A DNA stretch of 64,000 nucleotides from Micractinium sp. NFX-FRZ. Lineage: Eukaryota > Chlorophyta > Trebouxiophyceae > Chlorellales > Chlorellaceae. The stretch spans positions 1 through 64,000 of the forward strand of contig JAPTJF010000206.1 in assembly GCA_029339195.1 (NCBI GenBank), written 5' to 3'. A program made the position numbers and the translations under genes. Numbering within the stretch: the stretch's first letter is position 1; each line of letters starts with the position of its first letter. Below, in pieces: positions 1 through 64,000 of this stretch. The notes beneath the pieces are model-generated. The model saw nothing but the letters and a program-made list of their open reading frames with translations. It was not told the DNA's origin and made no database searches.

Positions 1-2694
1 AGACCCCGACTGGGCGCCCATAGTGCCCGGCTTCCGCCACCTCAGCGCCGCTGAGCTGGCGGCGTACGACCGCGAGGGCACGCACGCCCACGGCTGGTTC
101 TACACCACAATCATCACGTGAGCAGGCACAGGCAGTGCCGGAGGGAGGGGCAGGTCATTGAACATTGGACAGGCTTGTGCGGCAGTGGGGCAAGGTGGCG
201 GCATACGATTGGCATGCTGCTTCCACACCAGAGTCATAACGTGAGCGCATGAGCACGTTTGACCCCAGGTTAATAATATGTCATTAGCAAGCCCCAAACC
301 TGTACATGCAGTGGGTTGTAGTGGGTTTGGGCTCGCTACACTCTGCATGGCCCCTGCTGGTGCGGGCTGTGTGCCAGCCTGCCTGCCTGCCCTGCACAGC
401 CTGCCAACCGGCCCAACCGCCCGCTTGCTCGCCTGCATGCCAGCAATGGAAATTGATGGCCCTGCATCCCACCCCCTTCTGCTGTGCATACACACACGCC
501 ACATGCCTCCCCTCGCGTCCATGCAGCGAGGGGCGGTTCCGCAACTGCCCTGCCTCCCCACCTCCTCGGCTACGCACAATGCCAACCACTTTCCACTTTA
601 TAAGGTATCAAGTTTATTTCAAGGTTTGATTCAAGGTTGTCGAGAATAGACCCACACACTCCATGCTCCCCTGCCCTCCCATGCAAGCAGCGAGGGGCGG
701 TTGTACCTGGCCTGGCTGGCCCAGCAGCTGGCGGATGCAGGTGTGCGAGTGGTGGCCAGGCGGGTGGAGTCGCTGGCTGAGCTGGCGGGGCACGATGTGG
801 TGGTCAACTGCGCAGGTGAGCCTTGATTACTGGGCCTGACATCCCACGCTTGCTGACCGAGGATGCAGCGTGAGGGGTGGGTGGGAGTGATGCGTGGGGC
901 TTGGGGTGCTGTGGGTCTAGGTGGCTTCCAACCGGTCGGCGATGGGGAGGAGGGCCGAGGATCTCAGGACAGGCATCTGCTACAGCCCACCTCACCCTCT
1001 CCCTTCCGCGCTTCATCCAGAGTCTCTCATTTCCAGCCAAGCCCACCCATGCCATGCAGGCCTGGGTGCCCGGGAACTGTTTGGAGACGAGAGCCTGTAC
1101 CCTGTGCGCGGCCATGTGCTGCGTGTGCGGGCGCCCTGGGTGCGTGGTCCCTAGCACACGCTGCTTGCCGCTGGTTGGGCCTGTGCATACTGCTGCCCAC
1201 ACGCACGTCGGCTAAACACTTGGGCGGCCTGCCTGTTGAGGAGTGGGCCACAAGTGTCCGGGTACTATTAAGCACATTCTAAGGCACCGCTCTCCTGCAA
1301 GATGCGAGAGCCCATACTGCACCCCTTGCCTGCCCCCCTGCCCCCCTGCCCCCCTGCCTCCTCGTAGATCCGCCACTACACCAACAGCCAGTGCCCCGAC
1401 GGCGACTGCTACGTGAGCTGGGGCCTGGCTGCTGCACTGGGCATGGGTGGATGCTGCGCCCTGCAAAGGGTGTTAGGGTTTAGGGGTTTTAAAGGAGGCG
1501 CTGCTGTTGCCCAGCACGTCTGTCCTGCGCACGTCTGTCGCTGCTGCCCAGCCTGCCAGCAGCTTGTTGGATGGGTGGGAGGTGCAGCCTTGTCCCACCA
1601 TTCTCTTATGCTCACCCGCTGTGCCGCGCCTCCTCGGCACGATACGAACCACAGCATGCATGTGCGGCAAGTGAGCAGCTGCTGCCTGCCGCTGCCCCCT
1701 GCCCCTGCCCCGCAGATCATACCCAACCTAGGTGGGCGGGGCTGTTCCAAGTGGCAGGTGCCTGCTCAGCTCCCTGCACCCCAGCTGCCAGGGTGGCATG
1801 GCGCATGACGGCCGGTGTTGCCAGATGGTGTGGTGGCGGACGCAATATGAAGGGGCCTGGGGGCAGGACCACTGTGTGTGTTGAGTTTGCCCATGCGCCT
1901 GCCTGCCTGCCTGCCTGCCTGCCTTCCTACCAGCTCCTCAGCTGGTTCCCGGGCCATCCCCCTGCAAGCTTCCCACACATGCTCCACGCCTCTCCCCCCC
2001 ACATCACACTGGCTGCCCTGCGGCCTCCGCACCACCGCTGCACCGCCGCCGCTGCGCCACAGCACCACCTGCGCCTCCCTCGCCCTCCCAGCCTGCAGAC
2101 ACTGTGGTCCTTGGAGGCACAGTGCAGAAGGGTGACAGCGACACCACACCCAGGGAGGCCGACCGGCGGGGCATCCTGGACCGCGCCTGCCGAGTGCTGC
2201 CCAGCCTGGCGGCTGCCGAGGTGGTCACCGAGTGGGTGAGCTGGCCGGGTGGGTGCTGTGGCGGCAGGCGGAGTGGGCCAATGCACATGAGGGCTTGAGA
2301 TCAAAGTGGGTGTGCGTGCAGAGCAGCCGAAGAGCCAACGACATGCTGGCTGGCTCTGAATGCTGCCGCTGATGGGGCGTGTGCTGGGTGCAGGGCAAGG
2401 TTTGGTGTCCTTGCGGCGGCTACCACGCCCCCAGTGCTGCCCCATGTCATGCCAGGCACACCCCAGTGCACAGGGGTCGGTGCAGCGTCGCGGTGTTGCC
2501 GCTGCTGCTGCCGGGCACCCTGCCGACCCAACTCCCCTCCAAGCCAGGGCTGTGCCGGCCCACCTCTCTCTGCTGCCTCCTCCCGTCCTCCTGCCCGCCT
2601 GGCAGGTGGGCCTGCGCCCGGGGCGGCCCTCGGTGCGTTTAGAGCTTGAACAGCTGCCCCTCAGCCAGCAGCAGGGCGTGCCGCTCACCCCAGG

Positions 2695-2725
<31 letters not shown>

Positions 2726-3157
2726 CAGGAGCACCGTCAAGGCGCGCCTCCACCCCTGCAGCAGCAGCAGCAGCAGCAGGAGCGGCAGCCGCAAGGCGGC
2801 GGCGGCAGCGGCAGCAGGAGCAGCATGCCAGTGGTGCACAATTACGGGTGAGTAGGGTGTAATAAGTAAGTGCCCTGTGCCCAGTTTTGCATTGCAGTCC
2901 ACGTTCAGTAACTGTCTCGATGGCTGCTCCTGCGCCTGTGGCTGCCCGCTCTCGCCGTAGTGTGCACCGCCTGCCTGGCTGTCGTCTGCGCCCGCGGCAT
3001 GCATGTCGCTATTTTGACGCCTGGGTGTGTGTGCGCTCTGCCCCTGGCCCTCCGCAGGCACGGCGGCGCGGGGCTGACGCTGGCGTGGGGGTGTGCCGCC
3101 GACGCTGCGCAGCTGGTGCAGAAGGCACTGGCACGGCAGCAGGCGCTGTCAACCTGA
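1..3157 (+). CDS. D-amino-acid oxidase family flavoenzyme, 5'-partial
   Basis: This is the C-terminal two thirds of a D-amino-acid/D-aspartate oxidase, an FAD enzyme that oxidatively deaminates D-amino acids to 2-oxo acids, ammonia and H2O2. The start lies left of the window. Exons: <1-117, 691-815, 1060-1139, 1368-1412, 1716-1731, 2099-2235, 2606-2847, 3058-3157; every junction keeps frame with GT-AG. Family landmarks in order are TEGRLYLAWL, the VVNCAG FAD-binding strand, YPVRGH, IIPNLDTVVLGGT, WVGLRPGRP-VRLE and the closing HNYGHGGAGLTLAWGCA with its dinucleotide-binding glycines. Exon 7 inserts about 45 Gln/Gly-rich residues just before the HNYG motif, where animal and yeast enzymes have a short loop. 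The last residues (ALST) are not a canonical peroxisomal PTS1, so location is open. Family call secure; substrate preference unknown. Confidence 0.93.
195..245 (+). repeat. Intronic echo of exon 1 3' end of the D-amino-acid oxidase
   Basis: Positions about 195-245 resemble 58-125 (…gcggc-tacga…, then tacaccac/tccacacca, tcat-acgtgagc) and include a decayed copy of the donor. It lies inside intron 1. Confidence 0.6.
521..540 (+). repeat. Intronic echo of exon 2 5' end of the D-amino-acid oxidase
   Basis: The string atgcagcgaggggcggtt at 521-538 repeats the acceptor and first codons of exon 2 (681-702), about 165 nt upstream of the real acceptor, within intron 1. Confidence 0.7.
1473..1486 (+). 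repeat. Short TTTAGGG-type telomere-like motif in an intron
   Basis: Two TTAGGG/TTTAGGGG units in intron 4 of the D-amino-acid oxidase gene. This is the plant/green-algal telomere type but too short to be more than suggestive. Confidence 0.45.
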
Positions 3158-3239
3158 CCGGGCTTCTACTTCTATACTGCGAGGCGTCAGCTTCCCCTGG
3201 CCTGGCCACGCAGGCCCCGCCTGAACGGTCCAGCAAGGG

Positions 3240-3244
3240 TGTAA
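3240..3244 (+). terminator. TGTAA polyadenylation signal of the D-amino-acid oxidase gene
   Basis: TGTAA, the usual chlorophyte poly(A) signal, 83 nt after the stop codon. Positional inference; no transcript evidence. Confidence 0.5.
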
Positions 3245-4010
3245 CATATCTGATGGGCTGCAACACAAAATGGGAGATGAGGTGGAGGATCGGCCAGGGA
3301 GGGGTTGCCTTGCTGGCTGGGGGCACGTCCGGGCGGGCGAGGGGGCACTGGGCACACAGTCCTGGAAAGTGTGGGCCGTGGGGCGCGGGGGGAGGGAAAA
3401 GAATGCGCAGGGGGGTGGGGCAGGAGTGCTGAGTGGGAGTGCAGGGGGTGCGCGGGACGGGACGGAGGTATCACTGGGAAACACAGAGGGGACGGAAGGC
3501 AAGGGAGACGGGAAGCTGCGGGCCGGAAAGGAGGGAAGCAACACAGACGCGTGCACTGCTGAATTGCTGTAACGGAGAGAGAGGCACCGAAGGCAAGCTC
3601 GCATGGCGGGAGAGGAGGAGCGCAGCCCAAGGCAAAGGGGGAGTAGGCGGGGTGGGGAAGATGAGGAGACACACCTGGCTGGCAGCGCTGTGCGCATCCC
3701 CTGGCGTGCACAGCATGCGCAGCAGGCCAGCGAGTGATTGGATCTGAGGATTGGGTTCAGTGAAGGCATGAGCTGGCCACGTGCTTGTTGCAGTGAATGG
3801 ACACTGAGATCGGCGAGGTGCAAGGTGCGAGGAATGCAACAACACGCCCCAGACGGGTCTCCTACATCCCCCCGGATCCAGTTCGAGTTCGCCAAAAAGT
3901 GCCAGCAGCCAGCCCCTCAAGGCGCCAGCAGCTGCTCAGGGGTGCAGGCGGCTTGCAAGGCTGTGGGTAGGGGGGTGCTGGGCGCCCGCAGGATTGCGGC
4001 AGGAAGCCCC
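3245..4010. other. Convergent intergenic region
   Basis: Lies between the 3' ends of the D-amino-acid oxidase (+) and mitoferrin (-) genes. The open frames here are GC-rich shadows without family motifs. No gene, RNA or repeat recognised. Confidence 0.6.
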
Positions 4011-7000
4011 TCACGGTGCCAGCAGCTTCTTGCACGTCTCGTAGATGCCCCAGCAGATGGCGGCTGCACAGCGGGCAGGGCGGGCGGGGCGGGTGGGCGG
4101 TCAGGGGCAGCAGGCAGCCAGTTGGTCCATGGCAGGCCAAGGGAGGGCTGCTAGCCCGGCAGGGGGCAGCCTCCGCACGGCGGCAACGTGCAGCACGCAG
4201 GCTGGCGCGGTGCCCATGCAGCCGGTCTCCCTTCCTTGTCCGCCTCCCCACACCTGAGGGGGCGTTGAAGAGCACGCGTGGCTGCCAGCCCCGCCAGAGC
4301 GCGGCCGCCCCCTCCTCTTGCACGATGCGTCGGAGCACTGGGATCTGCGGGTGAGGCAATATTATACGCGAGAGGGAGGGGGCGGGTGAGGGGGGGAGGT
4401 GTTAGGGAGGCAAGGGGGGAGATGCGACGGAGGGCAGCAGGGAGCGAGCAGGGCAAGCGGCAGGCAGGGGAGCAGGCACCTGCGCCTGCTGCACCCCCTG
4501 CCACCCAAAACAGCCCCCCAAGCCAACTGCCCACCCCCGCCTGCCCAGCCCCGTCTCTAAACACCAGCCCTTCCCCTCCAGGGCCTCACCACGCTGGAGG
4601 TGTTGTATCGCGTGGCAGAGCCGAGACCCTCCAGCTGCAGCCGCGTCTTGACCACATCGAGCGGCGTGGTGGCGGCCGCTGCCAGTCCGCCCGCCACGCC
4701 GCCCGCCAGCAGCTGCACCTGCAGCCCCTCCTCCTCCTCCTCCTCCTCCTCCCCCGCTGCTGCCGCTGCCGCCGCCCCCGCCTGCGCTGCCGCAGCAGTC
4801 AGCAGGGGCCCCGCGCCCGATGGCAGCGCCTGCTCCTGCTGCCCGCCGCCGCCGCCCGCCGCCCCCGCCTCGTCCGCTGCCGCAGCCGCTGCGGGTGCCC
4901 CTCCGCCTCCCACCAGGAACTTCTTGGCGCTCTCGTACACCGCAAAGTGCATGGCGGTGTAGGGCACGTTCATGACGAGCTGCAGGGGGTGGGAGGGGGT
5001 TGGGGGAGGGAGAGTGCGTTGTGGGGTTCACAGATACGGGGCGACTGCCTTTGCCGCCCAGCTCCCCCCCGCTGAGGTGTTCCTCCACAACTCCTGAAAT
5101 TGCGCCACTCAAAGGGCGCTCACCGTGGTCCAGTACGATTTGTAGAAGGCCGCCAGCCCCCCCTGCCGCCACGTCTGCGCTGCGCAGTCCAGCAGGCTCT
5201 TGTAGGGGGAGTGCCGCACCTGCAACACGTGCGTACACACACACACACACACACAACAGGGGGTGGAACAGGTGGGTGGGTGGGGGTGGGGGTGGGGTGG
5301 GGTGGGGTCCTGCTGAGAAAGGTGGCAGCTGGCCTTTGTAGAGGGGGTGCCGCACCGGCGGGAGGGGAGTGGAACAAATGGGAGGGGTCAAGGCGAGACA
5401 AGGCGAGACAGTGGCAAGCCAGTGGCAGACCCCGGCCACCCAGCCGCTGCATCTGATTCACCACACGCCCGCATCTGCATGCCAGACACCTGTCGGCCAG
5501 CCCGGCTGTCGATTCACACCCGCACTGGCTGCTTCACCATACCCCTGCACTGCACGTGTCGACACCCCCCAACCCACCCACCCAGCCCGCCCTAGCCAGT
5601 ATTTGTCAAGTGGCAAGGTGCAGGGCAAAGCTCAACCCCGCACCTGCATGCGCCGCTTCTTCACAACATCCCAACGGCACCCCCGCACTGCCAAGTGACA
5701 CTGTACACGTGCAGACCTGCCCGCCTGTCAGCACACATCCCGCACCTGCATGCGCTGCTTCATCACGTCCCACGGGTTCATGCACCCGTCGTTCACAATC
5801 GTGGCCGTTGCGCCTGCACACGGCAAGGAGGCAGGCGTGCACGGGTCATGGGGCAGGGCAGCGATCAGCGGGGCGGACAGCAGGCAGTGAACATGCGGCA
5901 GGAGGCAGGTGGCAGGCGGTAGGACAGCGAGGGATGGGCAGCACTGCGGGGGCACAACACCACCGCTTTGGCGTGCATGTCACCCCTAAGGCCAGCTGGC
6001 AGGGCGACCACAGCATGACAGCTGGGCGCAGCGTGCGCACCTGCTGCGGCGTGGGCCAGCGGCTGGTGCCCCTCCCGGTTGCCTCCATACAGCTGCTTGG
6101 CGGCTTCATACGAGGCAAAGTAGAGGGCGTGGCTGGGCCTGCGAGAGAAGGTCAGCAAGAAGCAACAAAGCATCAGGTGTTCTGCACAACTCAAGTGAAG
6201 AGTCACACTCTCCATCCTCGGATCCATAGCAGGCCACCTTTGGCAGACAGGCCACCCATACACCTCCACATGCACCGCCACCTCTCGGCCCGCCCAGTAG
6301 TGCCACTCACCCCGCCCCTAGCGCCATGGCGGCCACCCCGCGGTACAGCCCCGCCACCCCCTCTCGCCGCAGGATGGCCCGCAGCGCTGTGCCCACGCTG
6401 GTGTGCAGCTGCAGGCCGGTGGGGGCGGGGCGGGGGCCAGGGGTGTGTTGGTGATACATGGTGCAAGTGGCAGCACTGGGGCTGGATTGGGGCTGCGGGC
6501 TGGCCACAACAGCCTAAGGCGGCATGACAGCTGAGTGGCGCCAGCCTGTCCCGCAACCTGCCGCCAGGAAGCGCTGCCCCAGCTGCTCTTGGCTCGCCCT
6601 CGCCGCTGCCTCCGGGCTGTGTGCGCCCAAACATCGGCGGCGCGGCGGCGGCAGCGCTTGCCTGCTGCCCCGGGTGCGCCAGCGCCTGCATGCGCGTCTT
6701 CACTGTGTCGACAGGGAACATGGCTACGTGCTCGCCAATGCCAGCCGCTGCGCCTGCCACCATGTGCTGCAGTGGCAGTGGCAGCACCAACAGGGCAGCG
6801 CGGCGGGCGGGGAGAGGCAGGGCGATTAGCGTTCTGGGGAGGAAGCTGACAGAACTGCTGCCACACCACCACGTGCAGCTGGGGTGGCAGCAGGACGACG
6901 CTGCGCATGTGCGGCAACGGCAAGCCTGCGTGCTCCGCCCAACCGAACACGCGCCCGCTTCCCTCCCAGACCGTGGCAAGGCTGGCGGCGGCGGCGGCGG

Positions 7001-7144
7001 CGGCAGCTCGGGGCCGTCGCGCCCAGACGGATCCGGGACTCCCGCTCAACCCTGGGGCCTCACCCCGTAAAAGGTCAGGCCATCATACGTCTGCAAAGCT
7101 GCCGCCGGCACATCCAGGCTTGCGGTGGTGCATGGGTCCGCCAT
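4011..7144 (-). CDS. Mitoferrin-like mitochondrial carrier (MRS3/4-type iron importer)
   Basis: Inner-membrane solute carrier, most like mitoferrin, which imports Fe2+ into mitochondria for haem and Fe-S synthesis. Exons (minus): 7144-7064, 6766-6662, 6408-6311, 6138-6041, 5813-5746, 5219-5124, 4979-4590, 4344-4254, 4063-4011, giving about 359 aa. Three carrier repeats show PVDTVKTRM, PWDVMKQRM and PLDVVKTRL. Mitoferrin-like wording includes HMVAGAAAGIGEHVAMFPVD, ALGAGPSHALYFASYE and GCMNPWDVMKQRMQ. Before repeat 3 sits an Ala/Gly/Glu-rich loop of about 80 residues with eight consecutive Glu, absent from the usual ~300-aa carriers. Intron 2 is GC-AG (CAG|GCAAGC), which fuses HPGQQ to LHTSVG in frame. 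The start is the ATG opening the frame that leads to YDGLTFYG. Iron is inferred from family resemblance; a related SLC25 substrate is possible. Confidence 0.9.
5235..5255 (+). repeat. (CA)n microsatellite
   Basis: About ten CA dinucleotides in mitoferrin intron 5, next to the exon 6 acceptor (minus strand). Confidence 0.9.
5635..5690 (-). repeat. Intronic echo of mitoferrin exon 5 3' end
   Basis: 5638-5680 (cccgcacctgcatgcgccgc, then cttcttcacaac) parallels the true exon 5 end and donor at 5738-5775 (cccgcacctgcatgcgctgc, then ttcatcacgtcc). Offset about 102 nt, inside intron 5. Confidence 0.75.
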
Positions 7145-7826
7145 GCTCGGTTCCCACTCTGAATCGAGCTGCGCCTATGCACACAATAGCCGGGATCAGC
7201 AGGGCCGGGTGGCAGCCTTGGGGTTCAGGAGCGCTTCTTGTCAAACGGTGGTAGAACGCGCGGTCCAGGCGAGGAAACAAGGTTCAAGGAGTGTGCAGTG
7301 GCGAGTGGATCAACGCCAAGCATCCCAAGGCGTCATCGGGGCGCGTAAGGGGCAGTTTTTGGTCTGACCGCTGCCAGGTAGGCGGCGGGGCTCTACGCTC
7401 TAGCCCCGCCCTAGAGGGAGCCGGCCCCTGCATCCCTGTTGGGCCTGAAATGTTGGTCCCACAGGTTTCCAGTCAGGCAGTATGCACAGGTTGCATCAGT
7501 ATAGGGACAGAGAGGAGCAGGGAGGGGAGCAAGTCGGCAACAACAACCAGTCCTTGCGAGAGCGGCGGGGGCGGCAGGCCCGGTGGGAGGGCGCCCGGCG
7601 GGCAAGGCCGGGCGGAGCAGCGATGATAATCGATCTCAAGGGGGGGATATTTCTGGAGGCAGGTTTCATGAAGGAGGTATATAAGAAGAGAACTTTCCGA
7701 TGTAAGGACCGCTCCTGAGGAGAAGATGGCACCAGAGCTGAGCGACAGGCCCTCACATGCAGCAGCCGCCACAGAAGAGACCACCCGCTGCGAGCCGGGG
7801 CACACATAGCGGCGCCAGCAGGGCGC
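7145..7826. other. Intergenic region upstream of mitoferrin
   Basis: Head-to-tail gap between the 5-FCL stop and the mitoferrin start (both minus). An AT-rich TATATAAG at about 7678-7685 could be a TATA element but is over 500 nt from the mitoferrin ATG. No gene recognised. Confidence 0.5.
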
Positions 7827-9757
7827 CTACGGCCCATCCCTGCCCGGCAGCAGCGGCGCCAGCGCCTCTGCTGCGCCTGGCGAGCACGCAATCACCTCAT
7901 CAGCCGTCACAATCGCATCCACACATGCGTCGTGCGGCTCCACAGGCACGCCCCCCACCACCTGCGCCCGAAAGGCCAGCGCCACAAGCAGCGGCGGCGC
8001 CCAGCCGCGCCGCACAGCGCGCTGCCGTGCGGCGGCGATGAATTTGTCGTAGTAGCCGCCGCCGCGGCCCAGCCGACGGCCCGCACGGTCAAAGGCCAGG
8101 CCGGGCATGACGACGAGCTCCAGGGGGTCGTCCACCTGGCAGGCAGGGAGGGGGCGGGGGGTGGGGGAGGCAGGAAATTTGTTTGTTGGAGGGCGAGCGG
8201 GGGACTTTGGGGGAATGGGGTAGGGGGGACATGAAGTTTGTTTTGGGGGGCCAGGAAGTTCAGGGGGAGGATGGCATGGCCGGGGGAAGAGTCAGTCAGC
8301 CTGCAGATGAGGCAGCCAGGCGGGTGGGGCACACCACAGCACCTGCCCCTGCCCAGCCACGTGCATTCTGCCAGCAAGGCTGGGCTAACGAGAAGTAGAA
8401 CGCACCAGCAGCACGTCCTGCCGCTCGCTCCCGTCGTCGTACATGGGCCGTGGCTCCCGGATCCCAAAAGGAGGCACCTCCTGCACCAGCCACAACAGGT
8501 TGGCAGGTGGGCAAGCAGGTGGACAGGCAGGTGGAGCAGGCAGGCTGACGAGGCGGCTGCTCAACAGTGCAGGCTCCCGCCTGCCCCTGCCTCTTGCCTG
8601 CAGCGCACACAAGGAGTGCAGGTGCAGCCAGCTCGAAAGGCGGCAGGCAGCCGGCAGCACGACATGCCCCACACAATCCTGCCACAGCCCCCTTTCCCCC
8701 CTGCAGCATTCCAGTCCCATGCCCCAGCGGGGCTTAGACACGGCTGCCGCTGCTGCCACCTGGGGACCGCCCTACGGCTTCCTCGCACCCTATCCACTTG
8801 CCTGCAGGGCGTCCAGGCTGTCTAGGTGGAGAAAGTGCATGTTTGCGTCCTTGTCCTGCACACGTGGCACATACAGCCTGCACAGGAGAGCAGGGCAAGG
8901 CAGAGGTCCACGGCATCGGAGCACCGCGCGTGCAGGTGCACCGTGTTTGCAGCTGCCAGGAATGCGTACAAGCTGGCATCCCGGTCCAGCCCCCATCAGC
9001 TTGGCCTACAACCGCTCACCCACCCTCCCAGCAATGCAGCGCCAAGGTAGCCATACTGAAACAACACCGCCGCCCACCGCTTCTGCTCCGCCTCCGTCGA
9101 TTCAAGCAGCGCCCAGGCGGTGCCTAATGCTTCCAGTGTTGCATAGTATAGCACACTCCCCGTCGACCACTCAAGACACGTTTGTGCCTCCCTCGACACC
9201 CACCGTTTCTGCTCCTCCATCGCCTCGTGCAGCACCCACGTGGTGTCCACCTCCCGCAGCTTGGCGCAGTGCACGTAGATGACGGCATGAGGAGCCTCCC
9301 GGAAGGCCCGGCTGGCCAGCAGGCGAGCCGCAATCAGGCGGCCTGCGGGGGCGGGGGGGGTGCAGGGGTGAGGCGGGGGCGGGGGGCGAAGGGTGAGTAA
9401 AACAAACATCCTTTTGGGCAGGGACAGCGGCGGCGGAGAGGAGGGAAGGGGGTTTGTGGGTGGCCAGGGAGGGCTCCAGACCGGCCGACAGAGCTCCGTG
9501 CAAGCCAGTGGTGTGTGTCGGGAGAGCGCCAGTCGGGAGCACATGCGGCCCCAGCTTTACAACGAGGTAAATATATAACAAGTGGCAAGCAGGTGCCGCG
9601 CAGCCCCTCCCGCAACCCGCAACACGCAGCATTCAAACTCACTCTCCTCCGCCATCTGCTCCGCGCTGAGCTGGCGCAGCGCCGCCTTGACCTGCTGCCG
9701 CACCCGCTTCTTCTCAACCTCTATGGCTGTTGGGTGCTCGTCCGCTGGCGACGCCAT
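7827..9757 (-). CDS. 5FCL: 5-formyltetrahydrofolate cyclo-ligase
   Basis: ATP-dependent conversion of 5-formyl-THF to 5,10-methenyl-THF in one-carbon metabolism. Exons (minus): 9757-9643, 9342-9204, 8877-8802, 8480-8406, 8135-7827, giving 237 aa, close to the family length. Motifs in order: an N-terminal KKRVRQQVKAALRQLS helix with the basic nucleotide-binding start, YVHCAKLREVDT, KRLYVPRVQDKDANMHF, the PPFGIREP loop, DVLLVDDPLELVVMPGLAFD, then the signature GRRLGRGGGYYDKF. Intron 3 has a GC donor (CAG|GCAAGT). The exon 2 donor is set at CG|GTGGGT (9204) because it yields EEQKR-LYVPRV. The frame happens to stay open past this donor into an exon echo, so a longer model would be easy to predict wrongly. 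No clear plastid or mitochondrial signal before the conserved domain. Confidence 0.93.
9071..9125 (-). repeat. Intronic echo of 5-FCL exon 2 3' end
   Basis: Read on the minus strand, this encodes a peptide like the exon end (…EAEQKRW versus MEEQKRW) and matches 9197-9245 imperfectly. It lies in intron 2 about 125 nt beyond the true donor. Confidence 0.65.
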
Positions 9758-10324
9758 GCTGTGAACAGCTACCATTACGCGGGCACGGGCTGGCACGGCC
9801 GATTGTGGGCAGTGCGCTGCTGCCGGTGCTGTCGCCGCCGCCGCTGCCGCCCTGCTGCCGCTGCCCCAGTTCAGCTGGTTCAGCTGCTGCCTGAGGCCTC
9901 GCACCGCAAGGCTTGCCAGCATCCAGCCTCCTCACATTGGCTGGGAGCAGGAGGCGGCCTGCCTGGCGAGAGGCAGCCGGTGGCAGAGGGTTTCGGCAGC
10001 CGTGGGCAGGCAATTGATGAATCGTGTAACACGTTCAGGGCACGTGAATTGGTCAGGAAACGCTGTTGGGAGCCAGGAGCTCTGACGTGCTTTGTGCGTG
10101 CTGTGCGGCAGGGCTTGTGGTGTGTCGCTCGCAGTCGTGGTGCACGCACCCGCACCTGGTGCTGCAAATATACCTGATCTACCGAAGCGCTCCCAGCTGC
10201 ACCCTTGCGAACTGCTTGAATGAACTTGGCCGCCTGAGTAGCCCAGCGCCTGCAGCAGCCTTCCCTGATCGCAGCATCGCACTCGACAGTGGCAGCACCG
10301 ATCGTGGATTGCCCAGCAGCAGCC
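9758..10324. other. Divergent promoter region, 5-FCL / MT-A70-like gene
   Basis: 567 nt between two head-to-head genes. It must hold both promoters and 5' UTRs. I see no convincing TATA box or conserved element. Confidence 0.5.
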
Positions 10325-10777
10325 ATGTCTGAGGAAGGGGGCCGGCGGGCCAAGCGCCGCTGCGCGCGCAACAAGTACACCTCCACCGCCATGCCGTCCG
10401 CCATCCACTATGTGGGATACGTGAGTCGCCCCAGCCGGCAGCGGCGCAGGTCGGCGGCAGCGGCGGCGGCTGTCGCTGCCTGGCGGCGCCACGCTGGTCG
10501 GCGGCCGTTGCCGGCCTGGCACCAATACCCTGCTGTCTGATTCCCCTTGATGCCGGCTGTGCAGGTTGAGGACGATGAGACGCCGGAAATGATCATGGCT
10601 AAGTTTGTTGAGCTTGAGCGCATCCAGGCAACAGCAACGGCGGCCAAAGCGGCAGCGGCAGCCCAGTTACCGGCAGCGGGTGGCAACGCTGAAGTAGCAC
10701 CAGCGCCGGCAGCGGGTCATGACCCGCAGCTGACAGGCCTGCAGCAGCAGCTACAAGAGCAGCATCAGCAGCAACAA

Positions 10778-10812
<35 letters not shown>

Positions 10813-13800
10813 CTATGGCGGGGAGGTGCAGGCGCAGCCGGGCATTTATGCCGCAGCTGCCGCCAATGGCACCGCCGCCGCTGCCGCTCCTCCAGCCACC
10901 GCCAGCCTTCCGGAATCAGCCGGGGAGGGCGGTTTGACTGACGAACAGCTGCTGGAGGTGTTCAAGCAGACCTCCATGTTCAACGTGCGGACAGCGCTGC
11001 AGGTAGGCAGGCGGGGGGTGGGGGTGTTGTCTCATGAATGGGGCATCATGTGTGAATCGAGTTGGTTGTCTAGTTGATTGTCTAGTTGATTTCCGCTGCC
11101 AGCTGGCTGTTTGCTGTCGGCCTGGCAAGCAGGGTTGCAGCATAGGGTTGAGCAGCGGCACCCGCTGCAGGTCAGTGTGTGTTTTGGGGCGGCCAGGGGT
11201 CGTCAGCATTATGGGGGGGCACCTTCCCACGGACGGCGGCGGCGTGCCTGGCACGCACAGCCCCCCTCAGGGGAGGGTGTGGACACAGCATGAAGTTCAC
11301 ACTTGCCAATCATTCGGCCACGGGTGGCCCCTTTCACCTCGTGAGCGGCCTCTCAACTTGCACTCGACATGTAACTGGTGCAGGACAACCACATGCTGAT
11401 GGGGATTGACGAGATTCTGGAGCACACGAGCGATCGGTGGGTGGGTGGTCTGGACCGGCACGGAGTGGATTGGGGTGTGAGGGTGGTATGTCAAGCCGGC
11501 GGCGGCGGCGGCAGTGGGGCTGGGTGTGACGGTGCGTGTAGTCATCGGTCACTTCGCGGACTGGCGGTGCTTATAGCGACAGCGGCGGTGTGTTTGAGGT
11601 GAGGCATGTGGCTCAAGGCCGCCGTCAGAACCCTCCACGTGCAGTTGGCAACAGGTGGTAACAGTGGCTCCCGCTCACCTACCGCCCATGATTGTTGGCT
11701 TCACCAAGTTGAGCCAACCACCGCCGCCTGTGCACCCTATGCCTGCCCAGCTTCCTGTGCACTCGACTGCCCCCCCCCCGTCTGCCTGCCCGGCCCACCC
11801 TGCCGGTTTACCCACCTGGTTCGTCCCCTTTCTTCCAGGTATGCTGACGAGGAGGAGGTGTCTGATGACGAGGACATGCTGCGCGCGTTCTGGTCAGATG
11901 ACGAGGGTGAGCAGCGCAGGCGGGCAGGCAGGCGGGCAGGCAGGACTGGGCGGGGCGAGCGCATGGGGCTGGCTCTGGGGCTCAGCTGTGGGGTGGGGTG
12001 GGGGGTTGCGCTGCCGGCAGCTGGGCGATGATTGGTGGCAAAGGCATGCTGCAGGCTGCGTTGTGTGCCCCTGCCCCCGCCGTGTCCCCCCACCTCCCCG
12101 CCCTGCATACCGGCCCTGCCCCACCTGCAACCCCGCTGCGCTGTGCTGTGCTGTGCTGTGCTTTGCAGGTGATGTGGCGCTGAGTGACGGGGAGGGCGAT
12201 GACGAGGCGGCGCGACGGCGCGCGCGGCGGCGCGCCGCCGGCCGCATCTCGCGGCAAGGCAGCGGGCTGCGCCTGCAGCGTGGCGCAGCGTGTGTGAAGG
12301 CGCACCACAACGTCATCACTGCGTTCAACCCGGTCACGCAGGTTGGTAGGTTGTGGGGGCAGGCGGGGGCCTCGCCTGCACAAGCCTCTGGGGTGGTGTG
12401 CATATCATGTGTTGCAAGGGGAAGGGGTGCCAGGGTGTAGAGCGCCCTGCCCTGCTGCTGTGCTGCACGCCCTGCCATGCCGCAGTGCGGGCCCTCGCAT
12501 CCCCTGCCCGACATCTGTAAACTGAAGCATGCATCACATACCTACTGATGCACACACCCCTTACCCTTGCATCCCATGCCTCCCGCCCCCCCCTGCTCCC
12601 TGCCCCTGTCCTCACAGGCGCTGGTGCGGCGCAAGGTGCGGGGGGCGGGCCCCGACCGTGACGACATCTATCAGCTGCGCGTGCCCCCGGCCCCGCTGCC
12701 GGTCTCATGGGGCCGCACCGTCGCGCCCTACGTGCCCGCCCACCTGCGCGGCCAGCGGCAGATGGCGGGTGGGTGGCTGCTGAGGGTGCTGCTGCTGCTG
12801 CCGCTGCTGTGGTGAGGTGCAGTGTGGGGACCTCGAGTAACAGAGTCCAGGTGCACTGCTGGTGTGACATAGTCAGCGCCTGCATTTGCCCACTTCCTGC
12901 CTCTGCCTGCCTTCCCCTTCCCCTCGCCCATTTGCCCTTCTCCGGGGCCCCTCATTGCCCGTTACCTTGGCCCCGTCCCTACCCCCTGCACCCCCCCGCC
13001 TGCTCCTCCCCGTGAAGCGCCCGTGCCCCCGCTCTCCTCAGTGCCGTCGCCTCAACCCCGCCTGTGCCTCCTCCCTGCAGCGCCTGTGCCCCTCACCCTG
13101 CCCCCGTCCCACCTGCACCCTCCTGCCCGCGCCTCCCTCTGCAGTACCTGTGCCCCCTGCTCTCCTCAGGGCCATGCAGGAGGGCACCCGCAGCGGGCTG
13201 GACGCAGCAGCCATGCAGCGGTGCATGTATCGGGAGGAAGAGTCGATACCCGACACCGACTGGGCAGCCCTGCTGGCGGGCGGCAGCGGCAGCGGCGGCA
13301 GCGGCGTGGCAAGCAGCGGCGGCGGCTACCAAGCGGTGCTGGTCAACCCTGGATGGGAGTGCGAGGGGCGGGGGGATGCTGCAGTGCAGGTGAGAGCGTG
13401 AATGGGGGTGGGGGGTGCAGTAGCGGGGTGCAGGGAGGGGCATCAGGCTGGGGCGCAGTGTGCTTTAACCAAGCTGTGCAGGTTCTGGGTGGCCCAACTT
13501 TTGTGAGGCTGAGGCTGCATGGGCAGTATGGAAGAGTGGTTGCTGGCAGGCAACGCGCCGCCCGGTGGCCCGCATTACGGCCAGGCTGGTCGCGGCGCTC
13601 CACCCTCCCTCATTGCCCCCTTTCCCTCCTCCCTGCAGCGCCTGGCACGGCTGCCAATGCGGCGGCTCGTGCCCAAGGGATTTGTCTTTGTGTTTGTGCA
13701 GAAGCAGCACGTGCAGGCGCTGTGCCGGCAGGTGAGGCGCCGGGCGGGCCTTGCTCTCGTTTGTCAACAGCAGGAAAAGGGGGCGTCCAGTGGCCATAGC

Positions 13801-15115
13801 ACACGCCTGCACATGCCTGCACGCTCGGCGCCACAGTGCCCGCCCTGCCTCATCACATGCCCCCTGCGCAGCCTTCCTCTTGTACACTCTACCCACTGCA
13901 CCACCACTGTCACATCACAACCTTCTGTGTATGTTGCTCTACGGGGCACTACTGCTGTGGTGGGCACTGCTACAACAAAGAAATTGACCTGGGATGCACC
14001 TCGCCCCGCCTGGCTTCCTCCTGGCTTCCCTGCAGATGCGGGCCTGGGGGTACTGCTACATCGAGAACCTGACGTGGGTGTACCTGCACCCCACACATCG
14101 CATACTGGCGCTGCCCGGGCGCTACACCAACTGCTCCCACCTCACGCTCTACATGTTCCGGCGGGAGGGTGCGTGGGAAGGGCTTTCTTCGAACCAGGGC
14201 TTTTGAACTTCAGACTGAAGCGGCTTGGGGCCAGGACCAGCAAGCCACGGGGCCCCTGGCTGCGCCATGCAGCGCTGCTGCCTCGCTCTCCATGCTGCTG
14301 CATTCACGCCACTGCTGCTGCCTTGCTCTGCATGCTGCTGCTGCTGCTGCCTCGCTCTCCAAGCTGCTGCAGCCACGCCACTGCTGCTGCTGCTGGTTTT
14401 CTGAGCCTGGCATCAAGCTGAGTCGCACTGCATTTTCTTTTGCCCCCATCACAAGCGCAGGGGAGGGAAAGGACATTGAGCTGCGGCACCAGCGCAACCC
14501 CGACGTCACGTTCGACTGCCTGCCCGGCCCGCACAGTGAGCGGGGAGGGGCAGCGGGCCGCAGGGCATTTTGCATTTCGGCGGGCAGGCAGGGTCGGGTG
14601 AGGGTTGTCTTCATATGATCAAAGGGGAAGTGGCGGACCCGGCCTCCGGCTGTGCGGCGACCACACATGTGGGCGCTGCACCCGCGTGTATGCAAACCCT
14701 GTATGTATGCAAACCCTGTATGTATGCAAACCCTAAACCCTAAACCCTAAACCCTATCGGTGCGCTGGCATACACGCGGCCTCCGGCTGTGCCGCGCTGT
14801 GCTCCCTCCCCTGAAGCTGCGCCTCTGCCCACCATCCCACCCACCCACCCACTCGTGCACACACGTTGGCACGTCACCCTCCTCCTGCAACTGCGGCTGC
14901 TGCTCGCCATCATGCAAATCACCCTGCTCATCCTCCTTGCTGCCGCTGCTGCTGCAGGCGGGCGGCGGGTGCCCGAGGAGACTTTCGTTGCCATTGAGAC
15001 GCTGCTGCCGACAGCCAAGGGCAGGTTCCTTGAGCTGTGGGCGCCCCAGGGGGTGCACCGCCCCGGGTGGACCCACGTGGCAGAGGTGCCGGCGGGCGCT
15101 GCCGCCCAGGGCTGA
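10325..15115 (+). CDS. MT-A70-type methyltransferase-like protein with altered catalytic motif
   Basis: Eleven exons: 10325-10420, 10565-11002, 11384-11436, 11839-11906, 12169-12341, 12618-12772, 13170-13389, 13639-13731, 14036-14168, 14461-14535, 14958-15115, giving about 553 aa. The N-terminal half has poly-Gln/Ala, an acidic EEEVSDDEDM stretch and Arg-rich RARRRAAGR, suggesting a nuclear protein. The C-terminal half follows MT-A70 order: VLVNPGWE at the SAM/catalytic position, GFVFVFVQKQHV, WGYCYIENLTWV, HLTLYMFRR, RHQRNPDVTFD, FVAIETLLPTAKGRFLELWAP and HRPGWTHV. The canonical DPPW is NPGW here, so adenine methyl-transfer may be lost or the substrate changed, as in METTL14-type partners. 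The exon 6 donor (12772) is chosen for phase and is the weakest junction. Family call is from motif order, not a search. Confidence 0.82.
10755..10811 (+). repeat. Poly-Gln coding CAG/CAA tract
   Basis: Interrupted CAG/CAA run coding more than 15 Gln in exon 2 of the MT-A70-like gene. Confidence 0.9.
13961..14012 (+). repeat. Intronic echo of MT-A70-like exon 9 5' part
   Basis: gggcactgctaca…acctggg…tgcacctcgcccc parallels exon 9 14047-14092 (gggtactgctaca…acgtggg…tgcaccccaca). It lies just upstream of the true acceptor. Confidence 0.6.
14274..14395 (+). repeat. CTG-rich tandem repeat in an intron
   Basis: Imperfect tandem units built from gctgctgc-ctcgctctcca-gctgctgc and cacgccactgctgctg, about three copies, in intron 9 of the MT-A70-like gene. 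Confidence 0.8.
14686..14758 (+). repeat. Interstitial telomere-type repeat array
   Basis: Three copies of a 15-17-mer (gtatgtatgcaaaccct) run into three CCCTAAA units plus a partial unit. The array sits in intron 10 of the MT-A70-like gene, flanked by direct copies of cggcctccggctgtg at about 14640 and 14777. CCCTAAA is the plant/green-algal telomere repeat. Confidence 0.9.
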
Positions 15116-15278
15116 CGCTGATGGCAGGTGGCTGCAGGCAGCCACAGCGGCCGGCGTGTGTGGCCGGCGGCAGAACGCGGTGCCACCTTGCCAGCAGAGC
15201 ACGGGCGGGGCAGGAAATGAACAAAAACTGTTGTGAAGTGTGGCGTGCCATACTTGGCGCCACTTGCTGCCCCCCGCC

Positions 15279-15283
15279 TGTAA
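15279..15283 (+). terminator. TGTAA polyadenylation signal of the MT-A70-like gene
   Basis: TGTAA 164 nt after the stop codon. Positional inference. The surrounding 15116-15503 is the convergent gap to radA; nothing else seen in it. Confidence 0.45.
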
Positions 15284-15503
15284 GTGACCCACAGCATGGA
15301 ACAAGCTCTCTATCACAGCGCACACACACGAGTTTGTCGTCCTATGGCTTCTCAGGAGAGGTACGTGAACACGGGTGTTGAGCGGCACCAAGCCAGGCTT
15401 CTTTTTTGGCACACACGAGGTTATAACTAAAATGAGAGGCACGATGGGGACAAGCAGGCCGCCAGCTTCTGACCAGCCGGCCAGCCAGCCAGCCCCTCTC
15501 GGC

Positions 15504-18500
15504 TCAACCGGTGCCCAGCACCACCCGGAACGCCTCCACCACCGTTTTGCACTCGATGATGCGGGCGCCCTGCAGCCGGGCGCTGGCGTGCACGTTGCTG
15601 CTGGCGGGGATGACAAAGGAGCGGAAGCCCAGCTGCAGGGAGGCAGGCGGGCAGGGAGGCAGGGAGAGGGAACAAGGCATGGCATGGCTGAGTGTGCCGC
15701 TGCGCTGCCCGCCCTGGCTGCCTCCACTAGCACTAGCATCAGGCAGCAAGCACTGCTGGGCCTGCTGGACACTTCCTGGTAACATGAGAACGAGTGTGCC
15801 GCTGCGCTGCCCGCCCTGGCTGCCTCTTTGAGGCCAGCTCACCGCCGGCGCACCCCACCCCTCGCCCAGCCCAGCACGGCACAGCACAGCGCAGCCTGCT
15901 GTGCCTGCTGCGCACTGCCCGCCACCCCACCCACCTTGGCTGCCTCTGCGATGCGCCGCTCGATGTTGCCCACCGGCCGCAGCTCGCCGCCCAGGCCCAC
16001 CTCCCCGATCAGCGCAATGTCGCGGCCAATGGGCTGCAAGGAGGGGCAGCAAGACAAAGGCAGGGCGGGGAGCAAGGGGTGGGTGAGCAATGTCGGATGA
16101 GCCATGGGCTGCAAGGAGGGGCAGCAAGACAAAGACAGGGCGTGCAGCAAGGGCAGAGGGCGCGGGGTGGCCAACGTCGGACGGCCAATGAGCTGCGGCA
16201 GAGAGCAGGGAAGCAGGGCAGCGGCCAGGGAAGAATGCGGACGTCCAATGAGCTGCCTATCCATCTGCCCGCCCCGCACCGCATCTGAGCTTGCCTTGTG
16301 AACACATATGATGAGCCAACGCTGCCTGCCCACCATGCCCTTGCCTGCCCGCCGACATCGCCTGCCTGCCCGTGTCCCTGCCTACCTCCTTACCCCCCAC
16401 CCAACTCGCCTGCTCAAAGTAGGACGAGGCAATGGCGCAGGCGACCGCCAGGTCGGTGGCTGGCTCGTTCATCTCCAGGCCTGCAGGAGGGATGCGTGGG
16501 GGCTGAAGTTAGATCTGATGGGGCAGAAACGTGAGGGCGAATGTGAGCTGGACATGTGTGAGCGTGCAGGGCAAGGAAGGGCCAGGTCGGCAGGCCAGCT
16601 CATCCCCAGGCTCTTAAGAGGGGTGCTGTGGGGGCACGAGGGCTCACGCCCCATAACACTGATGTGCACATCCACGCTGCACGGTCGCAGCACGCCCAGC
16701 ACAGCGCAGCACAGCACAGCATGCACAGCACAGCACAGCGCAGCACAGCACAGCATGCACAGCATGCCCCCCCTGCTCACCCCCCGTCACGTTGATGTGC
16801 ACATCCACGCTGTATGGCCGCATCTCTGTGTGCTTGCCCAGCACCGCCAGCAGCAGCGCCAGGCGCTGGCGGTTGACGCCCGACGGCATGCGCATGGGCG
16901 GCTGGCCCGAGGCTTGCGGCACCGGGCTGCACAGCGCCTGCACCTCCATCAGCAGCGGGCGGGTGCCCTCCAGCACCACTGGAGGAGGGAGAAGGGAGGG
17001 CGGGAGGAGGGGGCGTGGCGGGGCAAGGCATAGATGAGTGAGTGAGATGGAAGAGGGATTGCCTGAGCCTGAATCAGCAATGGGCGGGTGCCCTCAAGGG
17101 CAGATGCAGGGGGAGGCGGGCGGCCGGAGAGGCGGCGAGCAGAGTGTGTTCGTGCGTGTGCGTGTGTGCACAGGGGGCGATTGGCAGTGGCTGGCTTGCG
17201 ACGCCCCAGTAGGCCTCCCAGTCCACCAACACAGCACCCGCCCACCTGCCCGCCTGCCCTGTGCCGCCACCGGGCTGCACACCGGGCCCCCGTGCCCCCC
17301 AGCCTGGTCAACCACCTGCCCCGACTCTCCCCAGCCCAGTCGCCCACCTAACCCCTATGCCCCCCACCCCTGCCGCCCCCACCTGTCACCGCTGAGCTGA
17401 CGTTGGGGGAGAGGTCTCGGTCGGAGAGGAAGAGGGCAGAGGGGTTGGCCACCACCTGAGCGCGCGGAAATGGGGAGTGGTGGCAGGAAATGGGGGGTGG
17501 GGGCAGGAGATTGAGCAGTCTGGGGAGGGGGGGGAGCAGGCAGGGGCAAGCCGAAACGGTTCGTCAACACACACTCTGCAGCGTCCATCACTAGATGAGA
17601 CGGGTTGTGTGAGAGAGGCGCGGCCCACCTGCACGCCGTCGTCGTGCAACTTCAACACACGGCATCCATCACTCTTCATCGATAACCGAAGCAGTTCATT
17701 TCAAGCAGGCAGGTCCCACCTGCATGCCGTACACCGCTGTAAACACCCCCTGCACCCACCTGCTGCGCCTGCACCAGCTGGCAGCAAACACTTGACACCA
17801 TCCATCTCTACGCAAAACGAAGCAGTTCTTTCACAACAGTCAGGGCCCCACCTGCATGCCGTCGTCGTGCATCTCAAACACGCCGACCTCGTCGGTGTTG
17901 CCGTACCGGTTCTTGATGCAACGCACCTGATTTACCAAAACAAACAAACAGGAAGGAAGGACGGGGAGCAGGGAGGCAAGTTGTTGATGATGCACCGCTT
18001 GGGGGGCTCCTTCTGCCCGCCTGGCAATTGAGCCGCCCCACAGGCTGCTGTCGCTCCGACTGCCTGGCCGAGGACCCTTTTACGTGAGAGCGGTTAGCAA
18101 GGGGCGAAGCTGCCACTCCCCTCCATACTCGCCAGCCAGCCTCCGTGAATTGTCAACACATGAACCCCCCCCTCGGTCATTGGTCAGCGGCCGGACGGCA
18201 AACCTCCCAGGCTGTTGCCCGCCCCCACCTGCCCTGCCCCCACCTGCACTCACCAGCCTCACTGGCTGCTGCCGCCCCCCCTCCATGTACACCGCCCTAC
18301 CAGGCCGCTGCCCGCTCTGCCTCCCTCCGCCCTGAACTCACCAGTCTCACTGGCTGCTGCCGCCCCCCCTCCATGTACACCACGGTGTCCACAATGTGCT
18401 CCAGCACTCGCGGGCCTGTTGGGGTGGGGAGATGGGGAGGCACATGTGTGGGTGGGGGGGGGAGATGGGGAGGCATGTGTCAACAATGTGCTCCAACACA

Positions 18501-20617
18501 CGCGGCCCCTGTTGTGGCGAAGTGGGGAGATGGGGAGGCATGTGACGTGGAGTTGTTGGTGAGATTGGGCCAGGCAGGCAGGCGGGCAGGCAGGGTGCAG
18601 GAAGTGTCGACTGGGTGTGCTTCAGCAGCGCACGCGGGCCGCTCTCCGAGGCCGCGTGGGGGGCAGGCATGCACAGAGAGACGCGCGAGAGGTACATGGG
18701 TGTGTGCGCAGTGGTGCGCTGTACTGCCTGGACCACCCAACAAGCATGAATGACTCGACCCACACTGACGCAGGCACCCCCACGGCTCACCCCCCGCACC
18801 CCGCACACACACCCACAGAGCACAGCACAGCACAGCACAGCGCATCACAGCACAGCACAGCACAGCGCATCACAGCACAGCACAGCACAGCACAGCACAC
18901 CACAGTGCACGGCAGCACAGCACAGCCAGCGCATCACAGAGCACGGCAGCACAGTGCAGGGTGGCAGAGCACAGCGCATCACAGCACAGCACAGAGCAGC
19001 GCACCCCACCTCCCCACACCCTCCTACCCGCCAGGTCCCCCGACTTGGTGACGTGCCCCACCAGGAAGACGGGCACCCGCTCACGCTTGGCCACCTGCAG
19101 CAGGGCGGTGGCGCACTCACGCACCTGCAGGGGGGCGGCGGGGCGGGGCGGAGCGGGAGTGGGTAGTGAGGATGGGCTGCTAAGGGCCAGGTGGAGAGGG
19201 GCCGGTCGGGTCGGAGGGTGGGCAGGTAAGAACGGGCAAGCAAAGGCCAGGTGGGAGCGACCAGGCGGGTCGGAGAGAGGGCAGGTGGGCAGGTGGGAAG
19301 GGAAGCCAGCTGGGCTGGCATTGCGCAATGATGCAGCGATGATGATGGGGTGTTGAAGGCATGGGCCAGGGCAGCGGGGCAGGAACAGGGGTGGCGGGCA
19401 GCATGCCGCTGCCTGCGCTGCCGTGCTCACCGCCTCCTCCAGCCTCTAGATCACACATCCACAACTGAAGCACATGAATGTGGCACCCCCGAATGACACC
19501 CGGCCCACACATGCATACTGACCACGAATTGATGGCGAGCACACATCCGTAACTGACGCACAGGCACGCCACATGGCGCCCCTTTTTAATTGCCAGCCGC
19601 CCTCACCTGCGTGATGCTGCCTGCGCTGCTGTGCTCACCGCCTACCCTTGATCACAGTAACATATTGAGCACACACATACACATACGACTTCAAAGCACA
19701 GGCACGCCACATGGCGCCCCTGTTGAGCGCCAGCCGCCCTCACCTGCGTGATGCTGCCCGCACTGGAGTTGACTTCATCAAGATACACCGTCTGTATGCT
19801 GTCCACAATGACGGCAGCGGGCTGAGGCAGGGGGTGGGATTGGGGGGCAAGGGTGGGGTGGGTGAGGCGGGGCAGCAAGCCATCAGGGTGTGTTGGGAGG
19901 GAAGCAGGGGCGGCATCAGGCAGGGCCAGGTTCAATCCTGGAGTGCGAGGGAGGTGGGGCAGGCGGCAACTTGGCTGCGCAGCCAGCCAGCCAACCAGTG
20001 ATCCCAGGGACGACCGCTCGCGTCAGCGGGAGATGGAACAGGCATACCATGTGCCCACCACCCACCCGTGGCACCCCACTCATCACGACCCTCCGCCTGT
20101 GCCGGGCCGTGTCCAATACTGCTCTGTCCGCCCACCCCACTTTGCCACCATCCCACTCACCTGCAGGCGTATGATTTCATCCAGGATCGAGTCCAGCTGG
20201 GTGGCACTCAGAGGACCCTCACCCCAACCCATCTCCCAGCCCCACCCTGGCACACCCTTCTCCCAACCCCAGTCGCACCCCACACGCACGCACCTGCAGG
20301 CGTATGATTTCATCCAGGATCGAGTCCAGCCGGGTGGCAGAGTAAACAAAGATGGAGGTGTTGCCGCCCATGCCCATGCGCTCCGCCCGGCTGCCGATCT
20401 GCTCCACGCTTTCCTCCCCAGACACATACAGCACCGTGCGGCTGCCGCCCGCCTGCTCTGCATCCTCCTCTTCCACCTCCGCCTCCTCCTCCTCCTCCTG
20501 CTGCTGCTGCTGCACGGGCGCCGGCGGTTGGTTTACATCCTGCCGCCGCGCCGGCACGCCGCCGCCGCTGCCGCTGCCATTGCCATTGCTACTGCTACCA
20601 CTGCTGCTGCCGCTGGT

Positions 20618-20648
<31 letters not shown>

Positions 20649-21898
20649 GTTTTGCCGCTGCCGCTGCTGGGTGCCGCACGAGTGAGCATGTCAGCCATCT
20701 GCAGCAGCAGAGTCGACTTACCCACCCCTGGCTCGCCGCCTACAAGTGTGAGCGACCCCGGCACCACGCCGCCACCCAGCACCCGGCCTAGCTCTTGACC
20801 ATTGTCGCCTGGCAGCAGCAGGCGCCAGCGCTGCCGGAAGCCGCGCCGGCTGACGTCGCTGAGCCGCTGCGGGGCTGCACGACAAAGGCGGAGGACAGGG
20901 GCGGGGGCAGCGAGCGAAGCATGGGTGTGTGAGGTGAGCGGCGCGGCGGCGCTGGCGGGTCTGCCGCCAAGCCGGCAGGCGCCTCTCCGGGGTGGCTTCA
21001 AACTGTGTCAGGCACTGGTGGGGCACTGGCGGTGGCGAGGAAAGCGGTGGCATGGGCGCGATGTGGCAGCGACGGCAGCGCCAGGCGAGAGCACAGCTTG
21101 CTGCGGCAGCCTCCGAAGACCCACCCCTCGCAAACCTTCCCCACACCTCCTCGCACCTTCCGCCTCCAGCACCCACGAAGACCGCCGCAGCGGCCTGCTG
21201 TACCCGCTGCCGCCCCCGCCGCCGCCGCCGCCGCCAAACCCCTCGTCAAAACTGCCGCTGCCGCCGCCGCCCGCAGACTTGCCCGCAGCAAAGCGGGCGG
21301 CGGCACGCGCGCCGCTGCCGCCGCCGCCCGCCTCTGCTGCAGGCTGCACCTTCACCTTCTCTAAGGTGTTCCAGGCGCTGCAGGCCTTGCACTGGCCTGA
21401 CCTACGGAAGTCAGGTTGGGATGCGGAGGCAGCAGAGTGTGGGGAGAGCAGGCGTCAGGAGTTGCGTGGTCAGTGGCAGCGGCAGGCCGGCGCCGGAATG
21501 TGACGAGTGAAGGATGGACGGTGTGCAGGCAGGTAACAGCCTCAAGCGTGGGCAATGGGTCGCAGTGTGCCACCCAAGGAGGGCAGGAGGAAGGGCGGCT
21601 GCCACTGGCGGCACCACTGGCGGCAGCGGTGGCAGCACAAGCGCGGAGCTCACCACTGCGCCGCCTGTTCGCCGCAGCTGCTGCAAACATACATCTGCTT
21701 GGATTTGGCGGAGGAGGCGGCTGCGCGAGTCTGCAGGCTGCCGCGCTCGCGCGGGAGCGGGTGACGGGCAGGCCTGGCTGCCGCTCTACTAAACTCCCGA
21801 GCTGCTGTGCGAGCCGTGAATCCCAGCCCAGGTCGGGCCGCTCCTTGCAACGACATGCCCGCGATCGTTGCGAGCCGCTGGACTATATAAGCCCGCAT
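15504..21898 (-). CDS. RadA/Sms-type DNA repair ATPase, probably organellar
   Basis: Bacterial-type RadA, a RecA-like ATPase/helicase that promotes branch migration in recombination. Exons (minus): 21898-21654, 21401-21157, 20874-20294, 19821-19744, 19124-19028, 18415-18342, 17926-17852, 17455-17383, 16978-16781, 16480-16410, 16033-15935, 15632-15504, giving about 654 aa. Domains: a four-Cys zinc finger (CSSC…CKAC), GGGVVPGSL with Walker [38 protein letters not shown], the RadA-specific KNRYG motif, and a Lon-like C-terminus ([29 protein letters not shown]). A basic Ala/Arg N-terminus looks like a plastid or mitochondrial transit peptide. A Ser/Gly/Gln/Glu insert of about 90 residues follows Walker A. 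Intron 10 is GC-AG (CAG|GCGAGT). Met at 21856 is an alternative start. Confidence 0.95.
15686..15827 (-). repeat. Paired intronic echoes near radA exon 11 3' end
   Basis: 15686-15724 and 15789-15827 are near-identical to each other (gtgtgccgctgcgctgcccg, then ccctggctgcctc) and resemble the 3' end of exon 11 with its flank (15911-15950). Confidence 0.7.
16078..16250 (-). repeat. Three intronic echoes of radA exon 11 5' edge
   Basis: Copies at about 16088-16130, 16170-16200 and 16228-16250 repeat the exon 11 acceptor (16015-16065; ccaatgggctgcaaggaggg) with increasing divergence. Confidence 0.8.
16640..16700 (-). repeat. Intronic echo of radA exon 9 3' end
   Basis: gatgtgcacatccacgctg followed by -cggtcgcagca matches exon 9 at 16794-16825 (gatgtgcacatccacgctg, then tatggccgcat). 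A second echo, of the exon 9 5' edge (gggcgggtgccctc), is at about 17078-17095. Confidence 0.75.
16690..16762 (+). repeat. AGCAC/CAGCA microsatellite
   Basis: Imperfect (AGCAC)n array in radA intron 9, related to the larger array at 18822-18990. Confidence 0.85.
17626..17750 (-). repeat. Two intronic echoes of radA exon 7 3' end
   Basis: 17627-17660 and 17714-17745 repeat cccacctgca-gccgt(cgtcgtgca) plus the donor of exon 7 (17847-17880). The flanks ccatcactcttcatcgataa and ccatcca-tctctac are also alike. Confidence 0.8.
18252..18640 (-). repeat. Echoes on both sides of radA exon 6
   Basis: 18252-18295 copies the 3' half and donor of exon 6 (18338-18375). 18482-18517 copies its 5' edge and acceptor (18385-18422). 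18610-18645 is a more diverged third version. In between lie repeated gtggggagatggggaggca segments. Confidence 0.85.
18822..18990 (+). repeat. AGCAC/CAGCACAG satellite in radA intron 5
   Basis: About 170 nt of cacagcacagc-type units with gcatcacag variants. Confidence 0.9.
19410..19700 (-). repeat. Imperfect tandem duplications covering the 3' end of radA exon 4
   Basis: The module caggcacgccacatggcgcc followed by ccagccgccctcacctgcgtgatgctgcc occurs at 19560-19625 and at the true exon end (19698-19760). A third related piece (tgcctgcgctg-cgtgctcaccgcct) is at 19410-19440. Confidence 0.8.
20158..20205 (-). repeat. Intronic echo of radA exon 3 3' end
   Basis: Nearly identical (one or two differences) to exon 3 end 20291-20338, offset 133 nt. 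It codes the same peptide ([12 protein letters not shown]) and has its own GTGAGT donor, so it is a potential competing splice site. Confidence 0.92.
21884..21890 (+). promoter_or_regulatory. TATATAA element between radA and the monooxygenase gene
   Basis: Canonical TATATAA on the plus strand, 468 nt before the monooxygenase ATG. It overlaps codons 4-5 of radA if its upstream Met is used, so either radA starts at 21856 or this is chance. Tentative. Confidence 0.35.
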
Positions 21899-22357
21899 GG
21901 CATGTCGACACGGCGATCAGGCGACACGCGAATGGTCTTGAGGCCGGATTCAGGCAGCGCAAAAATGCATGCTGTGCCACGTTGCGCTGTGCCGCCGCCA
22001 CCGTCTGCCGCCCGTCCCCACGCTGCTGCCGCACCTGCAGCCCACCACTCCAAGAGTCAGCCCCCCCGGAACTCAACCAACTCCATCAATCCGTCACTTT
22101 CATGCTTCCTGGAAGACAGATGGACAGCAAGATCAGCCAGGCGGTGGCGGCGCTGGTACTGCATGGCCCAGTCAGCAGGGGTAGGCAGCACCAGCCACAC
22201 ACTCACTGCTGAGTCTCCTACCCTGGCCCACGCCGATTTCACCAGTCGCACCCACCCTTCCGGCCTGCGGGCTACTCGATTCACCGAATTCGGCTGGTTT
22301 AGGCTGCCCCTAGGCCTGCCTGCCCTCACACACAACCCTGCCCACCAGCTGGCCACT
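21899..22357. other. Divergent promoter region, radA / monooxygenase
   Basis: 459 nt between head-to-head genes. Nothing recognised beyond the adjacent TATA-like element. Confidence 0.5.
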
Positions 22358-25300
22358 ATGGCTGGCCCACCACCGACCCCTCTGGATGTGTGCATAGTAG
22401 GAGGGGGCCCCGCTGGACTGAGCGCCGCCCACGCCATTTTGGCGGCCAGGTGAGGCCAGGGTGGGCGGCTGCAGCGCCTCTGCCGCCAGCGGCGGTTGCC
22501 CGGGCTTGCCCCTTCCCAGCGGGTGTTGATGCAACTCACAACACGGCCAGAGCTGCCTGCAGCTGGCGTGGGCCACACACACACGCGTGCTGCGCATGCC
22601 ACTCCATCTTCATGCCCTCTTTTCTCACCTGCGCCTCGCTTCTGCACCTTTGCTTCTCAACTCCCTGCCGCCCCCGCCCCACCGGGCCCTCCCCAGGCCT
22701 TCACTCAAGGTGGCGGTCTGCGAGCGCTCCGACCTGCGCCCCAGGGGGGCCGTGGTGTTCCTCCCCCCAAACGGCGTGCGCGCCATCCAGGCCATCTCCC
22801 CCGTCGTTAAGTCTGCCCTGCAGCGGCACCACACCAGCCACCTGAAGAACCGCAGCTTCTCCCCCGCCGGGGAGCTGGTGTCTTCCAGCGATGACGGCGG
22901 ACAGATTGCGGCGGCAGCGGCAGCTGCCCAGGACCCGGGCGCCGAGCGCATCCTGCTGCCCTGGCACGCGCTGCAGCGTGAGCTGGCCGACGCGCTGCCC
23001 CCGCAGGTACTGCACACGCGGTACCGCTTCCTGCGGTACAGCGAGACGGCAGAGGGAGTGCTGGCGGAGTTTGGCACCCCCGGGGGGCCCCGCCGCATGC
23101 AGGCGCGCCTGCTGCTGGGCTGCGACGGCGGGCAGAGCCTGGTGCGGGAGCAGATGCTGGGCGATGGGCCGCCGCAGTACTTGGGTGAGTGAGAGAGCGA
23201 AGGTGGTTGGCAGGGAGGAGGAGCAGTAGAATCGGGGGATGCCAGGCGGCGGGCAGAGCCTGGTTCGGGAGCAAACGGGTGCTAGTTTACTGGGCCAATC
23301 AGTACGTGGGTGAATCCGCAGAATGAGTAGCACGATTGATTGAGTGATGGAGAGAGGGCCTTCCAGGAGGGCTTGGCGAAGGGGAGAGGTTGAGGCGTGC
23401 GGGGAGAGGGAGGGGCACCAAGGCATGCCGCTGCAATATGAGCACTCCCGCGCTCATCGTCTGCTCATCACCGCCCTCACCCACCCACTCCCTCAATCAG
23501 CCATCCCAACAAGCCTCCCCTGCCTTCCCACCCACCCGGCCTGCCAGGCATGGCGGTCTGGCGCGCCGTGCGCCCCCGCCCCGACGACTGGCCGGTGGAC
23601 AAGGGCTACGTGGGCTTTGGCAAGCCGGGCCAGCCCAGCTGCCTGACCCACACGATTGGCGAGGAGGGGGCCATGCTGACGTGGCAGGCCTTTGCGCCCT
23701 GGCCCGACGACCAGCTGGCAGCCATCGGCGGCGGGCGGAAGGCCTACATAGTCGACGATAATGCGGATGCTGCTGCTGCTGCTGAGGCTGCCGGCCTCCC
23801 AGGAGCGGACAGGCTGGACGCAACCCGCCTGCAGCAGCAGGCAGAGGCAGAGGCGGAGGCAGAGGTGCTGGGGCGGGAGCGCCTGGGCCGGGCGCTGTCT
23901 GCTTTCGAGGGCTACCCGCAGGCACTGAGGGGTGAGTGGGCCAGGTGGGGTGGCGTTTGTGAGGCGGCTGTTGAGTATGTCTCAGTCTGTGCATTGTGGT
24001 GATGTCATCACTGGAAGCAACCCCACCACCAGCACCACCGCCCGCTGGTGCGCCTGCCCCCACCGCTGCAGGGGTGAGTGGGCCAGGTGGGGTGGCGTTT
24101 GTGAGGCGGCTGTTGAGTATGTCTCAGTCTGTGCATTGTGGTGATGTCATCACTGGAAGCAACCCCACCACCAGCACCACCGCCCGCTGGTGCGCCTGCC
24201 CCCACCGCTGCCGCTCCCTTCGCTCCTGCCGCCGCCGCCGCCGGGTGCAGACCTGATTGCCACCACCGACCCCGCCGCTGTCACGGAGCACGGGCAGTTT
24301 TGCCGCGACCCGGAGCAGTGCCAGGTGAGCTGGGACGGGTGCAGCTCAGTCATGGAACAACAACGGACTCGTGACTCGTTTGTGGGGAAAGGGACAGGTT
24401 CACATCAGGCTGGCAAGGGTTGCTCCGCAGGCCAGAAGTGGGGCCTCTTTCAAGGCCGTCCTGGCCTGGGCAAAAGACGAGGGCTGCCGGCGCCGGCAGT
24501 CCTCGTCTTGCCGGCTTGAGCCGGCTTGAGGGCAGCCTTGGGAGGGGGCAGAGGAGGCAGGCCCCCATGCTGGCACCACCGGCAAGCAGACCCTCACGCC
24601 ACCGCTACACGACCCCTGCCACACTGCTGTCGCGCTGCCGCAGGTGTATGCGCGCGGGCGGGTGGCGCTGACGGGCGACGCTGCCCACCTCGCCACACCC
24701 TTCCTAGGCCAGGTCAGCTCAGGGGTGCACTGGCTGCTGCCAGTGAGGGAGGCTTGCTTGTGCAGGCAGCGGTGCAGCGCAGCAGCGCGTCATTGTGGTT
24801 CAGTCGTGCATGCTGGCCTTCAAAGTTTGTGCTGTACTCCTTAATTGCCTGGCGCCTGCCTGCCTGCCTTGCCTGTCTGCCGCCTGCCACCTGCCTGCCC
24901 TGCCTGCCTGCCCTGCCTGCCGCCCGCCTGCCTAACCTGGCCTATTTGTCACTGAAAGGCCCCTTGCTTGCCTGCACTGTCCTGCGCTGCAGGGGTGCAG
25001 CCAGGCGATGGAAGATGCTCTGGAGCTGGGCAGGGCCATTGGTGAGGCAAAGCGCATGTGCATTTGCTCGCTACTGCCAGTTGACCTCCCATTCCCCACC
25101 CTCTCGTAAGCCTCCATGCCTGCTTGCCCACTGGGGCTGGGCAGGGCCGCTAGTAAGCGCTGGCAACGAAGCGTGCCAGCATGCCCCTCGTGCTGCCCGC
25201 CATGCCAGTCCGCAGCTCACCAGTTGTCATGCTCGCCTGCCCACCTGCTCCCCTGCGTGCTTCATGTAACCTGTTGGGTGCTGTACCGCCTGCAGGCCTG

Positions 25301-25702
25301 CACGGCCCCACCCCGGCAGCACTGGCTGAGTATGAGCGCGTACGGCTGCCGCTGTCGGGAGAGGTGCAGGAGGCGTCTGTGGAGGTGAGGGAGGAGCCTA
25401 ACTAAGCCAGGGGAGCAGCATTGCAAGCAGCAGAGTTGAAAGTAGATAGCACTGTAGCTGCCACGCGCTGCACGCTCGCCCCTGCATGTTGCCTGCACCA
25501 CGGCTTGGACTCCTCACTTGCCCCTCTGCTCCTTTCCACTCGATAACCCGCCATTCCGCACCCCATCACTCTGCAGCTCTTCAAGAACTTCATGGTGGGA
25601 AAGTATGACAAGAATGAGTTCCAAGTGAACACGGAGCGGGGCTTCACGAGGCGCACATTCGAGCCGCTGGCGCCGGCCGAGGCGGTAAAGGCAGCCTCAT
25701 GA
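22358..25702 (+). CDS. FAD-dependent aromatic-ring-hydroxylase-type monooxygenase
   Basis: Class A flavin monooxygenase fold (salicylate hydroxylase/zeaxanthin epoxidase relatives). Exons: 22358-22449, 22697-23184, 23548-23931, 24251-24324, 24644-24712, 24993-25041, 25296-25384, 25577-25702, giving 456 aa. The N-terminal FAD Rossmann motif is VCIVGGGPAGLSAA. The middle DG motif is LLLGCDGGQSLVRE. The second FAD motif is RVALTGDAAHLATPFLGQG, followed by AMEDALELG. The conserved Arg after the N-terminal strand is present (CERSDLRPRG). No transit peptide is evident; the Rossmann fold starts at about residue 10. Substrate cannot be told from sequence. A TGTAA lies 242 nt after the stop (25944-25948). 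Intron 3 carries an apparently perfect tandem duplication, and introns 2 and 6 carry exon echoes. Confidence 0.9.
23245..23316 (+). repeat. Intronic echo of monooxygenase exon 2 3' end
   Basis: gcgggcagagcctggt-cgggagca…cagtac-tgggtga matches 23126-23192 over about 65 nt, including the donor (now gtgaat). Confidence 0.85.
23928..24211 (+). repeat. Perfect 142-bp tandem duplication in monooxygenase intron 3
   Basis: Units 23928-24069 and 24070-24211 read as identical. Each begins aggggtgagtgggcc (donor) and the junction reads gctgcag|gggtgag, so one unit is itself a plausible GT-AG intron. Confidence 0.95.
25128..25156 (+). repeat. Intronic echo of monooxygenase exon 6 3' end
   Basis: ggggctgggcagggccgct-gtaag resembles 25021-25048 (ggagctgggcagggccattggtgag). 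Confidence 0.6.
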
Positions 25703-26345
25703 GCAGGGCCGGCAGCGCTATGGTGGCAGCTCCTCCGGGACTGGAAAGATCGATCCAAAGCAAGGTTTGCATGGGACTATATTGCGAGACAGTGCCATAC
25801 AGCGGTGACGCGCCGTCAAATCGCCGCGGAATGAAAGCCACTGTTATTTTATCCCACTACACTAGCAGACATTGGCAATCCTTGATGATAGCTTCGTAAA
25901 TAAAGTGCACTCCCTGCTTTGACCTTCTTTTTTCGATGTCTAGTGTAACCCCTGCACTCCCAACCTTTGCCTGGCGGCGCGACGGGCATGCTGAGCTCCT
26001 TCACCGCTTGACTAGCGCCTCAATAGCCCTAACTCACGCAGTCTACGCATGTCCTGATCGCCAAGACCCGTTTGCAGTCGCCGCCCAGCCCGTCAGGCGC
26101 TCCTGGAGGACCGCGCCTAACCGGTGGCTAACGGGTCTCGGACGACGCCCCGGCGCGGCCTTGGGCGCTCTACACACCCTTGATAGCCCACCCACAGGTC
26201 TGTGCCGCCGCGCGCTGCGGCGTAGGCCTCACATTGCAGCATGCGCTGGGAGCGCCAAGTCCCGCGCCGGCGCCTTTCCCCCGCTAGCGCCGCCCTCAGA
26301 GCCTCATTGGGCCGCGCTTGAGCTGTCGCGCAGGTCCGGAAAGGA
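25703..26345. other. Intergenic region, monooxygenase / AP2 gene
   Basis: Contains the monooxygenase 3' UTR with TGTAA at 25944-25948 and an AATAAA at about 25899-25904, then the AP2 gene upstream region. No gene seen. Confidence 0.5.
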
Positions 26346-29071
26346 ATGCGAATGGAGGTGGACGAGCGCCGGGACAGCCGGCTGGCGGCGGAGGACGCCG
26401 GCGGCAGCGACGAAGAGGCGATCAGTGAGGAGGAGCACGAGGGGGAGGAGCACGACTCGCCCCGCACCCAGCTGATCAAGGCCAACATAGCCAAGGTGAG
26501 GCGCAGGGCTGAGTACAGCGCTGGTTTGAGCCGGCACGACGCTGGCTGGAGTCACCGAGGGCGGGAGTTATGCGGGGGTGCCGGCACGGACGGTGCCCAG
26601 GGCTGCGGCCCAGCCAGAGCAATCTGCGAGCCTTGCACGTCTGGACGCCGATTGGAGGGTTGGTCTTTGCCAGAGAACATTTTCTGATCGGGAATGCCAT
26701 TACTGCCTCCACAGATCAACCGCCCATCCTCTTCTGCACCTGCCCCAACGCCAATCCTTCCCATGCCCTCGCTCTTATCCTGACCCCCTGCTTTGCAGGT
26801 GGAGGCGATCCCCATCCAGGAGTGCATCAGCGGCCAGCGCCAAGTGTCCACCGGCGCCAACAACCGCTCCGGCTACCGCGGCGTGCGGCGGGTGAGGGGG
26901 CGAGGGAGAGGGAGGGGTCGGGCGCGTGGCCGGACAGCCGGCATTGCCACAGCCCGCAGGGGGCTGCCTGTGCACCGGGCTGCCAGTCACAGGCAGATTT
27001 CACACTTTCCTTGCTGGGCCGACCTCACTGCCGGGGCATTTCGCCCCCTTGCATGAGTGCACACCTCCTTGTGTGCCCTCCCCATTGACCCACCCCGCCT
27101 TGCCCGGCCCCGCCCCGCCTGCAGCGCCCCTGGGGCAAGTGGGCCGCCGAGATCCGTGACCCCTCACGCTCCACCCGCCGCTGGCTGGGCACGTACGACA
27201 CGCCCGCAGAGGTGGGTGGCGCCTTTGGCGGGCCTTCAAGGCAGACCAGGGCAGGGTGGAGCACGGCATGCCGTTGCCCTCCAACCTCTCAACCCTCCAC
27301 TCATGCCGACCCACCCCTTGCCGCCTCCCTCCTCTCCCTCCTCTCCCTCCTCTCCCTCCTCACCCCTCCCCCTGCCCTCCCACCCCCGCAGGCGGCCCGC
27401 GCCTACGACGCTGCAGCTGTGGCCATCCGCGGCCACAACTCCCGCACCAACTTCTCCTACCCGGGCATCCAGCTGGACTCGCTGATCCCCCAGGGGGGCG
27501 GGGGACGCGCGCGGGTGAGTGTGCTCTTTGTGCGATTGAGGCCGCTTTGAAGTGTTTGTCGGTTGTGCTGTAGTGTGCTGGGCAGAGAGGCAGGCAGGCG
27601 GGGCATGCAGCTGGCCTTCTCCAGGGCGGCGGGGGGCACGGGCGGGGCGGGGCAGGGCAGGCAGGCAGGAGTGCGGGGTGGGGTGGTGCGTAGCAGTTCA
27701 AAGGATGGCCAAGGAGGCGGGCGGGCAGGGAAAGTTTGGGGCAGGGTGAAGTGGTGCGGGTGTGGGGGGTGTTTCCACATGAAGGCCAGAGAGAGGGGCA
27801 GGGAGGGAGGGAAGGGCAGGCAGGGTGCCTGTCAGTTACACGCCTTGGGGTTGTCGCCCCCTCCGCCACCCGGCCCCCCGTCGCTTCCCACCTGTGCTCT
27901 TACATGCTCTGCCCCTCCCGCCCACCTTCTCCTCCATCCCCGCCCGTTGCAGCGGGTCACTGCACCAGGGGGCGGTGCCGGCGCAGCACACGGCATGGAC
28001 CCCCGCCGGGCGACCCTCGGTGGCGGCTCAGCGCTAGCCCATGCTGCAGGCGGGCTGCACATCCCCCACATCACATTCCGCCCCTTCGGGCAGCAGCAGG
28101 GGCTGGATGAGGGAGTGGATGGGCCCCATGCGGCCACGGTGGTGCGCATCCCCACGCTGGCGCACAGCGTGGTGGGTGCGCCTGGGGCGGTGGCGGGCGG
28201 CCAGCGCGTCGTCGGCGGCGGCGGTGGCATGCCACACTCCCCCTTTGCATCGGCTGCCTACCAGCAGCAGGGGCACCACCCCTGGCAGCAGCAGCAGCAG
28301 CAGCAGGCGCGGCAGGTGCAGGCAATGGAGCGGGTGCGGGGCACGGTGAGGGGGATGTGGAGCAGAGGAGGGGCGGTACAGGGTGACGGTGCGGCCAGTC
28401 CTGCAGCCTCCCCCCGCCTCTTGATCTTCTTCCTGCCTCCTTCCCCTCCCTGCCGGACGACATGTCTGCCGGCTGTGCGCACCAACGATGCAGAGGCTGC
28501 TCCCCTCCCCTCCCCTCACCTTGCCTCGCTCCCTCCCACCTCCCGTCTGCCTCCCTGCAGGACGACCTGGCCTCCCGCTTCCGCCCCAACGACATCATGC
28601 TGGGAGGCCATGCCCTGGGCGGCCCGCTGGGCGGTGCCGCCGCGCCCAGCCCCACTGCCCACTTCACCGCCGACGACATGAGGCTCATTTCAGAGAACCT
28701 GGATGTCCTGCTCAAGAGCCGCACCCCCGCGGGCCCAAGCCACCTGGCGCCCGGCGCCGCTTCCGACACCTTGATCATGCCCATCCCCGCCCCCGCCAGC
28801 ACTGGCCCCCGCCTCAGGCGGTCTAGCTCCATGGGCCTGCCTGACGCGCTGCTGGCACGCCCTGGCTCGCCCTTCTTGCACCGAGTGGAGAGGCCGCAGA
28901 TGAAGCACCGCGGCGGTGGCGGCGGCGGGAGCGGAAGCGGGGGTGCCGACAGGGTGGCGGCAGCCCTGGGTGCGATGGCAACTAGCGGGCTGGCCATGGT
29001 GCAGCGCAGCAGCAGCACGCCGCCCATGCTGTCGCACCAGCAGGAGCGGGAGCGGTACCAGCAGCAGCAGT

Positions 29072-29105
<34 letters not shown>

Positions 29106-29724
29106 CCAGCGTGAGCAGCATGAGAGGGAGCAGCAGGAGCGGCTGCGCCAGCAGCACGAGCACCTGGCGGCGCTGCAGCTCCTGCAGCGCCAGCACATGC
29201 TGGCACAGCAGGCACAGCAGGCGCAGGCGGGCAAGCCGGGGGTGGCCGGGCGGCACAGCATCAGCCTCAGCGCCGACGCCTCGTCCAGCGGCGGCGGGGC
29301 AGCAGCCGCTGCCGCCACCGCGGCCACCGATGAGCGCCGCCGCCGGCTGACCTCCAACCAGAGCGAGGCCACGGGCGGCCACGGCGGCGCCACCGGAGGC
29401 GGCAGCGGCAGGGCCAACGGGGTTAGCTCTGCGAGCGCCTCTGGCTCTCCTGCCGGCACCGCCGCTGCTCCTGATGACCTGGATTGGCTGCTGCGCCAGC
29501 CCGCCACCGCTGCCGAGGCCCGAGAGTTCGACTTGCTGTTTGGCGGGGCGGGCGCGGGTGCTGGCATGGGCGGCATGGGCTTTGCTGTCGGCTCGTCGTC
29601 CGCCGCCATGCTGGCCGCTGCCGGCGGTGCCGGCGTGGGCGGCAGCCTGCTGTCGCCAACCGCGGGCCTGCTCTTCTCGCCTCGCGAGCGCACCGGCCTG
29701 TTTTCGCCGAAGTTCAAGCTGTGA
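26346..29724 (+). CDS. AP2/ERF-domain transcription factor
   Basis: Plant-type DNA-binding regulator with one AP2 domain. Exons: 26346-26495, 26799-26891, 27125-27211, 27392-27514, 27953-28345, 28561-29724, giving 669 aa. The AP2 domain (about residues 75-135) is spread over three exons: [39 protein letters not shown] and NFSYPG, with the usual YRG and RAYD elements. The N-terminus is acidic ([15 protein letters not shown]). The long C-terminus is low-complexity: poly-Gln (28288-28310, 29065-29105), Gly/Ser/Ala runs, an RRSSSMG Ser cluster of phospho-site type, and an [20 protein letters not shown] end. ATG 26352 is an alternative start two codons in. A TGTAA lies 214 nt after the stop. Target genes unknown. 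Confidence 0.93.
28447..28500 (+). repeat. Intronic echo of AP2 gene exon 6 5' edge
   Basis: ctccctgccggacgac…ccaacga…gaggc resembles the true acceptor and exon start at 28551-28610 (ctccctgcaggacgac…ccaacga…gaggc), about 100 nt upstream. Confidence 0.55.
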
Positions 29725-30117
29725 GCGCTTCGAGTGTGACAGACGCGTGCCTGTCTGTCGGTGTTGACCGCTGCCGGCGGCCCGCTGCAACCCGTGCGCC
29801 GACGGCACAAGCGCACGCACGCACCCACAAACGAAACCGAGACGTAGCATGACTAGAAGAACTGCCTTTCCACTTGCCAGTGATTGAACTGCCAATCTTA
29901 TCTAAGAGATACTTGCCTCACAACCAGTTTTCACTGTTGTAAATTAAGATCACAGGCGCGTCACGCGGCAGCAGCAGCACCGGCGGTGGGCGGCACTGCT
30001 GAGCATGCTGGACGGCGGCTGTACTCGTCTTGCTGCACGTGCATTGCTGCCCAGATCAATACCAAGGCCTGTACTACTTCGGCAACACAGGAGGGCTCGT
30101 GGCAACCAGCCGCAGCC
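29725..30117. other. Intergenic region, AP2 gene / NAA25
   Basis: Holds the AP2 3' UTR (TGTAA at 29938-29942) and the short NAA25 promoter. Nothing else seen. Confidence 0.5.
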
Positions 30118-33100
30118 ATGCCGCTGCTGCATGGCGATGAGAGTGCGTGGGCGGTGCTGCTAAACGGCACGCGGAGCATTCTCAAAACGTCGCGTCAATT
30201 GATACAATGCGCAGCTGCTTTACTTGCCCGACCTGCCCCTCCCCGCTGCCCGCAGCCTATGAGCGCAAGCTGCGCCCGCTCTACGATGCCCTGGACGCCC
30301 GCAGCTACAAGGTGATTGCTTTTGACCGCGCCGATGCAGTCCTAGCCGCGCCCCTCCGCGCCGTCTTTTTGCCGCCACTACTGCCACCGCCGCCGCAGAC
30401 CTGAACCCGAACAACCCTCCCCTGCTGCGCCTGCAGCAAGCGGTGAAGCTGGCGGATGCGGCCCTCAAGAAGTATAAGGGGGACCAGCTGGTGCGGGCCC
30501 TCAAGGGCTATGCCCTGCACCGCAGCGGCAAGGCGGAAGAGGCGCTGCAGGTGGGGCGGGTGGAAGGAAGACGATTTGCGCTCTGCTTGTGGGCATAGGT
30601 CGGCACTGCATGTGAGCAAGTGGGGTGAGGACCTGTGCATATTGGGTGCAGGCTGTGCGGCGCCCTCACACCCTCAACATAGCACTGAACCCACTTGTAC
30701 TGCCCCCTCGCCCGCCTCGCCCGCGCCGCAGCTCATGCGGGGCATCGTGGCTGAGGGGCCCGAGGCGGAGCGTGTGGTCATGACCATGGCGTACACATAC
30801 AAGGCGGCTGGGCAGCTGGAGGGGATCACGCAGGTGGGGGGGCGCAGCGGTGCTGTGGAGATCTATAGTAGCTGCTCTGTGCGTGATGTGGAGGATTGCT
30901 GCACTTGATGCGTGTTGGGGTCAGGGGTCGGTGGGTGAGCACAAGCAGGCGTGCACGGCCCCCTGGCAGGCAGGGTGGGCGAAGAGCACACGGGCGGGTG
31001 GGGGCCAGGGTGGGTGTTGGCAGTATGCGGGGGTGGCCTGGCTGGCGGCCCAGGAGGGCTCTGCTACCTTCCATTCTCATCCCACCCCATCACCAACCGT
31101 TTTCACCCTCCGTGGCCCCCCCTCCCCCCCTCCCCCCCTTGCACCTTGCCCCCTTTCCAACGGCAGGCCTACGAGGCAGCCGCCGAGCGCCTGCCACGCG
31201 ACCCAGAAGTCCTGACGGGCCTCTTCCGCTCCTACGTGCGGTGAGCCCGGGACGCGCATCACATGCCGATCACGCTGCCGCCCAAAGGCTGCGCTGCCTG
31301 CTGCGGCAGCGGTTGGAAAGCAGTGCTGCGCGCCTGCCAGGCTGCCCGCCCTGTCCCTGCTCTCCCAGGGGACATCTGCTGCCAGCCCGCATCTTGTCCT
31401 CCTCTCATGCGAGCCTTGTCAGCGAGGTTGCAAGACTTGACCTGCTGGCAGGCAGCATGCACTGCGTCGAGCCAGCAGGCAGCACATCCCGGCATCTTGC
31501 AGGCCGACATGCTGTCCCGCCCCAAACCCTACTCACCAACCGCCCCGCTCCTGCGCCCCCTAGCAGGGAGTTCAACTTTGTGAGGCAGCAGCAGGTGGCG
31601 ATGAAGCTGTCCAAGCTGGCGCCAGCTGGCAGCCCCGACGCCGGGCGGTGCACCTGGTGGATTGTGTGCTCGCTGGCGCTGCAGGTGGGCGGAGGCAGCT
31701 TGGTTTCCATTGGTTCAGAAAGTAGGATTATTGTGGTCGAGGTGGCTATGGTGTTGAGCTCTTGACGCTTTGCATGCCGCACGTGGGTGGATCGCCTGCT
31801 TGCCTGCTGGCACGCGGTGAGCACACACAATGGGGGGAGCGTGTGGGTTGTTGTCACATGCACTCATCTCTGGCCGACACTGACCGATAACGTGCGTGCC
31901 CCCTGCTCTGCAGGCGCGAGCCGTGCTGCTGCGCCAAGACCAGCGCGGCAGCCCGCTGCTGCCCGCTGCCGCGTCAGCAGGCGGCGAGGGCGGCGCGCCT
32001 GCCGCCGGCCTGGCGCCTGAGAAGCTGCTGCAACTGGCAGAGACAATGGCGGCGCGGCAGGCAGCAGCGGCGCCACCCAAGGCGGGCGCGGGCGCAGCGG
32101 CCGCTTCCAGCGGCAAGGCCCCGGGGGCGCTTAGCTACGAGGCGCTGCTGCTTCATTTGGACCTCCTCCAGGGGCAGGGCAAGGCTGCTGCTGCTGTGGC
32201 CGCTTTGGACGGCCCGCTGGGCGCCGCTGTGCCGCTGCCTGCCGACTTCCTGCAGCTCCGGGCAGCGGCGCTGGTGCGCTGTGGTGACCTGGCAGCAGCT
32301 GCGGCCTGCTACCGGCAGGCCCTTGCCGCTGCCCCCGATGACTGGCTGTCCTGGCAGCTTTACCTGGATTGCATGCTGCCCGGCAGCGGCGACGGCAGCG
32401 GCGGCCCCGGCTGCACCGGCAGCACCGGCGGCAGCCGCTTCCCGGTCGGCGTGGTGGGCGGGCTGGCAGACATCTGGGACCGGCGGGAGCAGGGTGAGCA
32501 GCAGGCGGCGGCAGTTGCGGCCGCAGCGGGGGCACCAGATGCAGCGGCACTGGCGGCTGTGGAGGATTGCGTGAGCCAGCTCAGCGCTGAGGTGGCAGGC
32601 AACGCCAGCTGGGCCGGCCAGCTGGCCGCAGCCACGCTGCGGGCGCCCCACCTCTGGCGGTGCGAGGTGCTGCTGCGTCGGCAGCGCCTGGCGGCCGCTG
32701 CTGGCAGTGGGGAGACGAGCGGGCACACCGCCGCTCCGGCGGCAGTCGCCGCAGGGCAGGAAGAGCTGGCGGCGGCAGTGGGTGACGCATTTGCACAGCT
32801 GGCAGCCAACTTCAGCTGCGTCACCGACCTGCGGCCCTACCTGGCAGCCCTCAGCGGCCCCGCCGCGGAACAACTGGCGGCACGGGTGCATGCCCTTGCC
32901 GCCGACGCCAACGCCGCCGACGCCGCCGCAGGCATCACTGGAGAGGCGACACCTGCGGCAGAAAACGGCGGCAACGGCGGCAGCAGCAGCAGCGCGACGG
33001 AAAACGGCAGCAGCGGCAGCGGCAGCGGGGCGGACAAAGGGGGCGGCAGCGGCAGCGGCAGCGGCAGCGGCAGCGGGAGCGGGGCCTCCGGGGAGATCCG

Positions 33101-36100
33101 CCGCCTGCAGCGGCTGGTCAACGCCCACCAGTTGGAGGCAGAGCTCGGCCTGCCGTCCTACGCCTCGCCCGCAGACGCAGCGGCCCACGCTGGCAGGCTC
33201 CTGGACCTGTACAAGCGGCACATGCACCTGTCGGGTGGGTGGGCAGGGGCATGCAGGGCTGGCTGGGCGGGTGGGTGGGTGGGAGGGCAGGCGGCTCTGC
33301 TTCTCTTTTTGTCTGCAGCCAAACTGGCAGGAAGCAGGGGTATGGGGAGGAGCTCCCCCCCTGGGCTCCCGCATCTCCGTGCCTTGTTTCTTTCTTTCTT
33401 CCAATGTGCCTGCGGCGACACTGAAAGCAGGGGTGTGGGGATGAGCTGCAGATCGTTTGCGAAATCACCCAACTCCGCCAAGCAATGCATTCCTCCTCCT
33501 GCTGCCCGCAGCCAAGCTGGATGAGAAGGAGCGGGGGTATGGGGAGGAGCTGGTGGCGGCGGCGGCGGGGGCGCTGATGCGGGCGGCGGCGCTGGAGGGC
33601 GGGCTGGAGGGGCGCATCGCCCGCATGCTGCAGGTAGGTGAAGGGAGGCGGGTGGGTGGCGCGGGGCAGAGACATGCCGCTGGCGGAGCCTGCGGAACAG
33701 CGCAGCCTCTGAAGCAGCAGCGGCAGGCAGCAGCTGCCATGCATGGTTGGCGCAGGGTATGAATTCTGGCTCTGTCTGCAGCAGTCTGCAGGCAGCGCAG
33801 CTGCTCTGTTCAGGCTGTTCAGGCTGTTCAGGGAGCAGGCTGTCGTGCTGCCCTGCCCCCATACGGCGTGCAGGCTACCCTTATCCTAACCCTAACGCAG
33901 TTCCATCTGGCGTGATGCGTCCCGCCCACCCTCCTCCAAGTGCGCTGACCCCATCCCATCATTTCTCCTCACCACCCAACTGCCCCCTTTCCAGGCGCTG
34001 CTGGTCCTGGAGGCGGCGCAGCAGCGGCGCAAGGTGTCGGCGCCGTTGCGCCTGGCGGCCACCGCTCTGTACACGCTGCTGGGGGCGCCCTCCCTGGGTG
34101 AGCCCTGGGGCCTCTATGTATTCCACATCACTTCCCTTCCCCAAAATTGAGAAGTTTAGGCCGGGGGGCTGGGGGCTGGGCTGGGCTGGGCTGGGCTACA
34201 AGAGATTGGTGGAGGGATAGCGTGGGAATGCAGATGGGGGGAAGCCAACGTGGCAGGTTTCCAGTGCAGGCGGCAGGGAACAAGGTTGTTGCTTACTTCC
34301 TGCGGCCTGCACCTTTGTGAGGTACCACGTCAGAACCACCTTACAACCCTTTGCAGGACCCGTCTTCATCCCACCCCCGCCTGCCCTTGCACCCTTGCCG
34401 TCATCTACCGTTTCTCTTCTCTTTTGCCTCTGCAGCCTGCGCCCAGTTTGCGGCGCTCGACATCAAGAGCATCCTGCACGACTCGATGACCGGCCACTGG
34501 CTGCTGCCCCTGCTGGCCGGCGTGCTGCCCGCGCTGGGCGCCGCCGGCGGCGGGCCAGAGGGGGACACCGACTTGCGGAGGTGAGCTGAGCTGGCTGGCA
34601 GCTGGGCAGCTCAGAGGTCAATGATGTATGGCAGGCTGCTTTGGCTGGCCTGCTGCTGCTCTGGGCTGCGTTGCTGCGCATGATTCTCCGGCGTGCGGGG
34701 CTCTCATCTGGGGGGCGGCACACACGCCCCCCGCCTCCTGCTCCTGCCTTTGCACAGGGGATGCTTCTCACGCGCTCGCCCGCACCGTGACCCCCCTCCT
34801 CTGCCGTTGCCGTCGCCGCCCTCGTGTCCCCTCCCTCTTGTCTGCTGCAGGCGGTGGGTGGAGGCGTGCGCCGTGCTGCACGAGCTGCACCAGGCGGAGG
34901 CGGGAGAGACGCTGGGGACGGCGCTGCACCACGGCACGTACTCAAAGGTGGGCGGGTTTCCCTGCATCGTTCGTGTCCTGAACATGTTCTCTACTGCACC
35001 ATTGGGTGGGGACGGCTGCACCACGGCACCCTCTCTAAGGTGTGCGAGGCAGACAGCTGTACTCACTGTTTTCTTTGGGCCCTTGCCGCCTTTCTCTGGC
35101 CCCAACCCGACTCCCCTTTGAAGCTGTGTCATCGCCTTCACCTCCCCCCACAGGTGGCCGAATTTGTGGAGTTTAAAGAGCGGCTGCAGCACTCGCACGC
35201 GCGCGCGCTGGCAGCGGTGACCCTGGCGCTCCTCCCGCCCCGCAGCAGTGCCAGCGGCAGCGGCAGCGGCCCGGCGGCCCCCCAGCTCAGCTTGTTTGCT
35301 GTGGGCACGGCCAGCGCGCAGCGCGCGGCTCTGGAGCACGCGCGGCAGCTGCTGGTGGCGGCGGGGATGGCAGGCACAGAAGCAGAGGCGGGGGCGCGGG
35401 CGGAGCCCTCGGGAGCGGTGATTCGTTTCAACGAAGACCTCTCCACCAGGCCCGCCTGGTACCCCCCCGCCTCTGCCAGCAGCGCCGCTGTAGCTGACTG
35501 GTGGCAGCAGGCGGAGCAGCAGCAGCAGCAGGGGGAGACGAAGGGGCACCAGCTGCAGGGTTATGCGCGCTGCTGGTGGGCGGCGCCCATGGCGGCAGAC
35601 AGCGGCAGCCCACAGGCGGCAGCCTGGCGGCAGAGGTGCCTCCGGGAGCTGCGCACCCGTGTGGCCTGGGCGCTGGCTGCCTCTGCCAGCCTGGCAAGCG
35701 CCAGCGAGGCGGCTGCCCTGCAGGAGCAGCTGCTGCCGCTGCTCGCACCCGCCACGTCAGCAGCAGCAGCAGCGGCTGCAGAGGCGGCAGAGGCGGGCGG
35801 TCCTGCGCTGCAGACCGCCGCCTGCCGCGCCGTCCTGGCGCTGCTGCAGGCGATGGCTCCCGGCGCAGCAGCTGGGGCAGCTGCGGCAGGCAGCCAGGCT
35901 GCTCAGCAGCTGGCAGCGGCATGCGGCACAGCCGCCACGCAGGCGGCTGCTGGGCTGGAGGCAGTGCAGGGGCTGCCGGTGCTGCCCGGCGGCGCACTCA
36001 CCACTGCAGCGGCGCTGGCATCCGACTGTGCCGCCATCGCAGCGGTGTTCGGCCGGCTCAAGAAGCTTGCAGGCAAGGGGCAGGCGGAGGCGGCGGCTGC

Positions 36101-36335
36101 GGCGGGCGAGGCAGCCAGCGCGGCTACCGCCGCAGCAGCCGAGGTCAAGAAGGCGGCGGCGGCTGCCCTGGCTGCCCAGGAGCCGCAGCAGCGTGCCGAG
36201 GCAGCGGCAGAGCTTGTTGAGCAGGCCCTGGGCGAGGTAGAGCCGCTGTGGGGCTTTGAGCAGGCGCTGTCGGTGCAGCGGGTGCTGGCTGCGCTGGTTG
36301 GTGCGCAGGCGGCAGTGCTGCAGGGCCTGAAGTGA
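30118..36335 (+). CDS. NAA25: N-alpha-acetyltransferase auxiliary subunit NAA25 (NatB, Mdm20-like)
   Basis: Ribosome-anchoring, TPR-like auxiliary subunit that pairs with catalytic NAA20 to acetylate Met-Asp/Glu/Asn N-termini. Exons: 30118-30142, 30256-30311, 30437-30550, 30732-30833, 31167-31240, 31567-31684, 31914-33234, 33512-33633, 33995-34097, 34436-34580, 34851-34947, 35154-36335, giving about 1152 aa. Diagnostic N-terminal repeats: YERKLRPLYDALDARSYK, AVKLADAALKKYKGDQLVRALKGYALHRSGKAEEAL, MAYTYKAAGQ and EFNFVRQQQVAMKL. Later: QRLVNAHQLEAELGLP and DIKSILHDSMTGHWLLPLL. Gly/Ser and Ala-rich inserts lengthen it beyond the usual ~950 aa. Exon 1 is only eight codons; it is chosen because ATG plus a GTGCGT donor joins in frame to TYERKLRP. 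The exon 3 acceptor (30437) was selected by phase. A TGTAA follows 81 nt after the stop. Confidence 0.9.
33315..33450 (+). repeat. Two intronic echoes of NAA25 exon 8 5' edge
   Basis: 33315-33355 (tgcagccaaactgg-aggaagc, then aggggtatggggaggagct) and 33419-33450 repeat the exon 8 start 33507-33552 (gcagccaagctggatgag…gggggtatggggaggagct). Confidence 0.88.
33881..33898 (+). repeat. Short CCTAACCCTAA telomere-like motif
   Basis: Two to three CCCTAA-type units in NAA25 intron 8. Weak but similar to the motifs at 1473, 14731 and 41821. Confidence 0.4.
35009..35048 (+). repeat. Intronic echo of NAA25 exon 11 3' end
   Basis: gctgcaccacggcac, then cctctctaaggtgtgcg, parallels 34923-34952 (gctgcaccacggcacgtact, then caaaggtgggc), including the donor. 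Confidence 0.85.
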
Positions 36336-37044
36336 GTCAGCCCTGACTGACCCTTGTGTGTTGCTCTCTTGTGACTCGTGACTTCAAGACAGGCATGACA
36401 GGCATATCACACGTGTGTAAGACACACGTTGGGTTTGGGCTGGAAAGCAAGGATGCAAGCGGCGGAGGGAGGGGAGCTTGGTGGCTTGGTTTGGGACTGG
36501 CGAGCGTTGATGCAGGCGCAGCTGGCCGCTTGGGAAGAGCTGGAGACAATTGGTTAGTGCAGAGGGGAAGCACACCACAACTGTTGGGTGCAATGCAACG
36601 AGTTGGTGGATTGCTTGGCGGAGGGGGGACGCCAGGCGCGACATGGGAGGCCAACCCGCTGGGGTGATGGGTGGTTGCCCTGAGCAGGCCGCCAATGCGG
36701 GTCTGCCCTCCCGCATACGCCGAGGTAGAAATGAGAATGTTTCTGATCACAACAATGCCATGAAGCAGTCGGGGCAATTGCAGCATCGGCAGCCACCTGC
36801 TTCCGCTGAGCAGCAGCACAGCACCCCGGCGGCGGGGGTGGGAGTGGTGCGGCCAGTGGTGGTGGCGACTGGAACAAGGTGCATGGGAAGCCGAATACGC
36901 ACAAAACAAGAATGAACTGTATACGGGCTTGCCTGAGGGCTAGCAAGCCGCAGCGCGGCAGGAGGGCTGCGGCCCGGGAGTCGGCACAGCAGGCGGAGCG
37001 GCCGCCGCACACGCCACCTCAACCCAACTGAGATATAGCCGACC
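36336..37044. other. Intergenic region, NAA25 / BtuF-like gene
   Basis: NAA25 3' UTR with TGTAA at 36416-36420, then about 600 nt with no recognisable gene. Confidence 0.5.
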
Positions 37045-40000
37045 ATGCGTTGGCTGCATACTGATCGCCTTCAGAACCCCGAATGCAACGGTTCTAGACA
37101 GCGACGCCTTCCGGTTCTGTGGAAAAGGATGCCGGCTTTGCGGGTCGTCTCGCTGCTGCCCTCCGCCACGGAGGTGGTGCAGCTTGTGGCAGACAGCTGC
37201 AATGGGTCTGTGAAACTAGTGGGGCGCAGCCACGAGTGCGACTTCCCTCCTGAAGTGGAGGCGGCAGGGGTGCGCCGCCGCTGCCGCTGCCACACGTCGC
37301 CGCCGCTGCTTGTGGCATCCATGTATTGCCAGTGGGAGCGTCTGTTGCACAGGGCCGTGACATGCACACACGTTTCTCTGTCACAACGGCTTGTCCTGCC
37401 TCAGGTGCTGACTGCCTCCAAGATCAAGTGGACCGACTCGGCCGACGTGGACCGCCAGGTGTGCGATTTGTCTCATTACAGCTTCCCTTCAAGAGTGCGT
37501 GCCTATCTGCCTCAGCACGGCACCCAGGGTCTCCAATCGCTCATCCCAGCCCTCTCCTCCCTGCGTGATGTCCTGCCTCGCAGGTCCGTGAGGCGCTGGC
37601 AGAAAAGGCGGTCAGCAGCCGGGCGCTCTACACTGTAGACCGGCAGCTGCTCACAGAGCTGCGGCCAGATGTGATTGTCACGCAGGTGCCTGGGGCTCGC
37701 TTGCTTGCTAGCTTGGTTGGGCCTATCAAAGCTGGGTTGATCCGCCATGGAACAAATGCAACACAGGCCACGTATTCGGGCAGACAGGAGGCGGTGGTAA
37801 GGGTGGGTGGGCATGGATGGCAGGCACTGGTTTGGAGCACTGGGGGCTGGGGGCGTGCCACTGCTGTGTTTGCCCCTGTGCCCCACTGCACACATCACTG
37901 ATGCCTAGCGGCATTCCCTGCAGGAGCCCCACCCCCTCCTGCATCACATCCCACCACTTGACAACACCACACTCGCTGTGCAAGTTGCAGCGTGGGCTTT
38001 GCCAGGTGGCATCAACAAGTCCTCCCCCTACCACCCCCTGTCAACACCCCACCCCCACCCCCCACCCTCATCCACACGCTCCCGCCCCTCCGCAGTCGCT
38101 GTGCGAGGTGTGCTGCGTGGATTACTGCCAAGTGGAGGACATTGCAGCAGGGCTGGAGCCGCGGCCGCTAGGTCAGGGCGGCAGCAGGGGCAGCAGTGGG
38201 CGGTGGGAGTGGCAGCAGTGGGCGTCGAGCAAAATGCCAGGTGGCACTGCCAGCTGGCGGCGGTCGGGTCAGCTGCACGCGTTGTCAATGGCATGGTACT
38301 GAATGATGGATCATGGGTTGTTTCCACCGCAGTGGTGGACCTGAACCCACGCAGCCTGCAAGACGTGCTGGCTGACGTGCGCCGCCTCGGGGGACTGATG
38401 GGCCAGCCGGCGGCCGGTGAGGCCGCCGGGGCCGCCCTCCAGGCCCGCGTGGACGCTGCGCTGGCAGCGGTACCGGCGGTACCAGCGGAGCAGCGCCCCT
38501 CTGTGGCCATGCTGGAGTGGGTGGCCCCAATCTTCATGGGGGGCCACTGGACCCCGCAGCTTGTGGAGATGGCGGGAGGGCGGCACCCGCTCAACCCAAC
38601 AAAGTGAGGGGGCGAGCGAGCGAGCGGTGGGACCCAGAGGGTGGAGGGGCCTGGGGGCTGCTGCCGAGACAGGGACCGACCGCCTGCTGCGGCTGCTGCT
38701 GCCGGCCTGCCTGCGCCGCAGCCAATCTGCTCTGGCTTTTGTTAATGTCCCGAGTGCTGCCTGCCCTCCCTCCCGGAGCCACCCCATCCCACTCAATTGT
38801 CCCTGCCTCCCGCTACTCTGCCCGCCGCTGACAGGGACAGCTGCGGGCTTTTTCCCGGAGCCGCCTGCCCCGCTGAAGCCTCCCTCCCGCCCGCCCTGCC
38901 CACTCGCTGGCCGCCCCACTGGCCCCTGCCTCCCTTCCGCCCACCCTGCCCCTCACCGACAAACAGGGACGGCGTCGGGCTTTCCGATGAGCCGCCCCAC
39001 CCTATGCATTTGACCCTGCCTCCCACCACCCTGCCCTGACTGCGACGGGCTTCCTGCCTGTGCCACCCAACTCAACTGACCCCTCCCTCCCAACCCCTGC
39101 CCCCCACCGACCCACAGGGACGGCGGCGGCGCCGCCAACTCGACCGTGGCCAGCACCCAGCAGCTGCTGGACAGCCGGCCGGACTGGGTGGTTGTGGCGC
39201 TGTGCGGGCTGGGGCTGGAGTTGACGCGTAAGGAGCTGGACGACTCGCTGGCCAAGGACCCGCTGTGGTGAGGAGGTGCTGGGGGGGTACTACTAGTTGC
39301 TGCTGTTGTTTGTGGTGATGGCTTGATGTGCTGGAGCTCACTTGGGCTGGTGCTCCCTTTCCTAAGGAGCTGGAGACCTCGCCGGCCAAGGACTGCTGTG
39401 GTCTTACTTGTTGCTGTTGCTGTTGTTGTTTGTGGTGATGGGGATATGTGCTGGAGCTCACTCGGGCTGGAGGTTCACCCGCAAGGAGCTGGAGGGCTCG
39501 CTGGCCAAGGACCCGCTGTGGTGGGTGGGAGGGTGCTGGCGTTGCTGTGGTGCTTAAGTGGGGTGGTTGGCGGGATGGGGAGGTGTGCTGGAGCTCACTT
39601 GGGCTGGTGCTCCCTTTCCTAAGGAGCTGGAGACCTCGCCGGCCAAGGACTGCTGTGGTCTTACTTGTTGCTGTTGCTGTTGTTGTTTGTGGTGATGGGG
39701 ATATGTGCTGGAGCTCACTCGGGCTGGAGGTTCACCCGGGCTTGCTGGCCAAGGACCCGCTGTGGTGGGTGGGAGGGTGCTGGCGTTGCTGTGGTGCTTA
39801 ATTGGGGTGGTTGGCGGGATGGGGAGGTGTGCTGGAGCTCACTTGGGCTGGTGTTCCCTTTCCTAAAGAGCTGGGGGGCTCGCCGGCCAAGGACCCGCTG
39901 TGGTGGGTGGGTGCTGGCGTTGCAAGAACACTTGTTGGTGGCGGTGGTGGGTGCTTGTGTTGCTGTTGTTGCTGGTGGTGGTGATTGGCGGGATGGGGGA

Positions 40001-40505
40001 ATCTGTCGGCCTGGGTCTTTTTAGCAGCTGGAGGGCTCGCTGGCCAAGGAACCGCTGTGGTGGGTGGTGCTGCGGGTGCACTTGCTGCTGCTGGTGGTGA
40101 TGACTGGCGGGACGGGGAGATGTACTGGAGCCACCTCGCCCGCGGGGCCGAACTGCCAGCTGTGCATGCAAGGCCGTATGCTGCTGGCAGACGGCGGAAA
40201 CCGTAAGTTCAAACAATCACCTGCCTGCTGCCTCCCCCTCCCCTCCCATTGCCCCTTCTTGCAGGGCCGAGCTGCCAGCTGTCAAGGCGGGGCGTGTTGT
40301 GCTGGTGGACGGCAACCACATGTTCAACCGCCCGGGGCCGCGCCTGGTGGATGCTTTGGAGTTCCTGGTGGGACTGCTGCATGGCCGCCCCGAGGTTATC
40401 CCCAAGGGATTCCCGTGGGAGTGGTGGCGGGGCCCGCCGGCAGCGGCAGCGGCAGCGGCAGAGGGTGCAGAGGCGGCGGCAGGCGCCGAGGCGGCGGCGG
40501 CGTGA
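37045..40505 (+). CDS. BtuF/TroA-like substrate-binding protein (cobalamin-binding type)
   Basis: Family of bacterial ABC-transporter binding proteins (COG0614; BtuF-like) that bind cobalamin or chelated metals. Exons: 37045-37269, 37405-37458, 37584-37685, 38096-38171, 38333-38603, 39118-39267, 40265-40505, giving 372 aa, or 344 aa from the Met at 37129 just before LRVVSLLPSATE. Family landmarks: VVSLLPSATEVV, GRSHECDFPPEV, SADVDRQVREAL, LYTVDRQLLTELRPDVIVTQ, LCEVCCVDY, VVDLNPRSLQDVLADVRRLG, LEWVAPIFMGGHWTPQLVEMAGG, RPDWVVVALCGLGLE and VLVDGNHMFNRPGPRLVDALE. It resembles bacterial homologues end to end but has six introns and an Ala-rich tail, so it is resident in the nuclear genome. No bacterial-type signal peptide is seen. 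B12 is inferred from family only. A TGTAA lies 263 nt after the stop. Confidence 0.9.
38823..39060 (+). repeat. Echoes of BtuF-like exon 6 5' edge
   Basis: cagggac(a/g)gc…cgggcttt-ccgatgagccgcc versions at about 38832-38870, 38963-39000 and 39038-39060 precede the true acceptor (cagggacggcggcgg at 39115). Confidence 0.65.
39268..40205 (+). repeat. Array of echoes of BtuF-like exon 6 3' end, plus one exon 7 echo
   Basis: About six degraded copies of aaggagctggagg-ctcgctgg then ccaaggacccgctgtggtg (true copy 39230-39270) at about 39363-39400, 39478-39525, 39620-39660, 39745-39772, 39865-39905 and 40025-40062. Larger modules beginning tgctggagctcactt recur at 39329, 39586 and 39830. 40143-40200 copies the exon 7 5' edge (gccga-ctgccagctgt). 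Confidence 0.93.
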
Positions 40506-41081
40506 GCGTGGCTGGACATATTCAGGGGCGCCTGGGGCCCGCTGGCGAGTACTGACTTTTGAGCCTTGGTACACATACCTTGATATTGATATCAGTACTT
40601 GGTTGTCTATATGTCTATTGGGTGTATGTCCAGGATGGGTTGGCGAGATGCAACTCTACATTGGCGTCTCGACGTCATGCTCAGCGCATGCTGGGGCGGG
40701 AGCAGGTAGCAGGTGGCCGCACCCTGCCCTGCCTGCCCGCACACACCCACACCCCAATCTGCAAATCTGTAATGGAAAGCTGCTTCGGTTAGCATATGCT
40801 GTATCACGAGTAATAGAGAAGGCTCTTGCTTCGAGACAACGAGCAGCCAGGAAGGCTGTGATGGTGCACCGGTGGGAAGCCAGACAGCTGGCAATGAGCG
40901 GTGACGGCAGCTTGAGCCTTACAGTCGTCTTCCTCTCGCTCTCCGAGCAGACACGTCATTCGACCTGTTCCCTTCGACCTGTCCCCGTTCATCCAACACC
41001 TGCCAGAAACCTCGGCACCTGGGAACCCGCTGCCTTGGAGCGACCCTCGTTGTGCCGGAGGGCTGAGCCGATCCTGCAGCC
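40506..41081. other. Intergenic region, BtuF-like gene / OSCA gene
   Basis: Contains TGTAA at 40768-40772. No gene or clear promoter element seen. Confidence 0.5.
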
Positions 41082-44000
41082 ATGGTGAGGCCCGCATCGG
41101 TGCTGGGGCTCTTCCAATGAGCGGGACCTGCCTAGGGAACGCTGCGAGGCTCCCTTGGCGCCGCAGCGGGAGGCCGGCGGGCGGGCGGCAGCACCATCAG
41201 CTGCGTGCAGCAGGGGAAACACCAGCAGAGCTCCCCCTGTTCGTGACTGTCACAGCGGCTTGCAATTGCTGCCTGAGCAGTCCCCCCACCCCCACCCCAG
41301 CTCCACGTCATGTAATACCTGCCTCATTACACGGCCGCTCTCCCGCCACCACCCGCCCGCCCGGGCCCGCCTTCCCCGCCACGCAGGCCACCACCGGGCG
41401 CGCGTTTGCCATCGCGCTCGCCCTCTACTCTGCCGCCTGCCTGGCCATCCTGCTGGCCTTCTCCTGGTGGCGCCAGGCACCCTGGGCCAAGCGTTTCTAT
41501 GCACCCAAAAGCTTTGTCAAGGGGCAGGTGGGGCAAGGCATGCAAGTGGGGGGGGGCCAGCGGGTGGGGAGGCACAGGCGGGGTGGGAGGTGACCGGGGC
41601 GGCCGGGGGCAGCGGTGCAGCACATGGAGTGGAGTGCGCTCATCACGCGGCAAGTACGCTGCCTGCAGCCTGGCAACGCAGCTGTGGGTGGCACGGCATG
41701 CTTGCACCGGGGTGTGGTGCCGTGGCACAGCGGGGCGGCCAGGAAGCCCTGCAGGCTCTCTTCTCTCTGCCTCTTCCTCTCGCCCATCACGCGGCCCATG
41801 CCGTCCCGGAACCACATAGGGCTTAGGGTTTAGGTTGTTGGGCAAGCACATTGCCCTTCATCATTAGTACACCATGTCTGCCACCAACACCACACACCCC
41901 TGCAGCCCAAGCCCAAGCACATACGTCGGCGCAACCCGTTTGCCTGGATAGGAACCACCGAGGAGGCGCCGGAGCCGGCCATTGTTCGCTTTGCGGGAGT
42001 GGACGGACTCATGTATCTGTGAGAGGGCGTGGGGGCTGGAAGGGGCGCGGGTGGGTAGAGTTGGGAGGAGACGACAGCAGCAGGGGCCTGCTGGGGAGGC
42101 GGGCGGGCACGCCTTGTCTGTGTGTGAAGGGGCATGGCGTGCCCCGCTGCTCCACCGGCTTACCTCCCCCTGGCTTGACAGGGGCAACAACCACTAAACA
42201 TGCTTGCGAACGCACCCACCCACCCCCCTTTCCTGCCCTGCCCCTCCCGCCCCTCCCGGCCTGCAGCACCATCCTCCGTTTTGGGCTGCAGCTGTTCCTG
42301 GGCATCACCAGCCTGGTGCTGCTGACGGCGCTGCCCATCAACCTCACCGGCGGGCAGGTGGGTGTGCCAGTCACACTCGAATTGATTAACTGGTCTTGAG
42401 TGGTGCAATGGTGCCGGCAGTTTGGCCAGCGCTGCGCTGCATGCGACCCTGCCCCCAGCTGCCAGGGTTTCCCGCCCGCCGGTACACCCAACCACCCATC
42501 TGGTCCCCTGCAGGTTGCTCGCCTCATGGCAGCACAGGACGTCCCCCACCCGTCCTCCCAGTTCACCTACTGGGTGCCCGCCCCGCAGCCAGCGCCCACC
42601 CAGGCAGAGGGGGAGGGGGATGAGGGCTTCTCAGTTCAGGGAAACCAACCCAAAGTGTTGGAGGTGAGCAGGGTATCCTGCCCACCGCCGTCTTGCAACT
42701 GCCCCTGTTTCTGTCGCCATGCATCACCCGCCCCTATCCCCACTGCTATATTTTGAGCCCCCCTGCTCCTCCCGCCGCCTGTCACCCTCTTTCCCTTTGG
42801 CGAGCAGCGTATCTGAGGCAACAGGCTGGCATTCTGCTGCCCCTTTTTGACCCCTGCCCTCACCAAGCTTCCACCCTCATCACACGTGCCACCCTACATG
42901 CTCCAACCTGCTTTCCCGCTCCTTCCTCAAAACATGCAGCCGCCCGACTTTTACGTGGGCGGCCTGCCGCCGGCACCCGCGGGGCTGGAGTGGTGGGAGT
43001 ACGCGCCCGAGGTGCCGCTGCTGCCGCAGCCGGCAGAGGTGCTGGGGCCCAACTACACCAGGTGGGGGTGGCAGGGTGGGTGGGGGTGTACCATACCTCT
43101 AGGCAGTCGCAAGACCCTACCCTGTCCAGCCCAGCCCAGCCCAGCCTCGAGCATTGCAGCCAGCTTGCCTGCACTGCCTTGCGATGCATGGGCGAGCTGC
43201 CTGGTCCTGTTCTTGAAGAAACAGCGTCGCCGCCGTCGAGGTGCGGCTGGCTGCCAGCTCAGCAAGGCCACCAGCCTGTCTTGGCCACACCTGGTGCAGT
43301 TCACCCAAGTTGGCGGCGGGGTGTGGGCCACCTCTGCATGCAGCCTGCACGGTCCCTTGCCTACAAGCATCCTGGCCTGCCGCCGCCCCGTGCAGGTACG
43401 GTTGGCGGTACGATGCCGAGTACCAGGAGGTGGTGTACCGCTTCAGCGACCTGGACAAGGTGGGGGGCCAGGGGGTGGGTGTGGCGGGAGGATTGGGCTC
43501 TAAACAAGTGGACACGAGTGCCACTCGGAGCGGAGCTGGCTGCGCATGCGTGTGCGCTGCATGTGCGCGTGCGCGTGCATATGCTGTCGAGGACGCCAGT
43601 GCCAGGCAGCTAGCTCTTCAACTGCGGCTTGGTGCTTGCCCTCACGTGGCACCCGAGGCACGCAGCGTCCCAGCCCCCACACCCAAATTATCCACATGCA
43701 CTCCAGCCGCCAACCTTCTCCAATAAACTTGCTTCTTTCCTTCCCACCCCCTTACACTCCACAGACCACCTTGGCCAATGGCGAGGCGGGCAGGCCCCCA
43801 CTCATGCACCCACCCCAAACCGTCCACCTCAGTCATCAAACCCACAACAACAACTCCTCCTCCGTGTCTTTCCTCCCACCCTTGCACTCCACAGACAACC
43901 ATGGCCAACGTCGAGGCGGGCAGCCCCCGGCTGTACGCCCACGCCGTGCTGGCCTGGGCAGTCAGCATCTACGCCCTCTGCCTGCTCTACAAGTTCAACA

Positions 44001-47000
44001 AGGTGGCGCTCAGGTGGGGCGGGGGAGGGCGCTCTTCGGCACGCAAGGTACAGTGCGCTGCCGCTGGGGCCCTGTCAATGTCCTAGCGCATGGTAGAGTG
44101 TATTGCTGCTGCGGGCCCGGCCCATGGGCCGCTCTGGCTCTGCCGGTCTAAGACGGCGCCTAGGTGGGTCGCTCCTGGGCAGGGGTGAGCTCTTGAGTGG
44201 TCTGATGGGGGTGAAGCGGTCAGGCCAGGATTCAGTGTGGCCAATTGCTCCAAGTCGCGCCTAAGCAACCACCCAGCCCTTTCTGTGGCCCCGCGTGACA
44301 TGGGCGTGCCCGCTCGCCTTCCCCTCCCGCTCCCCTCAGGCTGCGCATCCACCACCTGCTCAACAGCCCGCCTGGCGCCGAGTCGCACACGGTGCTGCTG
44401 ACCGACATACCCGGGGTGGCCTATGGCACGGTGCCTCACCGCATGGACGGCACCCTCCTGCGCTTCCTCCCACGCAGTGAGGGCTGGGGGGGAGTGGGGA
44501 AGGGGCCAAAGTGCAGCACACTAGTGCCAGTTCGGGGAGGCTGTTGTGGTCATGGCTGGTCAGCTGGCTGGGCTTTCACTGGGGGGCAGCAGGCTCCCCG
44601 TCTGCAGTCTTTGCCTCTCGGCCAGCCTGGGTTGTATGTACCCCTCCTGAGCGCGCCCCGCCGCTTCACCTCACCATTTCACGCCTGCAGGCATCAAGGC
44701 GCGCCTGGCGGGGGCCGCCAAGCAGGGTGTGCGGGGCATCAGCAGCCAGCTGAAGCTGGGCGCCAGCTGGGCGTCCGGCAAGGGGGGCGCCCGGCAGGCG
44801 GCGCCGGCGGCAGGGGAGGGCAGCAGCACCAGCGGGGGGGCCTGCGGGGATTTCACCATTGCGGCGGCTGGGGGTGGCACAAGCAGGGCGGGCGTGGAGC
44901 TGACGCTGGCGCCCAAAGCGGCGGAGCGGGCGTGGGACCAGGCGAGGGGGAGAGGTTGTGTTGGGGGGAAGGAGGCGTGCAGCTTGCCGGCCTGCAGACA
45001 GCTTGGCAGCATCTGGCGTGCTGGAACATGGGTGCAGACAGCGCAGTGGCAAGAAAGAGCACAGCACGCAGCCGCTCCGCTCTGCACCGCCCTCGTGCCT
45101 GCCAGCCATGGAGGGGTTGTTCAAGACTGGGGTGTGGCCGTGCCAGCCGGCAGGCGGCGCCACCACACAACCCTTCCCTCTAACCTGTGGGGCTCCAAGC
45201 CAGCCTTGTCCTCCGGCTCATGCTGTTGATTCAGTTCCTTTCCCACCACCGCTGCCGCGCCCGCCAACTGCACGCAGGCGCTGCGCCAGCTGGCGGGCGG
45301 CGCCACCATCCAGCAGGTGGTGGACGCGCAGCTGCGGGCCGTGTTTGGCAGCGACTACCAGCACGTGAGCGGGTGCAACGGTGAAGCAGTTTGTGGCTGG
45401 CCCATAAGCACGGGCACTTGAGTGTGACCACGCGCTAGCTTGCCCTGCAGTCGCCCGCGTGCCTCCTCTCCTCCCTGCTGCTCGCATGCATCCCTACTGC
45501 TGCATACCCATGCCTCCCTGCTACCCTCACAGGTCTTTCTGGCGCGGGACACCACCCAGCTGGACCCGCTCGTGGGTGAGCAGGCGGGGGCCAGGTTGGA
45601 GAGTGGGTGGTGTGAGGGCGGAGCTTGAAAAGGGTTGGGCTTGTTGCGGCAGGCTCCCCCTCCATGCTGCCTGAGCCTCTCCACCAAGTGTTCACCTTAC
45701 TCGCACCCATCGATCCCGCATGGTACCACAAGAGGAGTACCAGGGTGTGCTGCGGTCAGCGGGGGAACTGGCGGGGCTGCCGCCTGTTGCACCTGCGCAG
45801 CGCTGAGAACCCAACACACCACCACCTATCGCACCGACCCCTCGTTTTGATTTCCTTTTGCCTGCCTGCAGAGGAGTACCAGGGCGTGCTGCGGTCAGCG
45901 GAGGACCTGATGGACCACTACCTGTCGCTGAGGAAGCGCAACCGGGACATTAAGCCCATCAAGGTGAGGGGGGCTTGTGCAGAAGAAGCGCTTTTGGCTG
46001 AGAAGCAGTGCAAGGAGGCACTTCACCATGCAGAAGGTCGGAGGCACAGGGACCGATCGGGGGAGACTGGGAGTGAGGTCCTGCGGAGTGGCAGCCTGAG
46101 CATGCTCATGACGTCTCGTGACATGTGCACACCCATGTGGCACGTGGCATTCCACCTCAGAGATCCAGCTTTCTCAAACACAGCACACATGCTCCGCCGT
46201 CCGCGCATCCCTGCCGCCTGCCGCCAGATCACCGTGGTGCCGGTGCAGTTTGGCGGCTGGGGTCTGCAGCGCTACGGCCCCGCACCGGTGCGGGTGGACG
46301 CGCTGCAGCACTACAGGTGCGCGCAGGGGAGTGGAAACGGGGTTTTGTGGGGACGCCTGCAGGCCACTGCAGCGGGTGGGGGCCCGAGGAGATAGCCGGC
46401 GCCCAAGCCGGCTTGTGTCCCGTTTCAGCGCATTTCTTCACAAGCATGTCTGGACGAGCTGACGGATCTTATGTGGGTATGTTTCACAGGGCTGCCGTGT
46501 GTAGCTTCGCTGGCCGGCGTGTGGCAAGACGCCTGGCTGTGGGGCCCCTGCCCCGATCCCGTGCCTGAATCTTATCTGTGCCTGCCCAGGGACCGCCTGG
46601 TGGAGCTGCGCCGGCTGATCAGCGAGGAGCAGGAGGCGGCGCGGCAGCAGGTCACGCCCTCCGCCTTTGTGACCTTCAAGACGCGCAGGGCGCAGGTGGG
46701 GTGGAAAAGAGGTTGGGAAGGCGGGGGAAGGGTGGCCCGCCCTTGGAGGACGTCAGCTTGGACGCCTGCAGGGGGTAGGTCGCATGCATTGGCGGTTAGA
46801 AGTGGGTCATAAGAGAGCTCCCGGACTGAACGTGTTGTTGGGGGGCAGGCGCCTCTTTTCGAGATCATTGCACAGTACCGCAGTGCAAGAGGGACCCACG
46901 GCAGAGCCCCCGTCACACGCCCTCACTCACACCCTCCCTGCCGCCCCCCCTGCTGCCGCCCAGGTGCTGGCCTCCACCTCCCTGGTGCACCACGACATGT

Positions 47001-50000
47001 CCGCCTGGCGCTGCCACCCCGCCCCAGGGCCGGGGGAGGTGGTGTGGAGCAACGTGGGGTGAGGAGGGGGAACACAGTCTGCTGCCCCGGCTGCCTGGCT
47101 GGCTGCCTGCGGCATGCAGGCAGCAGGTCTGCTTGCCACGCATTGCAGGCTGCTGCCATCATTGCCTCTCCAACTGCTCAGCCATTGCAGCCCGCTGACA
47201 CCAGCGAACTGCCCCCGCTGCCGCGCCTCCCTGCCAGGTGGCGCATGTGGGAGCGGCGCGGCCGCCGGCTGCTCATGTGGGCCGCCTTCTTTGCGCTGGC
47301 CCTCTTCTACATGGTGCCCGTGGCGGCGGTGCAGGTATGCTCCGGATGTGACAGCAGGATGGGAAAGGACGTGTGCTCCCCGCAGCGCCTGTGCTTGTGC
47401 CATCTTCGGCATGGAGGTACATGCCGTTGCCCTCGCAGCTGCTATCTAGATCGGTGTGCTCCCCCGCCTGGCACTGGTGAAAAAGGGAAGAGGGACGGCC
47501 TGGGTGCGTGAGAGAGGCACGTTAGCCCAGCCGGTGTGCTGGGAGACGAGCGGGCATGAGGGTGTGCCAGCTCAGCAACGCCCCTGGCCGCTCCTCCCAC
47601 CGCTGGCCGCTCCCTGTTGGGCCTCACACTCTGTCACAGCTTCCTTCCCAAGCGTGCCTTCCTCACTTACCCGCTCTACCACCCCCTTGCTTGTCCCGCA
47701 CATCTCCTCTCCACAGTCCCTCCTGGCCCTCAACAGCCTGACTGCCTTCTTCCAGGGCGCTCCCTCCCTTCCTACCCACCACCTCCCCTGCCCTGCCAAA
47801 CCCTTGCCTGCCGCAGTCCCTCCTGGCCCTCAACAGCCTGACCGCCTTCTTCCAAGGCGTGCCGCTGCTGAACGCGCTGGTCACCGCGGTGCTGCCGGGC
47901 CTGGTGCTCAAAATCTTCCTCAAGCTCCTGCCCGCCCTGCTGGCCTTCATGGTCCGCTCCTCAGGTGACGAAATAAATGATTGGGATGGCTGGTGGGAGG
48001 TGAGGGGCCTGGCAATGGTTCCGCAAGCTACCGCCCGCCCTGCCGGCACTCAAGGCACGGTGCCCCAGCAACATTGGAGGGGCGTAAGAGGGGCAGGAGG
48101 GAGGGAGGGGCAGGGGCCATGGCCGCCATGCAGCCCTCTGCTGGGCAGGCACGCGTCCCGCTCTGCCTCCCTGCTCGCCTCACCCCGCGCGTTTGCTGGC
48201 TGCGCGGTGCTGTGAGCGACTCATCATGGCATGCCTCGCTCTGCCTTCCCGCTCACCCAGCGCACACCTCTCCCCGCTGCCTCACCCGGTGTGCAGGCGC
48301 TGTGAGTGAGTCGGCGGTGGACATTTCATGCCACCCACGTTCACTTTTTTTTGCCGCTTCGCCTGCTGTGGTCGATTTGCCTGCTGTGCAGGCGCTGTGA
48401 GTGAGTCGGCGGTGGACATGGGCGTGCTGCGCACCTTCTTCATCTTCCAGGTGGGGCCTCCATGTAGCTCTGTCTAAGGTGGCACGGGGTTAGCAGTGGA
48501 TTGGCAGAGAAGGGGGTCGGGCGGCAGGGGGCGTGCTTTCTTCGCATCCCGTCCCCAGCGTGCCGCACCCGTCCGTAGCAGCGTGCTGGAAACCGCAGTT
48601 CGGGTGAGGTTCCATTGCCGCCGCCCCGTCGCATTCCCACCCTGCTCCTGCCAACACCCCCCTGCCCTGCAATGCTGTGCCAGGTCATCACCATCTGTCC
48701 TTCGGGTGATACAGCCGGTCCCACTGCCTCTCCACCCTGTTCCTCCTGCCCCGCTTGCCTCACTTTTGTTGAGCAGGTCATCACCGTCTTCTTTGGCTCC
48801 TTCATAGCCGGCTCCTTTGCCAACCAGGCAGGCTGGGCACGTGTGTCTATAAGGGCGGGCCCGGGCTGGGCAGGGCAGAGGAGGAGCACAGGAAGCCCTT
48901 GCATCGTCTGCTGCTCTGGCGCCCCGCTGCCCAGCTCCCACCCCTGCAGGCTTGGGCGGGCAGCCCTGCCCCTGTAACCCCCTGCATCCGTTTGGCGTCA
49001 TCTGCTCACGCTGTCAACTTTATCGCTGATCCCTGCCTTCGTCACCTGCCCTCTTGCAGATCAAGCAGTTCGTGCGCGACCCTGGCTCCGTCCTCACCAT
49101 ACTGGGCACCGCCGCGCCACAGACGGCCATTTTGTGAGCCCAGCGGCCGGCGGTGGTGGTGCTGCTGCTGCACGGTGCACTGCAGGGAGAGCAGCCGCGG
49201 GGTGGCACGGCTTGCCTGCCAGGGTCCCATGCTGCTTTCAACTCTGCTGCGCTGCGCTGCGCTCCATCTCCCCTCACTGCCTCCCCTTCTCTTTCCCCCC
49301 CTTCCCTGCGGGGGCAGCTTCACCACGTACCTCATGCTCCAGGCGCTGCTGGCAAAGCCCCTCTCCCTGCTGCGCCCGCCGGGCCTGGTCATATTCTGGC
49401 TCAAGCACAGGCAAGGCAGGGGGGGGCAGGGGAGGGTTGCAGGCATGCGTGGGATGCAAGGGCATGACGATGTAGTGCATGCCCTCGCCCCTCCCTCTCC
49501 TCCCCTGCCCTCCCTGCTAACGACCCCCATTCCCCACAGGGTGCTCCGCCACTTAGGACAGGGACTCGCGCCTCGCTCATCTCCCCTGCCCTCCTACCCC
49601 CTGACCCCTGCACCCAAAGGCTGGGCCGCCACCGAGCGAGCCATAGCCAGGAGCTGCTACCTTCCGGAGGCTCTAAGCAAGCCCGCTCGTCTCCTCCTGT
49701 GCCCCTTCCCCTTCCTCCCCTCTGTGCCTCTGCGCAGGCTGGCCGCCACTGAGCGGGCCAAGGCACGGGTGTGGCAGGACCAGGAGCAGACCTACGGGGG
49801 GCTGGTGCCGGGTGAGGGCAGGGAGGGGGTGGAGAGGGCCAGCCTGGCGGGGGAGGAGTAAAGTCAGCACCTGTCTATGACGGCCTGGCAACCCCACTTG
49901 GGGCACACAAAACAACCTGGCCTGCTGCACAATGCCACCCGACCACATGCCCCTGCCCCCGCCTCTGCCCTGCCCCACCTCAAGCCCCTCTGTCCGCGTG

Positions 50001-53000
50001 CCCGCCCCTGCCCTGCCACGTACAACGATATGGCGCTGCCGTGCCTGGCGCTGTTCACGCTGCGTCGGCATGGACATGCGGCCTCTCATTGCTGTTCCCT
50101 CACCACAGCTGCAGCGCCCCTGCAGACGACACCACGGCGCTGCTGCTGGGCCTGGTGTTCTGTCTCCTCACGCTGCCTGCAGTCGAGCACATCAGTTGTT
50201 CCCCTTGTTGTTGCTCTTCTCCCCACAACCTTGCATCTTTTCTTTCCTCCCCTCCCGCAGACGACACCATGGCGCTGCTGCTGGGCCTGGTGTTCTGCCT
50301 CATCTGCCCCATCATCGCCCCCATGGCGCTCCTGTACTTTGCAGTGGTGCACCTGGTGAGGGTGCTTGGGGGCATTGGGTGGTGCAGGTGCAGCAGCAGC
50401 TGCAGGCGTTCAGAAAGGGGTTCAGTGGGTTGGTGCACCTGGTGAGGCTTCTCATGAGGGTGGTGCAGCGGCAGCTGGGAAGCCGGGGGAACCCCTTGAG
50501 ACCCGTCTCATATGCTTTGCAATGGTGCACCTGGTGAGGTGGCTTGGGGACACTGGGTGGTGCAGCACTAGCAGCCAGTGCTTGGGAGTCTGCACCTTGC
50601 ATCCGCCGCTGGCGGGGTGGGCAACCGGGGACTCTCCAGCACATGTGGGCAACGGGGTGCTGTGGCAAAAGGTGTGGCAAAAGGTGCCGCCCATGGCGGG
50701 CCGCGCGCCTCACACTGCAAGGCAGCACTCCTGGCAAGCCCCCCTCACGGCCTGCCCACCTCCCCTCTGCCCCAAACACCAGCTGCTCACCCTGTCCCCA
50801 CGCTGCCTCCCGCCCCCCCAGGTCTGGAAGTACCAGCTCCTGTACGTGAAGAGCCAGCGGTACCAGAGCGGCGGGCAGGCAAGCGCTGCGGTGCTGCCCG
50901 GGGGGCGTGGGAATGCAGTCCCAGCAAGCATGTGCAGAGGGCGGCCGCTTGCTGGGCTGGGACCGGCGGCTGTGCCACTGCATGAGCTCACACAATTTGG
51001 CTGGGGACGGTTGGCGCCACGGAGGGACGGCTGGCACCACTGGAGGGGCAGCTTTGCTTTGCCCCGGGGCGTGTGGCGCGACCTCTGGAGCAGCTGTGCT
51101 GTGCCCCATGAACATGAAGTGCCTCTTTTGTCCGACTGCCTGCCGACCTGCCCCACTTTCCCCCCCTTGGCCAGGCCTGGACCCGCGTGTTTGGCCAGAT
51201 CTGCTTCGCCCTCATGCTGTTCCAGGCAACAATGGTGGCCATACTGGGTGGGCGGGGTGGGGGAGGGGGGTGGGGTGGGGTGGGCTCCATGGGCGGGTGG
51301 GCGGTGGGGAGTGGATGGATTCTGTGGCCACCACTCTTCCCAACACAACTGCTTTTCCCACGCCCCTTGCACCCGCAGCCATCAAGCGGGCAGTGGTTAT
51401 ATTATGAAAGGTGTCTCACTTAACTTCACGCCCCTGCCATCCTGTTGCGCTGCAGCCATCAAGCGGGCAGTGGCGCCGCCCCTCATCGTGCTGCCGCTGC
51501 TGCCCATCACCGCCGCCTTCTGGTGGTGGTGCCATGCCCTCTTCTGGCGCCCGCAGCAGGTGGGCCAGGGAAGGGGGTCCCGTCAGGGCAGGCACGACAG
51601 GGATGGGTGAGGGTGCCTCGCCCTCTTCTGGCGCCCGCATGCTCACGGGCGGGTGCACAGAGCATGTGTTGGCGGCCCCCGGGGGAGGAAGCTGCCGGGC
51701 TGGGTGGCCTCGGCGCTTGCTGCCGGCTCCCGCTGCTTCCAACAGCCTGGGGGGAAGGTCAGCCCCTGCAGGCGCCTCTGAAGCTCCCAGGCTGCCCGTC
51801 AGTCTAACTATATAGTCACGCAGCAAGCTTTGCTTTCACGCCGCCTCAGTAGTTACAGCACCAGCCCTCCTCCCTTGCTGCAGACCCTGGCGCTGGCGGA
51901 TGCCGCCAAGCTGCAGCTCCCGGAGACGGCAGCAAGCTTCAATTCCCGCCGCCATGTTACTAGTTACTGCACCAGCCCTCCTCCCTTGGCTGCAGACTTT
52001 GGCGCTGGCGGATGCTGCCCAGCTGGACCAGGAGGAGCAGGAGGAGGGGGGGCAGGATGAGGCAGGGCAGCAAGAAGGGTCGCAGGACGGCGAGCAAGGG
52101 CCGCAGCAGCCTGGGAGGTCAGCGGAGGCCAGCCGCGGCGCCGCAGGGAGCAAGGGCAGCAAGCCGGCGTCGCAGGTGTGTTGGCAGGATGGGCGCATGT
52201 GGGCTTGCCACGTGTGCCCGGTCCATGCAGGCAGGCTTCCATTCCAGGGAGTTACGATCTCCCCCCCGCCGCTCAACCTGTCCCTTGCCTCCCACCTGGA
52301 CCTGGGCTGCACTGCCACCCTCCCTGCCCTCGCACTATTGCGGACGTTTTCCATACCACACATCCTCCCCCGCAGCTCTACCTGTCCCTGCCTTCCAACT
52401 TTTTCCTGGGCTGCACTGCCCCCCACCTCTGCCCCTGTCGCGGTACAGTAAAGCCCCTGCCGTTTTCCGTGACTTCCCCCTGCAGCTCTACCTGTCCCCC
52501 GCCTTCCGGCTGGACCTGGGGGCCGGGTTTGGGGCGCTGCTCTACGAGGCAGACCTGATGCTGGCATTCCTGGGCGGGGCCGGCTCTGCTGATGCCGGAG
52601 CGGAGCTGGAGGTGCGCTTTCCTGGGCATCGTGCATGCATGCATGCATACATGTATGCTCCTGTTGTGGCTGCATGTCAACAAGGGGGCAGGCAGGAGGA
52701 AGTTCGGCGGGCGCTGCCCTGTGACACCGACTGCATGCCTGGCCTGCGACGGGGGCCTTGGCGGTTTGCAGCCTGGCCTGCAGTTGCGCCAGCTGGCGAC
52801 GATGGCGGTGGAGGCTGCATAACCCCTCGCGCCCGTCCCCATCCCGTCGCTCCTCTCGTCTTCCAGCCGCCGCAGCTGCAGCCGACCGCCACGGAACAGG
52901 CTTCTACAAGATGTGCCTGCCTTCACTCACACACACCCTCCGGCCCTTTTACAAAAACACTTGCAGGCCCTGCAGCTGCGCCAGACCGCCACTGTGGAGG

Positions 53001-53380
53001 CAGCCTATGTCACCGCTGAGGAGGAGGCCAGGGACCCAGTGGGGGCGCCAGTGTCTGCCCAGGCCAGCTGGCTTGCCTCGGGCAGCAGGCGCAGCGCGTC
53101 CAGCGGGGGCGACGGCGTCGAGCGTGCGTCTCCGGAGGCGGCAGGGGAGCAGGGGCAGGGGCAGGGTCAGGGGCAGCTGCCGACGGGGCTGGTGATGCTG
53201 CACAATCCGGTGGCCGGCAGCGGGGGCGGCCCGCTGCACCGCCGGCGCAGCACCGCCGACAGCGGCGGCGTGGCGGCACCGGGGGCTGCTTCTGCCACGG
53301 GGCGGGCCCAGAGCGTTGATGTGGAGCTGGGGGGAGGCGGGCCCAGGAGCCCCCAGGCTGGCCAGCTGGGCGGGGCATAA
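41082..53380 (+). CDS. OSCA/CSC1-like (DUF221, TMEM63 family) mechanosensitive cation channel
   Basis: Hyperosmolality/stretch-gated Ca2+-permeable channel of plasma or organelle membranes; about 1115 aa in 30 exons. From exon 2: 41387-41527, 41906-42018, 42267-42357, 42514-42663, 42940-43061, 43396-43459, 43895-44013, 44340-44476, 44691-44941, 45278-45364, 45533-45575, 45872-45963, 46228-46316, 46590-46695, 46964-47058, 47238-47334, 47817-47964, 48392-48450, 48777-48827, 49060-49133, 49318-49410, 49738-49811, 50261-50355, 50822-50878, 51175-51247, 51456-51559, 51996-52175, 52486-52611, 52967-53380. It has an N-terminal helix (AIALALYSAACLAILLAFSWW), TM helices in exons 4, 8, 17-22, 24, 26 and 27, HTVLLTDIP, AFVTFKTR and IFNQ-like FANQIKQFV. 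Four introns are GC-AG. The first exon is inferred as a lone ATG (41082-41084|GTGAGG); another start is possible. Confidence 0.9.
41819..41836 (+). repeat. Degenerate TTTAGGG telomere-like motif
   Basis: gggcttagggtttaggttg in OSCA intron 2. Short and imperfect. Confidence 0.4.
43747..43800 (+). repeat. Intronic echo of OSCA exon 8 5' edge
   Basis: actccacagaccaccttggc, then caatggcgaggcgggcag, repeats the true acceptor region 43886-43932 (actccacagacaaccatggc, then caacgtcgaggcgggcag). Confidence 0.92.
45731..45767 (+). repeat. Intronic echo of OSCA exon 13 5' edge
   Basis: gaggagtaccagggtgtgct, then gcggtcagcgg, nearly matches 45871-45902. Confidence 0.93.
47712..47760 (+). repeat. Intronic echo of OSCA exon 18 5' edge
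   Basis: cagtccctcctggccctcaa, then cagcctgactgccttcttcca, matches 47814-47858 with two or three changes. It has its own AG acceptor, so splicing to it would be possible. Confidence 0.95.
48202..48334 (+). repeat. Two intronic echoes of OSCA exon 19 5' edge
   Basis: 48288-48333 (gcaggcgctgtgagtgagtc, then ggcggtggacat) is nearly identical to 48388-48420. 48202-48225 is a more decayed version. Confidence 0.93.
48681..48700 (+). repeat. Short intronic echo of OSCA exon 20 5' edge
   Basis: caggtcatcaccatctgtcc versus caggtcatcaccgtcttctt at the true acceptor (48774). Confidence 0.75.
49617..49650 (+). repeat. Intronic echo of OSCA exon 23 5' edge
   Basis: aaaggctgggccgccaccga, then gcgagccatagcca, resembles 49734-49768 (caggctggccgccactgagc, then gggccaaggca). 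Confidence 0.85.
50021..50170 (+). repeat. Two intronic echoes of OSCA exon 24 5' edge
   Basis: 50121-50170 (tgcagacgacaccacggcgc, then tgctgctgggcctggtgttctg) nearly duplicates 50257-50300. 50028-50060 is a weaker version (acaacgatatggcgctgc, then ctggcgctgttc). Confidence 0.92.
50431..50565 (+). repeat. Two intronic echoes of OSCA exon 24 3' end
   Basis: 50431-50450 (tggtgcacctggtgaggct) and 50512-50565 (tttgcaatggtgcacctggt, then gagg…cttgggg-ca…gggtggtgca) copy the exon end plus donor flank at 50338-50385. Confidence 0.9.
51373..51642 (+). repeat. Echoes flanking OSCA exon 27 on both sides
   Basis: 51373-51396 (cccgcagccatcaagcgggc, then agtgg) copies the exon 5' edge. 51615-51640 (tcgccctcttctggcgcccg, then ca) copies the 3' end at 51536-51556. 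Confidence 0.92.
51849..51925 (+). repeat. Intronic echo of OSCA exon 28 5' edge
   Basis: tagttacagcaccagccctc…gctgcagaccctggcgctgg…gatgccgcc parallels 51961-52020 over about 60 nt. Confidence 0.93.
52268..52420 (+). repeat. Two intronic echoes of OSCA exon 29 5' edge
   Basis: 52372-52412 (ccgcagctctacctgtccct, then gccttcc…cctggg) and the weaker 52268-52310 (cgctcaacctgtcccttgcc, then tcc…ctggacctggg) precede the true 52482-52525. Confidence 0.85.
52771..52900 (+). repeat. Two intronic echoes of OSCA exon 30 5' edge
   Basis: 52774-52820 (ggcctgcagttgcgccagct…gtggaggctgcat) and 52868-52897 (ccgcagctgcagccgaccgc, then cacggaacag) resemble exon 30 at 52966-53008. Confidence 0.8.
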
Positions 53381-54092
53381 GGGCCTGCTGAGCCAGCAGC
53401 CCAGCATGGCTGCCACCCCGGCGGGCGAGTTCAGGGCGTGGAGCTAGGCTGGGCAGCTGGACGGGGCACGGCGTGCAGGGGCGGGCGCCGCCTGTTCGGA
53501 CGGCTGCGGCACTTGGAGCCCTGCAGGCAGTCCTGTCATCGCGCCGCAGTACTGCTGCTGCCGCAGGGTTTGCCTGGCGAAGTTGGCGAAGCTCCTTTCT
53601 CACATTGCATGGTACACTCTGCCCCTGCCTGCCTCCACGCTGTCGATCAGCACCAGAATTGTTCTTGCCAAAGGGGCGGACAGAAAACGGACCAGTGCAA
53701 GCGCAAGTGCTTTAAGAGGGTATGACGTCATGCTTGAGCAGAGAAGGAGCCTTTTAAAAGTGTTGCTTGCTGCCAACACAGTGATCAGCTGCCGCCGCTG
53801 CCTGCCGCCTGCAAGTTGCGGCAAGCGCCAGCGCGAGTTTGGCGGCACCGCTGTCTCCTGCTCCCACCAGCGGGCCGGGACACCGTTGAACGGCAACAGG
53901 GATGCAAGGGGAGGCGTCTGGGTAAGGGGGGCGGGGCTTGCTTGCAGGATGAAGCTGGTGACTGGGTTGCAAACACAACCATGCGCCCGCTGGCTGCCAG
54001 CATGGGCGCCTCTTAAACTTACCCCATCCCTTCCCTCCACCTTTCGCGATCCAACATCTACTTCCAACGCTCTCACACATCTCCACACACTT
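53381..54092. other. Intergenic region, OSCA gene / thioredoxin-like gene A
   Basis: 712 nt without a recognisable gene. An AT-rich patch (ttttaaaagtg) is at about 53753-53763. Confidence 0.5.
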
Positions 54093-55286
54093 ATGCAGTT
54101 CACTTCCCTGCTCAACAGGCCAAACCCCGCAGCCGCGCCCGGCGCCCTCCCCCGGCGCAGCCGGCGAGAAGTGCTGCTGCAGCTGGCAGGCCTCACGGCA
54201 GCTCATTTCACCGGCCCGGAGCTTGCAGCGAAGGCGCTGGCAGAAACTTCCTGCGATGACCCGCTCTTAGAGGAGGCAGTGGAGCAAGTAGTCCTGCTCA
54301 CAGCTGCAGCACTTACGCAGCGCTTTCAGCAGGCACGCCGCACCAGCTGCAGCGCGCAGAACCCCACCCGCCGGGGGCTGCTGCCCACTAGTGCCGCGGT
54401 CCCTGCAGTACCCACGGCGCCCGCTCCCGCACCGCCCCCGCCGGCGCCGGCGCCGGCCGTCCTGCAGGTGCGCCCTCCTGCTGCCTTGCCCTACTACCTG
54501 CCCTGCATGCCACATAGTAAACTTGCATGTGCTGGCTGGCTGACTGCTTGGCTGGCCTGCCGGTGCATGCGGCAGGGAGACGGCACCCGGGTGATGGTGC
54601 AGACTAGGTTGGGGTCGGCTGCCCCACCGCAGTGCGTCCTTATGACCCATGCCTCATCCTCCCCTCTGGCCCCGCTTCCTGTCCACCCCTCGCCCGCTTG
54701 CCACCCATGCCTCACCCTCCCCTCTGGCCCCACTTCCTCTCCGCCCTCACCCTCGCAGGTGTCCACCGCTACAGAGCTGCAGCAGCTGCTGGCCCAGCAC
54801 ACCGGCCGCCTCGTGGTGGCGCACTTCTCCGCTGCCGGCTGCCCCGCCGCCGCCGCCTTCAACCCTTGGCTCGACCAGGCCGCCCGCCGCTTCCCGGCAG
54901 CCCTCTTCCTGCGCATCGCCACCCCGGCGGCAGCAGAGGCAGCAGAGGCAGCGGTGCCAGCACTCGAGAGCCTGCCTGCCTCTGGGATGCTGGAGGCGGT
55001 GCCCATCGGCCCGGTGCCCTGCACCCTGCTGCTCCACGGCGGCCGGGTGCTGCAGCGCCTCGACCACGCCACCAGCAGCAGCGGCAGCAGCTGCTGCAGC
55101 AGTGACTCGTTCCCAGAGGCTGCACCCACAGCAGCAGCAGCGTCCGCACGGCAGCCTGCCGTCCACGCAGCGGCCGCGGCGCGGCAGCTGCACTCTGCGC
55201 TGCTCGGCGCCACACTGCAGGCGCGGCTGCTGCGTGCCGACTGCGCAGTGCCCACCGGCTGCCCCCCCGCGCGGGTGTACGCGTGA
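54093..55286 (+). CDS. Thioredoxin-fold protein A, twin-arginine thylakoid lumen signal, no CxxC
   Basis: Exons 54093-54467 and 54759-55286 give 300 aa. The N-terminus has a short plastid-transit-like stretch, then RRSRREVLLQLAG with a hydrophobic core ending AAKALA|ET, a pattern typical of Tat-imported thylakoid lumen proteins. A Pro/Ala linker follows. Exon 2 has a thioredoxin-like core: ELQQLLAQHTGRLVVAHFSAAGCP, AFNPWLDQAARRFPAALFLRIA, PVPCTLLLHGGRVLQRLD. The active-site WCGPC position reads AGCPAA, one Cys only (about residue 153), so dithiol exchange is not expected. The VPCT segment fits the cis-Pro site. The C-terminus is Ser/Ala-rich. It is a tandem paralogue of the gene at 56949. Location and fold are inferences from motifs; function unknown. 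Confidence 0.75.
   Translation: MQFTSLLNRPNPAAAPGALPRRSRREVLLQLAGLTAAHFTGPELAAKALAETSCDDPLLEEAVEQVVLLTAAALTQRFQQARRTSCSAQNPTRRGLLPTSAAVPAVPTAPAPAPPPPAPAPAVLQVRPPAALPYYLPCMPHSKLACAGWLTAWLACRCMRQGDGTRVMVQTRLGSAAPPQCVLMTHASSSPLAPLPVHPSPACHPCLTLPSGPTSSPPSPSQVSTATELQQLLAQHTGRLVVAHFSAAGCPAAAAFNPWLDQAARRFPAALFLRIATPAAAEAAEAAVPALESLPASGMLEAVPIGPVPCTLLLHGGRVLQRLDHATSSSGSSCCSSDSFPEAAPTAAAASARQPAVHAAAAARQLHSALLGATLQARLLRADCAVPTGCPPARVYA
54640..54740 (+). repeat. Tandem repeat inside thioredoxin-like gene A intron
   Basis: acccatgcctcatcctcccc, then tctggccccgcttcct, and a second copy (acccatgcctcaccctcccc…cacttcct) about 62 nt on, directly before the acceptor. Confidence 0.88.
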
Positions 55287-56948
55287 CCCTGGCGCTGTCG
55301 TGACCCTGAGCCGAACCCACCTTGCGTTCATTCATTCATTCCTTGCCCTGCTCCCCGATCCAACCAGCATTCCCTCTCCCACTCGTCAGCTACCCCACCA
55401 AGGTGCCGTGATCCTCCTTGCTTGTTTCATCAAACTGCAAGTTCCAGCAGTGCTTCTCCTTGTTACAGACTGAAAACAGCCGCTGACCTGGCCCCATGCT
55501 TGTGATCATCCCCACTTCCTGCACCTCTTTTATGCTTGCCCCCGCCCACCCCGCCTCATCCACTGCACCCGCAGCACGCCCCGCCCCCACTCGCACGTTC
55601 CACTGCACACTGCCCGCCACGTCAACTCGACTCAAGGGCAGCCCCTCCCCGTTTCGTGACCCCCCCATAGCTCACACTTTTGCATTTACAGAGCGTGGCC
55701 ATGCTTCACTCACCCTTATCACTCATACACACATTCCAAACCTCTGTAACTTCCTGGCTCTTTGAGCTGGCAGCATCCCCGGCGTGGGCCACAGGCCTCC
55801 ACTAGTGTGGATCCCTGAGTAGGTGTATGCAGCTTTCCGGCTGACTGGTACTGTTCCTGGCAGTGTGGCCTGCAAAGTTTCTGTGGTGTTGAGTACAAGG
55901 TAGCATGACGGGTGTCAGGAGCAGTGCTGCTGCCTAGCAGCCACCTGGCGGAGCACGGAGCCAAGCTCTTGGGGGGCAATGCCAGGGCGGTGAGGCAGTT
56001 GCTGGTTCCAGCACTGGGGATCAGTGGCGGGCCCCTTGTGTGCCCATGGGTGGCTGCGTGTGCAGTGCAGCGCAGCGCAGCACGCATGTTGGGCTGGTGA
56101 CGGCGGGGCGTAGGGTTTGGACACCCTTGCCTCACTGCAACCTCGACAACCTTGGCTCGCCATGAGCGCTCCCAGCGGGCCACACACCCGAGAGAAAAGC
56201 GGGATCCGTGCGCGGGTAATGCCAGGGATGCCAAGCAACCCCTGAATGCTGCCGCCCGGGCGGCCCTGGGTTCTGCCAGTATCCAGGATACCGGCGCCGC
56301 CAGACTGCCAGACGTGCGGTGATGTGCCATACACCCGCTCCCCATCTGTTTGTCGGCTCTAAAACCGACACGAACAAAAAGGGCCACGCAGGCAGCGCAA
56401 CCTGCCAGGCGTGGGTTGAGTGGTGGCTGGGCAGACGGCTGCCCATGGCAGGGGGGCAAGCCTGTTCCTGCTTACAGCTGCCCAGCCGTAGCATTCATGC
56501 CCGGCCCACCCCCATGCCAAGCGCTAGGCTGGGTGGCAACCTGCGAAACATGATCCGCCTCCTGGGTTCCATGCCTCTCAATAAACGCAGTTTGGATTGA
56601 ATGCAGGAAGAGCAGGGAACACTTCTCTGTTTCAGGCCGGCAGTCACACGGCGCCGCTGCCGCCGCCATCTGGCGGGAGTGCCTGTTGAGTGGGCGGCCA
56701 GCCGCACCCTGCGGCACGCTGGCGACACGCCTTGGAGGAGGCAAATGGCCCTGTTCGTCAAGGGGTTTCAGGGTCCTCCCATGCTTGGTCCGGCATTTGC
56801 AACACGCCGGAAGTGGTGTGCCGCCGGAAGTGCCGGATGGCCGGATGGCCGCGTCGGAAGGGTCGCTTGAGCACACCGCCCGCTCGTCCGACCCATTATT
56901 TCTGCGATCCCAATTCCAATTGACCCTCATAGGCACACATACACATAC
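55287..56948. other. Intergenic region between the two thioredoxin-like genes
   Basis: The first ~460 nt, ending in TGTAA at 55745-55749, resemble the 3' region of copy B (TGTAA at 58569-58573, the same distance from its stop), so the duplication took in the 3' UTR. The remaining ~1.2 kb shows no gene. Confidence 0.6.
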
Positions 56949-58109
56949 ATGCAGTTCACCTCTCTGCTCTCCCGGCCCCACGCGGCCGCAGCGCCCGGTA
57001 TACTCTCCCTGCGGCATAGCCGGCGGGACATGCTGCTGCAGCTTGCAGGCCTTGCAGCAGCTCACTGGACGGGGCCCGAGCTCGCCGCCAAAGCGTTCGC
57101 AGAGGTCTCCACTGATGACCCAATTTCCGAGGAGGGCATGGAGCAAATTGTCCTCCTCCCTGCCTCAGCAGTCACGCAGAGCAGCAATCAGACGAGCGGC
57201 ATGAGCGCGCGGGTGTCCACGCGCCGGGGGCTGATGTCCCCCACCGCCGTCCCGCCGCCCCCGACAGCTTCCGTGCCCCCGCCGCCCCAGGCGCCGGCCG
57301 TCCTGCAGGTGCGCCCTCCTGCTGCCTGGCCCTACCAGCGGCCCACCCATCCTGCCTGCGCTTGCATCTTAACCCGCTGCTTGCCTGACTGGCCTGCCGG
57401 TGCTGAAATGACCCACCCTGTGCCCCGAGTGGCCATTCATGCATTTTCTGCCCCTTGCCGCTCCCACCGCCGCACCCCTATCTGACTAATTGTGCCCCCC
57501 TCATTCGTGACCCTCCGGTCCCTGACACCCCCCTCTGCCTCTCCACCCCTTGCCCCGCAGGTGTCCACCGCCGCAGAGCTGCAGCAGTTGCTGTCTCAGC
57601 ACACCGGCCGCCTCGTAGTGGCGCACTTCTGCGCTGCCGGCTGCCCCGCCGCCGCCGCCTTCAACCCTTGGCTCGACCAGGCCGCCCGCCGCTTCCCGGC
57701 AGCCCTCTTCCTGCGCGTCGCCACCCCGGTGGCAGCAGAGGCAGTAGCAATGGCAGATCCAGCGACAGCAGCAGCAGCGGCAGCAGCCGACGCTGGGCTG
57801 CCAGCAAGGCTGGAAGCGGTGCCCATCGGCCCGCTGCCCTGCACCCTGCTGCTCCACGGCGGCCGGTTGCTGCAGCGCCTCGATCTGGCCAGCAGCAGCA
57901 GCAGCAGCAGCAGCGATGAGCTTGAAGAGGCCGCTCGCGCACCCGCCGCCGCAGCAGCAACAGCAGCAGCTTGGCAGCCCGCCGTTGAGGCTGCAACCGC
58001 TGCGCGCCAGCTGCATGCCGCGCTGCTCGGCGCCACCCTGCAGGCGCGGCTGCTGCGCGCCGACTGCGCGATGCCCAGGGGGCTCACCCCTGCGCTGGTG
58101 TACGCGTGA
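56949..58109 (+). CDS. Thioredoxin-fold protein B, tandem paralogue
   Basis: Exons 56949-57308 and 57561-58109 give 302 aa, with the same structure and intron position as the gene at 54093. Twin-arginine SRRDMLLQLAG signal with hydrophobic core and AKAFA|EV cleavage-like site. Core: ELQQLLSQHTGRLVVAHFCAAGCP, FNPWLDQAARRFP, PLPCTLLLHGGRLLQRLD. Here the active-site region has two Cys spaced C-x3-C (about residues 144 and 148), not CxxC. The intron and linker diverge while the Trx core is nearly identical to copy A, indicating a recent duplication or gene conversion. C-terminal poly-Ser/Ala differs in length. No catalytic function can be assigned. Confidence 0.75.
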
Positions 58110-59203
58110 CCCTGGCGCTGCCGTGTCTTGGCGCCTGCAACCCTGCCCTTCCCAGTTTTCCCCTTGCCCATTTCTTCCCCTCCCCTTCCCCCAATTCAAT
58201 TAGCATTTCCCACTCTTCATATCCCTGTCAGCCCATCCCCGCCCAGCCACCCCGTGTGCGGTTTCAGAGCCGACCTCTGTCTGTGCTCAACATGGCAGTC
58301 ATCTCCTCATGCTGCAGCCTCACACCCGCCGCCGGTGCGCTGAATCTCCCGCGTTCACCATCCCCCCCACCCCCTCATCGCCCCCAGGGCACCGTGCGCC
58401 CTTGCGCCCGCCCCTGCCGCACCCGCCCCATCTCCTGTACGCCCTGGCACGCCCCTCCCTATAACCTCTCTTATCTTTTACGGCATCCCGCCTGCCACTC
58501 CCATGTCTGCCCTTCCTCATGCCGGCGCGCCCCTCCCACGCCCAGTTTTGCCCCCTTGCATTGCGGCCTGTAATCACTTTCAATTCCAATTTGTTGCCGC
58601 AGCAGTGTTGCATATGAACCACCAGATCTCTTTCAGAATGAAGAACGGCATTTCATTTCTTGTAACAACCTCCAGCCAGCAGCCTTGGTGCGGTTAGCGC
58701 TGACAGGGGCCTGTGGCGGATGGTCATGCCGGCAGCCAGCACTCTTGGACTTCGGAAGGGTCTGCCGGGTGCGGCCCCGAGAGTCTGCACCTGGCTGATA
58801 ATTTGTGCTGCAGGGACTAATGCTGCAGTGCAGGCCAAGTGGCGGACCATGCTCTTGCTGAACGGCAGCAATGTCCGCCCGCCCTGCAGCGGTCCCGGCA
58901 CCACTGGGTGGCGGCAGCAGGCGGCGGAGCGCCGCCGGTGGTCCACCTGCGCCTGCACGGGGGCGACTGCTCACGTGGGAATCGCATCTGCTCCGAATGC
59001 CACGTAAATCAGGGCCTGGCGTCGCTGAAATTCCGCACTGCGTCACGCGTGCTTCGCTCAGCCGCTGCGCGGCGTATCGTGATTGGGACGCTCGAGGAGC
59101 CCTCACCCTACTCCTCGACACTCTCCATCCCATCCTCGACACTCTGTTGGCACGCTGCAAGCGTTCTAACGGGCCACATCCGAGAGGGAGACGCGCAGAA
59201 ACT
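58110..59203. other. Intergenic region, thioredoxin-like gene B / mTERF-like gene
   Basis: Contains the 3' UTR with TGTAA at 58569-58573. From 58871 the frame of the next gene is open upstream of its chosen ATG, so a longer N-terminus cannot be excluded. No other gene seen. Confidence 0.5.
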
Positions 59204-61043
59204 ATGCAGCGCATCGGGTTGGCCGCGCTCGGCAGCGGCCTGCGGGCAGGAGAGGTCTTGGCTTCGGGCGGGGCCGCTGGAGCACTGCTGGCAGCCCTGC
59301 GGCGAACCCTTGGGGGCGCAGGCGCTGGGGCGCTCGCACCTGGCGCCGTCCCGCCCCTGAGCCGCGGCTCTGCGCAGGTGAGCAGCTTGACAACCTGCCT
59401 CAGGCCTTGCCAGCTGGCACCCTATGGCTTGCCTCGGTCCCTGCCAGCTGGCATTGTGCGCTTCTGGGTCCCTGCCGACTGGCACGCTACAGGGTGCCAA
59501 GGAAGGAGCGTGCAAAGTGTAGCATCCCAACCCTCGCCCGACTGCTTGACGTGCTGCCGCGTTGTGCAGCCCTGCCGAAGACCCCTCACCCCCTCGCCCT
59601 GTGGCTTCCCCCTTTGTCCTTTCTGCACCATCATCATACAGCGTCCCCCATTGCCCTCAGTTAAAAGCATGCCGACCTGCCGCACCAATGCCCTGTGTGC
59701 CAGTTCGCCGCACAATCCAATCCTGCCGCCCCGCTCATCAACTTCCAATCCTGCCGCCCCACTCATCAACTGCCCCCCCTGCAGGATGCAGCGGTGGACC
59801 ACCCGCACCACCAGTATGCCGACAGCCACCGCCCAGGGGATGCCTCCATCACCTACCAATCCGTGCTCACGCGGCGCATGCAGGCAAGCCCTGGGCACGC
59901 CGCCCACACGCCTGCTGCATGCCTGCCTGCTGCCTCCAGCTTTTTGACTGCTTGTTGGCCTGTTGGTCTGGGGCCGGCAGTGCGCTGGTCGTCATGCAGG
60001 CAAGCAACCAAGACATGCTTGGACTAGCTAGCTGTCTTCATGTGCCCTGAAGTCCCGCTGCCCATGTGGCAGTACAGGGGAGGCATGCTGCATCATAAGC
60101 TGGCCTCCCTGTCTTCCTTGTTTCCTTGTTACCATATCCCACCCAATTGCGTGCTGTCCCCCCCAACCCCACTGCAGGCAAAGGGGCAGCCGCTGACGGA
60201 GCGCTACAACTCGCGGCCCCAGGGGCCGCCCTCCCACGCGCTGGCTGAGGTGGCGGCGGCGCACGGCGTGGCAGACAGCACCTCGTTTGAGGCAGCTGTG
60301 CTGAAGCTGGCGGTGGAGCGGCAGCACGGGCTGGTGAAGCACACACCGGAGGTGGCGCGGTTCCTGCGGGTGCGCCCTTCCATTGAGCCCACTTTTTGTT
60401 CATAGCTGAGCTGGCATTTTGAGGGCGGCTGTGCTGAAGCCAGCCGTGGGGCGGCAGCATGTGCTGGTACACAACTTGTGGCAAACTCTCCCCCCGGCAG
60501 AACCAGGTTCTGCCCAACCAAACGCCTGCCCGCCCACAAACCGGGGCACGTGCCTGCAGACGGCGGGGCGCATGCTGCAGCCTGCGTTCATGCCCACCGG
60601 GTCACATGTTTGTGTGCCCGCCTCCCCGCCTCCCTCCCTCCCTCCCTGCTCCCCTTGCGCTCCCACGGGCAGAGCCAGCACCCGACGTTTTGTGTGCCCC
60701 CTTTGCTGCCCCCCTGCTTTGTGCCTCCGGGGCCTGTGCCTGGAGACGGTGGGGCCCATGCTGCAGCCCGCCCTCCTGCCCACCCTCCTTCCCTTCTTCC
60801 CCCCCTCTGCAGAGCCGGGGCCTGGGGCTGGAGACGGTGGGGCGCATGCTGCAGCACTGCCCCGCCCTCTTCTCCTTCCCAGCCGAGGAGCGGGTGGAGG
60901 TGCTGCTGGCGGAGCTGACGGGGGACAAGTGCGGGCGGAGCGTGGAGGAGGCGGCGGAGCTGTTCATCGCCTGCCCCTCGCTGGCCAGCACGCGCCACGT
61001 CATGCCCTCCATCGCGCGCGTCGTGCACGACCAGCACACCTGA
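59204..61043 (+). CDS. Small mTERF-like protein, probably mitochondrial or plastid
   Basis: Exons 59204-59377, 59785-59883, 60178-60369 and 60813-61043 give 231 aa. An Ala/Gly/Leu/Arg N-terminus fits an organelle transit peptide. The C-terminal half has an mTERF-type helical repeat: HTPEVARFLRSRGLGLETVG, RMLQHCPALFSFPAEERVEVLLAEL and a second, weaker CPSLA-type repeat. mTERF proteins bind organellar nucleic acid and affect transcription, splicing or ribosome assembly; members usually have many more repeats, so this one is short or truncated. Intron 2 is GC-AG (CAG|GCAAGC). Introns 2-3 and the 3' flank carry echoes of the exons. A TGTAA at about 61744-61748 is the only one seen downstream and is far away. 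Confidence 0.6.
60421..60780 (+). repeat. Echoes of mTERF-like exon 3 3' half and exon 4 5' edge
   Basis: 60421-60475 copies exon 3 (ggc-gctgtgctgaag…gggcggcagca). 60542-60590 and 60728-60775 copy the exon 4 start (gcctg-gcctggagacggtgg, then ggc-catgctgcag; true 60819-60860). Confidence 0.9.
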
Positions 61044-61130
61044 AGCAGCAGCCCTTGAAACCCCGACACCTGGTGGTCGGGGGGCGGTGAGGGGCCACCT
61101 TGGGGAGCGGGCCACCTTGGGGGGGCCCCC

Positions 61131-61172
61131 GCCACGTCATGCCCCACAATCGCCCACGACCGGCACACCTGA
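61131..61172 (+). repeat. 3'-flank echo of the mTERF-like terminal codons
   Basis: cgccacgtcatgcccc…cgcccacgac-ggcacacctgaa repeats 60991-61045 including the stop codon. This is an echo outside an intron, 130 nt downstream. Confidence 0.88.
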
Positions 61173-61489
61173 ACACTCCAGCCTTCCTCCCTCACTGAGG
61201 GAGTGAGTTAAGGTCTCTCTCACCCACCCTACAGCTCAACACACTGATGACGATGATGAAGGGTGAGAGGAGTTTATTTCCTTGCAGGCCGCAGGCTCGC
61301 CGCCCGTGCCCTCCTCTGACACGATGTGCGAGGCTGGAGGCCGGGCAGCGTATGCGCGCCGGCCAGCACATGTATGTATCCACATAGCGCCCGGCACCGT
61401 TGCCGCTGCTTGTTCCCCGCTGGGTTGACCGCTGGACCCTGCCAGCCAGGCGCCCCCTCTGGCAACGCATGCCCACGCCGCCACGACGA
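61173..61489. other. Convergent region, mTERF-like / discoidin-domain genes
   Basis: Between a plus-strand and a minus-strand 3' end. No gene assigned with confidence; a long minus-strand open frame crosses it. Confidence 0.4.
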
Positions 61490-64000
61490 GTAGACGCACA
61501 GCACACTCGATACACACACACACCTCCCAGCACTTGTGCTCCACCCCGCAGCTGGTCGTGCCCCCTTCCCTCCTCTTCTCTTTGGCGCTCCCCGCTTGTT
61601 GCTTGTAGTTTATTGAATCCTTGCCGGACGTATTGTTTTGGGCACACCTGCTCCCACATTTTTGTACCGAGGTGGCGGCGGGCACGCGCCCCGCCCAGTT
61701 TTTCCTGCCCCTTGCCCTGCAACTGGCACCCGGTGGCCTTCCCTTGTAACCTGCGCACAGACCAGGCGCAGCAAGGTGGCACCCACCCACTGGGTGCCAG
61801 ACGTGCGTGTAGCCGTCTGCACTCTGTAGAAACGGTATGGCGTGTTGCTTCTGTGTTTAACAGTAATGCAGTGTGTGATACAGTTGCCAGGCACACACGT
61901 GCTACATTCAGTGGTGATACAGCCGGTGAGGGGCGGTTGGCACAGTGGTGTGCGATGAAAATGAATGAACGGTCGCGCTGGGACCGGCACAGGTGTTGAA
62001 ACCGGGCAAAGGGACGCAAGGGTGGGTGCGCAGGTGGGAAAGCTGGAGTGCAAGCCAAAAAGGCCTGCTGGTTCTTGACATCAAACACATCTGCGGTCGA
62101 CTGCCGGCGGTGCTGCCACGAGCCGATGGCAATGACGGTACGCGCCAGTGCCACCAGCAGCGCAGAGACACGCACAAGCGGCTGTGCTGATACGTGAAGC
62201 CGTGACTTCCTTAACGGATTCCCCCGGCATTGTGCGGCAGGGAGGAGAAAAGGTAGTGCCGCAACCTTTGCTGCGGCAGCGCAGCCTGCGATGACACAAC
62301 CTGTGATGCGGCATTTCACGCGGTGACTGCGCAGGGGAGCGGACGGGCGCAGCAGCGGCGGAGCGTCAGGGAGCAGGCGTGGCGAGTGTCCAAGTGGCCA
62401 CCACAGTCGCAACCTGGCAATGCCCAGGGCGTGACATCAGACAGAGAGCTGCAAAAACGAATTGTTGACATGGGCGCCACCCGTGCTCACCTCGGGCATA
62501 GACCGTGACCTCAGCGATTGCCAGCTGGGACAGAGCGCGCGCCACGCTGGACTTGAGCTCTATTGACACGTAGCGACCCTTCATCGGGGTGGGCACCACC
62601 CTCCTGCCCACTGTGCGGCTGCAGGTCACCGACGTGCCTGCGGCTGCCAAGGGGCCGGCAGCTGCGGCGCACAGCACAGCCGGCCTGCATGTAAGAGGGA
62701 CCACAGGGGGCGTGGAAAGAGGGGTCGGCGGGGTGGCTGGTGCACACACCCCCGCCCTCTCGTCGCATGCCGACTGCCCCGCTGCCGCTGCCGCACGTGT
62801 TCAACCAGCTCACTGTAGCCAACACTGCCGACTCCACTGCCCCCACATGCGCAGCGCACGCGCACACCACTGGGTGCAGCAACATGCTGAGGTGCGCGCA
62901 CACCCCATGCCAACCTGCGATCCAGCCCGCTGTCTGGTCTGGTGACGCTGCGGGTGGCCGCAACATCTGTGACCCGCACTGTGAAGCTGTGCTTGTTGGT
63001 GGATGCGGGGGCACCCAGCCTGGTGGCACCCGGGGTGATGACCACCCGCTGCACCTCGTACCGCCGGCCCAGGTCGATGCTCAGCCAGGGGGTGGCCTGA
63101 AGTACAAAATACAGGTGCGTGGAGGGGCAGTACGGACAACAAGGTGGGCGGTGCAGCCGCTTCAAAAAGTGCACCACTTGGCACGACGTCACACAAGCTG
63201 CCCGCCGGGCCTCCACAGGATTTGAGCGCTGCATCAATGGTGGCCGCCACATACCGTCGAGCTCAGAATGCCAGTCAGTACCTATCAAGCCCTTGCCAGC
63301 AGGAGCCAGCGGGTGGCCCCGCAATGCCTGCTTTGGCGCTGCCTGCCCACCTGCGCAACGGTCATGGCAAACGTGGCTGGTGCGCCGTCGATGGCCTGGC
63401 CGGCTGGGTACACCAGCGTCTTGGCGCCCACACGCCTGCTGCCCACCGAAGAGGCGACCGCCGTTCTACCCCTGAGGGCAAGAGCTGCACACACAAGCAG
63501 GGGCGGGGTCACCACGGTGGGTAACAAGCGGCCGTGAGTGCATCAACAATGCCAAGCACGTGTTCAGGTCCAATGCGAGAGTGGCTGGGATGTGCGGTGC
63601 CACAGCTGAGCTCACCAGTGAATGGCACGGGAGCGGGCGGAGGCGGACGGGGTTTGGGTGGAGGGGGTGGGGAGGGTTTGGGAGGGGGAGGCGGCGAGGG
63701 TTTTGGTGGTGGAGGTGGGGAGGGTTTTGGTGGTGGAGGTGGGGAGGGCTTGGGCGGTGGAGGTGGGGAGGGCTTGGGCGGTGGAGGTGGCGGGGAGGGC
63801 TTGGGCGGTGGAGGTGGCGGGGAGGGCTTGGGCGGTGGAGGTGGCGAGGGGCTTGGCGGTGGGGGTGGGGGAGGGGAGGGGCTGGGCGGCAAGGGTGGCG
63901 GGCTGGGCAGTGGAGGGGGGGGTGGGGAGGGTGCACTGCATGCATCCAGGAGGGCATGAGGTGGGTGGGTGGGAATGGTTTCTCCAGCTGGGAGAGGCAA
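61490..64000 (-). CDS. Pro-rich protein with F5/8 type C (discoidin-like) domain, 5'-partial
   Basis: Probable secreted or cell-wall protein. The start lies beyond the window. Exons (minus): >64000-63616, 63484-63351, 63096-62915, 62684-62491, and probably one from 62090. The first segment is a hydroxyproline-type SPPPPPKP stalk like algal cell-wall glycoproteins. Then comes a galactose-binding-like F5/8 C domain: GRTAVASSVGSRRVGA, AIDGAPATF, ATPWLSIDLGRRYEVQRVVI, HSFTVRVTD and MKGRYVSIELKSSVARALSQLAIAEVTVYA, the expected W-IDLG and GRYV-I…E-VY landmarks. The 3' end is unresolved: the frame entered at 62090 stays open to 61192, but composition is doubtful, so the lower boundary is arbitrary. 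Ligand unknown. Confidence 0.65.
63640..63870 (-). repeat. Coding minisatellite, Pro-rich stalk
   Basis: Units of about 24-27 nt, read on the plus strand as ggcttgggcggtggaggtgg and variants, encode SPPPPPKP-type repeats on the minus strand; about eight copies. Confidence 0.93.

Follow-up and report, generated by a model that had tools for sequence, protein, structure and literature searches.

Introns of this compact algal genome contain direct copies of the edges of the exons that adjoin them, referred to here as echoes. By one protein, the alga is placed near Micractinium and Chlorella. The sample comprised a 64-kb stretch (the window) and, from other contigs of the same 66-Mb genome, 28 stretches of 10 kb whose ends often cut genes; our own ab initio gene predictions supplied 1062 exon edges for scoring. 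Exon-only sequence, up to 60 nt per edge, was compared with the bodies of the adjacent introns by SW score. At SW ≥32, 70 of the 1062 edges matched an adjacent intron, against 1 for the reverse complement, 0.2 for a dinucleotide shuffle, 0.0 for non-adjacent introns of the same gene and 0.8 for introns of other loci; at SW ≥28, the count was 89, against 4, 2.8, 2.1 and 3.3 in the same order of controls. The proposal of the initial annotation, that exon edges recur in adjoining introns beyond what shuffled or non-adjacent introns would give, is thus borne out. Chance or composition as the source of echoes is ruled out by the shuffle, reverse-complement and intron-swap controls.

A gene-blind blastn search over 344 kb, with low complexity masked and pairs of score ≥36 at 40-300 nt considered, recovered 130 direct pairs and only 1 inverted pair, with 87 of the direct pairs sitting at 80-140 nt. 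The echoes themselves had been placed 60-300 nt from the real edge, a range that is correct but conceals a concentration of 58 of 80 at 80-140 nt. The exon part is 20-60 nt long in 66 of the 80 cases, and the offset is nearly constant across four intron-length classes (medians 100, 119, 123 and 130). Both 5′ and 3′ exon edges are echoed, in keeping with the earlier description of direct copies occurring singly or in arrays, and the graded decay reported there is reflected in identities of 67-100%. Individual echoes in the window follow, given with the exon and edge that each copies, together with one array.

216..246, plus strand: exon 46-117, 3′ edge; older echo, 84% identical
491..555, plus strand: exon 691-815, 5′ edge; older echo, 75% identical
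18203..18293, minus strand: exon 18342-18415, 3′ edge; near-complete tandem unit with an offset of about 90, matching 46 nt into the intron
19558..19628, minus strand: exon 19744-19821, 3′ edge; 90% identical, lying 138 nt away and including about 48 nt of intron
20154..20206, minus strand: exon 20294-20874 of the RadA-like gene, 3′ edge; copies 20287..20339 at 51/53 positions
39209..40131, plus strand: array of repeated exon-edge units with periods of about 120 and 257
45731..45770, plus strand: exon 45872-45963, 5′ edge; copies 45870..45909 at 92.5% from 139 nt upstream, sharing only the AG of the splice site with the real edge
47711..47759, plus strand: exon 47817-47964, 5′ edge; 94% identical, 100 nt upstream
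48290..48324, plus strand: exon 48392-48450, 5′ edge; copies 48385..48419 at 35/35 positions from 95 nt upstream, with an unlike spacer
50119..50169, plus strand: exon 50261-50355, 5′ edge; copies 50254..50304 at 92% from 135 nt upstream
51375..51396, plus strand: exon 51456-51559, 5′ edge; 22/22 identical, 77 nt upstream
60541..60793, plus strand: exon 60813-61043, 5′ edge; two echoes in succession (60541-60598 and 60727-60793)

The echo at 20154..20206 lies 133 nt from the edge it copies and has a GTGAG of its own after it; its peptide occurs once in the homologs P0001-P0003, with which the exons of the RadA-like gene agree over most of their length. This echo was partly predicted as an exon by the gene finder, and since all gene models are ab initio, the echoes might be suspected of being an artefact of chance similarity, low-complexity sequence, mispredicted genes or misassembly. 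Such an origin is extremely improbable, as the signal is clean in four controls, pairs are also found by the gene-blind search, divergence is graded and the RadA-like exons are corroborated by homologs. Protein repeats misread as introns were rejected for the last of these reasons and because exon-exon pairs are few (9 of 138 local pairs). The objection that the copies are assembly artefacts, anticipated in the initial annotation, is unlikely to hold given the graded identity, the presence of echo cases on 19 of the 28 other contigs and a degraded counterpart of 491..555, recognized by eye, on contig C594. This contig carries one diverged second copy of window positions 5-4987, too short to separate gain from loss; the search for a second haplotype turned up nothing else for the echo regions, and a scan of viral contigs yielded no DNA of relatives. 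The C594 counterpart of 491..555 yields no local repeat at the blastn threshold, while the echo at 216..246 lies in a stretch missing from the C594 copy, so that its presence differs between the two segment copies.

Ten of the 15 gene models in the window bear an echo at SW ≥28, and an eleventh gene (46-3157) has two older echoes visible by blastn only, making the original figure of at least 12 of 14 genes an overstatement. The 28 other stretches contain echoes in 29 of 72 genes, which supports local direct duplication across the genome sample. Counted by edges at the same threshold, 33 of 221 bear echoes in the window against 56 of 841 elsewhere; the window is thus richer than the rest of the sample.

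The fate of the copies was followed in 61 cases. Excluding 7 that end short of the junction, the splice dinucleotide is intact in 17 of the 25 that echo a donor and in 17 of the 29 that echo an acceptor, so that the splice site said to accompany echoes usually is kept by most of them and has been lost by 20 of 54. Mismatches fall at the three codon positions in the numbers 82/112/122, the synonymous share is 0.35 versus 0.28 for random changes, and 17 of 207 gaps, counted over the whole match including its intron part, are a multiple of three. The offsets of the 80 echoes are distributed over the three frames as 25, 27 and 28. This even spread, the mismatches at all codon positions and the frame-breaking gaps argue against protein-coding use, and the echo copies drift like neutral DNA with no sign of coding constraint, which is rejected by the codon-position, synonymous-share and gap counts. 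Duplicated alternative exons would exhibit constraint and a kept frame in both copies, and neither is seen here. Although many echo splice sites score within the range of real ones, as might be expected of alternative or decoy exon edges held by selection, such a function is very unlikely in view of the absent constraint, the broken frames, the offsets in all three frames and the lost dinucleotides.

The echoes are probably the product of recurrent short direct duplications, with an offset of about 80-140 bp, that leave a surplus copy in the intron to decay neutrally. Short-range direct duplications would recur in gene-dense DNA with this preferred offset, and one that fell across an exon-intron junction would generate two exon edges, each with a splice site. 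Were the real site to stay in use, the surplus copy would become intronic, leaving the protein unchanged and the intron one unit longer; it would then decay as neutral DNA, and repeated rounds could build arrays. The primary event would be a DNA duplication, probably through fill-in repair of staggered breaks or replication template switching. Junction-spanning copies would survive because splicing hides the surplus copy, and a pair would remain visible for longer than an intron-intron duplication because one partner is a constrained exon. Among the 138 local pairs, junction-intron pairs number 61, against 22.8 under random placement of the same pairs, and exon-exon pairs 9 against 13.7, an excess and a deficit that would follow if copies were tolerated only across junctions or within introns and if an exon partner kept a pair visible for longer. 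Random placement predicts 28.6 intergenic pairs but only 9 occur, which implies that the process or its visibility is non-uniform. Of 25 intron-intron pairs, 13 themselves copy the edge of the neighboring exon at a score of ≥30, leaving aside copies that overlap the stretch at that edge. Three further repeats in the window bear on how the copies were made.

14637..14796, plus strand: intronic 23-nt direct repeat, 21/23 identical, whose spacer contains a telomere-type array ending in (AAACCCT)4
15690..15826, minus strand: two intronic blocks, 35/35 identical and 102 nt apart, with unlike spacer and flanks; by eye they resemble the exon edge at 15935, with a score of 24, below the cut of 30
23928..24211, plus strand: perfect 142-nt tandem duplication beginning 4 nt before the end of exon 23550-23931

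Duplication is favored by the last of these, a perfect unit starting at an exon end, and by the 29 of 138 pairs that are tandem-like, their copies covering at least 0.8 of the offset. The identical blocks at 15690..15826, with their unlike surroundings, speak against plain tandem duplication, and neutral decay alone leaves the 109 spaced pairs unaccounted for. Median offsets are 105 for tandem-like and 123 for spaced pairs (p=0.002), with overlapping ranges. When simulated neutral tandem duplications were passed through the same detection as the real data, 4-15% of young echoes matched no more than 10 nt of intron, versus 11 of 29 observed, and among older echoes 19-33%, versus 54%; by blastn, 15 of 34 young matches stop 3-10 nt past the junction. 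Some of the young copies, which lack a shared intron side, thus do not fit the favored reading; for these, severalfold faster spacer turnover, repair filler or later re-copying of the exon block may each be considered.

The last of these would have the exon, by gene conversion or a process involving spliced RNA, repeatedly overwrite an old tandem echo while the rest drifts. The 29 young echoes display a profile of this kind, with identity of 0.81-0.97 across the last 20 exon bases and 0.93 at the splice dinucleotide, falling to 0.71 at +3..+6 and 0.49 at +7..+10 and, beyond that, lying near the level of unrelated splice sites; a faint remnant of homology in the spacers, reaching p≤0.05 in 7 of 25 young cases, also fits. 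Exon-limited re-copying is nonetheless rather unlikely, since intron-intron blocks, free of exon constraint, have the same pattern, and an echo older than the segment duplication has, by eye, diverged between the copies like ordinary intron. Equally unlikely is a short copy with filler, whereby an overhang of 20-60 nt is duplicated by fill-in and 50-100 nt of unrelated DNA is inserted between the copies. This would accommodate the direct orientation, the unlike spacers and the repeat pair at 14637..14796 that flanks telomere-type repeats, and direct repeats reported in new Daphnia introns are likewise ascribed to staggered breaks (PMC4202315), but it makes the overlapping offsets of tandem-like and spaced pairs a coincidence. 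Moreover, 15 of 17 spacers (from window 45500-52600, a plus-strand gene, and from two other sampled loci, L007 and L024) match nothing elsewhere in the assembly in a search that skips simple repeats and common words, and captured DNA was rejected as their source on this ground; of the remaining two, one holds a GT microsatellite with many matches and the other overlaps a 69-nt match at 76%. Further searches, each scoring 39 of its candidates, brought up mainly simple or low-complexity repeats and are little informative about spacers. Finally, it is quite doubtful that copying respects the exon border as such, placing exon sequence as far as the splice consensus some 100 nt inside the intron, with splicing or its RNA helping to make or refresh the copies; if it did, much of the intron length of this lineage would descend from exon ends.

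Under the favored duplication with neutral decay, the duplication would itself be the cause of extra intron length. Median intron length is 250 nt without an echo, 335.5 nt with one (+85.5 nt) and 470 nt with echoes on both sides (+220 nt), increments that suggest roughly 100 nt added per event; echo-bearing introns as a whole have a median of 362.5 nt. Once offsets are subtracted, they are shorter than other introns (215 versus 250, p=0.001). Long introns offer more room in which to find an echo, so the association is no proof of gain, and of the earlier claim that the process creates, lengthens or shifts introns, the lengthening stands as an association from which the cause is inferred, and shifting is unsupported, the exons of the RadA-like gene following their homologs over most of their length.

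In the AGGT model of intron gain, duplicated copies supply both ends (GT and AG) of a new intron, and introner elements are sequences shared among the introns of many genes. The echoes resemble the former in being direct local duplications, as in potato RdRp, where a duplicate spans an intron-exon boundary and another tandem duplication, of 83 bp, lies inside an intron (PMC4974935), and a review tabulates 188 events of intron gain by tandem duplication over several species (PMC3443670). There a new intron arises, whereas here the copy sits inside an existing one, about 100 nt from the edge and not at the far end, and the creation of introns is therefore unsupported. Introners, named in the same review (PMC3443670), share with the echoes a genome-wide process adding intron sequence; similar sequence in many introns is not what the 17 spacers revealed. 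In Daphnia, internal direct repeats of new introns were proposed to lengthen them, and repeats of the adjacent exon ends also occur (PMC4202315), although these exon-derived repeats measure 4-12 bp, whereas the exon parts here are mostly 20-60 nt, at an offset mostly of 80-140 nt. Small tandem duplications from fill-in at DNA breaks (PMC8355091) are likewise direct and short in unit, but their copies are adjacent, whereas most pairs here are spaced by sequence that no longer matches.

No title among the literature listings describes such echoes in chlorellacean algae. The Chlorella variabilis NC64A genome paper may, however, mention coding repeats in introns. Annotators should be cautious, as intact-looking exon ends within introns may be read as false exons. 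For the origin and length of introns, one compact algal genome provides dozens of events that range in age and seem to have added roughly 100 nt apiece, beside an exon partner that serves as a slow-changing reference; with such ages and such a reference, the rate, unit length and mechanism of intron growth become measurable.

The assembly of Micractinium sp. NFX-FRZ comprises 838 contigs with 66,065,352 bases in total (GC approximately 66%), and the sample drawn from it covers 344 kb, namely the window plus one 10-kb stretch from each of 28 other contigs, the stretches having been selected before inspection and mostly from long contigs. Genes were predicted ab initio with a generalized hidden Markov model, self-trained on the sequence, which learned CAG/GTGAG-like donors and TGCAG/G-like acceptors (the slash marking the splice site) and predicted 546 introns in the sample. 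The window bears 16 models, of which 15 contain introns and have a coding length of 250 bases or more. Among five window proteins compared with Pfam, four scored above a family cut-off (mitochondrial carrier, 5-FTHF cyclo-ligase, periplasmic binding protein and FAD binding) and one was without a match.

Echoes, the degenerate direct copies of exon edges, are strongly enriched in the introns that adjoin those edges. For each edge, the 60 exon bases nearest to it, excluding splice-site bases, were aligned to the adjoining intron. This comparison covered 1062 edges of the 546 introns, those whose query or intron body was too short having been dropped. At a score of at least 32, 70 of these edges match the adjoining intron, compared to 1 for the reverse complement, 0.2 for dinucleotide-shuffled introns, 0.0 for non-adjacent introns of the same gene and 0.8 for other loci. 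The existence of such copies, which the initial annotation had described as pervasive, is thereby borne out in the comparison with shuffled and non-adjacent introns that it had proposed, and an earlier alignment on a smaller set of 420 introns displayed the same pattern. At a score of 28, echoes occur in 10/15 window genes, fewer than the at least 12 of 14 of the initial annotation, and 29/72 genes of the other stretches, and in 33/221 versus 56/841 edges, a richness of the window that is expected because it was picked for the pattern.

A blastn search made without gene information, with low complexity masked, returned 130 direct pairs and a single inverted pair at 40-300 nt (score of at least 36). 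The two copies lay 80-140 nt apart in 87 of the 130 direct pairs. In the edge alignments, the offset, or distance between copy and real edge, had medians of 100, 119, 123 and 130 for introns of <250, 250-350, 350-500 and >500 nt, respectively. Tandem-like pairs, covering at least 0.8 of the offset, account for 29 of 138 local pairs, and the other 109 are spaced. Random placement of the same 138 pairs served as the control for their location.

Classes of the 138 local pairs, observed and under random placement
Junction-intron: 61 observed, 22.8 random
Intron-intron: 25 observed, 27.4 random
Exon-intron: 19 observed, 20.3 random
Exon-exon: 9 observed, 13.7 random
Intergenic: 9 observed, 28.6 random
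Other classes: 15 observed

Thirteen of the 25 intron-intron pairs include a copy that itself aligns with the adjacent exon edge (score of at least 30, edge-overlapping copies excluded), and arrays therefore make up approximately half of that class. The exon part of the echo is 20-60 nt long in 66 of 80 cases (score of at least 30), while the match may extend at least 40 nt into the intron, end at the splice consensus or stop before it.

Echoes are also associated with intron length, the median being 250 without an echo, 335.5 with one (n=60) and 470 with both edges echoed (n=10); for introns of at least 200 nt, the difference between echo and echo-free introns has p=4e-9. Subtraction of the offsets leaves echo introns at 215, shorter than 250 (p=0.001), and subtraction of the visible copy only leaves 288.5, still longer than 250 (p=0.004). 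Each event therefore seems to add more than the visible copy but less than the whole offset, with the proviso that longer introns also leave more room for echo detection, for which the 200-nt cut is the sole correction.

The copies bear the marks of neutral decay. In 61 cases, echo-exon mismatches fall at codon positions 1/2/3 in 82/112/122 instances, and the synonymous share of differences is 35% versus 28% under random change. Among 207 gaps, 17 have a length divisible by three. GT or AG is retained in 34 of 54 junction-reaching echoes, and the offsets of 80 cases occupy all three frames (25, 27, 28).

If a stretch of about 80-140 bp across the exon-intron junction were duplicated in direct orientation, this would account for the orientation and offset of the copies, their arrays and neutrality, and the association with intron length, the duplicate then surviving via splicing. 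A residue beyond simple neutral tandem duplication is the short intron sharing of young echoes (exon identity of at least 0.88). Across the 29 such echoes, identity is 0.97 beside the junction, 0.49 at +7..+10 and 0.40 at +21..+40, compared to 0.28-0.35 at matching positions of unrelated splice sites. No more than 10 nt of intron is shared by 11/29 (38%), versus 4-15% in simulated neutral tandem duplications of all ages under the same detection and 0.15 to 1.5 gaps per substitution. The spacers between echo and real edge in 25 young cases display weak residual homology to their predicted partner (p<=0.05 in 7 of them, median p 0.12); some echoes were therefore probably once full units, with spacer turnover probably faster than that of the exon copy. 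In three cleanly searched stretches, 15 of 17 spacers had no match elsewhere in the assembly; of the remaining two, one contains a microsatellite of GT units, and the other overlaps a 69-nt stretch matching at 76%.

Window 5-4987, which carries a putative oxidase-like gene, has a diverged copy at 27262-32071 of contig C594 (32,071 bases, 22601-32071 compared), with 84-98% identity in exons and 74-88% over the aligned bases of introns, 47-100% of intron bases being alignable. Of its echoes, that at 216-246 falls within a window-only stretch and is absent from the C594 copy, and that at 491-555 has a decayed counterpart there, judged by eye; so, in this one segment, echoes have been either gained or lost since the two copies split. 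No local repeat was found in the C594 copy at the blastn threshold used. The end of C594 coincides with the start of the window, and visual inspection of its copied gene shows a TAA in frame and a gap of one base.

One intronic site carries a different type of sequence:
Window 14687-14755: telomere-type array of about three 17-nt units followed by (AAACCCT)4, inside a 23-nt direct repeat pair

This single case, the sole array in the examined sequence with at least two AAACCCT units, would be consistent with break repair in which filler was added. Other repeats include an array of 24-nt units in a predicted exon (63650-63898), which resembles sequence on dozens of contigs of the assembly, and similar genes in tandem at 53902-55286 and 56949-58641 (two blastn stretches of 72% and 82% identity), where the middle of a common intron is unaligned.

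Tandem duplication is an established route to introns (PMC3443670, PMC4974935), new introns of Daphnia are reported to contain break-derived direct repeats (PMC4202315) and fill-in repair has been demonstrated experimentally to yield small tandem duplications (PMC8355091). The algal echoes differ from all of these in gene share, preferred offset and length of the exon-edge copy. None of the literature titles searched, a set that leaves out the key genome paper, concerned exon-edge echoes in chlorellacean algae.

The RadA-like gene (minus strand) exemplifies a practical consequence. Its predicted protein is closest to those of Micractinium conductrix (73% identity across the whole query) and of Chlorella vulgaris and C. 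variabilis (86% over 60% and 53%, respectively), an affinity that very probably places the alga in the Chlorellaceae, and its exons, low-complexity linkers excluded, can be aligned to three homologs, one partial. Two of its introns contain CAGCA-type arrays (16688-16764 and 18819-18994) with relatives on many contigs. A 36-nt echo (20161-20196) was called an extra exon by the gene finder, doubling a peptide that is single in the homologs. Echoes misread as exons in this way may sit in public gene models.
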